Positions 1-64,000 of a stretch of 64,000 nucleotides of DNA are shown here, piece after piece. This stretch comes from Macrocystis pyrifera (taxonomy: Eukaryota > Sar > Phaeophyceae > Laminariales > Laminariaceae). The stretch is taken from assembly GCA_031763025.1 (NCBI GenBank), contig JASSKH010000037.1:1736001-1800000 (forward strand), written 5' to 3'. Each line of letters starts with the position of its first letter. The stretch's first letter is position 1. Below the pieces are notes generated by a model. That model was not told where the DNA came from. It was given only the letters and a program-made list of their open reading frames with translations, and did no database searches. Made by a program: the position numbers and the translations under genes.

Positions 1-1050
1 GTGGAGAGAAGAGAGCCTTCCGATATTTTTCTATTCGACTTTAGCACCGTTAGGCTGGTTCTTACGCGGTTCACATTTTTTACTCGATTGCATTTTTAGA
101 GGTGCAGTTCGCGAATCGAAACAGTTTTCCTACGCGGAAAATCGGATTTATCGTGCGCGCAGAGATTCGAGCAAACGCCGAGACCAACTGCTGTTGTTGT
201 GGTCTGGCGCCGCGAAGAGACGCGCTGGGTGCGCTGAACTGCGCGTAGGACCCAGCCAATGCTGACTGCCTTTTGTCTGGCGACCAAGAGACGTGCCGAG
301 TGCGCTAGAGTCAACCGTCTTGGTATTTTGCATTTCACAATGTGACTGACTGCTGCAGCTGTAGTCTACGAGTACGTACCCACGGAGAGGTGCGCTTCTC
401 TTGGTCTCTAGGTCCGAGCCCGCGCCAGCCGACTGTCGTCTGGCCACGGTGAGACGCGCTGCCCGCCGACTGCACGTCGGGTGCGAAGCAGCGTCACTAT
501 ACAGCTGTGTCACCATCCAACTCTTCGATGCTTTTTGTCGTGGATAACATCTTGAATTTAGAGACCATGCCATTTTTATCGATCTGAAAATCTGATGGCC
601 CAGGTCGTCGGATTTCGGGCCAAAAATGACGACATGGGCCATCGGATTTTAAAAACGAAAATTTCCGGTCGGATTTTGCATATATACTCGGACTGCATAA
701 CCAGATGCTTTCACTTTTGGGATCGAAAAACACAAATCTGAAGCTTGAAATCGAACCGCATAAGAAACAGCCTTGAGGTTGTCGAGAAAACGAGCGCTGA
801 AAAACGATCGCACCACCGTGCAAACCGTAACACCCTTTGCGGCATTTCTTACACGGGGAGGCTACGATTTATGACCCTCTTGGGGCTTCCGAGGGGGAAA
901 AATGACGATAACAAATCGACGATTCCAGCAACGTCCGCTGCCTGATTGGTGGATGATACAACAGCAACGGTTGTCCGAGTGACACTGGAAGGAGTCGCAA
1001 GGCACTACTGCTGCACGGGGGCAAAAATGGTATTTTATATTTTACCCCTA
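1..1050. other. No gene recognised
   Basis: No ORF here resembles a known family. The stretch 535-760 is rich in CGGATTTT/CCGATCGGA-like words also found at 18345-18420 and 20040-20130, which suggests an old dispersed repeat. The rest is unassigned intergenic DNA. Confidence 0.4.
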
Positions 1051-1391
1051 CTTTTTTTTTTTTTTTTTTTTTTTACTCATCACTTTCACTTTCCAGCCTA
1101 ATTCGTAAGAGGTGTTACCCTCGACGACCTTCTGGACAAGCCGTGGTCACAGGTGTCTTCCCTTCTCCCCCCCGGTACGTGCCTTTATTTTTTATCGCGC
1201 ATAGGGTTCAGCATTCCCACTGCTCGTCGATTTTCATCGAATGTAGCTAACTCACGCTCTCGCGCTTTCCGCTAATCAATCTCGTTAATGCATGAAACAG
1301 CCCCTACGAGCATGCACTCGGTGAGACTCGAACCCACGAAATTGATCTTGACAGGCACGCGGACCACCTACCAAGCCACCGGGGACGCCGG
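1051..1391 (-). mobile_element. tRNA-derived SINE, poly(A)-tailed, copy 1
   Basis: Read on the minus strand, the element starts with a tRNA-like head at 1391-1316. It carries an A-box-like GGCTTGGTAGGTGG and a B-box GGTTCGAGTCTC. An unrelated body follows, and it ends in a poly(A) tail (the T run at 1051-1074 on the plus strand). The copy at 17063-17408 matches through both head and body, so this is a dispersed retroposon and not a tRNA gene. Pol III transcription is inferred from the boxes. Confidence 0.75.
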
Positions 1392-1718
1392 CCAATCCTA
1401 CTGCTTGGCGCTCATAGCTTGGTTCTTTCTCATAGCAATCACATGAAAGAAAAAAGAAGAAGAAACATAGAAAAGAGTTCGTAAACGAAAAAAATTATTG
1501 AAAAAAAACGTTCGTCCGGACCAGGATGACGGTCGGTGACACCAAGTTTTCCGAGTTTTTGTTCGCTATCTTCGGAGCAGGGGTTGAGGAGAGGGGAGTG
1601 GCAGTCCTCTCTAAAACCGGTATTTCTTTTCGAACCGGAATGAGTTTTGTATAGCCTTCAGTATGCCCGTGCCAATTCATTCAACCTCTCTGAAATCGGT
1701 GTTTCTCTTAAATCGTAG

Positions 1719-1748
<30 letters not shown>

Positions 1749-1749
<1 letters not shown>

Positions 1750-1837
1750 CTCCGTCCCGGCATTGTAGGGATGCGAGGGTCTATGGTCATACGACTACGG
1801 CCATGCATGATGATGAGTACATCCCCCCCCCCCCCCC
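1749..1837 (+). mobile_element. Poly(C)-tailed SINE-like element, 5'-truncated copy
   Basis: This copy holds only the 3' portion of the family, from GCTCCGTCCCGGC to GAGTAC, followed by a C tail at 1823-1837. It begins directly after an older C tract (1720-1748), as if it had inserted into the tail of a previous copy. See the findings for the 3' end shared with the LINE. Confidence 0.8.
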
Positions 1838-1877
1838 GCTCCACCTCTACCTCTACGTATACCGGGGTACAGGTTGA

Positions 1878-1974
1878 CCCTTTTACAGTAGTAGGAGTGC
1901 ACTCCCGTTTGGGGGACAAACCAGTCTAATTCCAAGTGTTTTGTGCCCAAAACGGGACAGCAGTCCAAAAAGGA
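1878..1974. mobile_element. MITE-2 copy (diverged)
   Basis: An inverted repeat: CCCTTTTA and ACTCCCGTTTGGGGGACAAACC on the left are mirrored by GTGCCCAAAACGGGACAGCAG and AAAAAGG on the right. Diverged but clearly the same family as the copy at 52433-52521. It overlaps no gene. Confidence 0.6.
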
Positions 1975-2176
1975 TAAGCGGAGGGGCGTGCGTGTCAGGT
2001 CCTCTTTAAAACCGGCATAATACTTCTCTTTTTTTTTTCACCTTTTTTTTACCCTTGTCGGACCCCGAAAAAAGGATTTGACCTTTCTATGGCAAAAACT
2101 GCAGTACACTACTGTCTGTAATCAATACGGGACCGCAGTTTGACCAAAAAGAACAATGTCATGCGAAAGCTTATGT

Positions 2177-2290
2177 ATTTACGGGGGTCCATAGTTAACA
2201 GGACCAAATATTGTTAGTAAAAATACCTAAATATTTAGGTTTTTATGTATGCCATACGTAGGTCCTGTTAACTATAGACCCCCGTAAATA
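2177..2290. mobile_element. MITE-1 copy (GGTCC subfamily)
   Basis: An almost perfect palindromic element. The left end TTTACGGGGGTCCATAGTTA is mirrored by TAACTATAGACCCCCGTAAA on the right, with an AT-rich centre. It belongs to the subfamily carrying ACGGGGGTCCATAGTTAAC, as opposed to ACGGGGGACCATAGTAAAT. Confidence 0.85.
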
Positions 2291-3188
2291 GTTCACCAAC
2301 AGCCCGCGTGAAGCGTGAGCGCTGAGCAGTACACGGGCAGACAATCGTGCTGGGCTGCTCCTGTGCAGTAGGACTTCCTTGCTTTCGACCTTTACAGCAG
2401 CACGGACTTCCGAGTCAGTTCGAGCTTACCGCTTGTTCGGGAAAATGGTTTGGCACACACCGATCACGAAACAAAAAGGGACTCCTACTGCTGTAGTATT
2501 GCTAGCTAGCCAATGGTTGATTGGGCCGGACTGCCTCGCGGGTAGGGTTACTTCTTATTCTTCTCGTAGACAACAGCAGCGACCCTCAACGATTTTCTCG
2601 AAGAAGTGGTAAGACTCCCCTCCGTCAACTCGTGTAATCCCCGAGTCATCTCATCACGTTTAGGCAGTGGCCGATTCTGCTGTAATTGTCACGTTTCTTA
2701 GTAGCCATTCCGAGGCGGTTAAACCGGAATGGGTATATTATATACTACTAGCTTCTAGAATGTCCGTGCCAAGCCATTTACCCTCTCTTAAATCGATGTT
2801 TCTCCTAAATCGACGCCTCTCTTAAATCGAGCGCTCGACTCATCGTATCTTCCCCCCCGTAAACGAATTGGCCAACATGTGGGACGATTGTCTATTCGGT
2901 CACAGGCACACGCATTCGTTCACGTTTGGGTGTGGCGCCGGTGGAGCCACAGTAGGCTTGTGTGGCGTACCGTACAACACACGGGTGATAAATTAACACA
3001 CCCCCTATGACGACTTTCGGAGCCGGTTTTCTTGATAATGAGGAGGGCACCCGCACGCGAAGAAAATTATGGCTATTTGGGACGATCTCGTCCAGATCCA
3101 GTTGCATTCACTCATCGCTCGGCGGTTTCACTTTGCCTGTCGTCGAAAGAAGTAAAAGCCCTGGAATTCGTCCAGTGGGTGGGTATGA
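2291..3188. other. No gene recognised
   Basis: Short ORFs only, none with recognisable domains. The segment 2760-2835 contains the word CTTAAATCG two or three times (compare 1681-1712), suggesting a small degenerate local repeat. Confidence 0.4.
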
Positions 3189-3296
3189 TATTGCGGGGGA
3201 CCAAGCAAATGGGACCAAATATTGCTAGAAAAAATAGGTGCATATATAGGTTTTTGTGTGTACCGAAGTTCCTCTTTACCATGGTCCCCCGTAATA
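3189..3296. mobile_element. MITE-1 copy (diverged)
   Basis: Termini TTGCGGGGGACCA and TGGTCCCCCGTAA form the inverted repeat around an AT-rich core. The flanks are TA on both sides (TA|TTGCGG and CGTAA|TA), as in other copies, although both arms carry substitutions. Confidence 0.8.
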
Positions 3297-3494
3297 GTGT
3301 GACATGGTAACCAAGGAATAACTCCACGCTAAGCGGACAACAAGAAACGCGCAATAAGACCCGTTTCGGTCCCAACACAAATACTAAAACCGCTCGGACA
3401 TGTTGGTGCAGGGTGGTATAGTCAGTACTGGTTCACGTCCAAAAACGAACGTGTATAACAACAATGTCAGGGTTATTACTTGCGACGAGGGGAG

Positions 3495-3495
<1 letters not shown>

Positions 3496-3532
<37 letters not shown>

Positions 3533-3715
3533 GTACTCATTATCATGCATGGCCGTAGTCGTATGACCATAGACCCTCGCATCCCTACAATGCCGGGACG
3601 AAGCACGTCGGGTTTTCACCGACCAGGCAAACATTGCTTGCACCAAGCGCGAAGCGCCGTGATGTCAGGTGCGAGCCGCATGAAGGAAGGGTGACCTGCT
3701 GCATCCTACTTGTGA
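3496..3715 (-). mobile_element. Poly(C)-tailed SINE-like element
   Basis: On the minus strand the element runs from about 3715 down to GAGTACAC and a 36-nt C tail (G run at 3496-3531 on the plus strand). It contains the family landmarks GGTGAAAACCCGACGTGCTT, CCCGGCATTGTAGGGATGCG and GACTACGGCCATGCATGATA. The 5' part of the family is missing. Confidence 0.85.
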
Positions 3716-4344
3716 GGGGGGTACGAGAATAAATTTGGATCAAGAAATCGTGCTGAGGGGTCGGCTCTAACCTATACACCTGTGGAAGCCAGGGTCGGAG
3801 ATACCTATCGTAGATCTCGTGACACGCACGAGCGGAAGGACACGTCACCGGTCAACCAATATCAGATCTCGGGTCACGAGCGGTCTCACGTCTTTGACGG
3901 CGTCGACCCGTCCTCGGGAGATAGCTATCGGGAGATTATTCCGCCGCAAGACTCTGGGGGGACAAAAAGTCCTCCCCACCGAGTCAGACTAGCTCTACAG
4001 TAGCATCTCCTTGCTAAATATCAACCAAGAGCTCAGCTCGGCTTACGTCGGCCGTAACGACGGCCACAAGGGACCCTCGCCTCGCGACCTCACCACGGCG
4101 ATTTCTCCGCGACGTCTACACTGCGGCGTCTCCGCGACTACATCGGTATGAACGACGAACACCGACAGGATCTACATTGATGGCCACCGAGGGGTTCGAA
4201 CCCACGAGTACGAATACATGACGAACGACGCGCACAGGATCTACATACCTGGAAATTAATACCGGTACCTGGTAGCCTACAGTATACCTGGTATGCTCAA
4301 GGTTGCCAAGGCCGATGCCACAAGTTTCAGCTATTAATAAAGCC

Positions 4345-4437
4345 TTCCAGGACTGCACTCCAGTTTTTTTGGGTGCAATGCAGACAAATTCTAAATAGTT
4401 CATCCCCAAAATGGGACTGCAGTCCTAACAAGGCTAA
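4345..4437. mobile_element. MITE-2 copy (diverged)
   Basis: Left arm CCAGGACTGCACTCCAGTTT; right arm CCAAAATGGGACTGCAGTCC. The internal hinge matches the AATTCCAAGTGG-like hinge of other copies only loosely, so this is an old member. Confidence 0.65.
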
Positions 4438-4477
4438 GCCGTGCTCAATGCTTCTGTTTTACTTGCTGGCGGCGGCC

Positions 4478-4746
4478 CTTACGAGTGTGTGTCTACCGTG
4501 TGCCTACTGTGTGTCTGCTGTGTGTCTGCTGTGTGTCTACTGTGTGTCTACTGTGTGTTTATGTGTCTACTGTGTGTACTCTGTGTGCACTGTGTGTCTA
4601 CTGTGCGTCTACTGTTTATCTACTGTGTGTCTACTTAAGTGTGTACTGTGTGTCTACTCTGTGTCTACTCTGTGTCTACTTTGTGTTTCTACTGTGTGTC
4701 TACTGTGTATCTACTGTGAGTCTACTGTGTGTCTACTGTGTAACTA
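4478..4746. repeat. 11-bp minisatellite
   Basis: A tandem array of an 11-bp unit, CTGTGTGTCTA, about 23 units with scattered substitutions and indels. Because 11 is not a multiple of three, three overlapping Cys/Val/Leu-rich ORFs (VCLLCVYC-type) arise here; they are artefacts of the repeat and not a gene. Confidence 0.9.
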
Positions 4747-5345
4747 CTACTGCTGTGTCTCAGATCGACCCTCCCGAGGTGAAGGCGACAGGGCTCGCAG
4801 GGAAAATAAGGCGGTACCATCTATTGAATAAGCGATACAACCTGGCGTCCACAAATGCGATTGTACGAGGCAACGTACAAATCAGAACCAAACGTGATTA
4901 TAGTATCACAGCTAACTTACTGACTGTAGGGGGATACACATGGGATAGAGCAGGGTAGCACCCGGTACGATTTTGAGGTCCATCGTGGATTCCGCTTACT
5001 CTTTTAACAGGCGCAATGGCCTACATGTCGTAATATATAACCTAACGACATTACAGAATCCTCAGGTTGCAAAAAAATATCAGCGTCCATAGCAGTGGTG
5101 TTCAAAACCAATCCCTGCTTATGGTGATTCGTAAAAAATAGAGGCAACACAACCAACCCCTTCTCACATACAGGCCGAGCATCTCCGGCCGCGCCTTCAG
5201 CGGAGCCCAATACCTTCGCCAACGTGTCATGCGTACTGGGTTTGATCAGTATCTTCGAAAATTATACGGGGGTATATAAATATATATATATATATGGCAG
5301 CCAGGTATACTATACAGTAGGTCAATACGGGTAGGGCAGCAGTAC

Positions 5346-5460
5346 TATTACGGGGGACTAGAGCAAATGGGACCAAATATTGTTCGTAAAAATAGCGAAA
5401 TATATAGGTTTTTGTGTGTACCGTAGGTCCTATTTACTAATCATACGGCCCTCCGTAATA
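5346..5460. mobile_element. MITE-1 copy
   Basis: Ends TTACGGGGGAC and CTCCGTAA, flanked on both sides by TA. The right arm has an interruption (TACTAATCATACGGCC instead of TACTATGGTCC), so the inverted repeat is imperfect. Confidence 0.8.
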
Positions 5461-5732
5461 GTACAGTACGTCTGTTGTTTTTCGCTATCAGGACGCAACT
5501 CTCCCGCTTGTTGCCTGACGATGGAAAGGCGGAAGCAAGCACGTAGGTACTGGCGCTGAAAGTAGCGGTGCAATTGGAGACGGAGAGGTGGTATTGATAG
5601 ACGGTAGTGGGGCTGGAGGTAGGAGACCAGATGGGTGGTAGCCCAAAAATAGTGCGGGACTGGAAGCTGCGGTGGAGCAGCTGGTCGTGCTATGGTCCCG
5701 ATGGTGCGAGCCATGTCAGAGCATTTGGGTAG

Positions 5733-6318
5733 GCGGGGGGGGGCGTACTCATTTGTTGCTTGCCTTAGTCATTTGACCGTTGACCACGCATCCCTTTCGA
5801 GACGGAGCACCGTTCCTACTCCTAATAGAGACACCTCCAACAATTGGGCGCTCATTACGTTGTTTCCATAAATTACATAGAAACGTTTTGCTAATATTAT
5901 CCCCTTCCTGTTTGGCCTCCTGTGGCCACCATCTATCTCCTAGGATAGCGATCGTTTTCTCGCTGCTATTCATTGTATCAAACTCCTGCATGTCACATTC
6001 GTCTATTTTCCTCATCTCCTCTTCCAACACATCCCGTTCCTCCTTGTATATTTCACATTCTCCTACTATGTGAGTTCTACTCTCTATTGCTTTGCCACAC
6101 GGGCACATCTGTGCGTCTACTTCCTCCTCTTCCCGGCTACTGGTGTACCTCTTTCTTCTTTCTGGCAGGTCCAGGTCCCCTACACGAAAGCGCAGTTTCA
6201 GCGTTTTCGCGAAGTCCATTGGGCCATGCAAATACGTTTTCATTCCTATTCCTTCCCTCAATCCCCCGTATATCTCTAAGTGTTTTTCCGATTCCACCTT
6301 GTTTCTTGGGTAGGGGGG
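5733..6318 (-). mobile_element. Poly(C)-tailed LINE, 3' fragment
   Basis: The minus-strand reading frame (about 6318-5749) looks like the C-terminal part of a non-LTR retrotransposon polyprotein. It contains CPCGKAIESRTHIVGECEIY, a Cys-Cys-His-Cys cluster of the kind that follows the reverse transcriptase in such elements. It then has a KEERDVLEEEMRKIDE helix and an ILGDRWWPQEA block, and stops just before ATGAGTACG and a C tail (G run 5733-5743). The RT domain itself is missing, so this is 5'-truncated. The truncation point abuts another C tract (G run 6312-6326 on plus), a habit seen in other copies. Copies of the same 3' end occur at 46580, 52930 and 61903. Assignment to a named LINE clade is not possible from this fragment. 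Confidence 0.75.
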
Positions 6319-6648
6319 GGGGGGGGAATCCGGTCCCAACAAATAGAGATGCAGAATGATCGTGAGGTAGGCGGCAGGAGGGTTGGCCGAGTACGTTTCG
6401 ACCATTGCAGAGAGGGAAGCAGCAAAACGCCTGGTGGCGCAGCGGACCAAGGAGCAATCACGGACGCGATTTCTCATCTATCTATGGGGCGAGATGGCCC
6501 AAATCGCTGTGGTAAGCGCTGAGCAACAGAGATGCTACACACAACCTAGGGCGGGAATGCAGAGTTTGACTCTACACGGAATTATAAGGACCGTCAAGTA
6601 TTGATATTCGTACACCAACGTTTCTTATATTTCCGTACATAGTGTTAC

Positions 6649-6747
6649 CGTTACGGGATACCATATTAACAGTGATCAGGACCCATGATATACATCCAAG
6701 TATTTTTACGATTAATAAGCATACTTGGTCCTGATTACTCCCGTAAC
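6649..6747. mobile_element. Palindromic MITE, relative of MITE-1
   Basis: GTTACGGGATACCAT near the left end and TGATTACTCCCGTAAC at the right are inverted, and the inner blocks AGGACC and TTGGTCCTGAT also pair. Its core differs from MITE-1, so it is either a distant subfamily or a related family with similar TTACGGG termini. Confidence 0.6.
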
Positions 6748-7111
6748 AGCACGGCTCCTAAACCATGTACGTATACTATCAAGGGTAGGATGGAGCTCGA
6801 ACGCGGTGCTTTGGCTATTTGCTGCCTCACCGGTCGAGTCAGATAAATTTCCCCGTCAGCGTGCTCATTAATTTCGGTACGGACAGGCAGAGGTCCAGAT
6901 ACAAAAACACCCCCCCCCTCCGAAACAAAACGAGCGACGGTTTTTGATGTCTTTTTGTGGTTTTTTTTCCCTGCGTGCTGTAGCAGAACTAATTATCTGC
7001 CATCCACCACAGGTAGGTACGGAAAATGATGCAAAACGAACAAATCAACGGCTCCATGTACAAGCGCCCCATCCAAGTTGCGCCCACACCTCTCCACGCC
7101 CTCTCCCTCCC

Positions 7112-7160
7112 AATCCCTCATGCATGAAAATGAGTACACCCCCCCCCCCCCCCGACCCCC
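7112..7160 (+). mobile_element. Tail remnant of poly(C)-tailed SINE-like element
   Basis: Only CATGCATGAAAATGAGTACA plus a C-rich tail remains. A second tail remnant, CCATGCATGACATGAGTACC, lies at 7197-7216, just inside the intron downstream of the ankyrin-gene exon that ends at 7253. Confidence 0.65.
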
Positions 7161-7252
7161 TCCCCGTTCACCCCCAACTCCCCCCCCCCAGCCCAGCCAT
7201 GCATGACATGAGTACCCCACCCCCCGCCCCCCGCCCAGTCCACGCGACTCAC

Positions 7253-7640
7253 CTGAGGCGGTTCATCTCCGCCGCTCCGTTTACGCTTGGCGTCGTCTGC
7301 ACGCCCGCCGCCGTCCTGCTCGCCGCCGCCTCTCCAGGGGAAACCCTCACCCCCACAGCTGCCGGCGCTATAGCCTTCCCTCCACCGCCAGAGGCCTCCC
7401 CGTTCCCCATCCCCATCCGCCCACCGCCTCCTCCCCCCCCACCACCGCCAACCTTATCCGTAGGCGCGGCGCCACCATCCCGTATCGCGTTGGTCACGAC
7501 CGCCTCCGATATTACCGTCGCCGAGGAGTTGAGCATGGAGGTGGGAGAGTTGGCAGGAGAAGGGTCCGGGTACTGGTACGACGAGTCCGCAAGGCTGGCC
7601 GCGGATGGCGCCGGGTCTACACGATCATGCCGATCCTGTT
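7253..7640 (-). CDS. Ankyrin-repeat gene, candidate exon 5 (Gly/Ala/Ser-rich tail)
   Basis: An open minus-strand segment of high GC. It encodes a low-complexity region: SYQYPDPSPANSPTSML, a polyglycine run and then VNGAAEMNRLR. The end is set by a strong splice donor (CTCAG|GTGAGT) at 7253/7252. The start is uncertain; possible acceptors lie near 7625-7640. It lies downstream of the ankyrin exons on the same strand and has similar composition to the tail of exon 4, so I assign it to the same gene by position. It could instead belong to another minus-strand gene. No domain is recognised. Confidence 0.5.
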
Positions 7641-7835
7641 TTTTCGTTTGGTCGGTGGGTTTGTTGGTCAAAAATTGGATCACGTTTCGATAACGAGCAG
7701 GGGGCGGGGTGATGGAGAGGAGGCGCGACGTATATGCGCGCGCGGGGGGGGGGGGGGGGAGGGGGGTTGCATGCAATACGAGCATGTCTCGATAAAGTAT
7801 GCTCGCGCGAAAGGTGGGTTTCTGGTGCGTTTTAC

Positions 7836-7944
7836 TATTACGGGGGACCATAGTAAACAGGACCGAATATTGCTAGTAAAAATAGGGAAACACGTAGATT
7901 TTTTGTGGGTACCGTAGGTCCTATTTACTATGGCCCCCCGTAAC
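7836..7944. mobile_element. MITE-1 copy
   Basis: TA|TTACGGGGGACCATAGTAAA on the left, with TTTACTATGGCCCCCCGTAA on the right. The right-hand flank is CC where other copies have TA, so one side of the duplication has mutated. It lies in the presumed ankyrin-gene intron between exons 4 and 5. Confidence 0.9.
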
Positions 7945-8700
7945 CACCAGCACCACCACTCACCAACACCACCCTCAGAACCACCACACCACAATATCAC
8001 CACCGCCGCCACATACCAACACGACAACATCACCAACACCACCCTCAGCAGCACCACCTCCGCCCGCCCCCAACCCCCACCCCCAGCACCACCACTACCA
8101 CTACCACTCACCAACACCAACTCACACATCACCACTCACCAACACCACTCACACATCACCACTCACCAGCATCAAAACCAGCACCAGCACCAGCACACCA
8201 CCAAAGCTGCTATTAATAGGAGACCGGCCTTTTGGGGTGCGTCAAGGGCCCCTTATGGCCTTGACACACCACTATTAATAGCACTTATAATGTCCGGGGA
8301 AGGTCAGTCCACGGATCAGTCACACCGCGGTCTGAGCGCATCTTCTGTCACAACCACCACAACCACCCCAACCACCACTAATGCTACCAACACCACCCCA
8401 ACCACCACTAATGCTACCACCACTCACCACGAGCAGAGCCATTCGCCAACGATGGTAGGAGGCCGGTACTTCCGGGCGCGTGAAGGCCTTTTCGGCCCCA
8501 CCGCTCCAGTTTTTAGTGTACGGGAGGCGGTCGAGGGGTTAAGCAGCGGTCTCCCATTAATAGCGTGGTTGCTCACCCCCACCAACAAAACTATTAATAC
8601 TACCCACCACCCCAACATCAACAACAACAGCGGCACGATATCGCAGGTAGATGCACCACCGCCGCCGCCGCCGCCACCACCACCAACAACAACAACCACC
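7945..8700. repeat. ACC/CACCA low-complexity region
   Basis: Long runs of CAC, ACC and CAA triplets give a Thr/His/Asn/Pro-rich plus-strand ORF that has no recognisable domain and is probably spurious. Within it, 8212-8281 is bounded by CTATTAATAG words and holds an imperfect inverted repeat around GGGCCCCTTATGGCC. Confidence 0.6.
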
Positions 8701-8839
8701 CCTCGCCCCTCCCGAACCACTCCACCCAATACCTCCGTCTCCGCCTCGAAAGGACCGCTTGGTCAACGGTCGAATGACTTGAGGTAAGCAACCAACGAGC
8801 ACACCCGCCATTCACTCAAGCAATACTTGCCTCGTCTGT

Positions 8840-8935
8840 GAAAACCCGACGTGCTCCGTCCGGGCATGGTAGGGATGCGAGGGCCTACGGTCACACGACT
8901 ACGGCCATGCATATGATATCGATTACACCCCTTCC
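8840..8935 (+). mobile_element. Poly(C)-tailed SINE-like element, 3' fragment
   Basis: Contains GAAAACCCGACGTGCTCCGT, GGGATGCGAGGG and CGACTACGGCCATGCAT, then GATTACACCCC. The C tail has decayed to short C stretches, so this is an older copy. Confidence 0.75.
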
Positions 8936-9105
8936 ACCCTTCTCACCTTGTATGGCGGAGGCAATGCCGACGTACTCGGCGCCGACGCATCCTCATATTG
9001 AGACCCTGCCAACGTACCGTTGCCTCCCACCGCACCAACACCCCCGCCACCACCACCCGCCACCACCAATACCAACACCACTACCGACACCGCCGACGCC
9101 ACGCC

Positions 9106-9355
9106 TCGCCTGTACACCGTTCGCGGCATCCTCTCGGCCCCCAGAGGCGGGCGTAGACCCCGTCGAGGCGGCGGACGTCGGGGCGAGCGAGGGCGCTGGT
9201 GCGGCCACGATGGGAGGGTCCTGGACCTCGCCCATGCCCAGCATGAGCTTGATGCGCTTCCTATCCGGGTCCTCGACCGAGGGGCTGAACACGTCGCCGG
9301 GCTTGCGGCCTTTTTTATTGCGCGCTAGCTTGTTGGCGCCCTTCGCAAGAAGCAC
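9106..9355 (-). CDS. Ankyrin-repeat gene, exon 4 (end of last repeat and linker)
   Basis: The exon starts after an acceptor (GCCAAAAG|GTGCTTCTTGCG) in phase 0. It reads VLLAKGANKLARNKKGRKPG, completing the ankyrin repeat whose first half ends exon 3 with HPEVVE. It continues as DVFSPSVEDPDRKRIKLMLG and an Ala/Pro/Ser linker ending near GREDAANG. The donor is uncertain; GTGTAC near 9115 is one option. The upstream intron is filled with a CCCTNN repeat on the sense strand, which supplies a very long pyrimidine tract before this acceptor. Confidence 0.8.
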
Positions 9356-9360
9356 CTTTT

Positions 9361-9910
9361 GGCCGTCCAAGGGTACGAGTGAGGGTATGGGCAGGGGTGA
9401 GGGTATGGGCAGGGATGAGGGTATGGGTAAGGGTGAGGGTATGGACAAGGGTGAGAGTAAGGGTAAGCGTGACCGTGAGAGTATGGGTACGGGTGGGGGT
9501 ATGGGTGAGGTATTTGATGGGGTATGGGTAAGAGTGAGGGTTTGGGTAAGAAGGTAAGAGCGTAAGGGTGCGGGTATGGGTAAGAGTGAGGGTTTGGGTA
9601 AGAAGGTAAGAGCGTAAGGGTGCGGGTATGGGAAAGGGTGAGGGTGTGGGTAAGGGTATGTGTAAGGGTGTAGGTAAGGGTATGGGTGACGGTAAGGGTG
9701 AGGGTAGGAGTGATACGGCGGTGAGGGTCAGAGTATGGGGAAGGATAACAGTGAGGGTGTGGGGAAGAAGGTAAGAGCCTAAGGGCAAGCGTGCATGGGT
9801 AAGGGAAAGAGCAAGGGTGAGGGAGTGAGAGAGCAAGGGTAACGGTAAGGATGAGGATAAGGCTAGGAGTAAAGGCAAGACAAGGAAAAAGGGTGATAAT
9901 GAGGGCAAAG
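9361..9910. repeat. Degenerate GGGTNN hexanucleotide array
   Basis: About 90 hexamers of the type GGGTAT, GGGTGA, GGGTAA and GGGTGC. The six-base period keeps several frames open, which explains the Pro/Leu/Thr-rich minus-strand ORFs. It resembles a telomere-like repeat only in its GGGT core. It occupies much of intron 3 of the ankyrin gene. Confidence 0.85.
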
Positions 9911-10418
9911 GGTGGAGCCCATTCCAAACTTTTCCACGTGTTCTCGGTCCACTATGAAAACTAAATAGGATTCCTCGCGATAATCCAAACAAGTGCCACG
10001 CGAGAGACAAACAGGGCCTGGCCAAGAAAGAACATGGTGCCGCGATTGCCAGAAGCAGCTGCACTCACTCGCTTTATTTAGTACAAGACATTGCTTGAAA
10101 AACTCCCTCATCTTGGAACGGGTTGAACTTATTGTTAACATTCTTACGTGAGGCAGCGTGTGCCCTTCATTAATCTCAGGTATTCAAAAAAGCCAAATCT
10201 ACATCGACTGGTCTTGTGCTTCGTGCGAGTGTCGAACACAACTGTGCTGCATGTTGCAGTTGTTTGTTCGTACAACTGTTGCCCCTAGCGCTGCCGATGC
10301 ATTTCTACTGAACGGCGTGGCGCGAAGGAAAAGAACCCCGCCCATCGCTCATTCCCCTAAACCACCACCACCACCACCCCTGCTCCTGACAAGGGAAACT
10401 TTAACAACAAAGACTCAC

Positions 10419-10574
10419 CTCTACCACCTCCGGGTGTCCGTAATAAGCCGCTCGCCAAAGAGGGGTGTACAGAGCGTTGTCCTCCGCTTCCATGTGGGCT
10501 CCGTTCTCGAGCAGGCGCTTCGTGACGTCGATGTGCCCCATTCCGGCGGCCACATGCAGCGGGGACAAGTTATC
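10419..10574 (-). CDS. Ankyrin-repeat gene, exon 3
   Basis: 156 nt, 52 codons, phase 0 at both ends. Acceptor CGCTGCAG|GATAAC; donor GTAGAG|GTGAGT. The peptide contains two successive ankyrin motifs, NLSPLHVAAGMGHIDVTKRL then LYTPLWRAAYYGHPEVVE. These show the TPLH/SPLHVAA turn-helix, the G-H-x-(D/E)-V-x-x-L second helix and the LLENGA(H/D) loop. Ankyrin repeats mediate protein-protein contacts; no catalytic domain is visible, so the partner and role are unknown. Confidence 0.92.
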
Positions 10575-10724
10575 CTGCAGCGGGAAAAAAAAATAACGTG
10601 AAGAAAAAAAAACCAACAACAACAACAAGCCAGAGGTGCGTTAAGGTCAATTAGACCCCTCAAGGACTTTGCATTTCCGTTCCGGAGACAAATGGCTTCA
10701 AAATAGACTGCACTCCGTTTTGAG

Positions 10725-11010
10725 GATTTCTGCAACCGAGCCCGCCTCCGATCGAAGATTTCTGTCATCGAATGCGCCTCCGATCGAGGATTTTTCACGC
10801 CGAATGCCTCTTCGATCGAGGATTTCAGACGCCGAATGGGTCTCCCATTGAGGATATCGGACACCGAATGCGCCTCGAATCGAGGATTTTTGACACCGAA
10901 GGCGCCTCCGATCCAGGATTTCGGACACCAACAACCGCCGTGAACGAGCTTTCGGAAACCGATAGGATCTGTGACCGAGGATTCGGGACACCGAAACCAT
11001 TTCCGACAGA
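10725..11010. repeat. ~32-bp degenerate tandem repeat
   Basis: About nine units built on GATCGAGGATTTCGGACACC and GAATGCGCCTCC. It lies within intron 2 of the ankyrin gene. Overlapping ORFs on both strands come from the periodicity. Confidence 0.8.
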
Positions 11011-11254
11011 GAATTGTGGACATAGAAAGCTCCCCCGACCCATCAGTCACCAACGTTGCTCCTGCCCCCCCCCCCCCCCCTCCTCCCCCGATTAATCAGC
11101 GATCCTCTCCGACAAATCAGCGATCAATGCCCCCCCCCCCTCCGACAAAGCAGCGATCAACGGGTCCCCTCCTCGACCAATCAGGCATCAAGACACCCCA
11201 ACCCCCCCCTCCCCCCCCCCCCCCCCCCCCCCCCCCCCCGCCCCCCGACTCAAA

Positions 11255-11456
11255 AGCGGATCTTAGTAGGATGCAGCTCACCCGTCATGCGACTCGCATA
11301 ACACCTCACGGCGCTTCGCGCTTGGTGCAAGTGATGTTTGCCTGGTCGGTGAAAACCCGACGTGCTCCGTCCCGGCATTGTAGGGATGCTAGGGTCTATG
11401 GTCATACGACTACGGCCATGCATGATAATGAATACACCCCCCCCCCCCCCCCCCCC
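11255..11456 (+). mobile_element. Poly(C)-tailed SINE-like element
   Basis: Starts after a long C tract (11205-11239) with AAAGCGGATCTTAGTAGGAT and ends with GATAATGAATAC and a C tail at 11437-11456. It lies within intron 2 of the ankyrin gene, antisense to it. All central landmarks of the family are present. Confidence 0.85.
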
Positions 11457-11690
11457 GCCCCCCACCTCCCACGCCGCGACCAATCAGCGATCAATGGGTC
11501 CTGCTCGCGCCAAGCCCCCCCACTGTTGCTGCAGCTGCGCCAGCCCAATGGCGGCTGCATTTCGCGTTGCATCGCTACCGCCGTGCCTGTCGCAGCTAGC
11601 TAGCTACTGTACTCCCGAGGCAGAGAGTGCCCAACGAAAGTGAGACGGGTGGGGGTGAATGGACCAGACCACGCACGGGAAGCCACGCAC

Positions 11691-11753
11691 CTTGTTGCGA
11701 GCCTCGAGGTTAGCGTTGAAGTTGATCAGCCCCGACACGATGTCGAGGTTGCC
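11691..11753 (-). CDS. Ankyrin-repeat gene, exon 2 (21-codon micro-exon)
   Basis: 63 nt in phase 0. Acceptor CGACGCAG|GGCAAC, donor AACAAG|GTGCGT. It reads GNLDIVSGLINFNANLEARN plus K, the second helix and loop of an ankyrin repeat. Joined to exon 1 (ending TPLHYACRE) and exon 3 (starting DNLSPLH) it gives an unbroken ankyrin register, which is why I trust such a short exon. It is too short to appear as a stand-alone reading frame. Confidence 0.9.
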
Positions 11754-11967
11754 CTGCGTCGCGGAGCGGTTTCAACGGTTCCAAAGCGGGAAAAAAGTAA
11801 AACAAAACGGCGGCCGTCAGGACTTTTCTTTGCCCGGGAAGAGAGGACGCGAGAGACGAAGACGGCCGGCCGGAACTCACGTAAACATGTCGTCTCATGA
11901 CTCAAGGGAATGAATGAGGTAGGGAATAAGAAACGGTCGACAACAGATCAATACCGTCCAACACCCA

Positions 11968-12062
11968 ACCATTTTAGAACCACAGTCCCGTTTCGGGGAC
12001 AAACCAGTCGAATTTGATGTGGTTTATTTGCCAAAACGGGACTGCGGTCCCAAAAGGGTTAA
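11968..12062. mobile_element. MITE-2 copy
   Basis: Arms CACAGTCCCGTTTCGGGGAC and GCCAAAACGGGACTGCGGTC, ending AAAAGGGTTAA. The right flank retains TTAA (12059-12062). It lies in intron 1 of the ankyrin gene. Confidence 0.8.
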
Positions 12063-12367
12063 ATCAAGAAAGGACACCCCTCGGACGGATTTCCAAACTG
12101 GTTTTCTCGACAAATGGGGAGGGCGTATTGAGTACGACGAGGGGTGCACGCGTCCACCGAAATATCTCGGCGAGGTACTGCTAGGCACTGTAGGTCTTCC
12201 TAAAGCCACGTTCTTCGTTGCGTCTGCCCCCCTTGAGAAAAAAACAACGCCTCAGAAAGTCATGGCAGGGGGTGTTTGCTTACATCTCGCGTGTCGAAAG
12301 GTCATGCACCAGCTACACCTCACGAAACAGCCACTCGCGCATGCGCCGCTCTTTTTTCTACTCTCAC

Positions 12368-12565
12368 CTCTCGGCAGGCGTAGTGAAGCGGCGTGGACTG
12401 TAAGTCGTTCACCGGGTCCACCGCCGAATTCCTCGACATCAGCACCCCTACGATGTCGAAATGGCTCTCCTGGCACGCCCAGTGAAGCGGCGTGTTGTTG
12501 TCCCGGTCACGCTGGTTAACGTCTCCATTGTCGTCGATGTACTGCAGCAAGGCGTCCAAATCGCC
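12368..12565 (-). CDS. Ankyrin-repeat gene, exon 1 of those recognised
   Basis: 198 nt, 66 codons, phase 0 at both ends. Acceptor CGTTTCAG|GGCGAT; donor CGAGAG|GTGAGA. It encodes GDLDALLQYIDDNGDVNQRD, then NNTPLHWACQESHFDIVGVL, then QSTPLHYACRE: one partial and one full ankyrin repeat plus the start of the next. Because it begins at an acceptor and reads straight into a repeat, at least one upstream exon with the start codon must exist at higher coordinates; I could not identify it. Together exons 1-4 hold about four to five ankyrin repeats. Confidence 0.92.
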
Positions 12566-12691
12566 CTGAAACGTGCGCGCGCGGGTTTGGACGGGGTTTC
12601 GGTGGCTTTTATTTCAGACGGGGATTGCGATGGCTTTGGATATGTATGGCACGGGGTTTCGATGGGCGTTTCTCACGAATAGGTTTCCATG

Positions 12692-12959
12692 TTTTCACAC
12701 ATGAGACAGATCATCTACAGATCATTCCCACTGGGTGATCAACATCTTTCAACGCAGATAGATTTATCCTCAACCTTGCATGACCTACAGCTCATGTTGG
12801 CGGGTGGGACCCATACAATCTGCATGATCTAGGAGGTATTTTCTGGTTTGGATCTATCTGCTCTATAACGCAGATCCTGCAAAACCCCTCACGACGGCAG
12901 CTGAGGAACCAGATCTACCGCAGATGGATAGATAGATCATGATTTGTATGATCTGTCCG
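12692..12959. mobile_element. Candidate 268-bp element with 11-bp direct repeats
   Basis: The direct repeat AGGTTTCCATG flanks the segment (12681-12691 and 12960-12970). Inside, GACAGATCAT near the left end is mirrored by ATGATCTGTC at the right end. A 9-11 bp duplication with terminal inverted repeats is the pattern of Mutator-like elements. The left inverted repeat is offset about 11 nt from the duplication, so the boundaries are not certain. Confidence 0.45.
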
Positions 12960-12970
12960 AGGTTTCCATG

Positions 12971-15900
12971 CTTTGTTTAGGAGGGGAGGGGGGGGGGGGG
13001 GGGTCAGTGGGATTTTAATGGGATTTCGACGTTTTCATACGGGGCTTTTGACGGGGTTTCGATGGAACCTATTCTAGCGGCAGGAAGGAAGCCGTGCGCG
13101 TGGGTGGGGCGTAACAATCAGAGACATATCACAACATACATACATGTATCTCTGCTGTGATACCCCAAGGGAAACAATCCCCTGTCCTGCAAGCGCAGTA
13201 ACTCTTTCGGTCGCCAAGCACGGCGCGGAAAAAAAAGCACCACAGCCGCCTGCGGCGACACAACCGCTGCAGGCGTGTTCGGCCTAGAATCGGTAAACAT
13301 ATTTACGGAAACACACCGGTACTGTGGGTCCGGGCGTCGACCCTCGAAACGCCTCCGTATCACACACAGATATGACAAGGGTCCAAGAAACGCCCAAAAC
13401 GCTGCGGACCGAGATTCAGGAGAGAAAAAAACACGGACGACACCACGAACGCGGAGGGGAAAAAATAACATAAACGAGAAGCAGTTGTTCGAGAACAAAA
13501 AAAATAGAACGAAATAAATAACCACCGAAGGGGGGCAACCAGTTGCACGCGCCAACAAACGGGGAAAAAAAATGCCTACTCTACAGCAAACCCTCAAGGA
13601 AAAGACCCGCGCGGGCCTGCTGCCCGGAAGGTTCGGCGCTGGGCGCTCGTCGCGCTCCCGGGTGGGGCAGTCCCGTCACTGCCAACTAGGATAGCCATTG
13701 CCAGCAACCCCCCACCCGTGCTCGGAGGATGTATACCCTCTAGCAGTATAGGTGTTACACCTTCTGGACCTCGGGTTCATTGCATCCTTGCTGACATGCC
13801 GCGATTATGCATGATGCCATTATCTACTCGTACATGCTCGTACGTAGAAAGACCGTGCGGCAACGCCTCTTTCAGGGGGGGTGGGGGGCACTACCGAGCG
13901 CGCGTAGACTTGTCACCCCCAGGGCGGGGATGAGCGCTCTTCTCAACCCGCTAAAAGTCTCGTATAGCAGCGGATAATCTCCCACAAAAACTCTTAACCT
14001 TGCTGTGGTGTTTCTTTCAACCATGAACACGACATCGTAGCAAAGACTATTCATGTCTCTGCTCTCGGTCAGCTGCATCGGCAATCACCGAATACCGTCA
14101 GCCGCTCTCGCTGCCTCTCTGCTCGTTCGCCAACAACACACATGAAGCATTGTGGTCGCATCGTCTCCCGCAAGAAAACGAAATCAATTTGCTCGTTCGT
14201 CCCAGCCCAAAGCAGGAAAAAACGCCACATCTCGAGCTGTGAGTCGCAGGACTTCACTGCTAATGACACCTACCACATAGTCGGTAGGTGTCATCAGCAA
14301 CTCACTCACTTTAGTTGTCAAATCGGCAGGCGAAGCCAGCTGATGGCCAGCCGACTCGAGTAAGGCACCACTGCTGTAGTCCTACCTACGTAGTCGTACG
14401 TGCTGCCTTCTTCCAGTACAAACAAAACCGCGCGGACGAAAACACTTCCCACTCCGTCCGGAAAAGAAAGGACCATTTGGGGACATACACAAAAACCAAA
14501 ACGGTATTTACGTTGCCGGGCAGAGCGGAACATACTACAGTACTGCTACAAATGTATACATCGCCACGTACATACATACAAGTACGCAACATATATTACT
14601 AAACCCCAAACTCGTTGAGAGCTGAAGGGCGGAGGAGCTCATGGTCAGCCCAAACGCGCCACACAAGCACAGGGTGTCTGTCGCGGTGAGCAGTCAGTAG
14701 ACACAAAGAGCGATGCAAGTTCTTCGAGGCGGAGGACGAGTGCGGTATGACACGTCGAGTGAAGGCAGGGCCGTCAGCGCCACGAGCGAGCGGGACCAAT
14801 GACCAATGACCCCCCCCCCCCCCCCCCCCCCCCTGAACCATTCATGCGGACGGATGTCGGTTGTTTCGTCTTGGTGTCATGTTAGTCCGCCATCACGAGG
14901 AAGGCTGTACTCTACTGCGGTACCTCCGGAGCGGAAGAGAGGCGGAGGAGAGCAGAATACATCAGTGTGTACAACTACCCGACACTATAGTTGGCCACTG
15001 CTGTTGTGTACGATAACATGACTAACCCCAACCCCCATCAGACGACCCAGCCAACCACCAGCTGGCAAAATCCAATTCGTCTCGTACAGAGTGTGCCAAC
15101 CATCTTCTCGAAGAAGAGGTGAGCTCTGTACTGAGCGTTAGCAAAGTGGTCCAGCTTCGGCGAAAAACATCATACAAAAAAACCTTCATTACATTACATG
15201 CATATGCCCGAGAAATTTCCCGGGCGGTCGGGGTGGGGCTACTTGTACAGAGCAATGTATTTACAGCAGCCGAGTACATTCCAACCATTTCATGGAAGCT
15301 GGGCCAAGGTTGTTACGGTTCATACATGCATATTGCGCATGGGGTGGGGGCGGGGGTGAGGAAGAGCCACCACTTCTTCGAGTATAAATGAAGCACACTG
15401 CTGTGTGCAGCAGTCAGTACAAGAGAAAGGGACTACAGCAGTAGTAGCGGTCCCTTGCAGTGCCGGTGGGCGCCAGGCAACAATACCGGCACTATAGCGC
15501 CCAACCAACCGGCACTAATTACTAAAGCACACTACCACACTGGCTAAACTCAGCTGTGCCAAGTGATTCCGCATGCACTGACTGTAGCGGGCAACCCGCA
15601 CTACTCGCTCGACCGGCAATGTGCAATGCTAACCAATGGCTGACTGGGTGGTGAACTCCCTTCGAGCCGGGAGGGGGCAATCGACGCACCGCCCAGCGAG
15701 GAAAATCAAGGTTTAACGTTGGCAACATGTCGAAATGGTCCCCGCTGCCCCCATCAACACTTTGTACATGAATACGATTACAATACAAGCTTAGTACGAG
15801 GAACTTATGTTTTCTTTCAATACTGTGCGTACCAGGTCCTATCCCCTAGGTGGTGCCGCCTCGATATCACTACAGCCCTATTCATCATTACTGTGCATAC

Positions 15901-16728
15901 CAAGTCCTATCCCCGATCTCCTAGTTGGTACAGACAGCCCTATCATGAAATCACCAGGTCACTATGTATATATACTTCAAGTAGCCTGTCAGGGAGGGAG
16001 GGCCGGACTGAGATACGTTTCATTGTTGAACTCCCGGAGAGAGCGGTACTTATGCATTTATATGCTACAAGCAGTTACGCCATACACCATAGACCCCTTT
16101 ACTCCGAACACGATGGATACTGCTGTTGGTACACTCCAAAAGCATCCGCACACCAGTCAACACCAAACACGATACACTACTTTACACGGAGAGCAAACGT
16201 CCCCGAACACATACCATGACCGACCAGGTCTACATGCCGCTTGCTGCAGGAGCTACGAGATCAAAAGTTAGAACGGACTTCTGAGCCCAGTTGGGACCCC
16301 AGAGACAAGAGACATCGACCAAACGAAATTATAAAACTTCAGGTTCACCGACCGTAGCAATAGCAGTCCCTATATAGTGCCGGTCGAGTAGTACCAGCTG
16401 CCTGCTAAACAGCAGTGCCTGTGACATCGCCTTGCGCAGACGATATTAACCAGTGTGGAAAGCGTGCGGAGTAATTAGTGCCGCTTCCGCTATGATATAG
16501 TGCCGGTGATGTTGGCTGGCGCATACATACCGCTGTAGTGATAGCACGTAGCAGGACATGAGTAGGAGCACATGCTGCGCCCGTCTCACACGACTCCTTG
16601 CACCATACTCGTATCATACTGTTTCATACGTAGCTCTGACACCAAACTTATACATCCGCCATCCCCCCAGCAAGCAGCGGCCGACACTGCAATCGCCATT
16701 TTTTTTCAAGTCACTTCTCGCTGTACTG
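12971..16728. other. No gene recognised; mixed low-complexity and dispersed repeats
   Basis: Contains a G tract near 12988-13003, a C tract at 14810-14833 and words of the CCGGCACTA family at 15460-15520 and 16370-16510 (compare 34870-35200). Two AGGTCCTATCCCC units at 15833-15930 are related to the array at 53829-54400. No exon could be supported. Confidence 0.4.
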
Positions 16729-16841
16729 CTACGGGGGGAACATAGTAAACAGGACCTACGGTACACACAAACATCTATATATTTCCCTCTTTTTACTATT
16801 AATAACGGCATTTGGTCCTATTCACTATGGTCCTCCGTAAT
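16729..16841. mobile_element. MITE-1 copy carrying an internal TTAATA insertion
   Basis: Termini CTACGGGGGGAACATAGTAA and TTCACTATGGTCCTCCGTAA. Against sibling copies (for example 57053-57161, 59619-59728), the segment TTTTTACTA-AC reads TTTTTACTATTAATAAC here. That is an exact 6-bp insertion of TTAATA at a TA (16797-16804). This is key evidence for the footprint hypothesis. Confidence 0.9.
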
Positions 16842-17062
16842 GCGAATAGTCAAGTACCAAAAACGGTTTTCAACCCTATCACGACCGAGTGCTGTTATTA
16901 ATAGCGGCTTCAAAAACGGCAAGTGCGGTCTCGTGAACAGTCTATTTCCAAGAAGAGCGGCAGCAGCAGTATCAACCAGCTAGCCTCTTTTCGGGGACCC
17001 TGGGATAGGAGAACACGACATACAAGAAACCTCAATTTTCCGCCTACTATTTTTGCATATTT

Positions 17063-17408
17063 TTTTCTCACTTTTTTTTTTTTTTTTCTATTTTGTCATC
17101 ACTTTTTACTTTCCAGCTTAACTCGTTGGAGGTTATATGTACCCTCAGCGACCTTTCGGACAAGCCGTGGTCACAGGAGGTGTCGTCCCTTCTTCCCCCT
17201 CGGTACGTGCTCTCGTTTTTATCGCGCATAGGGCTCAGCATTCCCACTGCTCGTCGATTTCCATCGAACGTTGCTAACTCACGCTCTCGCGCTTTCCGCT
17301 AATCAATTTTTTATACAAGAAAAAGTCCCCGCGAGTATGCACTCGGTGAGAATCGAACCCACGAAATTGGTCTTCCTAAGCACGCAGACCACCTCCGGGG
17401 ACGCCGGC
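17063..17408 (-). mobile_element. tRNA-derived SINE, poly(A)-tailed, copy 2
   Basis: Same head and body as the copy at 1051-1391: GTGGGTTCGATTCTCACCGA in the head and CGACGAGCAGTGGGAATGCT in the body, with a T run (poly(A) on the minus strand) at 17069-17085. The tRNA-like part has lost about nine bases near the A box. A fragment of the body also occurs near 31325-31352. Confidence 0.75.
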
Positions 17409-17917
17409 GATACTGCGATACTGACAACTGACTGTGAGGGCCCGGCATCAAGTCTAACAATGGACGTTGGTACCTACAGAGGGGACCTCTAGTCCCGAAC
17501 GCACAATTGACTATTGATAGGGTCCCTTAATCCTTTGGAACTGCAGTCCGAGGAGGGTTGAAGGGGGTCATCTACTTAAAGCAGGTGTCATGATCATGCC
17601 GCTGCCTGTGCGTGGCGTACATTTCCTTACGTTGCTATTCGGGCACCCCCCCGCCTACCCCAGTACCCCAGCACCCCGACCTGCTTGGTGAATTATTAAT
17701 AAAAATAGCTGATACTACTGCTGTACGTATATACCACTTACTGTACAAGCAGTAAACTGGAATTGTCGTATGTTTCCGACACTTTTTCCCTGCCAGGTCC
17801 ACACGGGGTCGCGACCACTCCCGAATACCGAACCACAGCCAAAAGCCAACTCCGTAAAACATGATCCAACTCCCTCCGCCCCCCGTGCAAGTGGCGCATG
17901 GAACAACACGCACGTAT

Positions 17918-17918
<1 letters not shown>

Positions 17919-17951
<33 letters not shown>

Positions 17952-17960
17952 TGCAGCAGA
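17919..17960. repeat. CAG microsatellite
   Basis: About ten CAG units followed by CATTGCAGCAG. It is translated as polyserine, polyalanine or polyglutamine in chance ORFs, and is not attached to a recognisable gene. Confidence 0.85.
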
Positions 17961-18344
17961 CTCATGTGTGCCCGGTGAACAGAGCAGTCGCAGCACACCT
18001 GGTAATACACTCAGTACGTGTATCACATAGGTACCTCGAAAACGAAATTCCTCAAGTACCCGTCGAACAAAAAAGCACACCCAGGGAGGCCCAGAGGGCG
18101 CACCGAACAAATTACAATATGTGAAGCTGCAACAAGGATGCGCCTATCTACAGCGTACGCTCAAAAGAAGTCTCACTCTCACTCGTCTTCCGATCGTCTT
18201 GTCGTGCTCACTCGTCTTCCGATCGTCTTGTCGTGTCTTAGGTCTTAAATGGATATCATACCTCGAGGAACAACTGGAACACTGCTGTAGTACATCCTGC
18301 TTCACTCTGTCCCAAAATATACAGCACCACCTGATATTCATGTT

Positions 18345-18420
18345 CAGGCCAGTTCTTATGCAATCGGAAAGCCGGATTGAAAAAGCCGGTTTCCGATCGG
18401 AGACGAAAATCGGCTTCCAT
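18345..18420 (+). repeat. Dispersed repeat pair (with 20040-20130, inverted)
   Basis: CAGTTCTTATGCAATCGGAA and AAAGCCGGTTTCCGATCGG here correspond on the opposite strand to 20040-20130. Identity looks high over about 70 nt. The family is unknown; it could be the termini of a larger element. Confidence 0.5.
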
Positions 18421-18707
18421 AGGCAGTTGAAAAAGCGCCTTTTCAATGCAAGATTTTTCGATTATTTTTTCCAACTGGACCAGACAGACGAAAACACCGA
18501 GATTTTCGATCCAACACGCCAGTTCGATTCAAGCATCGGAAAAGTTATGAAGTCCCGCCGCATACTCGTACGAGCATCACGCATCACACACCGACGCCAC
18601 AACAACACGACAAACGACAGACACGACGTCACACCACAACATCGGCGGCGCTGGGTCGCCTGCTGTCACTTCTGCTGCCGCTCGCCACGAGTCAGCGTGA
18701 TACGTCC

Positions 18708-18889
18708 TTATCTACGCCCGTCAGCAGCACGCGCCAGCACCCGATGGCCCCAGTTCGCGGTATCGATGACCTTTTGCCAACTGCTGCGCTGGCTGTAGCT
18801 TTGGCGGCTCTCGGAGAAGTCCAGCGCCGCGATGGCCTCGAGGACGAGATGGAGGAGAACGCCCCGCGTGTGAAGCTCGCACGGGCAGT
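18708..18889 (-). CDS. Candidate terminal exon of an unidentified minus-strand gene
   Basis: A GC-rich island in AT-richer surroundings. On the minus strand a good acceptor (GTTATTTTAG|ACTGCC) opens a 60-codon frame to a TAA at 18710-18708. The frame contains CPCELHTRGVLLHLVLEAIA and LDFSESRQSYSQRSSWQKVI. By hand count about 78% of its third positions are G or C, similar to the ankyrin exons, and higher than the competing plus-strand frame (about 66%, ending at 18892). No domain recognised. The plus-strand alternative cannot be excluded. Confidence 0.35.
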
Positions 18890-19266
18890 CTAAAATAACA
18901 CGGGGCAGTTGACGCCAGCTATCTTCCTACCAAATAACTGAAATGACGCGAACGATGCCAGCCATCATCCAATCAAATCGCTGTATTAACACGAACCCCG
19001 CGAAATCACGCCGCACTCACACAACAAAAAAGACAGGCACGGCGACACGGCTCGCAGTTGGCACACCCGCAGTCACGCGACGATGGACCTTCGATCTCGA
19101 CATGCCATCAACCCACGGTCAACGAGCTTCGTACCGGGCAAGACCAATGGGTGTAAATGATAGCCTCGAAGGTATCATGGAAACCCGTGGTCTAGGGGGC
19201 GAGAGGTTGGCCGAGGCGGCCTAAGCTCTTTGTCCAAACTTTCAAAAAGTTCTGTTCTGTACCAGC

Positions 19267-19707
19267 TTAGAGGAGTCGAGCGTTTTTGGTGTCTGTTTTT
19301 TACACACCAGCTGCCAAATATGTTGTTAGTAGAAGCCTGTCCCACCCACGCCACATATAACTGACCGAGCTGTGAGCACTGTAACACTAGCGTGGGTCGG
19401 AGCCCCTAACCAGCGCGCTCCGTTCAGAGTTCGTGACGCAGTCGTTGGGTTTGTCGATCGATGTCTAACCTGAAAAATGGCCTATTTCTTGCCATCGGAG
19501 AGGGCTCGACATTTTTGGTCGTCTGTCTTCTACGGACCAGCGCCAAAATATTTATTTATCAGACGCCTGGTCGGCCCACGCCACATATCACCAACCGAGG
19601 TGTGAGCACTGTGACACTATTCATAGGGTTGGTCGGAGACCTTAACCAGCGCGTTTCGTTCAGATTTCATGACGGAGTCGTTGGTTTTGTCGATCGATGT
19701 CTGCCTA
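19267..19707. repeat. Tandem duplication of a ~210-bp segment
   Basis: Unit 1 (19267-19466) and unit 2 (19499-19707) share blocks such as CCCACGCCACATAT, GTGAGCACTGT, AACCAGCGCG and TTTGTCGATCGATGTCT. Divergence is moderate, so the duplication is not recent. Function unknown. Confidence 0.75.
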
Positions 19708-21068
19708 GGATGCTCATGAAAAAGTTGGCTCTAGTCTCTAAGAAATTGCCAGAACAGGGGTTTCACATACATTGCGCGGCGCGCCATTAAAGTCCGCGAA
19801 AGCTGTCCCGTGACGCATTAAATTTGCTCACGCTGCTCGAGGAAGAAGCGAGGCATCAGCATGTATCTGTGGTTGGGCGCAGCTGCTGGAAGATGAAGAC
19901 CTCTCTGACCCCACGAGCATTACAACTACCCTAGCCTTTTTTCTTGAGCTTCAGCAGTAGTCAAGCTATACTCCCTTACATCAAACGCCTGCAGAAAAAA
20001 CACAAAAACTGTATATTTTGATCCGGCGGACGATAAGAAGGGTAGCGATTCACAATCCAGTCGGAAAAAATTCCGATCGGAAACCGGTTTTTCAATCCAC
20101 GTTTCCGACTGCATAAGAATTGGCATTATACCTGAACAGTCGTTACATCTCCGGGCAGCCGTACCTGGTACACACAGCAGGAGTTACACTGTACAATTGT
20201 AATACGATTGACTTACATATAGCTACACAATCGCATCCAAACTATATGAAATGCTTTATGATGTAAATAGTGTAAAAATGCCAACTTACACACTAGAAAC
20301 CTCGGGCGACTGAGTGCGTATAATATCATACTAATGAAAAAACAACCAAACTAACCATTAGACAAAAATAACAAAAAATATATTTCATGATGTATAACCC
20401 GAGCGGCCAAAAATAAGGGGGGAAAGCAGCGAGGGGGCCAGAGCTCAGGCAAGCCTCTCAAGACAGAGCAGAGAGACAGACAGAACGGAGAACGGGGGAT
20501 GAATACCAAAAATTCTAGAATAAAAATAGAATAAAAGCATTTCTGGTACAGGAGCAGTGCATATTGAATATCATATCATGATATTAATAGTGTACCGACG
20601 TTGTTATGTCCCGGGTAGTCTCTCACATAGACCGATATATATATATGCAGTTTGTTTGCTCTCACATAAATTCAGAGCCAAAACCGAGTCCATGGTCACA
20701 CGATCGGCTCCAACAGCTTACGGTTAGGATCAGGCACTGCTGCGCCATCATCCTTCTCGAGGCCATGAGGCCATCGGTACTATGTACGAATAAATATGAT
20801 CCTGTTCACCACTTGTATATCAGACCGAATAGTAGGTGCTGCTGCTGTAGAACCTGTCTATGCTACTCGTGCCATAAACTGCTTCGGCTGCCTGGAGGGT
20901 GCTTTTTGTTTCGTTTTGGTTGTGCTCCGGTGTGCCTGTTCCTTCCTTTGGTTTCTAGTCTAGCTCGGTCTGAATGTGGTGGTTTTGTTTGTTTTGCTTG
21001 TTTTGGACTGTTGTCTGCCACTTGTCCTTCCGGGGGGCACCACACTTTTTTGGGTTTTTTTTCGATTG
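19708..21068. other. No gene recognised
   Basis: AT-rich, with short ORFs only. The plus-strand ORF 20606-21106 is Cys/Ser-rich with no recognisable domain and I do not accept it as a gene. Confidence 0.4.
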
Positions 21069-21071
21069 TTA

Positions 21072-21896
21072 GGGCCCGTCTTAACGAGAGACCTTTTTCA
21101 GGATAATCGATTCCTAAAGAAAGAATTAGATTTCTTTTGAATAGAATATCGTGAAAATGTGCCGTTGGGTCGTGTCGAGGATTATTAGTGGTAGCGTATT
21201 TTGCTAAAAAAAACGTGTAACGCGCAAGGGCCAACGAACACCCGAGGGCAACCAACGAGGCAAGCGACGGCCCGCGTCCACCGGGGGCGCCACGGTCAGC
21301 GGCCGGTTGTTTTTGCCGGCATCGCCGAAGAGGCTATCGCTCTTGGGATGTCTTGGGTGGCTGGCGCAGCTCCGAAGCCCCACGCAGGTGGCAGCGACGG
21401 GGATACAGCGATCGAGCTCCTGAGCGAAGACGTGACCTGGTCGGTGCTTGTGTGGTTTGTGAGGCAAATAGGGATGAAAAACTGGGTTTGCAACGGCCTT
21501 GTAAATTTTTGAGGCGCCGCGGATGGTCTACGCTGTACTAGGGGCCGTCGCACCTCGCGCTGAGGCTGCTCCGGTGGCCATGTCGCTCGGGAATGGTGGA
21601 TCTCACCTGTGAAGCAGTCGACGACACGCCTCAAGTTTGCGTGGCTTGCTTCCGTTTCAGGAACATGCCACGTCGAGTTGGACAAACTCCCCAATTGAAT
21701 AACACGAAGAGCAAAATAAGCCCCAAAAGACTTGTTGTCGAATTCGTTTTTTTTTTTCGTTTGATTCGAATCAAAAAGTCAACACGCCTGCTTGGTGATT
21801 CGCTTGTCGACCAATCAGATGCAAATCAAATCGAACGACAAAAATATGGGCGAAGTACATATCATACAAAAAAAAGTTCCTCGTTATTACGGGCCC
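21072..21896. mobile_element. 825-bp PIF/Harbinger-like element with TTA duplication
   Basis: The left end GGGCCCGTCTTAACGAGAG and the inverted right end (GGGCCCGTAATAACGAGGA when read on the minus strand) match over about 27 bp with few differences. Both are flanked by TTA (21069-21071 and 21897-21899). GG-starting inverted repeats with a 3-bp TWA duplication are the hallmark of PIF/Harbinger elements. Inside is a GC-rich stretch with a plus-strand frame (to a stop at 21512) containing AEEAIALGMSWVAGAAPKPH. I do not recognise it as a transposase, so the element is probably non-autonomous or has captured sequence. Confidence 0.65.
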
Positions 21897-21899
21897 TTA

Positions 21900-24800
21900 A
21901 TATTTTTCGTCGTTCGTTTCGATTTTTGTCTCTCCTATGGAATGTGTCTGTCGTGCCTGTCGTATCCAGTATGACGACATGGCATTGCATTTGTCTACCA
22001 GGGTACTCTGCTTTTACTGCATATTATAACAATATACTAAAAATAATTATCTCTGTGGCGTAGTTTTGTGACCACAAAACTTGTACGATCTCTCTAGGAT
22101 TGAAGAATCGGCACGGACACCGGTTATGCTGGATGTCGACTAGTAGAAAGAACGGTTCACTACTGCTGTAATGTGTACACACCCTTGTTAATACTATTGA
22201 TACTGCTGTACTATTAATACTGCTGATGCTGTATGTTATATCCACTGCACCATACTATCACTGCACCATTTCTGTCATGAGAGCAAAAAAGAAATATTAC
22301 GCTGGCACGAAGGCAGCAGCATAACTATTATTCCATTTTGATCACGAAAAAAAAATCTATGAATGAAACAATCGTCTGTACATACGGTAGACGGCAGAGC
22401 AAGCCAGACCACTCTCTCCGCCCTGAGCATGAGCATCGAGCATGACATGACTGAAGCATGAACGAGTATCCGACATACGAAAACAACCAGAACATAACTG
22501 AATATTATTAAGGGTTTTAGCTACAGTATGTCGGTACAACATCCCCAACGTCGGCCAATAAGAGGGAGTAGACTCTTTTTATAAAATTGCTGCCATACTC
22601 GTTCCAAGGACACCATCAATATTAATACCAGTATTACCGATCCCGGGTGTGTGAGTCATTGTGTTATTATCGTGTTTTTGTTTTTCATATATTACCTGGT
22701 ACAGCTGAGTCACAGCTGACTACTGTAGGGCCTCTACATACAAGGCGGCAAGAACATGCGGCCGGTCGATCTAAGTCGGCCAAAATCCGGTATCACTCAT
22801 AACGGAAACTGCGAATATGTAGGCCGGTCCGCCCTTTTCAGGGCGGATACCGCCCTATTCCCGACCCATTCTGGCATCCACATCAGCATTAAACCTCGCT
22901 CTGCTGCTGCTCTTCTTAATATATGTATACTCGTACACCCTTACCGCTACTGCTGCTGCTCTGCTGCTGCGAGAGCACACATACCCCAGGCGCACAACGA
23001 GCAGCGGGGATAAGTACGACGCCTTGTGCGGCAGGCGAACTGGGTTTGATTCCAGACGGCGCCCCCGAGAGCCCCGACAGCCATAAATGTCGTGGAAAAT
23101 ACGGCAGTGGTCGTCTTACTTCGATTATGTGGGGAGGCCAACCCAGCCTGTGATGGCGTTCATCACAGCGCATGCCTCCAAGACAGTTGGACAGGCACAC
23201 ATGAGGGGTGTTTTTTACTCTCAACAAGCGGAAGGGGGGGGGGGGGCAGCGGGTTACGGTAGTGCACTATGAGCCAGATTACGGTCGTAGTGCATTACGA
23301 GTCAGTACTTCGGCATCGTAGTACAGGTTGGAGCTCTGCTGTCAATGTGTAGTTGTGCAAAGAGTCCTCTCCGTACCAAAGTATGGGTGTGTGTCTTCAG
23401 CGAGATCTGTCGCACGCAGCTTAATACTATACCAGGTACTCCGTAACATGGAACGTGCGTGGGCACTCGGCTGCTCTGCTGTGATATACCAGGTAGCATT
23501 ATACCAGACATGCGTTTGTCATCGCACGTGTTTAACGCTGTGTTACGTTTACTGGATTTAGCGCTGGTACTGCTGTCATGCTATTAATAAACCTTCCTTC
23601 TCCGAACACAAGTACCAGGTATCTCTTTTCGTGCGGCACCCTGGGTCCTCCTGCATCTGTTGGGTCAGAAGCGCATTGCATCGTACACTAAAACGCTGTT
23701 TTTTTCTCAGTCAGGCGGTCAATCCCCCAAAACTCCCTATATAACCGCCCTATATATCCATCCACCCTATTAATACCACATATTAATAATACTACTACTG
23801 CTGTAACACGAACGGGGCGGACTTTCCATACGAGGAGGTCAAAATTTCGTTGCACCACACCGCCTTATACAGGCCCCACTACTGCTGTACATGTAAACCT
23901 CTTCCAAATAAATTGATACGCGTAACCATCGGCATCCACCTCGTATAATATATACCATGTTACACTCGCAGCTAAAACCCAGCCAGTGTCCGTGGTGATT
24001 TTAAAATGGGGAAATACAAGCTCTATGGTCACAAACTGCGAGACCCGAATCAAGACAGCAATACTGCTACTGCCGTGGTAAAACAGTAGGCTACTGCTGT
24101 AGCTCACCAGAGTATACAGCAACAATATCACTGTACGATCATTAATAGACATATTACGTTGTTGTTCTCCTGTCCTCACATGACCCTAACCCTGCCCTAA
24201 TGCAACAAACATGCAATATGCTCGTGCACTACTGATAATATTGATAGAATAATACTACACTGCTGCTGCCGTATACCAGTACATCATACAGCAGTCAGTA
24301 CCAGTTCCATATAAAAAGGTACCCTGAGTGTGGCACCATACAAGATGATACCTGGTGCGTATGAAAGACCGGAACAACATACGGGACATGCAGATTTTCC
24401 ACACAGCCAGCACACAACAGACAAGCAAGAAGAAAGAGGGTACGGAAGGACCCCCCATGCCCCAATCAGATCCCGTATGTCCGCATCTGCTCACACACCC
24501 ATTTTAAGCGACTCACGACTCGGGGGTCACATCATTACTATCAATATTATCTGTTACAGAAAGCTTGAAAAAAAGAGAGCATCAACAGAATGGTGATATC
24601 ATCCATTCTGATATTTCTCCAATCGCAAATCGCCAAGGGAGGCAGCCGACAAACGTCAGATTTGGGCACGAACCCCGACGAAACCAAACACACCCACGGG
24701 CCAACAGGGGGGGAGGTGCGCTGACAAGAGTGCACACGGCCGCAGGATGGTGGTAGGCGGTATTACACGTAGGACGTAGTTTTGGTACGTAACGGTCAAC

Positions 24801-27085
24801 AGTAGTAGTAGTTTACTACGTTACTGCAGCACAATAATGAGAGGCACGCCACATACGCAGGCAAAGGAGTACCGCAGTATTCAAGGTGTACGTATGTGTA
24901 CACGCCTGAGGCCTGTGACACAACTGCTGTGTAGGCTGTAGAAGCGACATGCATGGTGCTATTAATGTCAATAATCGCTGTCTGCGCTTCACTTTCGTTC
25001 ACAGGCAGTTACAGGGTACTACGGTATTTATAGCCTTTTTTCGCCACCGCGCTCCACTACGCGCAATCCCTACGCACTACCCACTCTGCTACGAAATTAT
25101 TCCTATACTCTCGTCTAGAAAGTACACAGGAAATCGAAGTACTGCTGTAACAAACCACGTAGCCCACACACGGGGTACACGTACGCCTCACCAGGTACGT
25201 CGAACACCACGAGTTTAGGAATTAGGACGGACGGTGTGGCAATAGTTTTTTGTTTTGTTTTTTGGAGGCTGTCCTGTGTGTGACTCCAGACTAGATTTTT
25301 GGCGATGAGGTGTATGTATAATATGAGAACAAAGAACAACAAGAACGTACGCAACATCCAGCGGTAGTGATGATTGATTGATGTACTTTTAATTAATAAT
25401 AAAACTAGTAAAATAATGCAAGGACCAATCACGTGCCGACGTGACCGGGTCACGATTGACAATCTCGTGCAGTAGGAGAGCAGAGCTTCGTATACCAGGT
25501 ATCAAGCATACGTATTCTATATACGTAAAAGAGGGCTCGTAATCGTCCATACAGGGGCACAGGAGGCTACGGTAGGCATTATTACTTGTAGTAGACAACA
25601 GCTGGGCATGCTGCCAAAAAGCTAGCAAGAAATCTCCAGCGGCCCAACATAAGACCGAACCATCGAGCAAAGCAACAAACTGCCACGGGCACAGCAGTGT
25701 TGCCGTGGCTACGCAATACCAAGACAAGTGGTATGCATGATATTAATTAATAGGTCTTCGATTCAACAAAAACGACCAGCGAATCACGAATATCGCTTTC
25801 CTTTGGGCGCAAAGCACCATCCACTACCCGCAGCTGTGCAAATGACCACACAAGAGGGCAAAAATAACAAAATAACGAACGCAATACACACACGCCCAAA
25901 TGCATTCCAGCTTTGGGTTGTAGAAGAAAATAAAAATTGTTCGTGTATTGTTTCACTTCACAACCAACAGCAAGGCAACATGTACCAGTACGTACGTACA
26001 TCTAACCGAATTTTATGACAGATGAAAGCGAAACACTACGCACACGACAATATTACTTTCATCAAGTATCAAGTACCAGGTACCCAGTATCACGTTGAAG
26101 CTTCGAAGCAGAAGGGCTCACAAAGAAGCGCACGGTCTGAAATCGGGGAGGATGGTCAAGGTCGTCGCGAAGAGAGCATTCAACCCCATCCCTGGCGGCC
26201 AACCCAAACCGCGCGCTATATAATTTCAGTCAAAAACGCCTCCAACAGTAGAAGAGCCCCCAAGCAACAACACCGGGCGGGTATATAGCCTGCATATCGA
26301 ATACTAATCCATTGTAAAGCTACTATTAATACTTGGTGCTATTGTAATTAAAGGCGGTGTATACTTGCTGTAGGTGCTATTCGCAGCATTTGAGCTTGGC
26401 CGCGAGGAAGCGGGGGAAAGTTGTCGGGAGGCTTGATCGATGAAGATGCCACATCTGCGTTTAACCTATCCAAATATATATCAAACACTAAAAAACGAGC
26501 GGTTTCGGACAAATATGCCCCGCGTGGGAAGGGAAGACAAGATAGTCCACGAAATGGTCAACGAAATCGTACGCGTCGGTATACTGTACCTGGTATAGAA
26601 TACCAACCTGGTACTCGTACGAACGCCATTATATGAACATAACAGATACCATTATTATTAATAATAGCAAAGAGGCAGAAGGAACACAAATACATGTGTG
26701 TATCATGTATTAAGTCTCGTATGCCAGGTACATATACTTCTGCTGTAGCAATAGCGCTAGGTCAGGCAACCGAAAAGGGGTACTCGCGTACCCGTCCAAT
26801 ATCAACAGTATTAATAGTATGATGCAATGTACTGGTGCACATCGATCACCATGGGGTGGTCGACGCGGTGATTGCTCGCAGTACATTGGTTGCGTTTCTT
26901 TCAACAGCAAGGGTCGGGATGCCTCCAGCGCCTGAGGGAGCGAAAGCCTTGCTTGATGTATTTTATTCATATATACTGCTGCAGTTTCGTCTCCCAGAGC
27001 AAGTCGGCGAATTTCAAGTCAAATGCCGAACCAACCCCGCCTCGCCTCTCGTATCACATAATGCCGTAACCAAATCACATCATAC
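21900..27085. other. No confident gene; AT-rich region rich in TA-flanked words
   Basis: A 5-kb region with an especially high density of TATTAATA, TACCWGGTA and CTACTGCTGTA words (for example 22192-22225, 23428-23620, 23760-23815, 26323-26330). A possible minus-strand exon reads FGLAARDGVECSLRDDLDHP (about 26215-26125, acceptor TATATAG, donor GTGAGC), but nothing supports it beyond an open frame. Confidence 0.35.
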
Positions 27086-27187
27086 CTGCATAGCGGCCTT
27101 CCAAGGGTCCACTCCATCGATCTCCGGCTCCGGCTCAGACTCATGCATCTTCTCATCTGAACCAGAGTATGCCACAGTCAGGCTCAT
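27086..27187 (-). CDS. Candidate first coding exon of a gene divergent from PAP
   Basis: On the minus strand, ATG at 27187 in a good context (GTCGCCATGAG) opens 34 codons. They contain MSLTVAYSGSDEKMHESEPE and an acidic stretch to VDPWKAAMQ, ending exactly at a donor ATGCAG|GTATGA. A TAG lies in frame just upstream, consistent with a true start. An acceptor CTCCCTCAG at 26931 could begin the next exon, but neither frame there is convincing. If real, this gene is transcribed away from the PAP gene with about 1.75 kb between the two start codons. Confidence 0.35.
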
Positions 27188-28939
27188 GGCGACCAGGGTC
27201 TACGTATGAGATGTGTCTCTCTTTCTCCTTTCCTTGCAAGCTCCGTACCACGACTGCTGCTGCTGGTGAAGAGCGCCAAAGTGTGGGTTGGGGTGGGTCG
27301 AGTGTCGATCGAGTGTTCCGGGATCGGGGCCGCTGGCGAGAGGGCAAGGCGTTTGTTCTTATAAACAAGCGAGAGGTGTTTTCCACTTGGCTTTGGCTGC
27401 TTTAGTTTCTTGCTACTGCTTCTGTTACTGCTGCTGCCGCTGCTCATATACTGCTGTTGGTGCTTGGCGTTCCGAGACCTCCCTATTCTATGACCGGTAC
27501 GAGGTTCGTGCTCGTACAGAGCATGCTCGCGTACGGAAAACATTTGGTGTATGTATGTGTGCAGGCAGATCGATGATAAGATGGCCTTTTGAGATGTGAT
27601 GACGAGGGCAGGGCAATGACGACTGCATTCTGGACTCACCACAGCAACGGAGAGGTGGGCCAAGATCAGAGGGAACTAACTAACTGGAGGATCACGACTC
27701 ACGACCGCACATAACTTCGCTCGGAATAAACTGTAAATGCAAATGATAGACGCAGATAAAACTCGACCACCACCGCGAAAAGGAACGCATCATCCAACAT
27801 TTTCTGAATGATATCGCAGACGCCTTGTTCTCCGAACCGCGGGTATCCACAGTCCATGAAAACCGAAACCTTACCTTTTCCACAGCAACCAGACCCAGAC
27901 CAGACTAGTTTTTTCTACACTAAAACTAATAGCAAAAATCGTAGTCGTTCAATTCGGTTACAGTACACCTAAGATAGCGCGTGCTCAACGGTACCCTGCG
28001 CAGGCAACCGATAGAATGACGGGGCGCGATCACAACTAACACCCTCGGGCTCGCATCCAATGGTGAGCGCAGAGGGGACTCGAGACAGCCCCGCCCCTAC
28101 GAGCAAGGCTTGGCTGCGGCGCCGCACCCTAGAGACTCTCAGCCTCATCGACTTTTGGGCAATAATCTACCTCTTGGTCACACCGCTTGGGTGACTTGCA
28201 AATCCTGATTACTTCATCTCGACCCTCAGACTAAACTGCCCGGACTTAGATGAAGGAAGACGCACGCCGACAGCAGACTGTCTAAGCAACACATGCTTCG
28301 GTGGCGAAAGCTGGCACCCGTCGTTCAGCTGTGGCTAATTCCGAGGCCCTACCTCGGCAGCTCACTGACACGCTCGTCGCAGGCTCACACGCCCGCAAGT
28401 GCAGTCCTTCCAGGGCTGTAAGAATGTCGCACGGTGGACCCCCGTTCCAACGTCGGCGCCAATACGTAGGGTCCGCAAACTTTCCACGCGTCCACCTTCG
28501 CTGTCGGGGGAGCTAGGCAACCCTTCGGTGCCCTCTGTGCACGTGCTATCGCTGGGGCCTCTGCGGTTCTAACGAAAAACCCGAAACTCACCCCCGGCGG
28601 AGAGCTTCGAAAAAAAAACGTTTTCCAAATAGAAACCCCGAAAAACGTTGACAAATCCCCCCCCCCCGTCCCAACCAGCGTGCACGAAAACTGGGAAAAC
28701 GAAAATTAAAAAATAGCACACACAGCACAAACGGCCTGCGAGGATTTGGTTTGCGGTGGGGTGACGCCTGCACCCTTCTCTTTCTGCTCTGGGTTGGTGA
28801 AGCTTCATCAGCCCTCCTTCTTGTGGTTAATAGCTGTGTTGCAAACGCATCTCCATGAGGGCCTTTCCTGCGGCGGACGATAGCGCAGCATCTTTCTTTC
28901 TCTCGTAAAATAATTGGTTGATAGTGGTACGAATCGTAG
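27188..28939. promoter_or_regulatory. Region upstream of the PAP gene; possible shared promoter region
   Basis: Lies between the PAP start (28940, plus) and the candidate divergent exon (27187, minus). GC content is higher than in the flanking repeat-rich DNA and MITE copies are absent over about 1.7 kb, unusual for this window. A minus-strand donor-like GTGAGT near 27641 could mark a 5' untranslated exon. No individual promoter element can be asserted. Confidence 0.35.
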
Positions 28940-29385
28940 ATGATTGGGTTCGAAAGTTCGCTTCAGGCAAGCAAGCAGCACAGAGAAGCAGCAGCAGCAG
29001 CAGCAGTAGTGCGCTTGTTTTGGACGCTGTTTGCCTGTTGCTCACGGTGTTCTGCGCTCGGCAGCGGCGAGGGTTCCCCTGATGCTCCATTATCCCATCG
29101 ACCGGGGCGATTACGAGGTTCAGCGAACCGGCAGAAGTCTTCCGTGATTCGTAGTGACAGCAAAGTCAAAGTTGGTTCAAGGAATTCAAGCGAGATCATC
29201 GTCGATGGAGATGGGGGTGTGCCCGGAGTGCCTGAGCAAATCCACCTGGCGTTCGCGGACGGCAGGCCGAGGGAGGCCTACGCCATGTCTGTGTCCTGGC
29301 TGACGTGGACAGACGCCAAGACGCAAGTCTTCTGGGGGGCGTGAGGTGGATGCACTGCTCGAGTCGGCGACAGGCAACAGTTCAC
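28940..29385 (+). CDS. PAP exon 1, with apparent +1 frameshift
   Basis: ATG at 28940 is the first in frame. Residues 23-34 (VVRLFWTLFACC) form a short hydrophobic segment followed by small residues (CSALG), compatible with a signal peptide after an unusually long polyalanine-containing lead. The conserved part is VPEQIHLAFADGRPREAYAM then SVSWLTWTDAKTQVFWG. The six-G run at 29334-29339 throws the frame into a TGA (29342). Ignoring one G continues as EVDALLESATGNSS to the donor TTCAC|GTGAGT, in the phase that exon 2 requires. So the extra G is either a sequencing error or a disabling mutation; the sequence alone cannot tell. The start could also lie in an earlier exon. Confidence 0.85.
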
Positions 29386-32300
29386 GTGAGTCTTAAATGG
29401 TACCACTTTGTCCCGAAATATAAGGATCGTTTATATTACTATTAATTATATTTAGTACAATAAACGATCCCTATTTTTCGGAACAGAGTGGTACTGAAGC
29501 AGAAAAGGCTGCGGAGATTCTTCATTTTGATTACTCACCCCGCTACGATACCTTACAAATATACCCTACTTCTCTATACATACCCGCGAGCAACAGCAGT
29601 ATGCAGGAGTATTTTTCACAAGCGAATGCTGCGAGTGCAGTGTAAACAAAAGTGTGTATAAAACGTGTGTAAAAACTCGAAACGTGGTGAACATATGGGC
29701 CCTATGGCCCAGTCTAGGTAGCCTCTCGTGAGAGTCTCACGATTCATGAGAAGATGCTGAGAGAGAGCCTGAGAGCGGGCCTCGCGGCCTCAATACCTTT
29801 AACCCGTACGTACGAAAGCGATGCGGCCTGAGGGACATTTGTTGTTGCTCCGTGCACACGCTGCATGCAATGGTGTATCATTCGAACCATACATAGTTCG
29901 TATCAGGTATACAAAGTACTGCTTACTAAAAAAATACTCCGTACTACCTGGTAGTTCGTACGCAGCTGATCCGAATGACGGAGACGTAACATAGAGCTTG
30001 CATGTCCATTAAGAAGCACTCTATGATTTATCTACAAGAGAGTTGTGCCGATACAGCAAATATACTCAACATCTCATCATGTGTTGAGTGTTGAATGTGT
30101 TGATGCTTTGATTTGGTAACATACTCTGTTTTTGTGTGCGGCGGTATTGCTTGTGTCTTGTAGATCTGCCCGTTCAAGCGAACTTCCTTCATAGATGTTG
30201 TCCGAACAGCAAAATAGAGCCTTTCCAAGCACAACGGCCAGCTGGCACACAACCAAGCAGGCCTCTCTCTGGTTACGTTCACGGTTAGAGTCAAGCTTAG
30301 AGTTCCGGGTCGGGGGGGGGTGGTGGCCACCGTTTGCCGAAGCCGAAAATAAGCTCACCGTCGGAAACAAATGCCTTACCGTTTCGTGACGAAACCCCTA
30401 CTTCATCAGAACAGCATCATTTTATTCGGGCACGGCTGTCTGAGCGGGTAGATTTACGAAGGCAGCTCTACCGGCGGCTAATATAGGCTCGCTTCCGTAT
30501 GATACTTGCTGCAATTGCTGCACGCTGCACCTGCGCTGTCTCGGTGTTTTCTATTTTCATCGTGGTTCGTATTATGACGCGAAGCTTAGCGTGCTGGGGG
30601 TACCTTTTGGGCCCGCCCTCCCCGGAGGAGGCAGGCATTATTAATACCTGGTAGTAGATTAGCAGGCATCCCGTCTGAGCCATTTTTACACTGCTCTATG
30701 TAGAAATTTAGAACCTGAACCTGCCTTGATTGCGTATTGCCAACAACAGGAATAACTGCTCGTCCTGCTGCTGCTCCTTTGTTGCAACAACACCAACAAC
30801 AGCAGCATTGCTGCTGCCGTACGTACGTAGGATGTACCGGTACGACTTAGACGTGTTCAGGTGGGAGCTGCAGCATGGTTTTGTGATTGGTGCTGGTGTG
30901 AAACGGGCGGAGTCACCCTCTATGTAGACGCTCGTAGTACGTGGCACACGGGCATTGTGATAATCCCAATGGTCAATGGTATATATCATATGATACGATA
31001 GTGCGTGACATGTTGGCCTATATACTTCCGCGGTTTTCTTGTACTCTGTACTCTCGTTCTCTGTCACCACCATGTCGACGGGTGGAAAGAACGATTTAAT
31101 GTGAAAACACACATACCACAACCGCCTTTCCGCGTAGCATATCCTATTCATGCGTATATATAATATAATACTCGTATTAATAGTGCTGTTTAGCTTACTT
31201 AATATTCTGCTGTTGTGTACTCTATTAATTTTATACCTGGTACCCAGAGGGGTACCGTGGGGTAAAACTTTCATCCATTACTCTCGTTTTTAATTTCCAA
31301 TTTGATGATGAAACATGTGGGAAAGCAGTGGGAATGCTGAACCCTCTGTGTTGCGTTCACGTCAAACTTTTCTTTCTGTAGACCCAACTACATCAGTACA
31401 CCCAGTGTCCGCCCTGATTCCTCATCCTTGAGAGGTAGTACCTGTAATTCTGTGGTCACAGACTGTGAGACAAAAAACAAAACAAAACAAAAATAATCGC
31501 AAATGAACAAGTAAAGCAAGTGAAATGCCGAGGTACCGGGGACGAGAACACAAAAACACAAGCCAAGAAAGATCAAAAAGACAGTAAAAACAAAAATGAT
31601 CATGAAAATGAGACAAAATAAGTAGCGCAAATATGTCAGAAAGACTGCTATTAATAAAAGAAAAGCATACATACATGCTCAAGAGGAACAGATAACCGCT
31701 GCACCCACGAAATAACACGAAGGAGAGGAAGACACCGGCACAAGGACCGCGGGGGGGAGAAGGAAACAAAGAGAGAAACTAGGCTAATAGCAAGAAATCA
31801 GAGAAAAGGGAGAAAAAAGAAAATCGGAATCAAGGCGGTGATAGTATTAAATGGCATGGACTCCGGTCTCGGCTACAAGACCGATTCGGGGACCTTGCCA
31901 CACCATCTGCCGTCTCCTTCCTACTCTCGTCAATAGCGGTATCAAGTGTCGGCACAGCCGCTGTCGCACTCCCACCCATTGAACTACTCAACAAGGAACA
32001 AACGAAAAACGACTAGAATTAGAGAGCTACAACCGTCGGATCGATACCTTGCCACGCGATCTACATTTTCGTTTCCGCAGTCGTCGACCGCTGTATCAGT
32101 GCGGCTGCCTCCCCCCTTTCCCTTGTCGCCGCTCTTGACGTCCTGAGTTGCGTGGCGTATCCAGCGCCTCTCCGCCTCGCCATGAAACAGTCCGCCACTT
32201 CGAGGACCCCCCGATACCACTTCCCACTCTTCTTAGCCGCCCTCGGCCATAACACCGTCTCTGCTCCGAACAGCAAAGAGGGGCTTTCGGTGGGACTCCT

Positions 32301-33985
32301 CGTTGGCTTGAAAAACCCTGAGGTCGTCTGGTAGAGTAGACATTGGGCCCTGTTATTTTCTGGTCGAACTGGCCCCGCGTTCTCCCCACCAGCCATCGTC
32401 CCAAACATCACCTGACGGGTCAGCCGCTCATTGGTCGTCCGCTGTACGGCCCCCGCAAAGAGGAGGCGTCGTTTTGCGGATGGTCGTCTCAACGCTCTCG
32501 CATCGTGTCTTCATTAGGGCGTTGACGTACGACATGAGGTGGTCGGTGGTTTGTCGGCGCTTGAAGCCAATGATCCGTAGGAGGAATTTGTGGTGTGCTC
32601 CTCGCGTCTGCGCAACAAAAGTTTGTCCCGGGCGGGGCGGGGGGCGAAGGGTGTGTATGACTCTAGTGTTACGAAGGCCCCTAGTAATAATCCTTGGGCT
32701 CGCAGAAAATCGCAGACGCGCGTATCTCAGGAACCCACTGCGTAGATCCTGGATCAAGTTTGTTTACTCCGCGCGATTGATGATTGGCTTTCCATCGATG
32801 CTATTAGAGAATTAGGGATGAAATGTGGTCCAGAAGGTACTGCCAGGATTAAGTTAGGGCTGAGGGAGCTGCCAGAGTTGCCAGTGTTTGATTTTCATAA
32901 TGTCATCACGTGCCACGATAAAGTCTCATATTAGAGAGCGGAAATCCATAAAATAGCGCGGTACCGCGGCACCCAGATAGGATACGCGAAATAGAAGACG
33001 GGATATAGAAGGGAGGGTTGGAGGGGTTGACTGCGATGGATGGAGCCGGTTCAGACACTGATGGGTTGGGCTCTGTGGACCCCTCCTGTGGCATCATCCA
33101 CTTTTGTCTATTTCTCATTTTTTTCGTTGTCAACCCACAACCAGATTGCCTTTGAAACATGGCCCAAGATCAACGTACTTTATACTCGTAGCTTTCGCGA
33201 AGCCAAAATGGCATGAGAACGGGCCTCCGGCAGGGCGGCCCCAGCGGAGTCCTCCGGGGACGATGTTGGCGGTGCCCCCTCGCCAACCGGGGCCGCGATC
33301 AGTGCAGTGCTCCGGTCCGGTGTACTTGCACCTGACGCAGCCAGTACATGCTGTACAGCAGTTTGGAGCTGCCGGGGCCCACCCCTAATAATGGCCGTAT
33401 ACTCTAATAGTACTATAGGTAGTATAAAGCACTATTTATTGTCTAGGCACCTGTGATCACGGCTTGTTCAGATGACCGCCGCATAGCTTAGAGCTCCTGT
33501 GGGGAGTTGATGAATACATACGTGTATAAATGCATTCATATAATTCGAACGGACAACCGCATGTTCGACTGAATATAATTCCGGCACGATACTACTACTG
33601 ACTACACTAGAGTGCTTCGGTTGCAGGCGAGCTGTTTAGTTTTGTTTGTTTCCCCTCCTCCCTTCTATTATCTGCGCCCTGCTTCTCTACGTAGCTCCCT
33701 CCCTTTCGTATTTCAGATCCCTCAGTATGGCCTCAGTATGGTAGCATAGCGGACTACTGTCACTCCCCCTTCCCGCTGCGCCACGTGCCTTCGTGTTTGC
33801 CGCAGGCAAGAGTTAAGCATTTTCTCCCCTCGTCGACTCGGGTCGAACTGCTGTGTCGAACTGTCTGTTTTGTGCGCACACGCACGCTGCGTATGATACG
33901 CACTTTCTCCATGTCAATTTTTCCACACAGCAAAAAAAAAAAAAAAGAGTGCGTGGCAGGATTCGAACTCACGACCTTGACTTTT

Positions 33986-34016
<31 letters not shown>

Positions 34017-35606
34017 CACACTAGTAATAGTAAATGTTATTAATACTAGTAATCAGAATCCTCGATGGAACCCAAAAAATGCGTTGTCCCGTACTTGAGT
34101 GTGTTTTTACGAACCACATATGGTTCTGAATGCTATCCTTCCCCATCGTAGTTTTTGTGAGGTTAACCACTACGATTTTAATCGACAGCCGGGGGCTCCG
34201 GCTGGCCAACCTACTATTACGGGGGACCATAGTAAATAGGACGTACGGTGCACACAGACACCTATATATTTCCCTATTTTTACTGACAATATCTGGTCCT
34301 ATTTACTATGATGGTCCCCCGTAATAATAGTCATAACTACGTTAAGAGCGTTGAGTTGACACACGGATGCGATCGTTTTCCAGCGCTCGGTTTTTCAGAA
34401 CGAGAAGGTTGCCAAGAATACCGAACAAGAACCGAATAAGGTGTTTTCGGAAAGATCTGGTCGAGATAGAGAGCCTTCCGAAAACGTAATGCTCGGCTTT
34501 TTAGTAGCACTCTTCTTGCCGTTGTCGAGAAAACTATCAATATACCTATATAGCGCTGAAAAACGATCGCACCCTTCGGCGAACTCAACGCTCGTTGCGG
34601 TATACCTGATGTATGAATAGCTAATCACACCCCGGTAGTAATCACTGACTGCACCTGTGATATACACCTGGGTATATGAATAGCTAGTCATACCCTCTGG
34701 TAGTGATCACTGATTACACCTGTGATATACACGCTGGTCGGTAAGTGACGTTCGTTTCCCCCCGCCTCCTGCCATTAACCCTCTGGGTGCCCGAAAAGCG
34801 AGAGGTGCTGCCTGTGCACTTTTCAACCGTCTACAGCAGTACACCGACAGCGTGCAGCAGCAGTACCGGTACACAAAGTGGTCCCTCTATATACTGGTAG
34901 TGCCGGTGCTGTATGCGCCAGCCAAGCCAACAGTCAACAAGACCGGCCCTATTCATAGCGGCAACCGGCACTAATTACTCCGCACACTGCCACACTGGTT
35001 AATCCCGTACAGCATGTGCCAAGTGATTTCACCGGCAATATATAGGGCAGTCGGCAGTACTCAACCGGCACTATATAGGGCAGCCGGCACAACTCAACCG
35101 GCACTATATAGGGCAGCCGGTACTACTCAACCGGCACTATATAGGGCAGCCGGCACTACTCAACCCGCACTATATAGGCCAGCCGGCACTACATTGCGGC
35201 CACTACGACTGTATAATATCATCGTGCTGAGCGCGTGTCGTGTATAATATGTATCACACTGGTATTTGAGGCTCCTTGTCTTGCACTTGGGACACTGTTA
35301 ATACTATTGGTGTTATTAATACTATTAATAGTGCTGGAAGCCGGTCGCCCCGGTAGTTCAGTGGTACCCTCGAAAGATGCTACTGACTGCTGTAGAGTTG
35401 ATTCCGTGAGTTCAAATCCCACCGTGCGTGGTGATAAATTCTGTATTTTCAAGAAGAAAAGAAAAAAGGAACCAACCGCTTGAGAGCGCGTAGCGTCGGC
35501 GAACGCAATTCGGCGCGAGTTGACGCGGGAAGAAATGGCTAAAGTCTTCCCGCGATAAAAATGAAGGCACGCACCGTACAAAGTGGGGACCGGGGTGGGG
35601 GGGGGT

Positions 35607-35667
<61 letters not shown>

Positions 35668-38600
35668 CGGCTCTACTTGTGGCCCCGGAGCTGAGTCACA
35701 GCGAGGAGAGATAGAGAAAAGAAGGGCGAAGGTATTACATGGGAAGAAGAAAATATATATGTACAAGGGGGGCTCCGCCGCGGCGGGCTGACGCCCATCT
35801 GCAGCTTCGCGCATGCCCGTAATGTAGTAGGCAAATGGAAGCCGACCGCAAAACCGATTATACTGCGAAGGGGTGTACGGTGGAAATTAATAAAAATTAA
35901 TGGAGAGGAGGCATTATTATTTTATTATTCATGACGCTCACCGTGACCGCCAGCTTCTTGGACGTTGTTGTTGACGTTCTCCTTATGATTTGTTTTTATG
36001 CTGATTGCGACGTCGTCCGCCGACGAAAAGCAACACCACCGTGCTGCCATACTTTACCCTGAACGCGTACACCATCACAAATCTAAATGAAAGCCTCTGT
36101 CTGAGCGGCACGTGAGATGCAGGTAAGGTTGGACCTGCTTCAAGCACTTGGTGCGACCGATCTATCTATACTGCAAGGGAACGCTCAGAATGCATAGTAT
36201 AACACGCAGATTATTTCAATATGACGGCACCACTGCCGCTTCCTCATTGGTCCACTCGAATCATAATTACCACCGTTCTTGCCAAATCAAGATCTGAACG
36301 CGTACATAACAATCTGAATGGACGCGTACACCATAACAAATGAAATCCTCTGTCTGATCGGCACGTGAGATGCAGGCAAGGTTGGACCTGCGATCTGCTG
36401 CAAGTACCTGGTGCGACGGATCCTATCTATACTCCAGGGGAACACTCAGAATGCGTACACTATTAACAATTGTTTCAATATATGACGGCACGACGGCGGC
36501 TTCCTCATCGGTCCACTCGAAACGTAAGTACCACCGTCCTTGCCAAGTCAAACCTTGAACGCGTACAACACGATAATTTAACGACACAGTAGTCTGACCG
36601 GAGTGTGTGCTGCAGATGAAGCAACCTGCTGTTTGATGCACGTACTAGGTTCGTTCGATGGATGACTGCTTTGTTCACATTGCAACACAACGCTCAAGAT
36701 ATACCTACCAGGTATGTTGGAAGACAATACTCAACACTATACCGATACGATACCTGGCAGTAAGTACTATTAACGTGTGCCTAACTATTTTCTGTATGCT
36801 GCAGTAGTATGCTAGTTATTAAATGGTATACACTTTCAATTTTCCCCTGGGCAGCTCCGGAGTCCGCAACATTTTCGGTTGATGTTATTTACGGGGGTCC
36901 ATAGTTAACGGGACCAAATTTTGTTAGTAAAAATAGGCAAATATATAGGTTTTTATTTACACCATAGGTCCTGTTAACTATGGACCCCCGTACTAGTATC
37001 GTCGGCCAATAAGCTCAAGCATGCGGACGACAACAAATTACACTACAAATACGGTTATACTACCACTAACATTACTACAACGTAGTACTGCTGTGCCAGT
37101 TTGTCCCTTTCCCGGCATCACACCACGCCCGTAAGAAAAAAAAAAATGGAAGCAAAATAAAGTCGTTTGTTCAGAAGACTGTGTCATACAATCGTAAAAT
37201 ACATATAATTATTTGTCACACCTAAGACACCACACACAGGATCGTGCTGCTGCTGTAGAAGCAGAAATGAGGAGGAGAGATACTGCAAAAAAATGACGAA
37301 CACGGCAGGGCAGCGCGTCCCGTCTGGGCACGGCGCGAGCAGCACACGTTCTCGTTCATATCGATTTTTTTTTTTTCAGCTTGCGGGTACGTAGAGAGGC
37401 TATTTTTTTTCCGCATGCCTGAGCTAGCTGGAAACATCAGCTTAACCGAGCTTGCGGGAGACAGCACAATTTCTCTTGCCCAAAAATAAAAACTAGTTCG
37501 TAGGTCGTGGATAGTAGTTTGATGATAAAGTCGTAGGTCGTTCCGGAAAGTCGTGGATAATAATTTGATGTATCATTCAGGGATTCGTCACAAATGACAA
37601 TTATTAATGATAAACCTCTATCTTGTGTGGAGAGTGGAGAAGATCGAAATCAAGAAAACATATTTTTTTATTTTTGGGAGGACAAATTATCTCGCATACC
37701 CGAAATTGACTGGAAACATCAGACATCAGCCCGAAGGATAAATGGACATCCCAATAAAATGTTATTCACTTATAGTATTTTCACAGACGGATTGACGAGT
37801 CCATGGTAGGCCTGACGAGGCAAAGGTAGGCCGTCAACCAAAATATTTGGCCCCGAGACTGATATATCACGTATTATAGTGGTAGCTTGCAAAATCGGGT
37901 ATCGATGACTCAATCTTAACTCGTCGAACCCAAAATCGACCACTCGACTGATTCACGAAACTCAGTATCGACCATTCATTTGTTACAACTCACAGAGACT
38001 GTGATAAATCATGCACTGGTAGCTTGCAAAATTGGACATGCCAATGCGATGAACCACAGTATTTTAGATGGCGGTTTGACGGGCCAAGGGCAGTCCTGAC
38101 GGAGCAAAGGCAGGCCGTCAACCGAAAGCTGTAATAAATCACGTGCTGGTAGCTTGCAAAATTGGGTATCGATCACTCTACTCGTCAGACTCAGTATCGA
38201 CCACTCGACTAGTCCACGGACCTCAGTATCGACCACTCATTTGGTACAACTCACAGCTGACGTACTTGCGATGTTTCTCGCGCCCAGTCTGGGCACTGCG
38301 CGAGGCCGTCTCTACAGCAGTAGGCACGACGAGGAAAGGCATAATCATATCCTCGAGGGTCAGCAACGAAAAATGTTGCAGGGTGAACGTATCGCGCACG
38401 TACAAGCATGCATGTATTCGTTCATAACTTCCTTTTTTTCTTGGTAGTTACCTGGTACATAATAATACAAATCGCCTTCACAACACAACCCAAACTCCAC
38501 GATGCATGTGACACCAGTGCTGTATGCCAGTGCTGCTGTGTGCACACCGTTTGTACCTCCACCACCATACTGCTCCTCCCTCAGCGTAGCCTCGTCCGAT

Positions 38601-41600
38601 TCGGTCGACAACGAAGAATCCGTCCCCTCTGCCTTACGGAGTCTGGTCGCCCGGCGTGCACAGCAGCCGAAGAGGCTCGTGGCGTTCGTTTCGCGACCAT
38701 ATGCTAGCCTACGAATCTCTACATTTTTGCGCAAAACTCGTGCTTTCACACGTAAAATAGCCCGAATCGGAATTTCGACGACTCGTTTCTGGAACGCACA
38801 ACCTTCAACGCACAAGCAACGGCGGAGCATGAGACCGGCCACCCCAGCCCATATTCCGCTGTCGAAAGCTGCGGAGGATGCGGCCTCTCCTGTTTCGGCC
38901 AAAGGAAAAGAGATCTAGCCTGGGTGCTGGCATCGAGAACATAGTATTGTTCCCGTCACGAGCGAGCATAGATGTCGGCTGACGGCACATTTGCCCCTTG
39001 ACGGACAGCCGTCAACGGCATCCCAATGCTCAAAACTATTATTCAGAAGAAGACTTGACGGGCCGAAGGTAGGTCTGACGGGGCTAAAGTAGGTCATCAA
39101 CCAAAATCTTTGGCCACGAGACTGTTATAAATCAAGTATCGACCACTCTGCTGGTCCAACTCACAGCTGACGTTTTCATAAAAAGTTTCTGCAAGCAACA
39201 AGTACGACACATCCGGTCACAGCTGTCAAGGACATCCCAACGCTAAAAACTATTATATTTGAGAATTGGGTTTGACGGGACAAAAGTAAGCCTGACGGGC
39301 CACAAGTAGGCCGTCAACCAAATTAGTTGGCCGCGAGACTGTTATAACTCATGTGTCGACCACTCAACTGGTCCGACTCACAGCTGGCGTACTCACACCC
39401 GGCCAGTCGGCAGCCAGAGCACGGCGAAAGCACGCCCGAGGCCGCCCCCGACACTTAGGGGACTTCTTGTCGTTGTAGTATTAATAGTGATGGTGAGAGA
39501 TGGAAGGGAGCTAACTGTTGAGAGTGATTCGAGAGGGGCTTGATTCAAGGCATCAAGCCCACGCTGCTCTCAATCCATTTATCCGCTACCTGGTAGACGG
39601 GTAAAGGCACTTGCCCAAGGAACTTTCCTGGGGTGTTTTTGTCTACTCTACTCCTATCGGCTATCCTAACCATTGTACTGCAAGGGAAACTTCAGAGCCC
39701 CGGTAAATACTCTTCGGGTGTTACGGGGCTTTGATACTACGGTACGGCTATCCCATGACCATTCTATAATGCAGCACTACTCCATATCACATTAGCCCAC
39801 CCTGGATAGTCGTATATGGAGACCACACGACGGTCGATGGATGATAACGGAATTCATCCGAAATGACCGGCAAAGGAGGTCAAAGATGCGGCTATTCGAA
39901 ACAACGAAATTAGGCTATTAATGTCGATTTCGCCACACCTCGTAGTGAGGCCTAGGCGTCACGGACAGTATCGTTGTCAGAAACGGAAGGAGGGGGTCAA
40001 TAACCAAAACAGAAAACGACAGAGGGGCTGAAATGAAGGCAACGAGAAACACTATTAATGGGACCAATGCAGAAGAAGGATGCAGAAACCCGACGTTCGC
40101 GACGTATCAAGAGCTACTGTACGAGTACAGTAAGCAGGAGGGTGCCTCGCTCTCGATGCCTAGATACTGTACGTATGCGCTGCTATGAATGTCCTCGGAC
40201 TACGAAGAAAGTAAAGAAATGGAAGGAATAAAAAATGACTCTCGAGCTGATGCAGTAGGTGTCTCACATAAAGAAGCAAAGAAGGCCTGCTGAACAGGAG
40301 AGGCTGCGTTCCAAAGCTCAGGTGTCACTTGCGACGACGCCAAGTGTAGTGGATCGGAGTATCGTGGTAGGGAAATGAAGTGCAGGTACTGCTGTCTGGA
40401 CTGGCTAGGAAGGCAGCTTCTCTTGTTCAGGAGACTTCTTGTGTTGTTGTATTATTTATAGTCTTCTTCATGATGAAATATGGAAGGGAGCTGTTGAGAG
40501 TCTTTTGAGATGGGGCTTGATGCCTTGCATCAAGCCCACCCTGCTCTCCTTCTGTTCGTCCGCTAGACGGGTAAATACGCTTGTCCGCTCTTCTCGGGTG
40601 TTTTTGTTTTTCTCTTCTCCTATCGGCTATCCTCACCATTGTACTGCAAGGGAAACTATAAAGCCCCGGGAATAGTCTTCGGGTGTTACAGGGCTTCGAT
40701 ACTACGGTACGGCTATCACATGACCATTCTAGAGTCCTATACTACTCCATATCACATTTGGTAGCAGCTTCCGTTCAGCATATATATATATACGCGCAAG
40801 AGTCGGCGCGCTTCGCGCGCCTTATTTTTTCCTGTTGGGCTACGCCAAGCGAAGGTTACACATGATCACCCACGCGGAATATACACCCGCGTTCATAATG
40901 AATAGTAGGTACGGTATATCGGGGTTAACGAACTTTCTGATTCTTCCTGCTCCCATTATTGGTGAGGACCGCCGGCTCCACAAACTTCGCCCACAAATGG
41001 TGTATGTACAAGGTTCTGGGGGGCTGATGCCGCCCGCATCATCGAAGCGAGTCCAAGACCTTGACAGCGATGCTAGCGGCTGATAGTTGCTAGGAAGCGT
41101 TATAACTTATATCAACGCATCAAAAGCGGTAAATCACTGGTTCGGTTCAACACGAAAAATCGCGCGCAACACCCGTAAATAAACATGACCTGGAAAAACG
41201 CAATGCCTTCGCGAAGACAGCGCGCCTAAACGAACAAAATAGTTAATCCAAGCACACTCCAACAAATCCCCATTATGTTCCACACACCATACACCTCAAC
41301 GATTTCTCGGAAATACTACAGTACTAGTATTACGGGGGACTATATATAGTAAATATGACCAAATATTGTTACCAAAAATACGAAACTAAACAGTTTTTTT
41401 TGTGTGTACCGTAGGTCCTATTTACTATGGTCCCCCGTGATAACGACATTCCCCAGAGGACACCACAGGTCATAACATATTACCAGTGTCCCTGTCTATG
41501 CATAGCGACGTCAACGCACGTCATGTCTCGTTCATTGCTCCACGAAGCCCACGCTGCTCCAAGATCGAAGCCCCGACACTCAAGGCATATATGGGATTAT

Positions 41601-44600
41601 TACCCACGCGCCGACACTGCCCGAAGCCCGCAGTAGTCATTAATTACAACTTTCTCGGAAATATTAACGACATGCCTCGCGGAGCGTACACGAAACACTC
41701 CAATAATTTCGACGCATCGGAGCCCACAATCTTGAAATAAACGGTATGCCTCCGAGAGCGCACGCACGCACAGCACTCCCGCAATACATTCAACACGCCG
41801 CCAGTGTCGTACGTTTTTCCAGTGCCAGTACGGACCGAAGATGGACGTGTCAAGCAAGGTCAATCGGGGCGCTGTCAAGGGTGTAGGACTGGGCGTTGTA
41901 CACTAAAACCTACCGTAGTAGTTTGGTGTCAGTCAAGGCATGTCAAGGCAAAGTTGCTGTCTCCTGACATATTTGGTGTCAAAGCCGACAAGGCTGTCGA
42001 TCATGAACAGACGTACCAAATCATATTAACAACAACAACCGCAACAACACTGTACGATTTTAACATGAGTGCTCCACGCTAAAACCTACCAGTACCAGGT
42101 TCGAACCCGGTTGTAGTTTGGTGTCAGTCAAGGCATGTCATATCAAGGCTAAGTTGCTGTCTGTCAAGGGTAAAAGTGCTACTTCCCCGACATCTTTGGT
42201 GCCAACAGGGAAGTCGATCATGAACGGGTGTATACTATTACGACACTATTGAATGACAACAACGACAACGATAGCACTTGGTTGTTATCTCACAAACCTC
42301 CACCCTGTTTTGACCTGAAATATCTCCAACATATATACAACCTACCTGGTATGCTATTAATACTATAGGAGTATGTGTAACGGGTGCGTGCGGCTGGAAC
42401 ATACGGAAAAGCGAAGAGTCGAACCGTCCTACTCTGCGTACAAGAGCCTGGTCTGTGCGGTCAGGCGGTCAGTGAAGCTACCGAGATGGAGTCGGAACGA
42501 TAGGTCGTGCTTCCGCATATCGATATGAAGTAATTTATAGTCCATAAGATAGCTGTAAATATCTGCAAAAAAAAGCTGGGATGGCAGTTACCTGTGGTCG
42601 AGCATGTTACCTCCCGGTAACATGTCAAGATCAGAAAATCATGTTACCTACCGTACGTTATAAAAAAACGGTTTTTTTTTTCAACATCCCCGGGGGGCGT
42701 GGATAAGAACCATGCCCAGGGTAAAAACGCCTTCAAAGGAAAATTAATAGGGGCTGTGAGTCGGCACGACTTAAGTCGCCGAGTAGTTACTAGTCGGACC
42801 AATAGTCAGTCGTGAAACGGAGGTGCCGACTTTCCGACTTATTGGGTTTCCTTAACTGTAGGAAGGCGTTTTTTATGCGGGATAGAGCTTTTTCCCGTGA
42901 ATTGCTGCGGACGGATTGCGGATACCCTCGCATTCCCTGCGGTACTGCAGCGCGCGCCGGGAGATCCATACGCGCACACAAAGCACCCATGGCGGAACAA
43001 GCCATCTCTCTCGATACCAAGGTTACCAACCAGTACACCTTTTCAAAACAACGCATTGAATGGTGGCGTCTTTTTTTTTCGATAAGGGGGTGGGCAAGGA
43101 GAGTGGGGACAGTATGCTAGAGCTGGCGTCCGACGAATCGTCTGAGTCTATGCCGCACTAACAGCAGTTGTGGATCCATTGAGCAGCTTACTCCCTTAAT
43201 ATTGTATGTCTCTATTTTTTTGCGAAGTCGCTTTGTCTTTCATATGATAATGTAGGATGCATGGTTTAGGGCTTGCCGTCGTCTTCGACGCGCGCGTTTC
43301 GCGCAAGGTTGGGAGAGACATTGATGAAATATTAACATCACGGAGGGGTTCAAGACCCTTTCTTTTCTTCTGGCGATAATTTATGCACCGCCCGCTTCGT
43401 GATGAGCTCGGTGTTATGCTCGTATCCCCGTCAGGCATTAGTGCCACTGAAACAATTGCTGTTACTGGGTCCTCTAGTCCGGGGTGGCGCTACCTGGTAT
43501 ATTTTATTGTACGAACTGCTCAATTTTTTAGTTTTTTTCGCGTTGAATGAAGCCAAATAGTGAAAGTTTCGCCTCCGGAGGCGCCTCCGGCGGGGCCCCC
43601 TGTTGAGGTCGCTCAATTTTTAGTTGTTGTGTTACTGTCTTACGGTATTGCTTTGTATCGGTACTTTATACCTGTATACAGTAGTATGGCTGTGCAGTCT
43701 ACAGTGCTGTATTATTGTTAACGTAGTACAGAAGAGGAGAGTGTGTTGCATTAGGCACCTGGTATTGTACAGCAGTATACGTACATACTATGACGGGGGT
43801 CCGTAGTTAATGGGACCAAATTTTGTTAGTAAAAATAGGTAAATATATAGGTTTTTATGTATACGGTAGGTCCTATTAACTATGGACCCCCGTAATAGGT
43901 ATTATATGTCGTACGCGTACAGCTGGGTGAGAATCAGACGCAGTCATTGTACTCTGCCGTGTCATTGCGTTAAAGAAAAGCTAAATTCACTGTGCTTCGT
44001 TCGTGCTGCTGTGAAAATTCCAGGGAGATTCCAACGTATCTGTAGTCGTTAGTTTCCAGGGGGGATAGGGGATAGTAAAACTTACCTGAGATGTTTATGT
44101 CACCTACAGTACCGCTGACCAGTATTACCGCAAATTTACCTGCTATTGCGGGGGACCATAGTATATAGGACCTACGGTACACAAAAAAAACTATATATTT
44201 CGCTCTTTTTACCAACAATGTTTGGTCCTATTTATTATGGCCCCCCGTACTAGAGGTGCCTGCCATCCCTGTGAAAAAACATGGGGATGCCAGGCGCTGG
44301 AGGGCAAAAAACAGGTCGATACGATATATTGAACGTTTCGATACGATGTCCAACATTTCCCTGCGAAAAAGCGCGGGGATGCCAGGCGATGGAGGGCCAA
44401 ACGCATCGATATGATAGATTGAACACACTTTCGGATGCAAAGTTCGACACGAACAGCCCGGGCTTCTTCGTGTATCCCGGGGGGGCGCCTGCCCTCAACA
44501 GTCTTCTTTCAACACCTCGCATAATGTAAGGTCAGAATGATAAACAGACCGGAGCGCTGTGATCACAGTGCGATTCGAGAGAAAAAAAAGTTTCGACATG

Positions 44601-46683
44601 ATCCTGTTATTAATAGTTAATATTAATAGCACGTATTTAGACCTACAACAGTAGCTCAAACCCTTTGACTGACCCCAACCGCAACCCCAGCCCTGACCCC
44701 GACTTACGTGAAGCTCTAGAACAGAAACAAATTCCGATTTATATTTTCTTCGTTGTGATACAGTGTGTGGAATTTCATATTATGTGTAAGTTACGTTTAC
44801 CTTAAGTTTACCTCCTTCTATATGTCTGTGTAATTACCGTATTCTGATGGTGTGATCGATGTCCCCGCAGGCTACACCACGCACCATGCCAACCTTGGGC
44901 TGCCAGAGGTGACCAGCGGCTTCCTTCATTCGGCTACCATGCAGGGTCTGGAGCCATCCTCTTCGTTTTACTACGTCTGCGGAGACGAGGAGGTTGCGCT
45001 TAGCACCGTAAGGGAGTTCAAGACCCCGGGAGCCGTCGGGGGTAATGAGGCTGTCACCTTCGGTGTGCTCGGAGATCTCGGTCAGACCAATAACTCAAGG
45101 TACACATCAGCAGTGGTAGACTATTTGAAGTAGTAGTACTACTGTAGTAGTATGATAGTAGTATTGGATTAGTAGTAGTAGCAGCAGTAGCAGCTGTAGT
45201 AGTGTTGGTAGTAGTAGTATCGGCCCTCTCATGAAAAGCCGGGACACTGACCCACGCTAGATTTTCTGTTCGAGGATAGTGCGTTCTGTAGCAGTTCCAG
45301 TGATATTATTACGGGGGTCCATAGTTAACAGGACCTATGGTGTACATAAAAACCTACCAGGTATACGTACGTATATTTGCCGAATTTTACTAACAAAATT
45401 TGGTCCCGTTAACTATGGACCCCTGTAATCGTAGTACCTCCCGGTTTTCTTGTTTCCCTGCACGTGTTAGCGTCGCCTTCTTGATGCTCGCTTTTCTTGG
45501 CGTCATTCCAGTGCTTATCAGCCGTCCTTGTTTTGATTGCAGGCGCTGTGATAGTTCTGACACGAGAGCAGAGAGCTGGCTCAATTAGATGCTCCGATGC
45601 TGCTGCACCTATAATCGGATGCACAATGGTTGTCTAGTGTTATTTTGTTGTGGTGCTTCACGACTTGCTGTTAGGGCTGGGCGCTGGCTGAACTCAGTCA
45701 GTAGCGATTATGATGTCGCCAAAATCAATCAGTGTACTAGATTGCAGCAGTATACTGTCTCACCTCTGTCCTCCCGAATGCGTTTCGTGGGTTTCCGTAC
45801 TATGGTAGCTATTGGTGAGTGTACTGGCCGGGTCAATCTGTAGATAACTACTGCCAGTCATACTGTGCCAGTGCCCGGCCCTACTTGTTATGGTGCTGTA
45901 CGACAGCGGTCTATTTGCTACTTGCTGCTGGTACTGCCGAAAGGTTTTGATGGCTACGCGGCTACACTCGGCAGTTAGATTGCCACATTGCCACATTGCC
46001 GCGTGCCTCGTCGTGCCGTTTTGGTGTTCGTTGTTGCGCCGTACGATCTCGCGGAGGCTCGCGGAGGCGACCGAAGGGAGGGAGGGAGGGAGGGGGGGAG
46101 GGAGGGAGGGATAATATGTTGTCCGACGTACAGACGGCAACACGAGCAGTGTATCATGACGGACGGGTAGACAAATAGACGAAGCGTAGACACAGAAGAC
46201 AGCCATGTAGACATACCGACAGACGACAGATAGATATATAGATAGATAGAAGATAGATATAGAACGATGGACAGCAGAATTGGTATTTAGCGGACCACGC
46301 AACCGCAGAAGCTCCCCCCCCCCCTCACTGCAACGACTTGATTAAGAATGCAGAAGTACGTTGCAGAAGTATTTGTACAACAAGTGCAGTTGTACCTGGC
46401 TGCCTGGGGTCTGGCTGGCGTCTCCAATCGAAGGAGTCCCTGGAGACGTATTTTTTTTTCGCGGCGCGGTGCATGGCAGGCACTCGTCTTCCGGGCTAAA
46501 CTGCGACTCCTATATTCAAAACACTGTTGTTGTCAGACTTTGCTCTCTACCCGTACTGAGCGCCCGAATGCTGCAGGCGTCTCTGTTTAGAGTGGGAACG
46601 GTGCTCCGTCTCGAAGGGATGCGTGGTCAATGATCGAATATCTATTAATAAGGCGAGCAACGAATGAGTAGCCCCCCCCCCCC

Positions 46684-46765
<82 letters not shown>

Positions 46766-46967
46766 ACCCCCCCCCCCCCCCCCCCCCCCCCCCCACCCCC
46801 CCCCCCACCCCCCCCCCCCCCACCCCCCCCCCCCAAACCCACCCCCCCCCACCCCACCCCCCCCCCCCCCCCCCCCCCCCACCCCCCCCCCCCCCCCCCC
46901 CCCCCCAACCCCCCCCCCCCCCCCCCCCCCCCCCCACCCCCCCCCACCCCCCTCCCCCCCCCCCCCC

Positions 46968-47005
<38 letters not shown>

Positions 47006-47063
47006 ACCTCCCCCCCCCCCCCCCCCCCACACCCCCCCCCCCCACCCCCCCCCCCCCCACCCC

Positions 47064-47126
<63 letters not shown>

Positions 47127-47685
47127 ACCTCTCCTCTACGAAGGTTATATGTTGCCTCCATGTGCAAAATGGGAAATGGGCATAGCCTGACCGACGGTTT
47201 CTTTGACTCGTCCTGTTGGCCCTCTGGCACTACCACCCAGAGTGCTGCAAGTTATCACCCGGGTGGTCTGCTGACCTATGTCCTTCGCAAGGTCACACCC
47301 TACGTAGCGCACGCTGCCGACTTTTTTTTTTCGCGCAGGCTTGCGGGGATGAGTTTCGATCGATCGACCTCACAACTACGTAACCGTTTTTTTATATTTA
47401 TTTTTTTCCATAGCAACAGTAGTGCACAACGCACCAAGGAAATGAGACGGTGGTTGTGATGGCGATGTAGAGCAGTTTATCCCACCGCGGCCGTCATGTC
47501 CCCCCGCCCTGCCCCCACCCACCCACCCGCCGACCTTCGCACCGTCCGGCGGTCTCGCAGAAGCACCTTAGACAGCATCCTGGAACAACACCACGCGATT
47601 GATGCCATCCTGATCGCGGGCGACCTATCGTACGCCGACTGCCATCAGGTGTGCTCTCCGCATCACTCCACACAACCGCTGCTGC

Positions 47686-47724
<39 letters not shown>

Positions 47725-50700
47725 CGGTGAACATGAGAAACGAATATCGCGGCATGCATGCAATCCGTCCCTCCCCTCTGTATCGAAAAACGCCTTACGT
47801 GGCGTTTGACCCCCCCTCCCCTCCCCTCCCCCCCTGTATATTATCGAGACTCGTATATCACACACACCCTGTAAAATTTCGAAAAGCGCCTTACTCGGTA
47901 TGTACCCCCCCCTCCCCCCCTGTACAATGTCGAGAAGCCATTCAGCACGTAGCACAGACAAGCTTTGTAGTATCGGATCGAAAAAATTAGATAGCTCCCT
48001 TCGTGGCCATGCAACCCCCCTCTCCGTACGAATCGTATACCATTTTGCGGCATGTAACACCCCACCCCCTGCATGACATCGAAAAGCGCCTTGCGCAACA
48101 TGTAACACCCCTCCTCCCCCCCAGTGCACATCGAAGAACACCTTAGACGGCACATAACGCCACCCTCCCCCTGGTATAATATCGAAAAACGCCTTGCGCG
48201 ACATGTAACACCCCCCCCCCCCCTGTATACGATCGAAGAACGCCTTCGTCAGCGGCATTTAACACCCCCCCTCCTCTCCCCCTCCCACATCCCGACTCTG
48301 CCTTCCGCCGTGCAGGACCTCTGGGACTCTTTCCTGAGGATGCTCGATCCGGTGGCCTCGCGCTTGCCATGTATGGTCGCCGCCGGCAATCACGAAATCG
48401 AGGCAGGAACGACAAAGGGGGGGCCCTTCGCTGCCTACGAACACCGCTTCCGGATGCCCTCCGCAGGGCCTCCGTCCAGGGGTTTCCACTGCGGCGTTGC
48501 GGGGGGGCTGGACGGGAATGAGACGGCTTGCGGCCCAGGTCTGAACGATCTGCGGGCTTTGAAGGCTGCCACTGAGGCTGCGGAGGCGGGACTGGATGGG
48601 GAGGGGGTGGCGGAGGCGGCGTTACGAGCTAGGGAGGCTATTATTCCTTTTAGAGGGGAGGTGGTGACGACGGGCTGGCCGAAGAAGGAAGGCGGGAGTG
48701 AAAGAGGGGGGGGGGAGGGGATGGAGGGGGGGCAGGAAGACTCGCAGCCTAAGTGCGCCCCGTCGGAGTGGTCGGGGACGTACGATTACGGCAACAGGTG
48801 GGTTGTAGTTGTTGTTGGTGGTGGGGATGGTTGAAGTAGTGGTAGGGGTGATTGTGGTGGTGGGTGGTGGTGATGTTGATGTGGTGATGCTGTGATGATT
48901 TTGTGGTGGTGGCGGTGGAAGTGGTGATGGTGGTGCTGGTGCTGCTGCTGTGCTGCTGCTGGTGCTGCTGGTGCTGTTCATGATGTGCCGGTATTGATGT
49001 TGTTGCAGTTGTTGGTGACGATGATGTGGACTGTGTTTTTGTTGGTGATTATGTTGTTGATGGTGTTGTTGTGTTTCCCTCAAATCAACATCTCGTGGCC
49101 ATATGGTGATAGTCTAGCGAACGGACGCAAGACAGCCAAGCAGGCTCTAACATGTAATTGGAAGTGCGCCGAAGGTGCACAGGACAAGCACAAGCCAACA
49201 TCCAACATCGGGTGCTTAAAAAGGGTGGGGTGTCGGAACCATCGCGAACGGGAGCCACGCCCGCCCCCCTCATGCACCCACCATTTTGCGTAGCGCGTCG
49301 AACGCATGTTTTTTTTTTCTCCAAGCCCCGTCCGACCCCACCCGCCTGCCCGCCCCTCCTGTTCGACGGTGTGTGGTTGCATTTTTTTTTGGTGCAGTTT
49401 CTACAGCTTCGATGTGGCGAGCGTTCACGTGGTGGTCATGAACCCGTACACGGCAACAGGCGAAGGCTCTTTGCAACACTCGTGGCTCGTCGAGGTATAG
49501 ATGATATGATACACAGCAGTGCCTGGTACTTTTCGTTTGCGCTGAGCCGTTACGTTTTGTGACTTGCCTCCCTGAAGATGGGATACGTAGGAAGTATTTG
49601 TGGGTCTCCGCCCGCCGCTCAGCTCTGTCGGCCTCTCACTCAGGTCAACGGCGGCACTGTTCGGTGGATATGCGTGCCCATTTGAAGACCACCTCGGGAC
49701 AGGCGATTTAGCCGAGTTTATCTCTAATATGGTCCCTATCTTTTACCACTGAAAAATCGATCCCAGATGCTAGTTCCAAGTCGTCTTTTTTTTCTCGTGA
49801 CAAGCCGATTTACCTGGTTTTATCCACCCAAATGTCTTGGACCGGAGGGCTTTAAAGTGGGTGTACCTCTAACTCTATCCCCTTCAGGGCTGCCGTCCCG
49901 TTTTGGGGGCTGTTTTTTTTTAGGAATTACTCGTAAGGCCGTTGTTATCGGAAAGTTTTTTTTTTTTCCGAAAATTCGAAAATTCCAATTTCTGAAAAAT
50001 TTGGAAATTTGTATAAAGATAAGGAGGCGTTCTGTCGCGATGTTGTGAAATGTGACAGAGGGCAAACTGTCAGGAAACTTAAACTTCACACGTGTTTGAG
50101 AAAAACAAAATCGGGAAAATCTGGAGGATGAAAAATTGCGCGAAACAAAAACCCCTCGAACTTCTGGATGTAAGTACAGGTCTCCGGCAGTGATGGCCCT
50201 CAGATACATGTTTATGTGCGGTGTGCGCAGAATTTAAAAGGGCTAGCCCTCCAAGGACTGGAGTCCCGTTCGGGAGACAAACCACTAAATTACATGTTTA
50301 TGTGCAGTGCAATACTCAAAGAATGTCGTATTACGGGGAACCATAGTAAATAGGACCTACGGTACACACAAAAACCTAGATATTTCCCTATTTTTACATA
50401 CAATTTTGGTCCCGTTTGCTATGGTTGCCCGTAATAGTGGTGGAACCCGAGTATGGCATGAAGGTAAGGGCATGGCATGAAGTAATATTACGGGGACCAT
50501 AGTAAATGGGACCAAATTTTGTTAGTAAAAATAGGAAAATATATAGGTTTTTGTGTTTACCGTAGGTCCTATTTACTATGGTCCTCCGTAATATATGAAC
50601 TGGCTAGGAAGGCAGCTTCTCTTGTTTAGGGGACTTCTTGTCGTTGTATTAGTATAATTAATGGTCCTCTTCATGATGAGAGATGGAAGGGAGCTAACTG

Positions 50701-53700
50701 TTGAGAGTGATTCGAGGGGGGCTTGATTCAAGGCATCAAGCCCGCGCTGCTCTCAATCCATTTATCCGCTACCTGGTAGACGGGTAAAGACACTTGTCCG
50801 AGGAACTGTGCTGGAGTGTTTTTGTCTACTCTACTCCTATCGGCTGTCCCAATCATTGTACTGCAAGGGAAACTTCAGAGCTCCGGGAACATTCTTCGGG
50901 TGTTAACAGGGCTTTGCTGCTACGGTACGGCTGTCCCATGACCATGTTATAGTCCAGTACAACTCCAATATCGCCAAGGTAAAGCTTTTTATTAATATTA
51001 TTAGTACTACACAGTAGTCTCGTTTCGGGCACAAACTATTACGGGGACCATAGTAAATAGGGACAAATATTGTCGTTAAAAATAGCGAAATATACAGGTT
51101 TTTGTGTGTACCGTAGGTCCTATTTAATGTGGCCCCCCGTAATCATCTGGAATTTGAGTGGTTTGTCCCCAGAAAGGGACTGAGTGCAGTTTGCCCTCAA
51201 AGGGTTGAGATAGGGCATAATGCCTTATTTTATGATAGTACTCTTGCTGCAGGAACTCTCGCTGTGGTGGTGGATGTTTCTACAAGGCGTGCCTTACTGC
51301 TGTCGTCACCTGTGTGCGCTGGTGCAAGGCAGTCAACCCTTCTTGGGCTGTTCTTAATAGCACTGCAGCCCCGGTTTGGGGATAAAGCACTCAAATTATG
51401 AGGAATTTGGTCCACCAGACGGGACATCAGCACTAAAAGTGTTGAAAAAACACGTTTTTTTTTTTTTTTTGGAGATTTTGGTTCGTACGGCGCGGATCTC
51501 CGGCTTCATATTTTCTGTAATGGTATACCTGGTACCCTGTAGTACAGGGAGGAAAAACAAAAAAAAACACGGCTGTGAGATCGAAAATTCACTCCAAACT
51601 CATTTTTGTAAGCTTGGGTGTGACAATTCGATCGCCGCGTTTTCCGGGGTGTGTAGGTTTTTTGGAGTGATGCACAAAAAATTACGGTTTTGAAAGCAAC
51701 GAATTCGCTATTAAATACCTATTTTACCAAGCAAGCCATAATGGGCTATTGTTGAGGATCTCCAGGTTCACCTACCTAAAAAGTATGGGCATGTCCTATA
51801 TTTTTGGTGGCTGTGCTAATTACAAGCAGCACCTCTCACCCGTACGAATCTGAAAAGTAGGGCATGTCCTATAACTACAGCAGTAGTATAACAGGCTGCT
51901 GTATAAATTTTCTTTATACTCGTACGTATGAAGCTATGAAGCTCAAAAATTACCCTCTTGTGTCGCAGGCGGTTGCGTAAATTTCCAGCTCGTATCCCGG
52001 GTATACAAAGCTAAAAAGTAACCCATGCCCTATTTTTGAGACGGCTTAAGTATTTTTTTGCAACTCATACGTACGGTACGCAAGTAGTTTGTTTTTTTTT
52101 TGCTCTCCCTTTTTTTTGGCCCCCGTGCGGATGTCACGGTCTATTAGTCGTAGCCCTTCCATTACAGAGGACCATAGTAAATAGGACCCACGGTACACAC
52201 AAAAACCTATATATTTCCCTATTATTACCAAGACTATTTGGTCCTATTTACTATGGTCCCCCGCAATATGACATTACCGCAGCAGTCCCGTTTTGGGGCC
52301 AAACTACTTGGACTTAGGGTAGCTTGGCCCAAAAAGGGGACTACGGCAGTTCTATGAACAAGAAGGGCCAAGGAGCCCACGGTTGTGCCTGTCGATACGA
52401 GTTGCTTACGCTGGCGCCTGAAACCGCCTTAATCCCTTTAGTACCGCAGTCCCGATTTGGGTACAAACCAGTCTATTTCCAAGTGATTCGTCCCCAAAAC
52501 GGGACCGCGGTACTGAAAGGGTTAAGGCGAAGGTGTCGGAGCGCCCGGGTTGGTCGGCCCATCGGACTGAAACGCGTTATCTGAAAACTTGGAAGAATGC
52601 TCGCAAGAAGCATGAACGTGCGTGAATGCCTGTGCGCGCAGTGCTCCTCTCGTTTTAGACTCTCGGGTGTGTATTCAAAAGTATTGCACCTGAAAAGTTA
52701 TCGTAACCCGTCGGTATCAAGTCGGCCAACTACTGCTGTGCTGCTGCTGTAGGTTTTTTCGGTGGTGGATTGGTGCTCGCGTATCTGCACCGGTGGAACA
52801 GGCGTATACGTACGCCTCTAGGCTGCACGCGGAAGAAGTCGGACGAATTTTTTATACCGCTCACGACACCAGGTCGGTCGTTTACTCCCCCTCCCCTTCC
52901 CCCTCCCCCTCCCCCTCCACCCCCCTCCTGGCCAATGGTCAATTGACTAAGGCAAGCAAGAAATGAGTGCGTTCCCCTCCCCGGCCGCTGTTACGATTTG
53001 TTCCTGTCGACTTTTGCTGCAATCGGGGGGGCAGGATTTGAACGCTTGCGACCGCTCCTTGACCCCGTGGGTAGTGGCGATGTTTCACTGCCCGTGGTAC
53101 AACTCGAACTTGGAACACCAAAGCGAGAGGATGGCGACTACGGCGATGCGCGCAATGGAGCCCGTGCTGTCCCATCACAAGGCGGCCTTCCTCATCTCTG
53201 GCCATGTGCACGGTGAGAGAGGGAGATATTTTGCACCCTTTTGCCGCGTTCGGTATTGCTTGCTGCCCGATTTTCATGATTTATCGATTCGGTGGCGGGC
53301 AACACACCCTTTTGCCGCTTTCGGTATTGCTGTCCGATTTACCAATTTTACCGATTCGGTGGGAGGCACACCCTTTGTTCACACTCTCGGCATTGCTGCG
53401 CATTTTACTGATTCGGTGGGGGGCAACACTCTTTTTACCGCTTTAGGTATTGCTGCGCAGTTTACCGATTCGGTGGGCGGCAACACCCTTTTTTCCGATT
53501 TCGGCATTGCTGTCCGATTCACCAATTTATCGATTCGGTCGGGGGCGACACCCTTTTTTTTTTCCGCCATCGCTATCATCACCGTCCGATTTACTGGTTT
53601 ACAGATTCGGTGGGGGGCATGGGGGAGACACTGGGAACGAAAGGGTTCGGCTTGCACTCGTTTTTTCTTCTGGAGTAATCACACGGCACGATAGCATTAT

Positions 53701-56055
53701 TTCGGGGACCATAGTTAATAGGACCTACGATGCACACGAACACCCATATATTTCCATATTTTTACCAACAATATTTGGTCCTACTTACTATGGCCCCCCG
53801 TAGTAGTACTTCTGAATGCCGCTGCTGCGGACACCAGATCCTATCCCCTAGATGGTATGGTATTATTATCACAATATTCCTGCTTAATGCTATGGGTTCT
53901 AGGTCCTATCCCCTAGATGGCATGGTATTTTCATCACAATAGTCGTGTTTTAATGCTATGGATACCGGGTCCTATCCCCGAGATGGTACCGGGTCATTTA
54001 TCACAATAGTCATGTTTTAGTGCTATGGATACCAGGTCCAATCCCCTAGATGGTACTGCCTCATTATCACAATATTCCTGCTTAAGGCCGTGGATACCAG
54101 GTCCTATCCCCTAGATGGTACCGCCTGATTATCACAATAGTCCTGCTTGATGCTTTGGGATCCAGGGCCTATGTCCTAGATGGTATCGCCTTCTTATCAC
54201 AATAGTCCTGCTTAAGGCCGTGGATACCAGGTCCTATCCCCTAGATGGTACCGCCTTATTATCACAATATACCTGTTTAATACTATAAGGCTATCAAATC
54301 CTTCCCCCTCCCAGGTAGACGATACCGCCTCTTTATCAAAATAAACCTGTTTAATGCTATGGACTCCATTTTCCCATCCCCTAGATGGTACCGCCTCAAA
54401 GAGACCTACCTACCTGCTGCGAGACTGCCGTCCCACACCGCATACAGCTGATTGGCGGACAGCTGATTGGCGGACGGAATCGCGCGTCGCTCCCGCTGAC
54501 GAACGCCTCTCGCAGCCTGTGATATAGCTTGCAGAATTGCCAACTGCTACGACGCGAGAAAAAAATGTCCGTGCTCAGCCTTTGTTCAACTACAGTACAG
54601 CCCGGTCTAGGTGACAGACTAGTGTAGTTGATACCCTCATACCTGATACCATACTACCAGGTAGTTTTATTCCGTTCAGTTCAGATATTAACCGTTTGGG
54701 ATAGATGATTGTTGGATGGATAAGTTTTTGGGTGATTTTTTTTCGGACGCGTGAGATACCATTGAGGTCGTACTTTTTTCGGGTTTTTTTTTTTTTTTTT
54801 TTCACGGACGGGGCTCCTTGATCATTTTAGGACCGCGAAAAATCTCTTTAGATCAGTTTTGGGGACAAACTGCACTGCTTGGAATTTGAGTGGTTTTTTC
54901 CCCAAAACGGGACTGCAGTACCAAGGGTTAAGAAGGGTTAAGAGCACCGAAAACACTACCCATTGTCGTTCACCTTTGCCCTGCTTTTCGTCCTGCACGT
55001 AGGCCATGGGCGTATTCATCCGGTTGCCCGCTCGGTTTTTTTTTTTCCCCCCCCAGTAGAGTAGTACGGCCATGCATGAGATCGAGTACATCTCTCCTGT
55101 CGAGTACACCCCCCCCAATAGAGTAGTTTTTAGATGAGGTGTGGGGCTCCTCGAAAAAGAGGCTCACTGAAAGAATGGTGCTCGTGCTCCCTGCCTGCCC
55201 TAGAAGGGGGCATTTTGCTGTCGTGAGAGAGGGTTTGCCGTGGAACACGCTTAGCCGCCGGCATCAGAGGGTCCGCCGTTATGTCCGATCGAAATGCAGC
55301 AATGCTGCTGTATATTACTGGGGAACATGCAGTAGCAACCAGAACCCGTTGGTCGTGCTCAGGGACACGATGCGTAGATTGAGGAGTTCTATGCTGGATA
55401 GGGATTCTGGTAGTGGGGTATATATTGGGATGTCGGGATAATGTGTGTGCCTCCTGGTGTCACTCGTTGTGTAGGTCCTTGTCAGGCGAGTCAACTCGAC
55501 GGCTCGGGAACAGTACGAGAAGAGAGAGTTCCGACTTACTGTCTGGAGCCAACCACGCTTTCCCGTGCCAGCTCCGTCTATTACTCCTTCAGAGATAAAT
55601 TAACATAACCAAACATGGCGTGTGTGCATAGGGGATACCTAGTTTTTGGGTATATCGTGGGTCTTGATTACTACCAGGTATGTATTACTCAAGTAGTACT
55701 ATGGAACCCCGTAATAGCTGGTAATTAATAAGCGCAACCGATACTCGCCCCCCCCCCCCCCTCGCCTCCCACTTCATCCCCCCAGTTCACCCCCACTGCT
55801 GTCTCTGGAAGTGGCCACACCGGAAATTAAATCGGCTCAATGAAGCTGTCATCCACGTGCAAGCCTGCCTCACAAGCGGTTTTCTTAGTAGGATGCAGCT
55901 CACCCTTCATGCGACTCGCCGAACATCTCACGGCGCTTCGCGCTTGGTGCAGGCAATGTCTGCCTGGTCGGTGAAAACCCGACGTGTTCCGTCCCGGCAT
56001 TGTAGGGATTCGAGGGTCTATGGTCATACGACTACGGCCATGCATGATATCGAGT

Positions 56056-56095
<40 letters not shown>

Positions 56096-58031
56096 CCACC
56101 CCCCACTTGACCCCTACACCGTCCCCACCCCAGCGCACCCAACACCCCCCCCGGGCCATGCATGATAATGAGTAAACCCCCCCCCCCTCCCCCCTCCCAC
56201 TTCATCCCCCAGCCCAGCCCACCTTCCCAACCCCCCACCCCCCATCGACCCCCCCCCCCCCCCCCCACCTCCCCACCCCGCCCCACCCCCGCGCGCGCGC
56301 ATGTTTTTGCATGCCGTCTTCGGCATATGATAGCGTACGAGCGGTCGTTGCCAGTTTTGAGAGGTCAGCTTGCTGAAGGTGGATCGGTAAGCGTCATCGT
56401 CGGGGGCTCTGGAAACCGCGAAAATCATGACCGTGAGTAACGAGTACCAACTTTTTGATGGCTTGGAAAGAGGGAAGGGTGCCAGATGTTCGCAGGGAGG
56501 GGACGATAGGCATGCGTCCCCTGTTATAACGCCTGGCAAGTTTCCACAATCACCCGCTCGGTTGACTCCACCTATGTGCAGCCTCATCCTGCACAAAACT
56601 TTGTGCAGGATGCGGGTGTTATTGGTCAGGGCGGGTATTTCGGCTTCCCGGCGTTTTTTTTGGAAAAACGCCACCTAAACACGCGGCGGAGCCGGGTGAC
56701 TGCCCCTGCCGACCTCGAGCTCCCCAAAGGGTTGGGATTCGGTTCGGGTTAGGGTTCGGGTTAGGGTCAGGCCTGGGGTTGGGTTGGGATGATCTGGGTC
56801 CACGTGCAAGGTCGAAAATGACGACGCACGCCCTGCACAAAGCTATGTGCAGGATGCAGCTGCACATAGCGGGCACCGCTCCGGCTGTGGACAGCGGTTT
56901 CCACTTGTTGTTGTTCTCACATTAACTCATCGCCAAAGCAATGCAATGCCTTCTGTGGTCGCAGGACAGGCTCCAATAACTCTGTCTGGAGTGGAAGAAC
57001 AATACCTCGGTAGAAATAGAAAACAAGCAAAGAATAATTTACGTGATAACCCTATTACGGGGGACCATAGTAAATAGGACCTACGGTACACACTAAAACC
57101 TATATGTTTCAGTATTTTTACTGACAATATTTGGTCCTATTTACCATAGCCCCCCGTAATAGCACATATATACCTCGGACAAAAGCAGTGTCCGGTTGTA
57201 GCCGAGCGGTTTCCATCTCCTCCGTGCTATTAATAGCCTTGATGCACAAAAATAGTCTCGACAGCTCTAAATATTCGATTCGAAACCTACGTACGAGGCG
57301 TGTCGCGGAAGGGGGCGCGCGCGCGGGGGTGGGGGGGGGGGGGGGGGGGGGCTACTCATTGTCATGCATTGTGTCTGCTTTTGTTTTTGTTTTCTCTCTC
57401 CCTCTTAGTCGTATAACTATGATCCGGGGTCACAACACAGGCTCTCCTCCTCCCCCCCCCTTCCCCCTACAATATTGTTCGTGCCTTCCACTTTTGTCGC
57501 GATAATACTTCAGCCATTTCTTCCCTCGTCGACTTGTGTCGATTTATGTTTCGTAGTCGTATGACCGTAGACCCTCTCATCCCCACAATGCCGGGACATA
57601 GCACGTAGGGGGTGTACTCGATAGGAGAGGTGTACTCGATCTCATGCATGGCCGTAGTCGTATGACCATAGACCCTCGCATCCCTACAATGCCGGGACGG
57701 AGCACGTCGGGTTTTCACCGACCAGGCAGACATTGCTTGCACCAAAGCGCGACCAAGCGCCGTGAGGTGTCCGGCGTGTCGCGTGAAGGGTGAGCTGCAT
57801 CCTACTAAGAACCGCCTGCGAGGCGGACTTGCATATGGATGACAGCTTCAATGAGTTAGTTTAATTTCCGGTGTGACCACTTCCAGAGACAGCAATGGGA
57901 GTACACTATGTAACTGCCTCTTGGGTGCCTTACCTTGAACACTACGTGATACGATCAATTCCCTTGTGCAGAGTAAAGGTTCTTTACCTCGCACAATTGA
58001 TCTCACTCGACAACCAGCTGTGGGCGACCGC

Positions 58032-58063
<32 letters not shown>

Positions 58064-61000
58064 GGTACCCTGGTTGTCTAGCTCACGTAGTGAGCGGCAT
58101 GTTTTACAGTGTCGTTGCCAACCGACGCCAACCCAACCCGTATAATAGGGAGCAGGCGGGGGGCGGGGATACTCGGTGTCACGCATGGCCGTACATAGAT
58201 AGCCATATGACCTTCGGCCCTCGCATCCCTGTGTATCTATGCGATTCAGGGCAGGAACACGCCGGGTTTTGACCGACCAGGCAGGCATTGTTTGCACCAA
58301 GCGCGAAGCGCCGTGAAGTGTTCGACGAGTCGCATGAGGGGTGACCTGCTGCATACTGCTAAGGAACCGCTTGTTGGGCGGGCGGGCTTCGGTACCTTGT
58401 GCGTAGTTTCTTGCATATGGATGGCAGCGTCGAATTAGTTGTCGGACCCAAACTGTTCTGAAAGGCTGTGACGGGGCTCCCGTCAGCTGAGCAATATTTG
58501 CAATTAATTTTGTCCAACACGTTTCCAGCGGTCCCATTTTCCTAATATACAATAGTTGCAATCCCTTCGCCCAATATTATTTGCAATCCCATTTGGGCCA
58601 AAATTGTTCTTAAATCCCATTTTCCTAATATACAATAGTTGCAGTCCCTTCGCCCAAATATTATTTGCAATCCCATTTGGGCCAAAATTGTTCTCAAATC
58701 CCATTTTCCTAGTATACAATAGTTGCAGTCCCTTCGCCCAAATATTATTTGCAATCCCATTTGGGCCAAAATTGTTCTCAAATCCCATTTTCCTAATATA
58801 CAATAGTTGCAGTCCCTTCGCCCAAATATTATTTGCAATCCCATTTGGGCCAAAATTGTTCTTAAATGACGGGACGCTTCGTCTGAATAACTGCCTATAG
58901 CAATACATTCATTTGAACATACCAGGTACTCAAATATGTTGCCATCCCATGTTTAGTAGTGTTCTACTACGTATTATATTGCGTGCGTGATTCGCCTACT
59001 TTGAATGGGCCTGGGGAATCGGGCTCTTCCGCGCTTTTGGAATCTCGTGATGGAACAACAGCCTTAGGGTATAAATACTTTTGGTGTGGGAACTTACCAC
59101 CACGAAAAGAAATCTCCGCTTTTTTTTTTTTTTGTTCCAAGGAACCTCACAAAAAAAACAGGCTTCGTACGAATATAAGTATATGCCAAGGTAAACATTT
59201 TGTGTATATTATAATTATTATAACATAATATGTATACATACATACATCCCGCTCTGTCCTTAAATATAAGGACCATTTTAATACTAATATTACATCAAAA
59301 AGGTCGCTGTATTTAGGAACAGAATGGTACCTATCACGGGGGACCGAGTTTTAGTGTGGGAACTAAGCCACCACACGAAAAATCTTTTTTTTTTTTTTTC
59401 CGTGTCTTCTTGTTTTTCTGTGCCTTCAAACTCAGCGCACGCAGCAGTCGACGGCAGTAAGGCAGATACATTTATCACGAAAATATCCACTACTGCTGCT
59501 GTAGCGCGAATTCCTGGCGAGAGTAAGGCGCATGCCTTGTCATTTGTTCCCCCTTACTACCTGGACCTCTCCTCTTCTGCCTCTTACTTATACCCGCATT
59601 ACTACCGTACAGTATTAATATTACGGGGGTCTATAGTTAACAGGACCTATGGCATACATAAAAAACTATATATTTACCTTGTTTTTACTAACAATATTTG
59701 GTCCTGTTAACTATGGACCCCCGTAATAGTACCTTCAACGTTCCTTACCGCTGTGGTGTACCCTGCCGAAGTCCTCGCGAGAATTTTGGGCGGGTACCCG
59801 GGTACTCCTCCAACAGCTGGACAGCTGGGTTCTTGTGTGTGGGTGTGTGGGGGGGGGGGTGTACTCGATAGGAGAGATGTACTCGATCTCATGCATGACC
59901 GTAGTCGTATGACCATAGACCCTCGCATCCCCACAATGCCGGGACGGAGCATGTCGGGTTTTCACCGACCAGGCAGACATTGCTTGCACCAAGCGCGAAG
60001 CGCCGTGAGGTGTCCGGCGAGTCGCATGAAGGGTGAGCTGCATCCTACTAAGAACCGCTTGTGAGGCGGACTTGCATATGGATGACAGCTTCATTGAGTT
60101 AGTTTAATTTCCGGTGTGGCCACTTCCAGAGACAGCAATGGGAGTACTATGTAACTGCCTCTTGTGGGGGGGGGGTACTTATTATCATGCATGGCCGTAG
60201 TCGTATGACCATAGACCCTCCCTCGCATCCCTACAATGCCGGGACGGAGCACGTCGGGTTTTCACCGACCAAGCAGACATTGCTTGCTCCAAGCGCGCTT
60301 GAAGGGTGAGCTGCATCCTACTAAGAACCGCTTTTGAGACGGATTTTGTTGCGTATGGATGACAGCATGGATGAATCGATTTAATTTCTGGTGGGGAGGG
60401 GGGAGAGAGAAGAGCTTGCTGTGTGACCTCGGATCTGAGTTACGACTGCGAGTAGGAGAGAGAAAGAAAAGAAGACGGGCGAAGGAGATAAATGGGATGG
60501 AAAAACACACACACACACACTGGTCAGTCAGTCAGATACAAAGACGCAGATTACTAGAAGATGGCCAATCGCCATACCAGGTGCCTAGTACAAATCTTTG
60601 TCAATTATTGCCCGACGCAACCACAATTTAACCTCGTGATACCAGTGATATATACATGTCAACAACTGTAATACCTAGCTAACCAATAGCTAGTCTGCAA
60701 CTTGAATGTACTTGTATATATTTCGGGGGTCCATAGGTAATGGGACCAAATTTTGTTAGAAAAAATAGGTAAATATATAGTTTTTCATGTATGCCATATG
60801 TCCTATTAACTACGGACCCCCGCAATAGTATATTGCGCCTGTTGTTTTGTGCTCGTTATCCTTCTAGAATATGGAAGCGCTTTTTTTTTTCTTTGGCCTG
60901 TTTAGATACCACGGGGCAGGTTTCAGGGAAAATGAGACAGTTGATAGTGCGAACATCATCGTCATGAGTTAGCCGACTCACGGCTCTAGTTCCGATCCCT

Positions 61001-61133
61001 CCCGCCGCCGCCTCCGCCGCGCTCAGGTGAATACTACCGCCTTCCCGAATGGACCGCTTTCCGAAATGGGAGCGTTTACGGGGTAGGGGTTTTGTCGGTG
61101 ATGAACTCGACGATGGCCTTGTGGGAATGGAAG
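28940..61133 (+). CDS. Purple acid phosphatase gene, eight recognised exons
   Basis: Exons: 28940-29385, 44871-45099, 47561-47648, 48316-48797, 49398-49494, 53035-53212, 56334-56432, 61027-61133. All introns are GT-AG and all phases agree once one extra base in exon 1 is discounted, giving about 575 residues so far. Purple acid phosphatases hydrolyse phosphate monoesters at a two-metal (Fe plus Fe/Zn/Mn) centre and are usually secreted or vacuolar, often for phosphate scavenging. The N-terminal domain (VPEQIHLAFADG to FYYVCGDEE) is the fibronectin-like domain of plant-type PAPs. Metal motifs in order: GDLG (res. 216-219), GDLSYAD (245-251), GNHE (278-281), VVAMFHCPWY (H465) and GHVH (503-506). 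All expected ligands are present. The C-terminal LPEWTAF and MALWEWK blocks also fit. Oddities: the exon 1 frameshift, a ~100-residue low-complexity insert in exon 4, a 15.5-kb intron 1, and a last exon that was not found. Confidence 0.93.
29403..29491. mobile_element. MITE-3 (Stowaway-like) copy
   Basis: Termini CCACTTTGTCCCGAAATATA and TTTTTCGGAACAGAGTGG, flanked by TA at 29401-29402 and 29492-29493. TA target plus a TIR resembling plant Stowaway ends (CTCCCTCCGTCCC-like) suggests a Tc1/mariner-mobilised MITE. It begins only 17 bp inside PAP intron 1. Confidence 0.8.
29494..32050. other. PAP intron 1, no gene recognised
   Basis: Short ORFs only. It includes a GTTGAGTGTTGAATGTGTTG stretch near 30082, several TA-flanked words (29948, 30640-30655, 31170-31240) and a fragment of the tRNA-derived SINE body near 31325-31352. 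Confidence 0.4.
32061..32760 (-). pseudogene. Degraded LINE polyprotein C-terminus
   Basis: The minus strand encodes, in broken frames, AHHKFLLRIIGFKRRQTTDH and LMKTRCESVETTIRK. After a 1-base shift it continues as RRLLFAGAVQRTTNERLTRQ and VMFGTMAGGENAGPVRPENN. A further shift leads to a stretch with VLWPRAAKKSGKWYRGVLEV. This matches the region C-terminal to the reverse transcriptase in LINE-type elements, where a typical motif is RRRLxFAGxVxRxxxxRLxxRVMFG. At least two frameshifts (near 32470 and 32330) show it is dead. It is a different family from the poly(C)-tailed LINE. Confidence 0.7.
33943..33985 (-). repeat. tRNA-like 3' half (SINE fragment)
   Basis: Read on the minus strand, CGTGAGTTCGAATCCTGCC is a B-box/T-loop-like motif followed by a T run after CACGCACTC. 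Only the 3' half is present, so it cannot be a tRNA gene. It resembles the tRNA-like segment at 35346-35445. Confidence 0.5.
34215..34326. mobile_element. MITE-1 copy
   Basis: Clean copy with TA|TTACGGGGGACC and GGTCCCCCGTAA|TA. The right arm carries an extra ATG (TTTACTATGATGGTCC), breaking perfect pairing by three bases. It lies in PAP intron 1. Confidence 0.92.
34870..35200. repeat. CCGGCACTATATAGGGCAG minisatellite (33-bp unit)
   Basis: About five tandem 33-bp units (35046-35195). The period is a multiple of three, so a frame with repeated PALYRAAGTTQ stays open. The upstream flank 34900-35040 shares CCGGCACTAATTACT and CACACTG with 15508-15570, so the array grew from one end of a dispersed repeat. 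Confidence 0.85.
35346..35445 (+). repeat. tRNA-like SINE head
   Basis: GTAGTTCAGTGGTA is a good A box and GAGTTCAAATCCCA a good B box. The spacing between them is longer than in a normal tRNA and the acceptor stem does not pair well. I therefore call it a tRNA-derived SINE head, possibly with the following AAGAAAAG-rich tail, not a tRNA gene. Confidence 0.5.
35597..35760 (-). mobile_element. Poly(C)-tailed repeat, third family
   Basis: A G run of about 70 (35597-35667) followed on the plus strand by a segment whose blocks (GAGCTGAGT, AGAAAAGAAG, GGGCGAAGG) recur at 60390-60500, also beside a G-rich stretch. On the minus strand both therefore end in C-rich tails. The family is otherwise unknown. 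Confidence 0.45.
36885..36995. mobile_element. MITE-1 copy (GGTCC subfamily)
   Basis: TTTACGGGGGTCCATAGTTA and TTAACTATGGACCCCCGTAC are nearly perfect inverted repeats around TTTTGTTAGTAAAAATAGG. In PAP intron 1. Confidence 0.9.
37740..39400 (+). repeat. Array of ~230-bp repeats with a ~720-bp unrelated middle
   Basis: Four diverged units (about 37740-37990, 38020-38265, 38985-39185, 39215-39390) share TTGACGGG-CAAAG-TAGGCC, GGCCGTCAACC, GAGACTGT-ATAA-TCA and TCGACCACTC, ending CAACTCACAGCTGACG. The middle segment 38266-38984 is unrelated and carries the ORF described separately. Confidence 0.75.
38502..38918 (+). CDS. Unidentified 138-codon ORF inside the 230-bp repeat array
   Basis: From ATG at 38502 it reads to TAG at 38918 without a break. 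The basic middle part (STFLRKTRAFTRKIARIGIS) and the Lys/Arg-rich end suggest a nucleic-acid-binding or simply a chance peptide. A 180-codon frame on the opposite strand (38902-38360) overlaps almost exactly, so at most one is real. No homology recognised. Its position within a repeat unit array suggests it belongs to a mobile element rather than a host gene. Confidence 0.25.
   Translation: MHVTPVLYASAAVCTPFVPPPPYCSSLSVASSDSVDNEESVPSALRSLVARRAQQPKRLVAFVSRPYASLRISTFLRKTRAFTRKIARIGISTTRFWNAQPSTHKQRRSMRPATPAHIPLSKAAEDAASPVSAKGKEI
39455..39790 (+). repeat. 350-bp interspersed repeat (R350), copy 1
   Basis: Shares GGGGACTTCTTGTCGTTGTA, GAGATGGAAGGGAGCTAACT, CATCAAGCCC, GACGGGTAAA and GTACTGCAAGGGAAACTTC with the copies at 40401 and 50591. 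This copy has TACCTGGTA (39587-39595) where the 40401 copy has TA. Confidence 0.85.
40401..40757 (+). repeat. R350, copy 2 (without the CCTGGTA insertion)
   Basis: Same order of blocks as copies 1 and 3, all in plus orientation. At 40561-40570 it reads CGCTAGACGG, the uninterrupted form of the site. No terminal inverted repeats or coding capacity recognised; unit type unknown. Confidence 0.85.
40758..41327. other. No gene recognised; GC-rich hairpin
   Basis: The perfect hairpin GGCGCGC-TTC-GCGCGCC (40805-40821) is followed by TTATTTTTT. It looks like a bacterial terminator, but in this context it is simply a strong palindrome. The rest is unassigned. Confidence 0.4.
41328..41443. mobile_element. 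MITE-1 copy
   Basis: TA|TTACGGGGGACTATATATAG on the left carries an extra TATA inside the arm; the right arm TTTACTATGGTCCCCCGTGA is standard. In PAP intron 1. Confidence 0.88.
41902..42275. repeat. Tandem duplication, ~180-bp unit
   Basis: Two units (41902-42056, 42079-42275) share CTAAAACCTACC, TTTGGTGTCAGTCAAGGCAT, AAGTTGCTGTCT, GTCGATCATGAAC and a terminal AACAACAAC-like stretch. The second has local internal expansions, including an AGTACCAGGTTCGAACCCGG insertion. Confidence 0.75.
43789..43897. mobile_element. MITE-1 copy (GGTCC subfamily)
   Basis: TA|TGACGGGGGTCCGTAGTTAA and TTAACTATGGACCCCCGTAA|TA. In PAP intron 1. Confidence 0.88.
44144..44252. mobile_element. MITE-1 copy
   Basis: TA|TTGCGGGGGACCATAGTATA and TTTATTATGGCCCCCCGTAC|TA. 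Both outer arms have single substitutions. In PAP intron 1. Confidence 0.88.
44871..45099 (+). CDS. PAP exon 2 (end of N-terminal domain, metal motif I)
   Basis: Acceptor GTCCCCGCAG|GCTACACC; donor CTCAAG|GTACAC. The first two bases complete the split codon from exon 1 to give R-YTTHHANLGLPE. SSFYYVCGDEE is typical of the PAP N-terminal domain, and TFGVLGDLGQT holds motif I (GDxG; Asp binds metal). The exon ends in phase 2, matching exon 3. Confidence 0.93.
45306..45430. mobile_element. MITE-1 copy with two TA-flanked insertions
   Basis: Ends TTACGGGGGTCCATAGTTAA and TTAACTATGGACCCCTGTAA. Compared with 59619-59728 (CTATATATTTACC), this copy reads CTACCAGGTATACGTACG then TATATTTGCC. Removing CCAGGTA and CGTACGTA, each leaving a TA, restores the sibling sequence (TACCAGGTA 45355-45363; TACGTACGTA 45364-45373). 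In PAP intron 2. Confidence 0.9.
46078..46110. repeat. GGGA microsatellite
   Basis: GGGAGGGAGGGA run in PAP intron 2; opposite-strand reading gives a polypyrimidine TCCC tract. Confidence 0.85.
46580..46672 (+). mobile_element. Poly(C)-tailed LINE, 3' end, with TTAATA insertion
   Basis: TCTCTGTTTAGAGTGGGAAC, GGTGCTCCGTCTCGAAGGGA and GCGAGCAACGAATGAGTAG match the LINE 3' ends at 5733-6318 and 61903-62165. Where those read ACTAAGGC, this copy reads TCTATTAATAAGGC (46643-46650), a clean 6-bp insertion at TA. Its C tail runs into the tract at 46673-47126. Confidence 0.85.
46673..47126 (+). repeat. ~455-bp C tract with scattered A
   Basis: Almost pure C with isolated A and a few T interruptions. 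It follows directly on the 3' end of the LINE fragment, so it is best read as an expanded retrotransposon tail. The polyproline and polyglycine ORFs across it are artefacts. It sits in PAP intron 2, with C on the sense strand. Assembly across it may be inexact. Confidence 0.9.
47561..47648 (+). CDS. PAP exon 3 (metal motif II)
   Basis: 88 nt. Acceptor GGTCTCGCAG|AAGCACC; donor CATCAG|GTGTGC. The first A completes the AG|A (Arg) codon. It encodes STLDSILEQHHAIDAILIAG then DLSYADCHQ, containing GDLSYAD, the motif that supplies the bridging Asp and the Tyr responsible for the purple colour in this family. Ends in phase 0. Confidence 0.93.
47679..47725. repeat. CTG microsatellite
   Basis: About 15 CTG/CCG triplets starting 31 bp inside PAP intron 3. 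Triplet tracts of this kind recur in the window (17919, 28988, 62360). Confidence 0.85.
47760..48290. repeat. Degenerate ~55-bp tandem repeat in PAP intron 3
   Basis: About nine units of TATCGAAAAGCGCCTT followed by a CATGTAACACCCCCC-like spacer. The C-rich parts give a strong pyrimidine tract ahead of the exon 4 acceptor. Overlapping ORFs are by-products. Confidence 0.75.
48316..48797 (+). CDS. PAP exon 4 (metal motif III; low-complexity insert)
   Basis: Acceptor CCGCCGTGCAG|GACCTC; donor GCAACAG|GTGGGT, phase 2. It encodes DLWDSFLRMLDPVASRLPCM, then VAAGNHEIEAG with motif III (GNHE), then AAYEHRFRMPSAGPP. From about residue 307 to 400 an Ala/Gly/Glu-rich insert (GLNDLRALKAATEAAEAGLD and GGSERGGGEGMEGGQEDSQP) replaces the short link to the substrate-side loop seen in most plant-type PAPs. 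The exon then returns to family sequence with WSGTYDYGN. Confidence 0.9.
49398..49494 (+). CDS. PAP exon 5
   Basis: Acceptor TTTTTGGTGCAG|TTTCTAC; donor GTCGAG|GTATAG. T completes AG|T (Ser), giving YGN-S-FYSFDVASVHVVVMN then PYTATGEGSLQHSWLVE. This corresponds to the (W/F)YSFD...VHFVVL...QYQWLE block of the PAP catalytic domain. Ends in phase 0. Confidence 0.93.
50329..50436. mobile_element. MITE-1 copy
   Basis: TA|TTACGGGGAACCATAGTAAA and CGTTTGCTATGGTTGCCCGTAA|TA; both arms diverged. PAP intron 5. Confidence 0.88.
50486..50594. mobile_element. MITE-1 copy
   Basis: TA|TTACGGGGACCATAGTAAAT and TTTACTATGGTCCTCCGTAA|TA. Only about 50 bp separate it from the previous copy; R350 copy 3 starts immediately after it. 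Confidence 0.9.
50596..50985 (+). repeat. R350, copy 3
   Basis: Starts GAACTGGCTAGGAAGGCAGC like copy 2 at 40401 and follows copies 1 and 2 to the end. It has TACCTGGTA at 50770-50778, as copy 1 does and copy 2 does not. PAP intron 5. Confidence 0.85.
51012..51207. mobile_element. MITE-2 copy split by a nested MITE-1
   Basis: The left arm (AGTCTCGTTTCGGGCACAAAC, up to 51036) and the right part (TGGAATTTGAGTGGTTTGTC, from 51145) of MITE-2 are separated by a complete MITE-1 at 51037-51144. The insertion order is therefore MITE-2 first, MITE-1 later. Confidence 0.8.
51037..51144. mobile_element. MITE-1 copy nested in MITE-2
   Basis: TA|TTACGGGGACCATAGTAAAT and TTTAATGTGGCCCCCCGTAA. The right duplication reads TC instead of TA. 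Confidence 0.88.
51353..51442. mobile_element. MITE-2 copy (diverged)
   Basis: GCACTGCAGCCCCGGTTTGG opposite GACGGGACATCAGCACTAAA, with TGAGGAATTTGG at the hinge. PAP intron 5. Confidence 0.65.
52160..52267. mobile_element. MITE-1 copy
   Basis: Left end ATTACAGAGGACCATAGTAA (two changes from consensus), right end TTTACTATGGTCCCCCGCAA|TA. PAP intron 5. Confidence 0.88.
52277..52352. mobile_element. MITE-2 copy
   Basis: GCAGCAGTCCCGTTTTGGGG paired with CCCAAAAAGGGGACTACGGC. The outer CCCTTT ends are missing. PAP intron 5. Confidence 0.75.
52433..52521. mobile_element. MITE-2, best copy, with TTAA on both sides
   Basis: TTAA at 52429-52432 and 52522-52525 flank an inverted repeat: CCCTTTAGTACCGCAGTCCC on the left, GGGACCGCGGTACTGAAAGG on the right. 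A TTAA duplication with CCCTTT-like ends is the pattern of piggyBac-type elements. No coding capacity. PAP intron 5. Confidence 0.85.
52930..52976 (+). mobile_element. Poly(C)-tailed LINE, last ~45 nt
   Basis: GGTCAATTGACTAAGGCAAG and AAATGAGTGCG match the LINE 3' terminus, followed by TTCCCCTCCCC, a decayed C tail. It is preceded by another CCCCCT-rich tract. About 60 bp upstream of PAP exon 6, so it supplies part of the pyrimidine-rich region. Confidence 0.75.
53035..53212 (+). CDS. PAP exon 6 (metal motifs IV and first part of V)
   Basis: Acceptor GGGGCAG|GATTTG; donor GTGCACG|GTGAGA. It reads DLNACDRSLTPWVVAMFHCP then WYNSNLEHQSERMATTAMRA, and ends FLISGHVH plus one base. H465 in VVAMFHCPWY is motif IV; GHVH is motif V. 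Ends in phase 1, so the split codon G|CG gives the Ala of HVHAYER with exon 7. Confidence 0.94.
53231..53630. repeat. ~62-bp tandem repeat at the start of PAP intron 6
   Basis: Six to seven units of CGATTCGGTGGGGGGCAACA with CCCTTTTTNCCGCTTTCGG and ATTGCTGTCCGATTTACC. It begins within 20 bp of the exon 6 donor. The long plus-strand frames through it are due to periodicity. Confidence 0.85.
53697..53806. mobile_element. MITE-1 copy
   Basis: TTATTTCGGGGACCATAGTTAA at the left, TTACTATGGCCCCCCGTAG|TA at the right. The left arm mixes features of both subfamilies (ACCATAGTTAA). PAP intron 6. Confidence 0.85.
53829..54400. repeat. ~63-bp tandem repeat
   Basis: About nine units of AGGTCCTATCCCCTAGATGG, then TACCGCCTTATTATCACAAT and a TCCTGCTTAATGCTATGGA link. 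Two isolated related units lie at 15833-15930, so the unit exists elsewhere. PAP intron 6. Confidence 0.88.
54823..54932. mobile_element. MITE-2 copy
   Basis: CAGTTTTGGGGACAAACTGC and CCCCAAAACGGGACTGCAGT, with TTGGAATTTGAGTGG at the hinge and AAGGGTTAAG at the right (TTAA kept there). The left arm is diverged. Confidence 0.75.
55062..55118 (+). mobile_element. Poly(C)-tailed SINE-like element, tail-only fragments
   Basis: TACGGCCATGCATGAGATCG then AGTACATCTCTCCTGTCGAGTACACC. The doubled tail CGAGTACA...CGAGTACACC also occurs at 57606-57640 and 59849-59895 (minus), so a sub-lineage with a duplicated terminus exists. Confidence 0.65.
55796..56094 (+). mobile_element. Poly(C)-tailed SINE-like element, long copy
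   Basis: Starts within CACTGCTGTCTCTGGAAGTG and runs through CTTAGTAGGATGCAGCTCAC to TGATATCGAGTAC and a 38-nt C tail (56057-56094). About 300 nt. It lacks only the first ~30 nt seen in the copies at 57606 and 59849. PAP intron 6, same strand as the gene. A further tail-only remnant lies at 56155-56190. Confidence 0.85.
56334..56432 (+). CDS. PAP exon 7 (HVHAYERS)
   Basis: Acceptor CATATGATAG|CGTACG; donor ATGACC|GTGAGT. It reads (A)YERSLPVLRGQLAEGGSVSV then IVGGSGNRENHD, the segment after motif V, where PAPs have a G(D/S)GGNREG-like block. Ends in phase 1; C|GT gives Arg with exon 8. The preceding 200 bp are C-rich repeat tails. Confidence 0.92.
56733..56790. repeat. Short TTAGGG/TTCGGG-like interstitial repeat
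   Basis: GGTTCGGGTTAGGGTTCGGG followed by TTAGGGTCAGG. Telomere-like but only about six degenerate units, in PAP intron 7. Flanked by two CATCCTGCACA/TGTGCAGGATG inverted pairs (56585-56612, 56832-56856). Confidence 0.6.
57053..57161. mobile_element. MITE-1 copy
   Basis: TA|TTACGGGGGACCATAGTAAA and TTTACCATAGCCCCCCGTAA|TA. A good reference copy for the core sequence. PAP intron 7. Confidence 0.92.
57332..57605 (-). mobile_element. Two fragments of the poly(C)-tailed SINE-like element
   Basis: A tail-only remnant (57332-57368: C tail then GTAGCCC, with CATTGTCATGCAT on the plus strand) and a ~60-nt fragment at 57543-57605 with CCCCACAATGCCGGGACATA on the plus strand. Both on the minus strand, in PAP intron 7. 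Confidence 0.65.
57606..57923 (-). mobile_element. Poly(C)-tailed SINE-like element, full-length
   Basis: On the minus strand it starts CAAGAGGCAGTTACATAGTG and runs about 318 nt to GAGTACACCTCTCC and a second GAGTACACCC. The copy at 59849-60164 starts at the same CAAGAGGCAGTTACATAG, which fixes a real 5' end for the family. Confidence 0.85.
58032..58062. repeat. 31-nt A run
   Basis: Uninterrupted A after GCGACCGCC. It could be the tail of an unrecognised retroposon; no matching element body is visible on its 5' side. Confidence 0.6.
58155..58440 (-). mobile_element. Poly(C)-tailed SINE-like element, rearranged copy
   Basis: Family landmarks (plus strand: CATGGCCGTACATAGATAGC, GGTTTTGACCGACCAGGCAG, AAGCGCGAAGCGCCGTGA) are present, but a small internal duplication (CTATGCGATTCAGGGC region, 58218-58250) interrupts the CCCGGCATTG block. 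The tail is a short GGGGCGGGG on the plus strand. Confidence 0.75.
58541..58870. repeat. 84-bp tandem repeat, about four units
   Basis: Unit starts recur at 58541, 58624, 58708 and 58792 with very high identity: CCTAATATACAATAGTTGCA, then CCCTTCGCCCAAATATTATT and ATCCCATTTGGGCCAAAATT. 84 is 28 x 3, so several frames stay open on both strands; none is a gene. Confidence 0.92.
59246..59328. mobile_element. MITE-3 copy (diverged)
   Basis: GCTCTGTCCTTAAATATAAG and CTGTATTTAGGAACAGAATGG|TA are inverted. The left terminus has drifted (CATCCCGCTC). PAP intron 7. Confidence 0.7.
59619..59728. mobile_element. MITE-1 copy (GGTCC subfamily)
   Basis: TA|TTACGGGGGTCTATAGTTAA and TTAACTATGGACCCCCGTAA|TA. 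Serves as the uninterrupted reference for the copy at 45306. PAP intron 7. Confidence 0.92.
59849..60164 (-). mobile_element. Poly(C)-tailed SINE-like element, full-length
   Basis: Same 5' start (CAAGAGGCAGTTACATAG at 60164) and same doubled terminus as the copy at 57606-57923; the two are close to identical over most of their length, so the family has been active recently. A second copy's C tail abuts its 5' end directly. Confidence 0.88.
60165..60385 (-). mobile_element. Poly(C)-tailed SINE-like element, internally deleted
   Basis: Minus-strand copy with tail at 60166-60175 (G run on plus) and landmarks GGTTTTCACCGACCAAGCAG and TGAGCTGCATCCTACTAAGA on the plus strand. It lacks about 30 nt around the GAAGCGCCGTGAGG block. 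Head-to-tail with the preceding entry. Confidence 0.8.
60719..60827. mobile_element. MITE-1 copy (GGTCC subfamily)
   Basis: TATTTCGGGGGTCCATAGGTAA and TTAACTACGGACCCCCGCAA|TA. PAP intron 7, about 200 bp before exon 8. Confidence 0.88.
61027..61133 (+). CDS. PAP exon 8 (C-terminal WEWK block)
   Basis: Acceptor CGCCGCGCTCAG|GTGAAT; donor TGGAAG|GTGAGA. C|GT completes Arg, then EYYRLPEWTAFRNGSVYGVG and VLSVMNSTMALWEWK. PAPs end with a comparable (P)xWSAFRxxxYGxGxLxVxNxTxxxWxW block. Phase 0 at the end; a short final exon should follow but none was convincing in 61134-64000. Confidence 0.92.
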
Positions 61134-61140
61134 GTGAGAG

Positions 61141-61530
61141 CTGAGCCCCCCCGCATGATACTGAGTACCCCCCCCCCCCCCCCCCCCCCCCCCCTACGTG
61201 CTATGTCCCGGCATTGTGGAGATGCGAGAGTGTACGGCCTTACCACTAAGGTCATGCATGACATGAGCACACACACGCGCCTATCCTGTATGAAGTCATT
61301 CAGCGCTGTCATCCATGCGCAAGAACGTACGCGTAAGGGGCCGAAGTCCGCCTCACGAGCGGTTCTTAGTAGGACGCAGCTCGCCGTTCATGCGACTCGC
61401 CGAACACCTCACGGCGATGTCGTGCTTGATGCGAGCGATGTCTGCCTGGTCCGTGAAAACCCGACGTGCTCCGTCCCGGCGTTGTAGGGATGCGAGGACC
61501 TTACGACTACAGCCATGCATGATATCGAGT

Positions 61531-61573
<43 letters not shown>
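61141..61573 (+). mobile_element. Head-to-tail run of three poly(C)-tailed SINE-like copies
   Basis: Tail fragment (61148-61192, CATGATACTGAGTAC then C), partial copy (61193-61295) and a longer copy (61308-61573, with GTCCGCCTCACGAGCGGTTC to ATATCGAGTAC and a 42-nt C tail). All on the plus strand. The run starts 8 bp after the PAP exon 8 donor. Confidence 0.8.
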
Positions 61574-61639
61574 TTAGTCGTGCCTTGTGAGAATGGAAGG
61601 CGTGCTGTCCCCCCTCCCCGTATCACCAGAAAACAAATC

Positions 61640-61901
61640 AATGCATTCGAAGCTGTGGTCCATATGCAAGTCCGCCTCGCAAGCTGTTCTCAGTAGGATG
61701 CAGCTCACCTTTCATGCGACTCGCCCAACACCTCACGTTTCGCTTCGCGCTTACTTATGGTACAATCGATGTTTGACTGGTCGGCGAAAACACAGCATGC
61801 TCCGTCCCGGCATTGTAGGGATGCGAGGGTCTATGTTTATACGACTACTGCTGTACGGCCATGCATGACATGATGAATGAGTACCCCCCCCCCCCCCCCC
61901 C
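61640..61901 (+). mobile_element. Poly(C)-tailed SINE-like element with TGCTGTAC insertion
   Basis: Family sequence from AAGTCCGCCTCGCAAGCTGT to GAATGAGTAC and C tail. Where other copies read GACTACGGCC, this reads GACTACTGCTGTACGGCC (61844-61860), an 8-bp insertion that turns TA into TACTGCTGTA. Confidence 0.85.
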
Positions 61902-61902
61902 C

Positions 61903-62165
61903 GTGTCGACATGGAGGAGTTTGATACAATGAATAGCAGCGAGAAAACGATCGCTATCCTAGGAGACAGATGGTGGCCACAGGCGGCCAGACAGGAAAGG
62001 GATAAGATTAGCAAAAAGTTTCTATGTAATATGTAACATATGGAAACAACGTAATGAGCGCCCAAATGTTGGAGGTGTCTCTATTTGGAGTAGGAACGGG
62101 GCTCCGTCTCGAAAGGGATGCGTGGTCAATGGTCAAATGACTAAGGCAAGCAGCAAATGAGTACG

Positions 62166-62196
<31 letters not shown>
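61903..62196 (+). mobile_element. Poly(C)-tailed LINE, 3' fragment
   Basis: It encodes EEFDTMNSSEKTIAILGDRW then WPQAARQERDKISKKFLCN, matching the LINE at 5733-6318 (about 90% similar by eye) but with a frameshift after FLCN. It ends AGCAAATGAGTACG and a C tail (62165-62196). Its 5' truncation point lies directly after the previous element's C tail. Confidence 0.88.
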
Positions 62197-62454
62197 CAGT
62201 GGTAAATGTCGCCAACAGCAAGAGCTTTTTTTTTGCTATTAATAGGGCAACGTCTACCCTACAGCAGCGTCAGATTCATGAGTGTATCCTCGAGAGTATT
62301 ACTTGGTGTATATTCAAAACTCCACGGTGTGCGCGCGTTGTTGTCCGACCATTGGTCTCTGCAGCAGCTGCTGCTGTTTGCTGCTGCTGCCGCTGCCGCC
62401 GCTGCCGCTGCTGCAGTAAAATATGGACCAGTATGCGGTGTTTGCTAGTCAGAA

Positions 62455-63075
62455 ATTCCCGTTCAAGGAAACGTGGGTGGGGTTCTGTTTTGTCCCGAAA
62501 AACGCTGGTAGAGTTGCAATCTGCCCCCAAACTGCGAATGGAGTTTTTACTTCCCCCCGAAAAACATGGGTGGAGTTGCAATTCGCCCCCCAAAACGTGC
62601 ATGGAGCTTCAATATACCCCCAAAGAACGTGGGTAGAGTTGCAATTTGCCCCCAAAACGTGATTGGAGTTGCAATTTACCCCCAAACAACGTGGGTAGAG
62701 TTGCAATTTGCCCCCAAGACGTGATTGGAGTTTAAATTTACCCCCAAACAACGTGGGTGGGGTTGTAATTTGCCCCCAAGACGAGAATGGAGTTTTAGTT
62801 TGCCCCAATAAATGTGGGTGGAGGTCTAATTTGCCCCAAACACGTGGTCGGAGTTTTATTTTTTCTCATAAACGTGGGTGGGTTTCTAAAGGGCCTGAAG
62901 AATGCGGACGGAGTTCGATTTCCCCTCCCCAAAATGTGGTCGGAGTTTTAAATTTGCCCATGTATAATCGTGGTTGGAGTTTGATTTTGCCGATATATCA
63001 TCGTGGTTGGAGTTTGAATTTGTCCAACAAACGTGGGTGAAAGTTCTAAAGTTCCCTCATAAACCTGCGTGGAGC
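62455..63075. repeat. ~33-bp tandem repeat, about 18 units
   Basis: Units such as AACGTGGGTAGAGTTGCAAT followed by TTGCCCCCAAA. Central units (62560-62760) are most alike; units to the right decay and shift to GGAGTTTAAATTT forms. The ORFs across it are by-products. Downstream of PAP exon 8. Confidence 0.88.
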
Positions 63076-63304
63076 CTGAAAAGGTCCAAGTTCGAAAGTT
63101 GTTGTGAGCGCGATTGCTTTCTGTTGTTTTGTTGTTGAGGTTTGGGCTCGACCGGCGATATGTCGTCCTGGATGACCTTCTTCCGTCCTACGACAGCTGT
63201 ATCACTCACTCTGTTCATGGAGGTATGGCGGATGGGCCCCGTGCGTATACGTATTGATACCGAAGGATGGACTTACATTTCCAGATGGAGGGGTTGGTAT
63301 TTTA
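63076..63304. other. Possible coding island, unassigned
   Basis: A moderately GC-rich stretch (63130-63240). Plus-strand frames include YVVLDDLLPSYDSCITHSVH; the minus strand has MNRVSDTAVVGRKKVIQDD. I tested it as the missing last PAP exon: the phase-0 reading after the TTGAG at 63137 stops within 11 codons and does not resemble a PAP C-terminus. Confidence 0.25.
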
Positions 63305-63382
63305 CCTCTGTCCGAAAATGTAAGGGTCGTTTAGATGCTGGCGTGAATACCCAAACGGTGCTTACTTTTCCGGACAGATTGG
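63305..63382. mobile_element. MITE-3 copy
   Basis: TA|CCTCTGTCCGAAAATGTAAG and CTTACTTTTCCGGACAGATTGG|TA. Good inverted repeat with TA on both sides (63303-63304, 63383-63384). A degenerate relative may lie at 63750-63790. Confidence 0.8.
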
Positions 63383-64000
63383 TACGTATTATTATTCCTA
63401 CGAAATATCGGAAGGCACCTACCTTCCTTCAGGGGGGACACTATAAATTGTTGGGATTAGAGGTGGATAGTCTTTGTAGCGGCGAAAAGCCGGGCCTTTT
63501 TTGTTTAGTTTTTCCTTTTTCGCCGCTTGCGCTACCACGAATACTTGATACGGCTTCATCAGCGCTCTATATAAAATGATGAAAAATGTCTTCACATAGT
63601 GGATTAATTGGATGAAAAGGAACATGCTATACCCCGAGTGTTTTACCGCCATCCTTGGAGTTCACATTTTTTCTCGAACTACGGTAAATGTCCTACCTAT
63701 CACATGCCGCTCTGGCCGTGAATATAATAATCAATTAGTCTTCGTATTACTGTCTAAAATATCCTTATATTTCCGTCCAAAATGATATCAGGTACGTATC
63801 TGGTATATCTTTTGAGTGTCTGGTGTATCTTTTGAGTGTTTTGCCGCTATCCTCTTTTTTTTTTACACGCTTTTTTTCCGGACTATCGTGAAATGGCCAT
63901 CCTCTTCACTCCGCCCCCCCCCCCCCCCCCCCCCCCCCCACGAAATATGGAAGGGAGTCAGTCCCGAGCAACGACGAAGCTCGACATCCTAAGGTATACC

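Follow-up and report, generated by a model that had tools for sequence, protein, structure and literature searches.

Two short words that recur in the genome of the kelp Macrocystis pyrifera, TATTAATA and TACCWGGTA, are in our judgement the excision footprints of two small TA-targeting transposon families, MITE-1 and MITE-3, a reading to which we assign a probability of about 0.9. Both words, a third one (TACTGCTGTA) and copies of the two MITEs are listed in Table 1 for the window, that is, the whole stretch of 64,000 nucleotides analysed.

Abundance of three TA-flanked words

All three words are defined by a TA on both sides, the duplicated TA. The window contains 31 copies of TATTAATA where an order-2 Markov model expects 0.59, 24 of TACCWGGTA (14 CCTGG and 10 CCAGG) against 0.6, and 14 of TACTGCTGTA (nine, plus five of its complement) against 0.21; the longer form CTACTGCTGTA is present seven times, with three of its complement. 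The initial annotation had reported three or four hugely over-represented words, which these counts bear out, and the letters at its example coordinates are as it gave them. In a 264-kb sample, made up of the window and 20 pieces of 10 kb from one and the same contig, the figures under an order-3 model are 79 against 7.4 for TATTAATA, 80 against 2.3 for TACCWGGTA and, with the complement, 38 against 1.7 for TACTGCTGTA.

A genome-wide comparison with expectation, which had been proposed as a check, was made over 537 Mb using as control for each word the same word read backwards. TATTAATA occurs 94,130 times versus 7,522 (ratio 12.5), TACCWGGTA 121,279 versus 2,421 (ratio 50) and TACTGCTGTA or its complement 59,709 versus 1,062 (ratio 56), all far above the reversed words. 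Together the three exceed this control by about 264,000 in one genome, a parent being assigned for two of them. By eye the flanks of the sites in the window are mostly unrelated, so the words are not one larger repeat. A search of a phage collection with the first 8 kb of the window came back empty, and the phosphatase ORF had no match in the search of genome contigs.

Table 1. Words and MITE copies in the window (window positions).
Feature	Position	Strand	Evidence
TATTAATA	4332..4339	.	word count
TATTAATA	8211..8218	.	word count
TATTAATA	8273..8280	.	word count
TATTAATA	8592..8599	.	word count
TATTAATA in MITE-1 copy	16797..16804	.	word count, alignment, 24 plain-TA paralogues
TATTAATA	16896..16903	.	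word count
TATTAATA	17694..17701	.	word count
TATTAATA	20582..20589	.	word count
TATTAATA	22212..22219	.	word count
TATTAATA	22620..22627	.	word count
TATTAATA	23582..23589	.	word count
TATTAATA	23768..23775	.	word count
TATTAATA	23781..23788	.	word count
TATTAATA	26324..26331	.	word count
TATTAATA	26656..26663	.	word count
TATTAATA	26809..26816	.	word count
TATTAATA, overlaps TACCTGGTA at 30645	30639..30646	.	word count
TATTAATA	31175..31182	.	word count
TATTAATA	31649..31656	.	word count
TATTAATA	34038..34045	.	word count
TATTAATA	35314..35321	.	word count
TATTAATA	35323..35330	.	word count
TATTAATA	39479..39486	.	word count
TATTAATA	42355..42362	.	word count
TATTAATA	44608..44615	.	word count
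TATTAATA	44621..44628	.	word count
TATTAATA in repeat (initial annotation: LINE 3' end)	46643..46650	.	word count, 11 plain-TA paralogues
TATTAATA	50990..50997	.	word count
TATTAATA	57228..57235	.	word count
TATTAATA, second TA = left TA of MITE-1 copy	59613..59620	.	word count, MITE scan
TATTAATA	62237..62244	.	word count
TACCTGGTA	4266..4274	+	word count
TACCTGGTA	4285..4293	+	word count
TACCTGGTA	20162..20170	+	word count
TACCTGGTA	22693..22701	+	word count
TACCTGGTA (TACCAGGTA on +)	23430..23438	-	word count
TACCTGGTA (TACCAGGTA on +)	23487..23495	-	word count
TACCTGGTA (TACCAGGTA on +)	23613..23621	-	word count
TACCTGGTA (TACCAGGTA on +)	25493..25501	-	word count
TACCTGGTA (TACCAGGTA on +)	26074..26082	-	word count
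TACCTGGTA	26587..26595	+	word count
TACCTGGTA	29945..29953	+	word count
TACCTGGTA	30645..30653	+	word count
TACCTGGTA	31234..31242	+	word count
TACCTGGTA (TACCAGGTA on +)	36706..36714	-	word count
TACCTGGTA	38449..38457	+	word count
TACCTGGTA in R350 copy	39587..39595	+	word count, 11 plain-TA paralogues
TACCTGGTA	42343..42351	+	word count
TACCTGGTA	43491..43499	+	word count
TACCTGGTA (TACCAGGTA on +), then TACGTACGTA, in MITE-1 copy	45355..45363	-	word count, alignment
TACCTGGTA in R350 copy	50770..50778	+	word count, 11 plain-TA paralogues
TACCTGGTA	51526..51534	+	word count
TACCTGGTA (TACCAGGTA on +)	54655..54663	-	word count
TACCTGGTA (TACCAGGTA on +)	55672..55680	-	word count
TACCTGGTA (TACCAGGTA on +)	58920..58928	-	word count
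TACTGCTGTA	2486..2495	+	word count
TACTGCTGTA	15434..15443	-	word count
TACTGCTGTA	17716..17725	+	word count
TACTGCTGTA	22161..22170	+	word count
TACTGCTGTA	22201..22210	+	word count
TACTGCTGTA	23796..23805	+	word count
TACTGCTGTA	23880..23889	+	word count
TACTGCTGTA	24092..24101	+	word count
TACTGCTGTA	25140..25149	+	word count
TACTGCTGTA	34832..34841	-	word count
TACTGCTGTA	38313..38322	-	word count
TACTGCTGTA	43768..43777	-	word count
TACTGCTGTA	51876..51885	-	word count
TACTGCTGTA in repeat (initial annotation: SINE-like copy)	61846..61855	+	word count, 18 plain-TA paralogues
MITE-1 copy	2179..2287	.	
MITE-1 copy	3189..3296	.	
MITE-1 copy	5346..5460	.	
MITE-1 copy (weak)	6651..6746	.	
MITE-1 copy	7836..7943	.	
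MITE-1 copy with TATTAATA inside	16734..16841	.	alignment
MITE-1 copy	34215..34326	.	
MITE-1 copy	36889..36995	.	
MITE-1 copy	41328..41442	.	
MITE-1 copy	43789..43897	.	
MITE-1 copy	44144..44252	.	
MITE-1 copy with TACCAGGTA + TACGTACGTA inside	45307..45429	.	alignment
MITE-1 copy	50329..50436	.	
MITE-1 copy	50486..50593	.	
MITE-1 copy	51037..51143	.	
MITE-1 copy	52161..52268	.	
MITE-1 copy	53699..53805	.	
MITE-1 copy	57053..57161	.	
MITE-1 copy	59619..59728	.	
MITE-1 copy	60719..60827	.	
MITE-3 copy (diverged)	6570..6645	.	
MITE-3 copy (diverged)	14449..14528	.	
MITE-3 copy, both ends TA-CCACT...AGTGG-TA	29401..29493	.	
MITE-3 copy	59249..59329	.	
MITE-3 copy	63306..63384	.	
MITE-3 copy (diverged)	63707..63784	.	

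Probable parent elements and insertion at TA

The middles of two words are the end bases of resident TA-flanked elements, TTAA of the TTACGGGGG ends of MITE-1 and CCWGG of the CCACTCTGTCC ends of MITE-3. Both elements are near-palindromes, and their ends, which had been described as TT..AA and CCW..WGG, were found as such: TT..AA (TA followed by TTACGGGGG...) and CCA..TGG (TA followed by CCACTCTGTCC...). Among 40 fetched MITE-3 ends, 15 have a second end at TA (at most four mismatches), 13 of these two-ended copies being 77-79 bp long; the remaining 25 show no second end within the piece fetched. Seven of the 40 ends, and five of the 15 two-ended copies, lie in one larger repeat.

Words and parents were compared through the correlation of log-odds over the eight positions beside the word and beside the MITE. 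The flanks of MITE-1 resemble those of TATTAATA (r 0.83, bootstrap 0.55-0.83) and the flanks of MITE-3 those of TACCWGGTA (r 0.78, bootstrap 0.42-0.80; 0.63 when only two-ended MITE-3 copies, giving 24 flanks, are used), whereas the cross pairs give -0.09 (MITE-1 with TACCWGGTA) and -0.21 (MITE-3 with TATTAATA). At base -1, C is present in 37 of 62 MITE-1 and 72 of 150 TATTAATA flanks, and A or G in 47 of 54 MITE-3 and 114 of 148 TACCWGGTA flanks; counting a single flank for each site, the two words differ in C versus A or G with a Fisher p of 5e-6. Of five control words compared in this way, two gave high values: r was 0.59 for the unrelated TACGAGTA with MITE-3 and 0.58 for the near-word TATCAATA with MITE-1. 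The descent of TATTAATA from MITE-1 and of TACCWGGTA from MITE-3, as first proposed, is supported by these data, each word matching its own parent and not the other. Local density is only loosely parent-specific: rho is 0.62 for TATTAATA with MITE-1 and 0.37 (p 0.06) for TACCWGGTA with MITE-3, and the two words are also correlated with each other (0.52).

A change from TA to word within repeat copies had been claimed for the sites at 16797, 46643, 39587, 50770 and 61846, and a joined-flank search recovered plain-TA paralogues of all five (Table 1); at 45355-45373, where two words were said to have entered a MITE-1 copy, the profile alignment shows the double insertion. The two R350 copies bearing TACCTGGTA probably descend from one event, since their flanks are near-identical. 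None of 17 further R350 copies has the word at that position, 12 having plain TA, three CA or TG, and two other short inserts.

In the sequence analysed, a plain-TA paralogue was recovered for 5 of 85 TATTAATA sites, 7 of 88 TACCWGGTA sites and 1 of 38 TACTGCTGTA sites, five of these 13 matches having an identity of just 0.68-0.71. The controls gave 3 of 22 sites for TATTGATA, which differs from TATTAATA by a single change, and 17 of 24 for TAGGWCCTA, a word rejected as a footprint because it owes its frequency to lying inside MITE-1. When the sample is compared with itself, most small gaps are other than TA-words; 7-base gaps without TA ends fall in 29 position bins versus four distinct TACCWGGTA sites, and the TACCGTA gaps were discarded, all coming from one tandem array. 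The states seen among paralogues of word sites are footprint and plain TA, with no full-element allele, and no single site in the sequence analysed was observed full, empty and scarred. Recent tandem duplicates kept every word and MITE compared (for TATTAATA, 4 of 10 aligned rows, L099-L102, were non-homologous and left out); these duplicates show no fresh events and so give no sign of ongoing activity.

The words are very frequent and partly palindromic, as would suit motifs with a function or under selection (sites for protein binding, restriction or modification, or origins) or a quirk of composition. We find this hardly credible: far fewer copies are predicted by Markov models of order 2 and 3 and by the reversed words, the words enter repeats as insertions at TA, and their flanks show a parent-specific signature that matches one MITE's choice of insertion sites.

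Remnant lengths, proposed repair and transposase

Enrichment in the 264 kb is 35-fold for the 3+2 remnant of MITE-3 (TACCWGGTA) and 10-fold for the TTAA remnant of MITE-1 (TATTAATA). Remnants of 3+3 number 0 against 0.4 expected for each MITE, and those of 4+4 and 5+5 are likewise 0 for both. Enrichment is about 2- to 4-fold for the shorter remnants of MITE-3. The remnant lengths do not form a single clean peak, the table giving 159 TACGTA against 68 expected, 70 TACSGTA against 35, 28 TACCAGTA against 12 and 71 TATTATA against 44. The flanks of TACCAGTA, TACCGGTA and TACGTA correlate with MITE-3 (r 0.78, 0.64 and 0.63) and not with MITE-1 (-0.07, -0.29 and -0.20); those of TATTATA, a possible MITE-1 by-product, are nearer MITE-3 (0.48) than MITE-1 (0.14). 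No other remnant length comes near the enrichment of the exact words, in line with the footprint reading of the initial annotation.

Replication slippage or hairpin deletion between the inverted ends could also leave such remnants, with no transposase involved. Both MITEs being near-palindromic, the process is conceivable; it too would leave a few terminal bases framed by TA where the MITE had inserted, which fits the flank match, and the shorter MITE-3 remnants, with their partly MITE-3-like flanks, agree with it. It predicts, however, a graded spread, whereas enrichment jumps at the two exact words and vanishes in the longer symmetric remnants, and we consider it very improbable. Alternatively, the words might arise at insertion, an aborted integration at TA being repaired to leave end bases and the duplicated TA, the full element never having been present. 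The same words and target signature would result, and words do exceed resident copies in the 264 kb (80 to 19 for MITE-3, 79 to 41 for MITE-1). Such an excess is also expected if each element moves several times, and we know of no documented abortive-integration route leaving such words. Excision footprints of this form, on the other hand, are described for mariner and Stowaway elements (PMC4561436, PMC1925063), and we regard an origin at insertion as very improbable.

Under the excision reading, a mariner-type transposase would insert the element at TA, duplicating it; a staggered cut would later release the element and leave behind, besides the duplicated TA, a single-stranded tail of three element-end bases on each side, and joining of non-homologous ends would close the gap, mostly in one way per family. 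The TTA tails of MITE-1 would overlap by two matching bases to give TA-TTAA-TA. The CCA tails of MITE-3 would pair with an A:A mismatch which, resolved either way, would yield TA-CCAGG-TA or TA-CCTGG-TA; joins shortened by trimming (CCAG, CCGG, CG) occur as well. The 3-base stagger and the repair route are what we infer; repair of such overhangs would explain both words.

Part of a mariner-like transposase gene sits between MITE-3-type ends. This element (C195:12649230-12651108; 1,879 bp) begins and ends with CCACTCTGTCC..., 45 of 45 bases being identical, and its interior, examined with 479 inner bases left out, has 64% identity to the C-terminal half (residues 51-221 of 223) of a mariner-like protein from locus L105. 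The CCACTCTGTCC end, 11 end bases, is common to C195 and MITE-3, after which they differ; the longer end of C195 is found at only six places genome-wide, and the element is flanked by TA on one side, the left reading TG. A non-coding relative of 941 bp (L029), which has inverted ends flanked by TA, is 89.6-94.8% alike in three long pieces. L105 matched HTH_Tnp_Tc3_2 above the cut-off in the genome search but fell below it on the ORF (30.9 against 31.5 bits), and its match to Mos1 is weak (phmmer E 0.03). In the L105 protein the second D is followed by one D at 34 residues and by the next at 39, spacings known from animal and plant mariner-like transposases.

The Pfam DDE_3 profile had no match in the genome (its control matched in 3 of 14 genomes), nor had PF01359, whose controls were also without match. 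DDE_1 (pogo-like) gave 39 matches, rejected as the MITE transposase on finding no MITE ends at the four loci examined (L089, L090, L103, L104). Three of these four loci lie within a duplicated stretch of >3.5 kb. A Tc1/mariner transposase with matching ends, which the initial annotation had suggested looking for, is thus represented for MITE-3-type ends by C195; for MITE-1, none was tied to the element by the DDE_3 search or the 4 of 39 DDE_1 matches examined.

Known systems and the third word

Sleeping Beauty and mariner leave 3-base 3' overhangs and a footprint equal to the overhang (PMC7827188); as in kelp, the TA is duplicated, at most three terminal bases are kept per side and the ends are joined non-homologously. 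The kelp footprints differ in being counted, their formation unobserved, and in having main products of four or five bases. The minor kelp word TACWGTA is presumably the Sleeping Beauty footprint form. Triticeae Stowaway MITEs leave 1-4 end bases beside the TA duplication (PMC1925063), and they too are small TA-flanked elements tied to mariner-like transposases (PMC1925063, PMC4423477); the plant Stowaway end type given as CTCCCTC (PMC4423477) differs from the CCACTCTGTCC ends of MITE-3. Among rice DNA-transposon excisions of all superfamilies, 8 of 94 left just two target copies, the others having deletions or filler (PMC4423477). Kelp, in contrast, has very many exact short products, although a word count is blind to messy events. 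Further in from its end, MITE-3 has what we take to be a looser Stowaway likeness. Ectocarpus, also a brown alga with Mariner-Tc1 elements and MITEs, has 17 Mariner-Tc1 families with almost 12,000 copies, mostly non-autonomous (PMC12477816); the terms "footprint" and "excision" have 0 occurrences in the main text of that paper.

The mechanism of excision footprints is already known; their scale in kelp appears to be new, and among the matches listed from the open-licence PMC literature no title or abstract reports footprints as dominant genome words. Of the two halves of transposition, excision is the one that usually leaves few traces. Footprints so numerous and uniform would allow element movements to be counted and the transposase cut to be deduced from sequence alone, end-joining rules to be read in an organism for which genetic tools are scarce, and vanished families to be recognised by word and flank; they also advise caution, some of the commonest short kelp motifs being transposon scars and not regulatory sites. 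Tentatively, the genome might be seen as a readable ledger of transposition, in which every TA-targeting family leaves for the most part a word peculiar to it, set by the pairing of its 3-base tails, beside a target signature that is also its own. If so, several hundred thousand excisions could be dated and traced to their families, even those nearly gone; excision breaks in kelp would be end-joined near-uniformly and rarely restored from sister or homologue, perhaps owing to the haploid phase; and TACTGCTGTA would be the trace of a family, lost or rare, whose two ends differ.

That the over-represented words are footprints holds for TATTAATA and TACCWGGTA, which have parents; for TACTGCTGTA (CTGCTG) none was found among the resident TA-flanked elements scanned. 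This word cannot be derived from symmetric ends by the overhang rule, and we infer that it belongs to a third, unseen family. Its flanks correlate with those of CWG at 0.83 over the last four positions, which suggests that the two share a parent bounded by CTG...CTG; scanning for elements of this kind returned 0. The flanks of CTGCTG and CWG also lean to MITE-1 (0.37 and 0.52 over eight positions), which is unexplained. Triplet slippage of TACTGTA is unsupported as a source of CTGCTG, the series for n = 1, 2, 3 and 4 being 101, 38, 4 and 0, and that of CCG, for comparison, 73 then 0. The inverted repeats L008 (CTG...CAG) and L018 (CAT...ATG) were rejected as parents, the repeats extending further out. 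The same applies to MITE-4 (CTGCGGTCCCG...) as a parent of the TA-C.G-TA type: its inverted repeat extends outward to TTAACCCTTTT, which voids its row of the remnant table, and by its sequence it looks more like a TTAA-targeting element.

Abundance of the TA-flanked words

Three short TA-flanked words, TATTAATA (the TTAA word), TACCWGGTA (the CCWGG word) and TACTGCTGTA with its complement, occur 31, 24 and 14 times in the window, where a Markov model predicts 0.59, 0.6 and 0.21, respectively, confirming the over-representation reported by eye in the initial annotation. The enrichment extends to the whole genome (537,376,219 bases in 223 contigs counted), with 94,130, 121,279 and 59,709 occurrences versus 7,522, 2,421 and 1,062 for the reversed words; TACTGCTGTA and its complement are thus 56-fold enriched. 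Together the three words amount to approximately one per 2 kb, a surplus over the reversed words of about 264,000. The assembly, described as 537 Mb in 223 contigs with the largest being 26 Mb and a GC content of 50.37%, is from a haploid female gametophyte of Macrocystis pyrifera (PMC10498591).

A 264-kb sample, made up of the window and 20 further 10-kb stretches from its contig, contains 79, 80 and 38 copies of TATTAATA, TACCWGGTA and TACTGCTGTA versus order-3 expectations of 7.4, 2.3 and 1.7. The words are dispersed, being missing from 5, 3 and 7 of 26 10-kb bins; among TA-flanked 8- and 9-mers in the sample, none is more over-represented than the TTAA and CCWGG words. TACAGCAGTA ranks second among the 10-mers, behind a microsatellite concentrated in one stretch (L019), which holds a TACATACATA array at 304 words per 10 kb.

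Flanks of the words and of their proposed parents

Two families of small TA-flanked inverted-repeat elements are the proposed parents of the first two words. MITE-1 has about 105 bp between its TAs (TTACGGGGGWCC...CCCCCGTAA), and its end, TATTACGGGG, occurs exactly 71,328 times versus 559 for the reversed word. MITE-3 has about 79 bp (CCACTCTGTCCGGAAATATAAG...GGACAGAGTGG), its end, TACCACTCTGTCC, being found 8,677 versus 514 times with at most one mismatch. The 264-kb sample holds 41 copies of MITE-1, some partial, and 19 of MITE-3, some weak, so that words and resident copies stand at 79 to 41 and 80 to 19; the 18 aligned MITE-3 copies diverge from their consensus by a mean of 25%.

The claim that the words arose as insertions at a TA within repeats is supported by plain-TA paralogues, identified by joined flanks, at five window sites (Table). 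Two window copies of the R350 repeat carry the CCWGG word, which is missing from all 17 fetched copies, and CCTGG lies at the same internal TA in MITE-1 copies of two fetched loci (L011 and L024). Overall, such paralogues were found for 5 of 85, 7 of 88 and 1 of 38 sites of the three words, respectively, the best identity being at least 0.86 for 8 of these 13 sites and at most 0.71 for 5; control words gave 3 of 22, and 17 of 24 for a word inside MITE-1. The paralogue test supports single cases, not rates.

A scar has to lie at the kind of site that its parent prefers for insertion. The 8 bases outside the TA were compared among 62 MITE-1 ends (de-duplicated), 54 of 62 MITE-3 ends, 150 TTAA words and 148 CCWGG words, with all 11,982 TA sites as background. 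MITE-1 and TTAA flanks have in common T at -3 (0.60, 0.56), A at -2 (0.54, 0.54) and C at -1 (0.59, 0.48); MITE-3 and CCWGG flanks have in common T at -7 (0.49, 0.44) and A at -6 (0.54, 0.40), and T at -1 is nearly missing from both (0.04, 0.05). The log-odds correlate at 0.83 for MITE-1 with TTAA and 0.78 for MITE-3 with CCWGG, versus -0.09 and -0.21 across families. The interpretation of the words as Tc1/mariner-type excision footprints with a duplicated TA is supported for two of the three, but not for TACTGCTGTA, for which no parent was found.

A score derived from the two MITEs separates TTAA from CCWGG words with an AUC of 0.82 (p 1e-21, both flanks per site entered and non-independent); the C versus A/G split alone, with one flank per site, gives p = 5e-6. 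When the MITE-3 set is narrowed to the 24 flanks of copies with both ends found, CCWGG still scores 0.63. Among five control words, TACGAGTA, itself enriched in the sample (49 versus 11.7), scored 0.59 with MITE-3 flanks, so that an r near 0.6 with this parent is no proof alone. TATCAATA/TATTGATA, one change away from TATTAATA, scored 0.58 with MITE-1 flanks and may hold decayed scars. The remaining three reached at most 0.33 with either parent set, one giving 0.53 against the 24-flank subset. The excision chemistry is that known for the superfamily; what is unusual is that its scars rank first in over-representation among TA-flanked 8- and 9-mers of the 264-kb sample and can be assigned to parents by their flanks.

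Some elements sit after TACCWGG (MITE-3) or TATTAA (MITE-1), as if the TA of an older scar had been re-used as an insertion site. The ends of a further MITE-like repeat, TTAACCCTTTTAGGACTGCAGTCCCGTTTTGGGG..., are suggestive of a TTAA-targeting (piggyBac-like) family.

Features of the window (C127:1736001-1800000) and of fetched loci; positions are those of the window unless a contig or locus is named
Position	Feature	Observation
16797	Word in repeat	24 plain-TA paralogues
46643	Word in repeat	11 plain-TA paralogues
39587	Word in R350	11 plain-TA paralogues
50770	Word in R350	11 plain-TA paralogues
61846	Word in repeat	18 plain-TA paralogues
39450-40840, 50610-51000	Three R350 copies	TA to TACGGTA insertion common to all three, missing from 17 others (L032-L048)
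L048	R350 copy	TACGTA at the CCTGG site
8211, 8273, 8592	TATTAATA	All inside one long open frame (7918-8787), possibly a gene; a 6-base insertion would not shift the frame
59613, L029, L022:5719, L086	Element at older scar (both families together)	MITE-3 after TACCWGG or MITE-1 after TATTAA
52444-52510, 11980-12047, 1897-1963, others; L010, L022	Repeat with ends TTAACCCTTTTAGGACTGCAGTCCCGTTTTGGGG...	
46672-47126	C-rich homopolymer-like run	455 bases, 90% matches
48106-48834	Calcineurin-like phosphoesterase gene piece	No Pfam match; assigned by eye
52951-53694	Calcineurin-like phosphoesterase gene piece	Pfam Metallophos, E 3e-4
C211:5829800-5834000 (L105)	Two mariner-like elements, head to head	126-base direct repeat outside
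C195:12649230, 12651108	Ends starting CCACTCTGTCC	Identical at 45/45 bases
L090, L103, L104	DDE_1 transposase genes	Inside stretches >3.5 kb, duplicated at 98.5-99.7%, small contigs

Transposase genes

A genome search with Pfam DDE_3 gave no match, and one with HTH_Tnp_Tc3_2 led to L105, where two inverted (head-to-head) copies, 98.6% alike, code for a mariner-like protein. Counted from its second D, the next conserved D is 34 residues away and the one after that 39; these are the spacings of animal and plant mariner-like proteins, and this protein may be of either type. The head-to-head pair with its direct repeat is possibly a recent event.

This protein has 26 matches in the genome, of which the one on C195 sits between the CCACTCTGTCC ends. 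A 941-bp element in L029 is related but shorter and has no coding sequence, its long pieces being 89.6-94.8% alike; both elements diverge from the 79-bp MITE-3 after CCACTCTGTCC, and their longer end is found at only 6 places genome-wide. The location of the C195 match indicates that MITE-3-type ends belong to mariner-like transposons; the element that gave rise to the MITE-3 copies themselves did not turn up. The transposase that the initial annotation suggested looking for thus has a candidate for MITE-3-type ends, whereas the genome searches tied none to MITE-1.

Length, repair and age of the probable scars

Remnants were counted for each parent as TA, i and j bases kept from the two ends, and TA. 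Those of MITE-3 peak at 3+2 (80 versus 2.3, 35-fold), with 3+3 at 0; for MITE-1, TTAA stands at 79 versus 7.4, and neither 3+3 nor 4+4 occurs. Enrichment extends to shorter remnants of MITE-3, namely TACCGGTA (13 versus 3.5), TACCAGTA (28 versus 12), TACSGTA (70 versus 35) and TACGTA (159 versus 68), the surplus of the latter being as large in number as that of CCWGG. Since TACCAGTA, TACCGGTA and TACGTA carry MITE-3-like flanks (0.78, 0.64 and 0.63), they are probably trimmed MITE-3 scars; TACSGTA hardly has such flanks (0.26). TATTATA, a possible by-product of MITE-1 (71 versus 44), is without MITE-1 flanks (0.14). The presence of shorter remnants beside the main words indicates that repair favours one product without being wholly fixed.

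After a cut by a Sleeping Beauty or mariner transposase, 3' tails of 3 bases remain (PMC7827188), and such tails, assumed here for the kelp elements, fit both main words. Two TTA tails would overlap perfectly at TA, giving TTAA; two CCA tails would make contact via the last A only, the A:A mispair giving CCAGG or CCTGG. On this inferred scheme, a single cut and a single repair route would suffice for both families.

The flanks of TACTGCTGTA resemble those of TACWGTA (r 0.83). The mixed forms CTGCAG and CAGCTG occur 1 and 0 times in 264 kb, from which it follows that symmetric ends cannot yield this word. Tandem duplicates on contig C1 give no sign of current activity: CCWGG is kept at two sites in 5/5 copies, and TATTAATA and MITE-1 are kept in 6/6; the scars there therefore predate the duplications.
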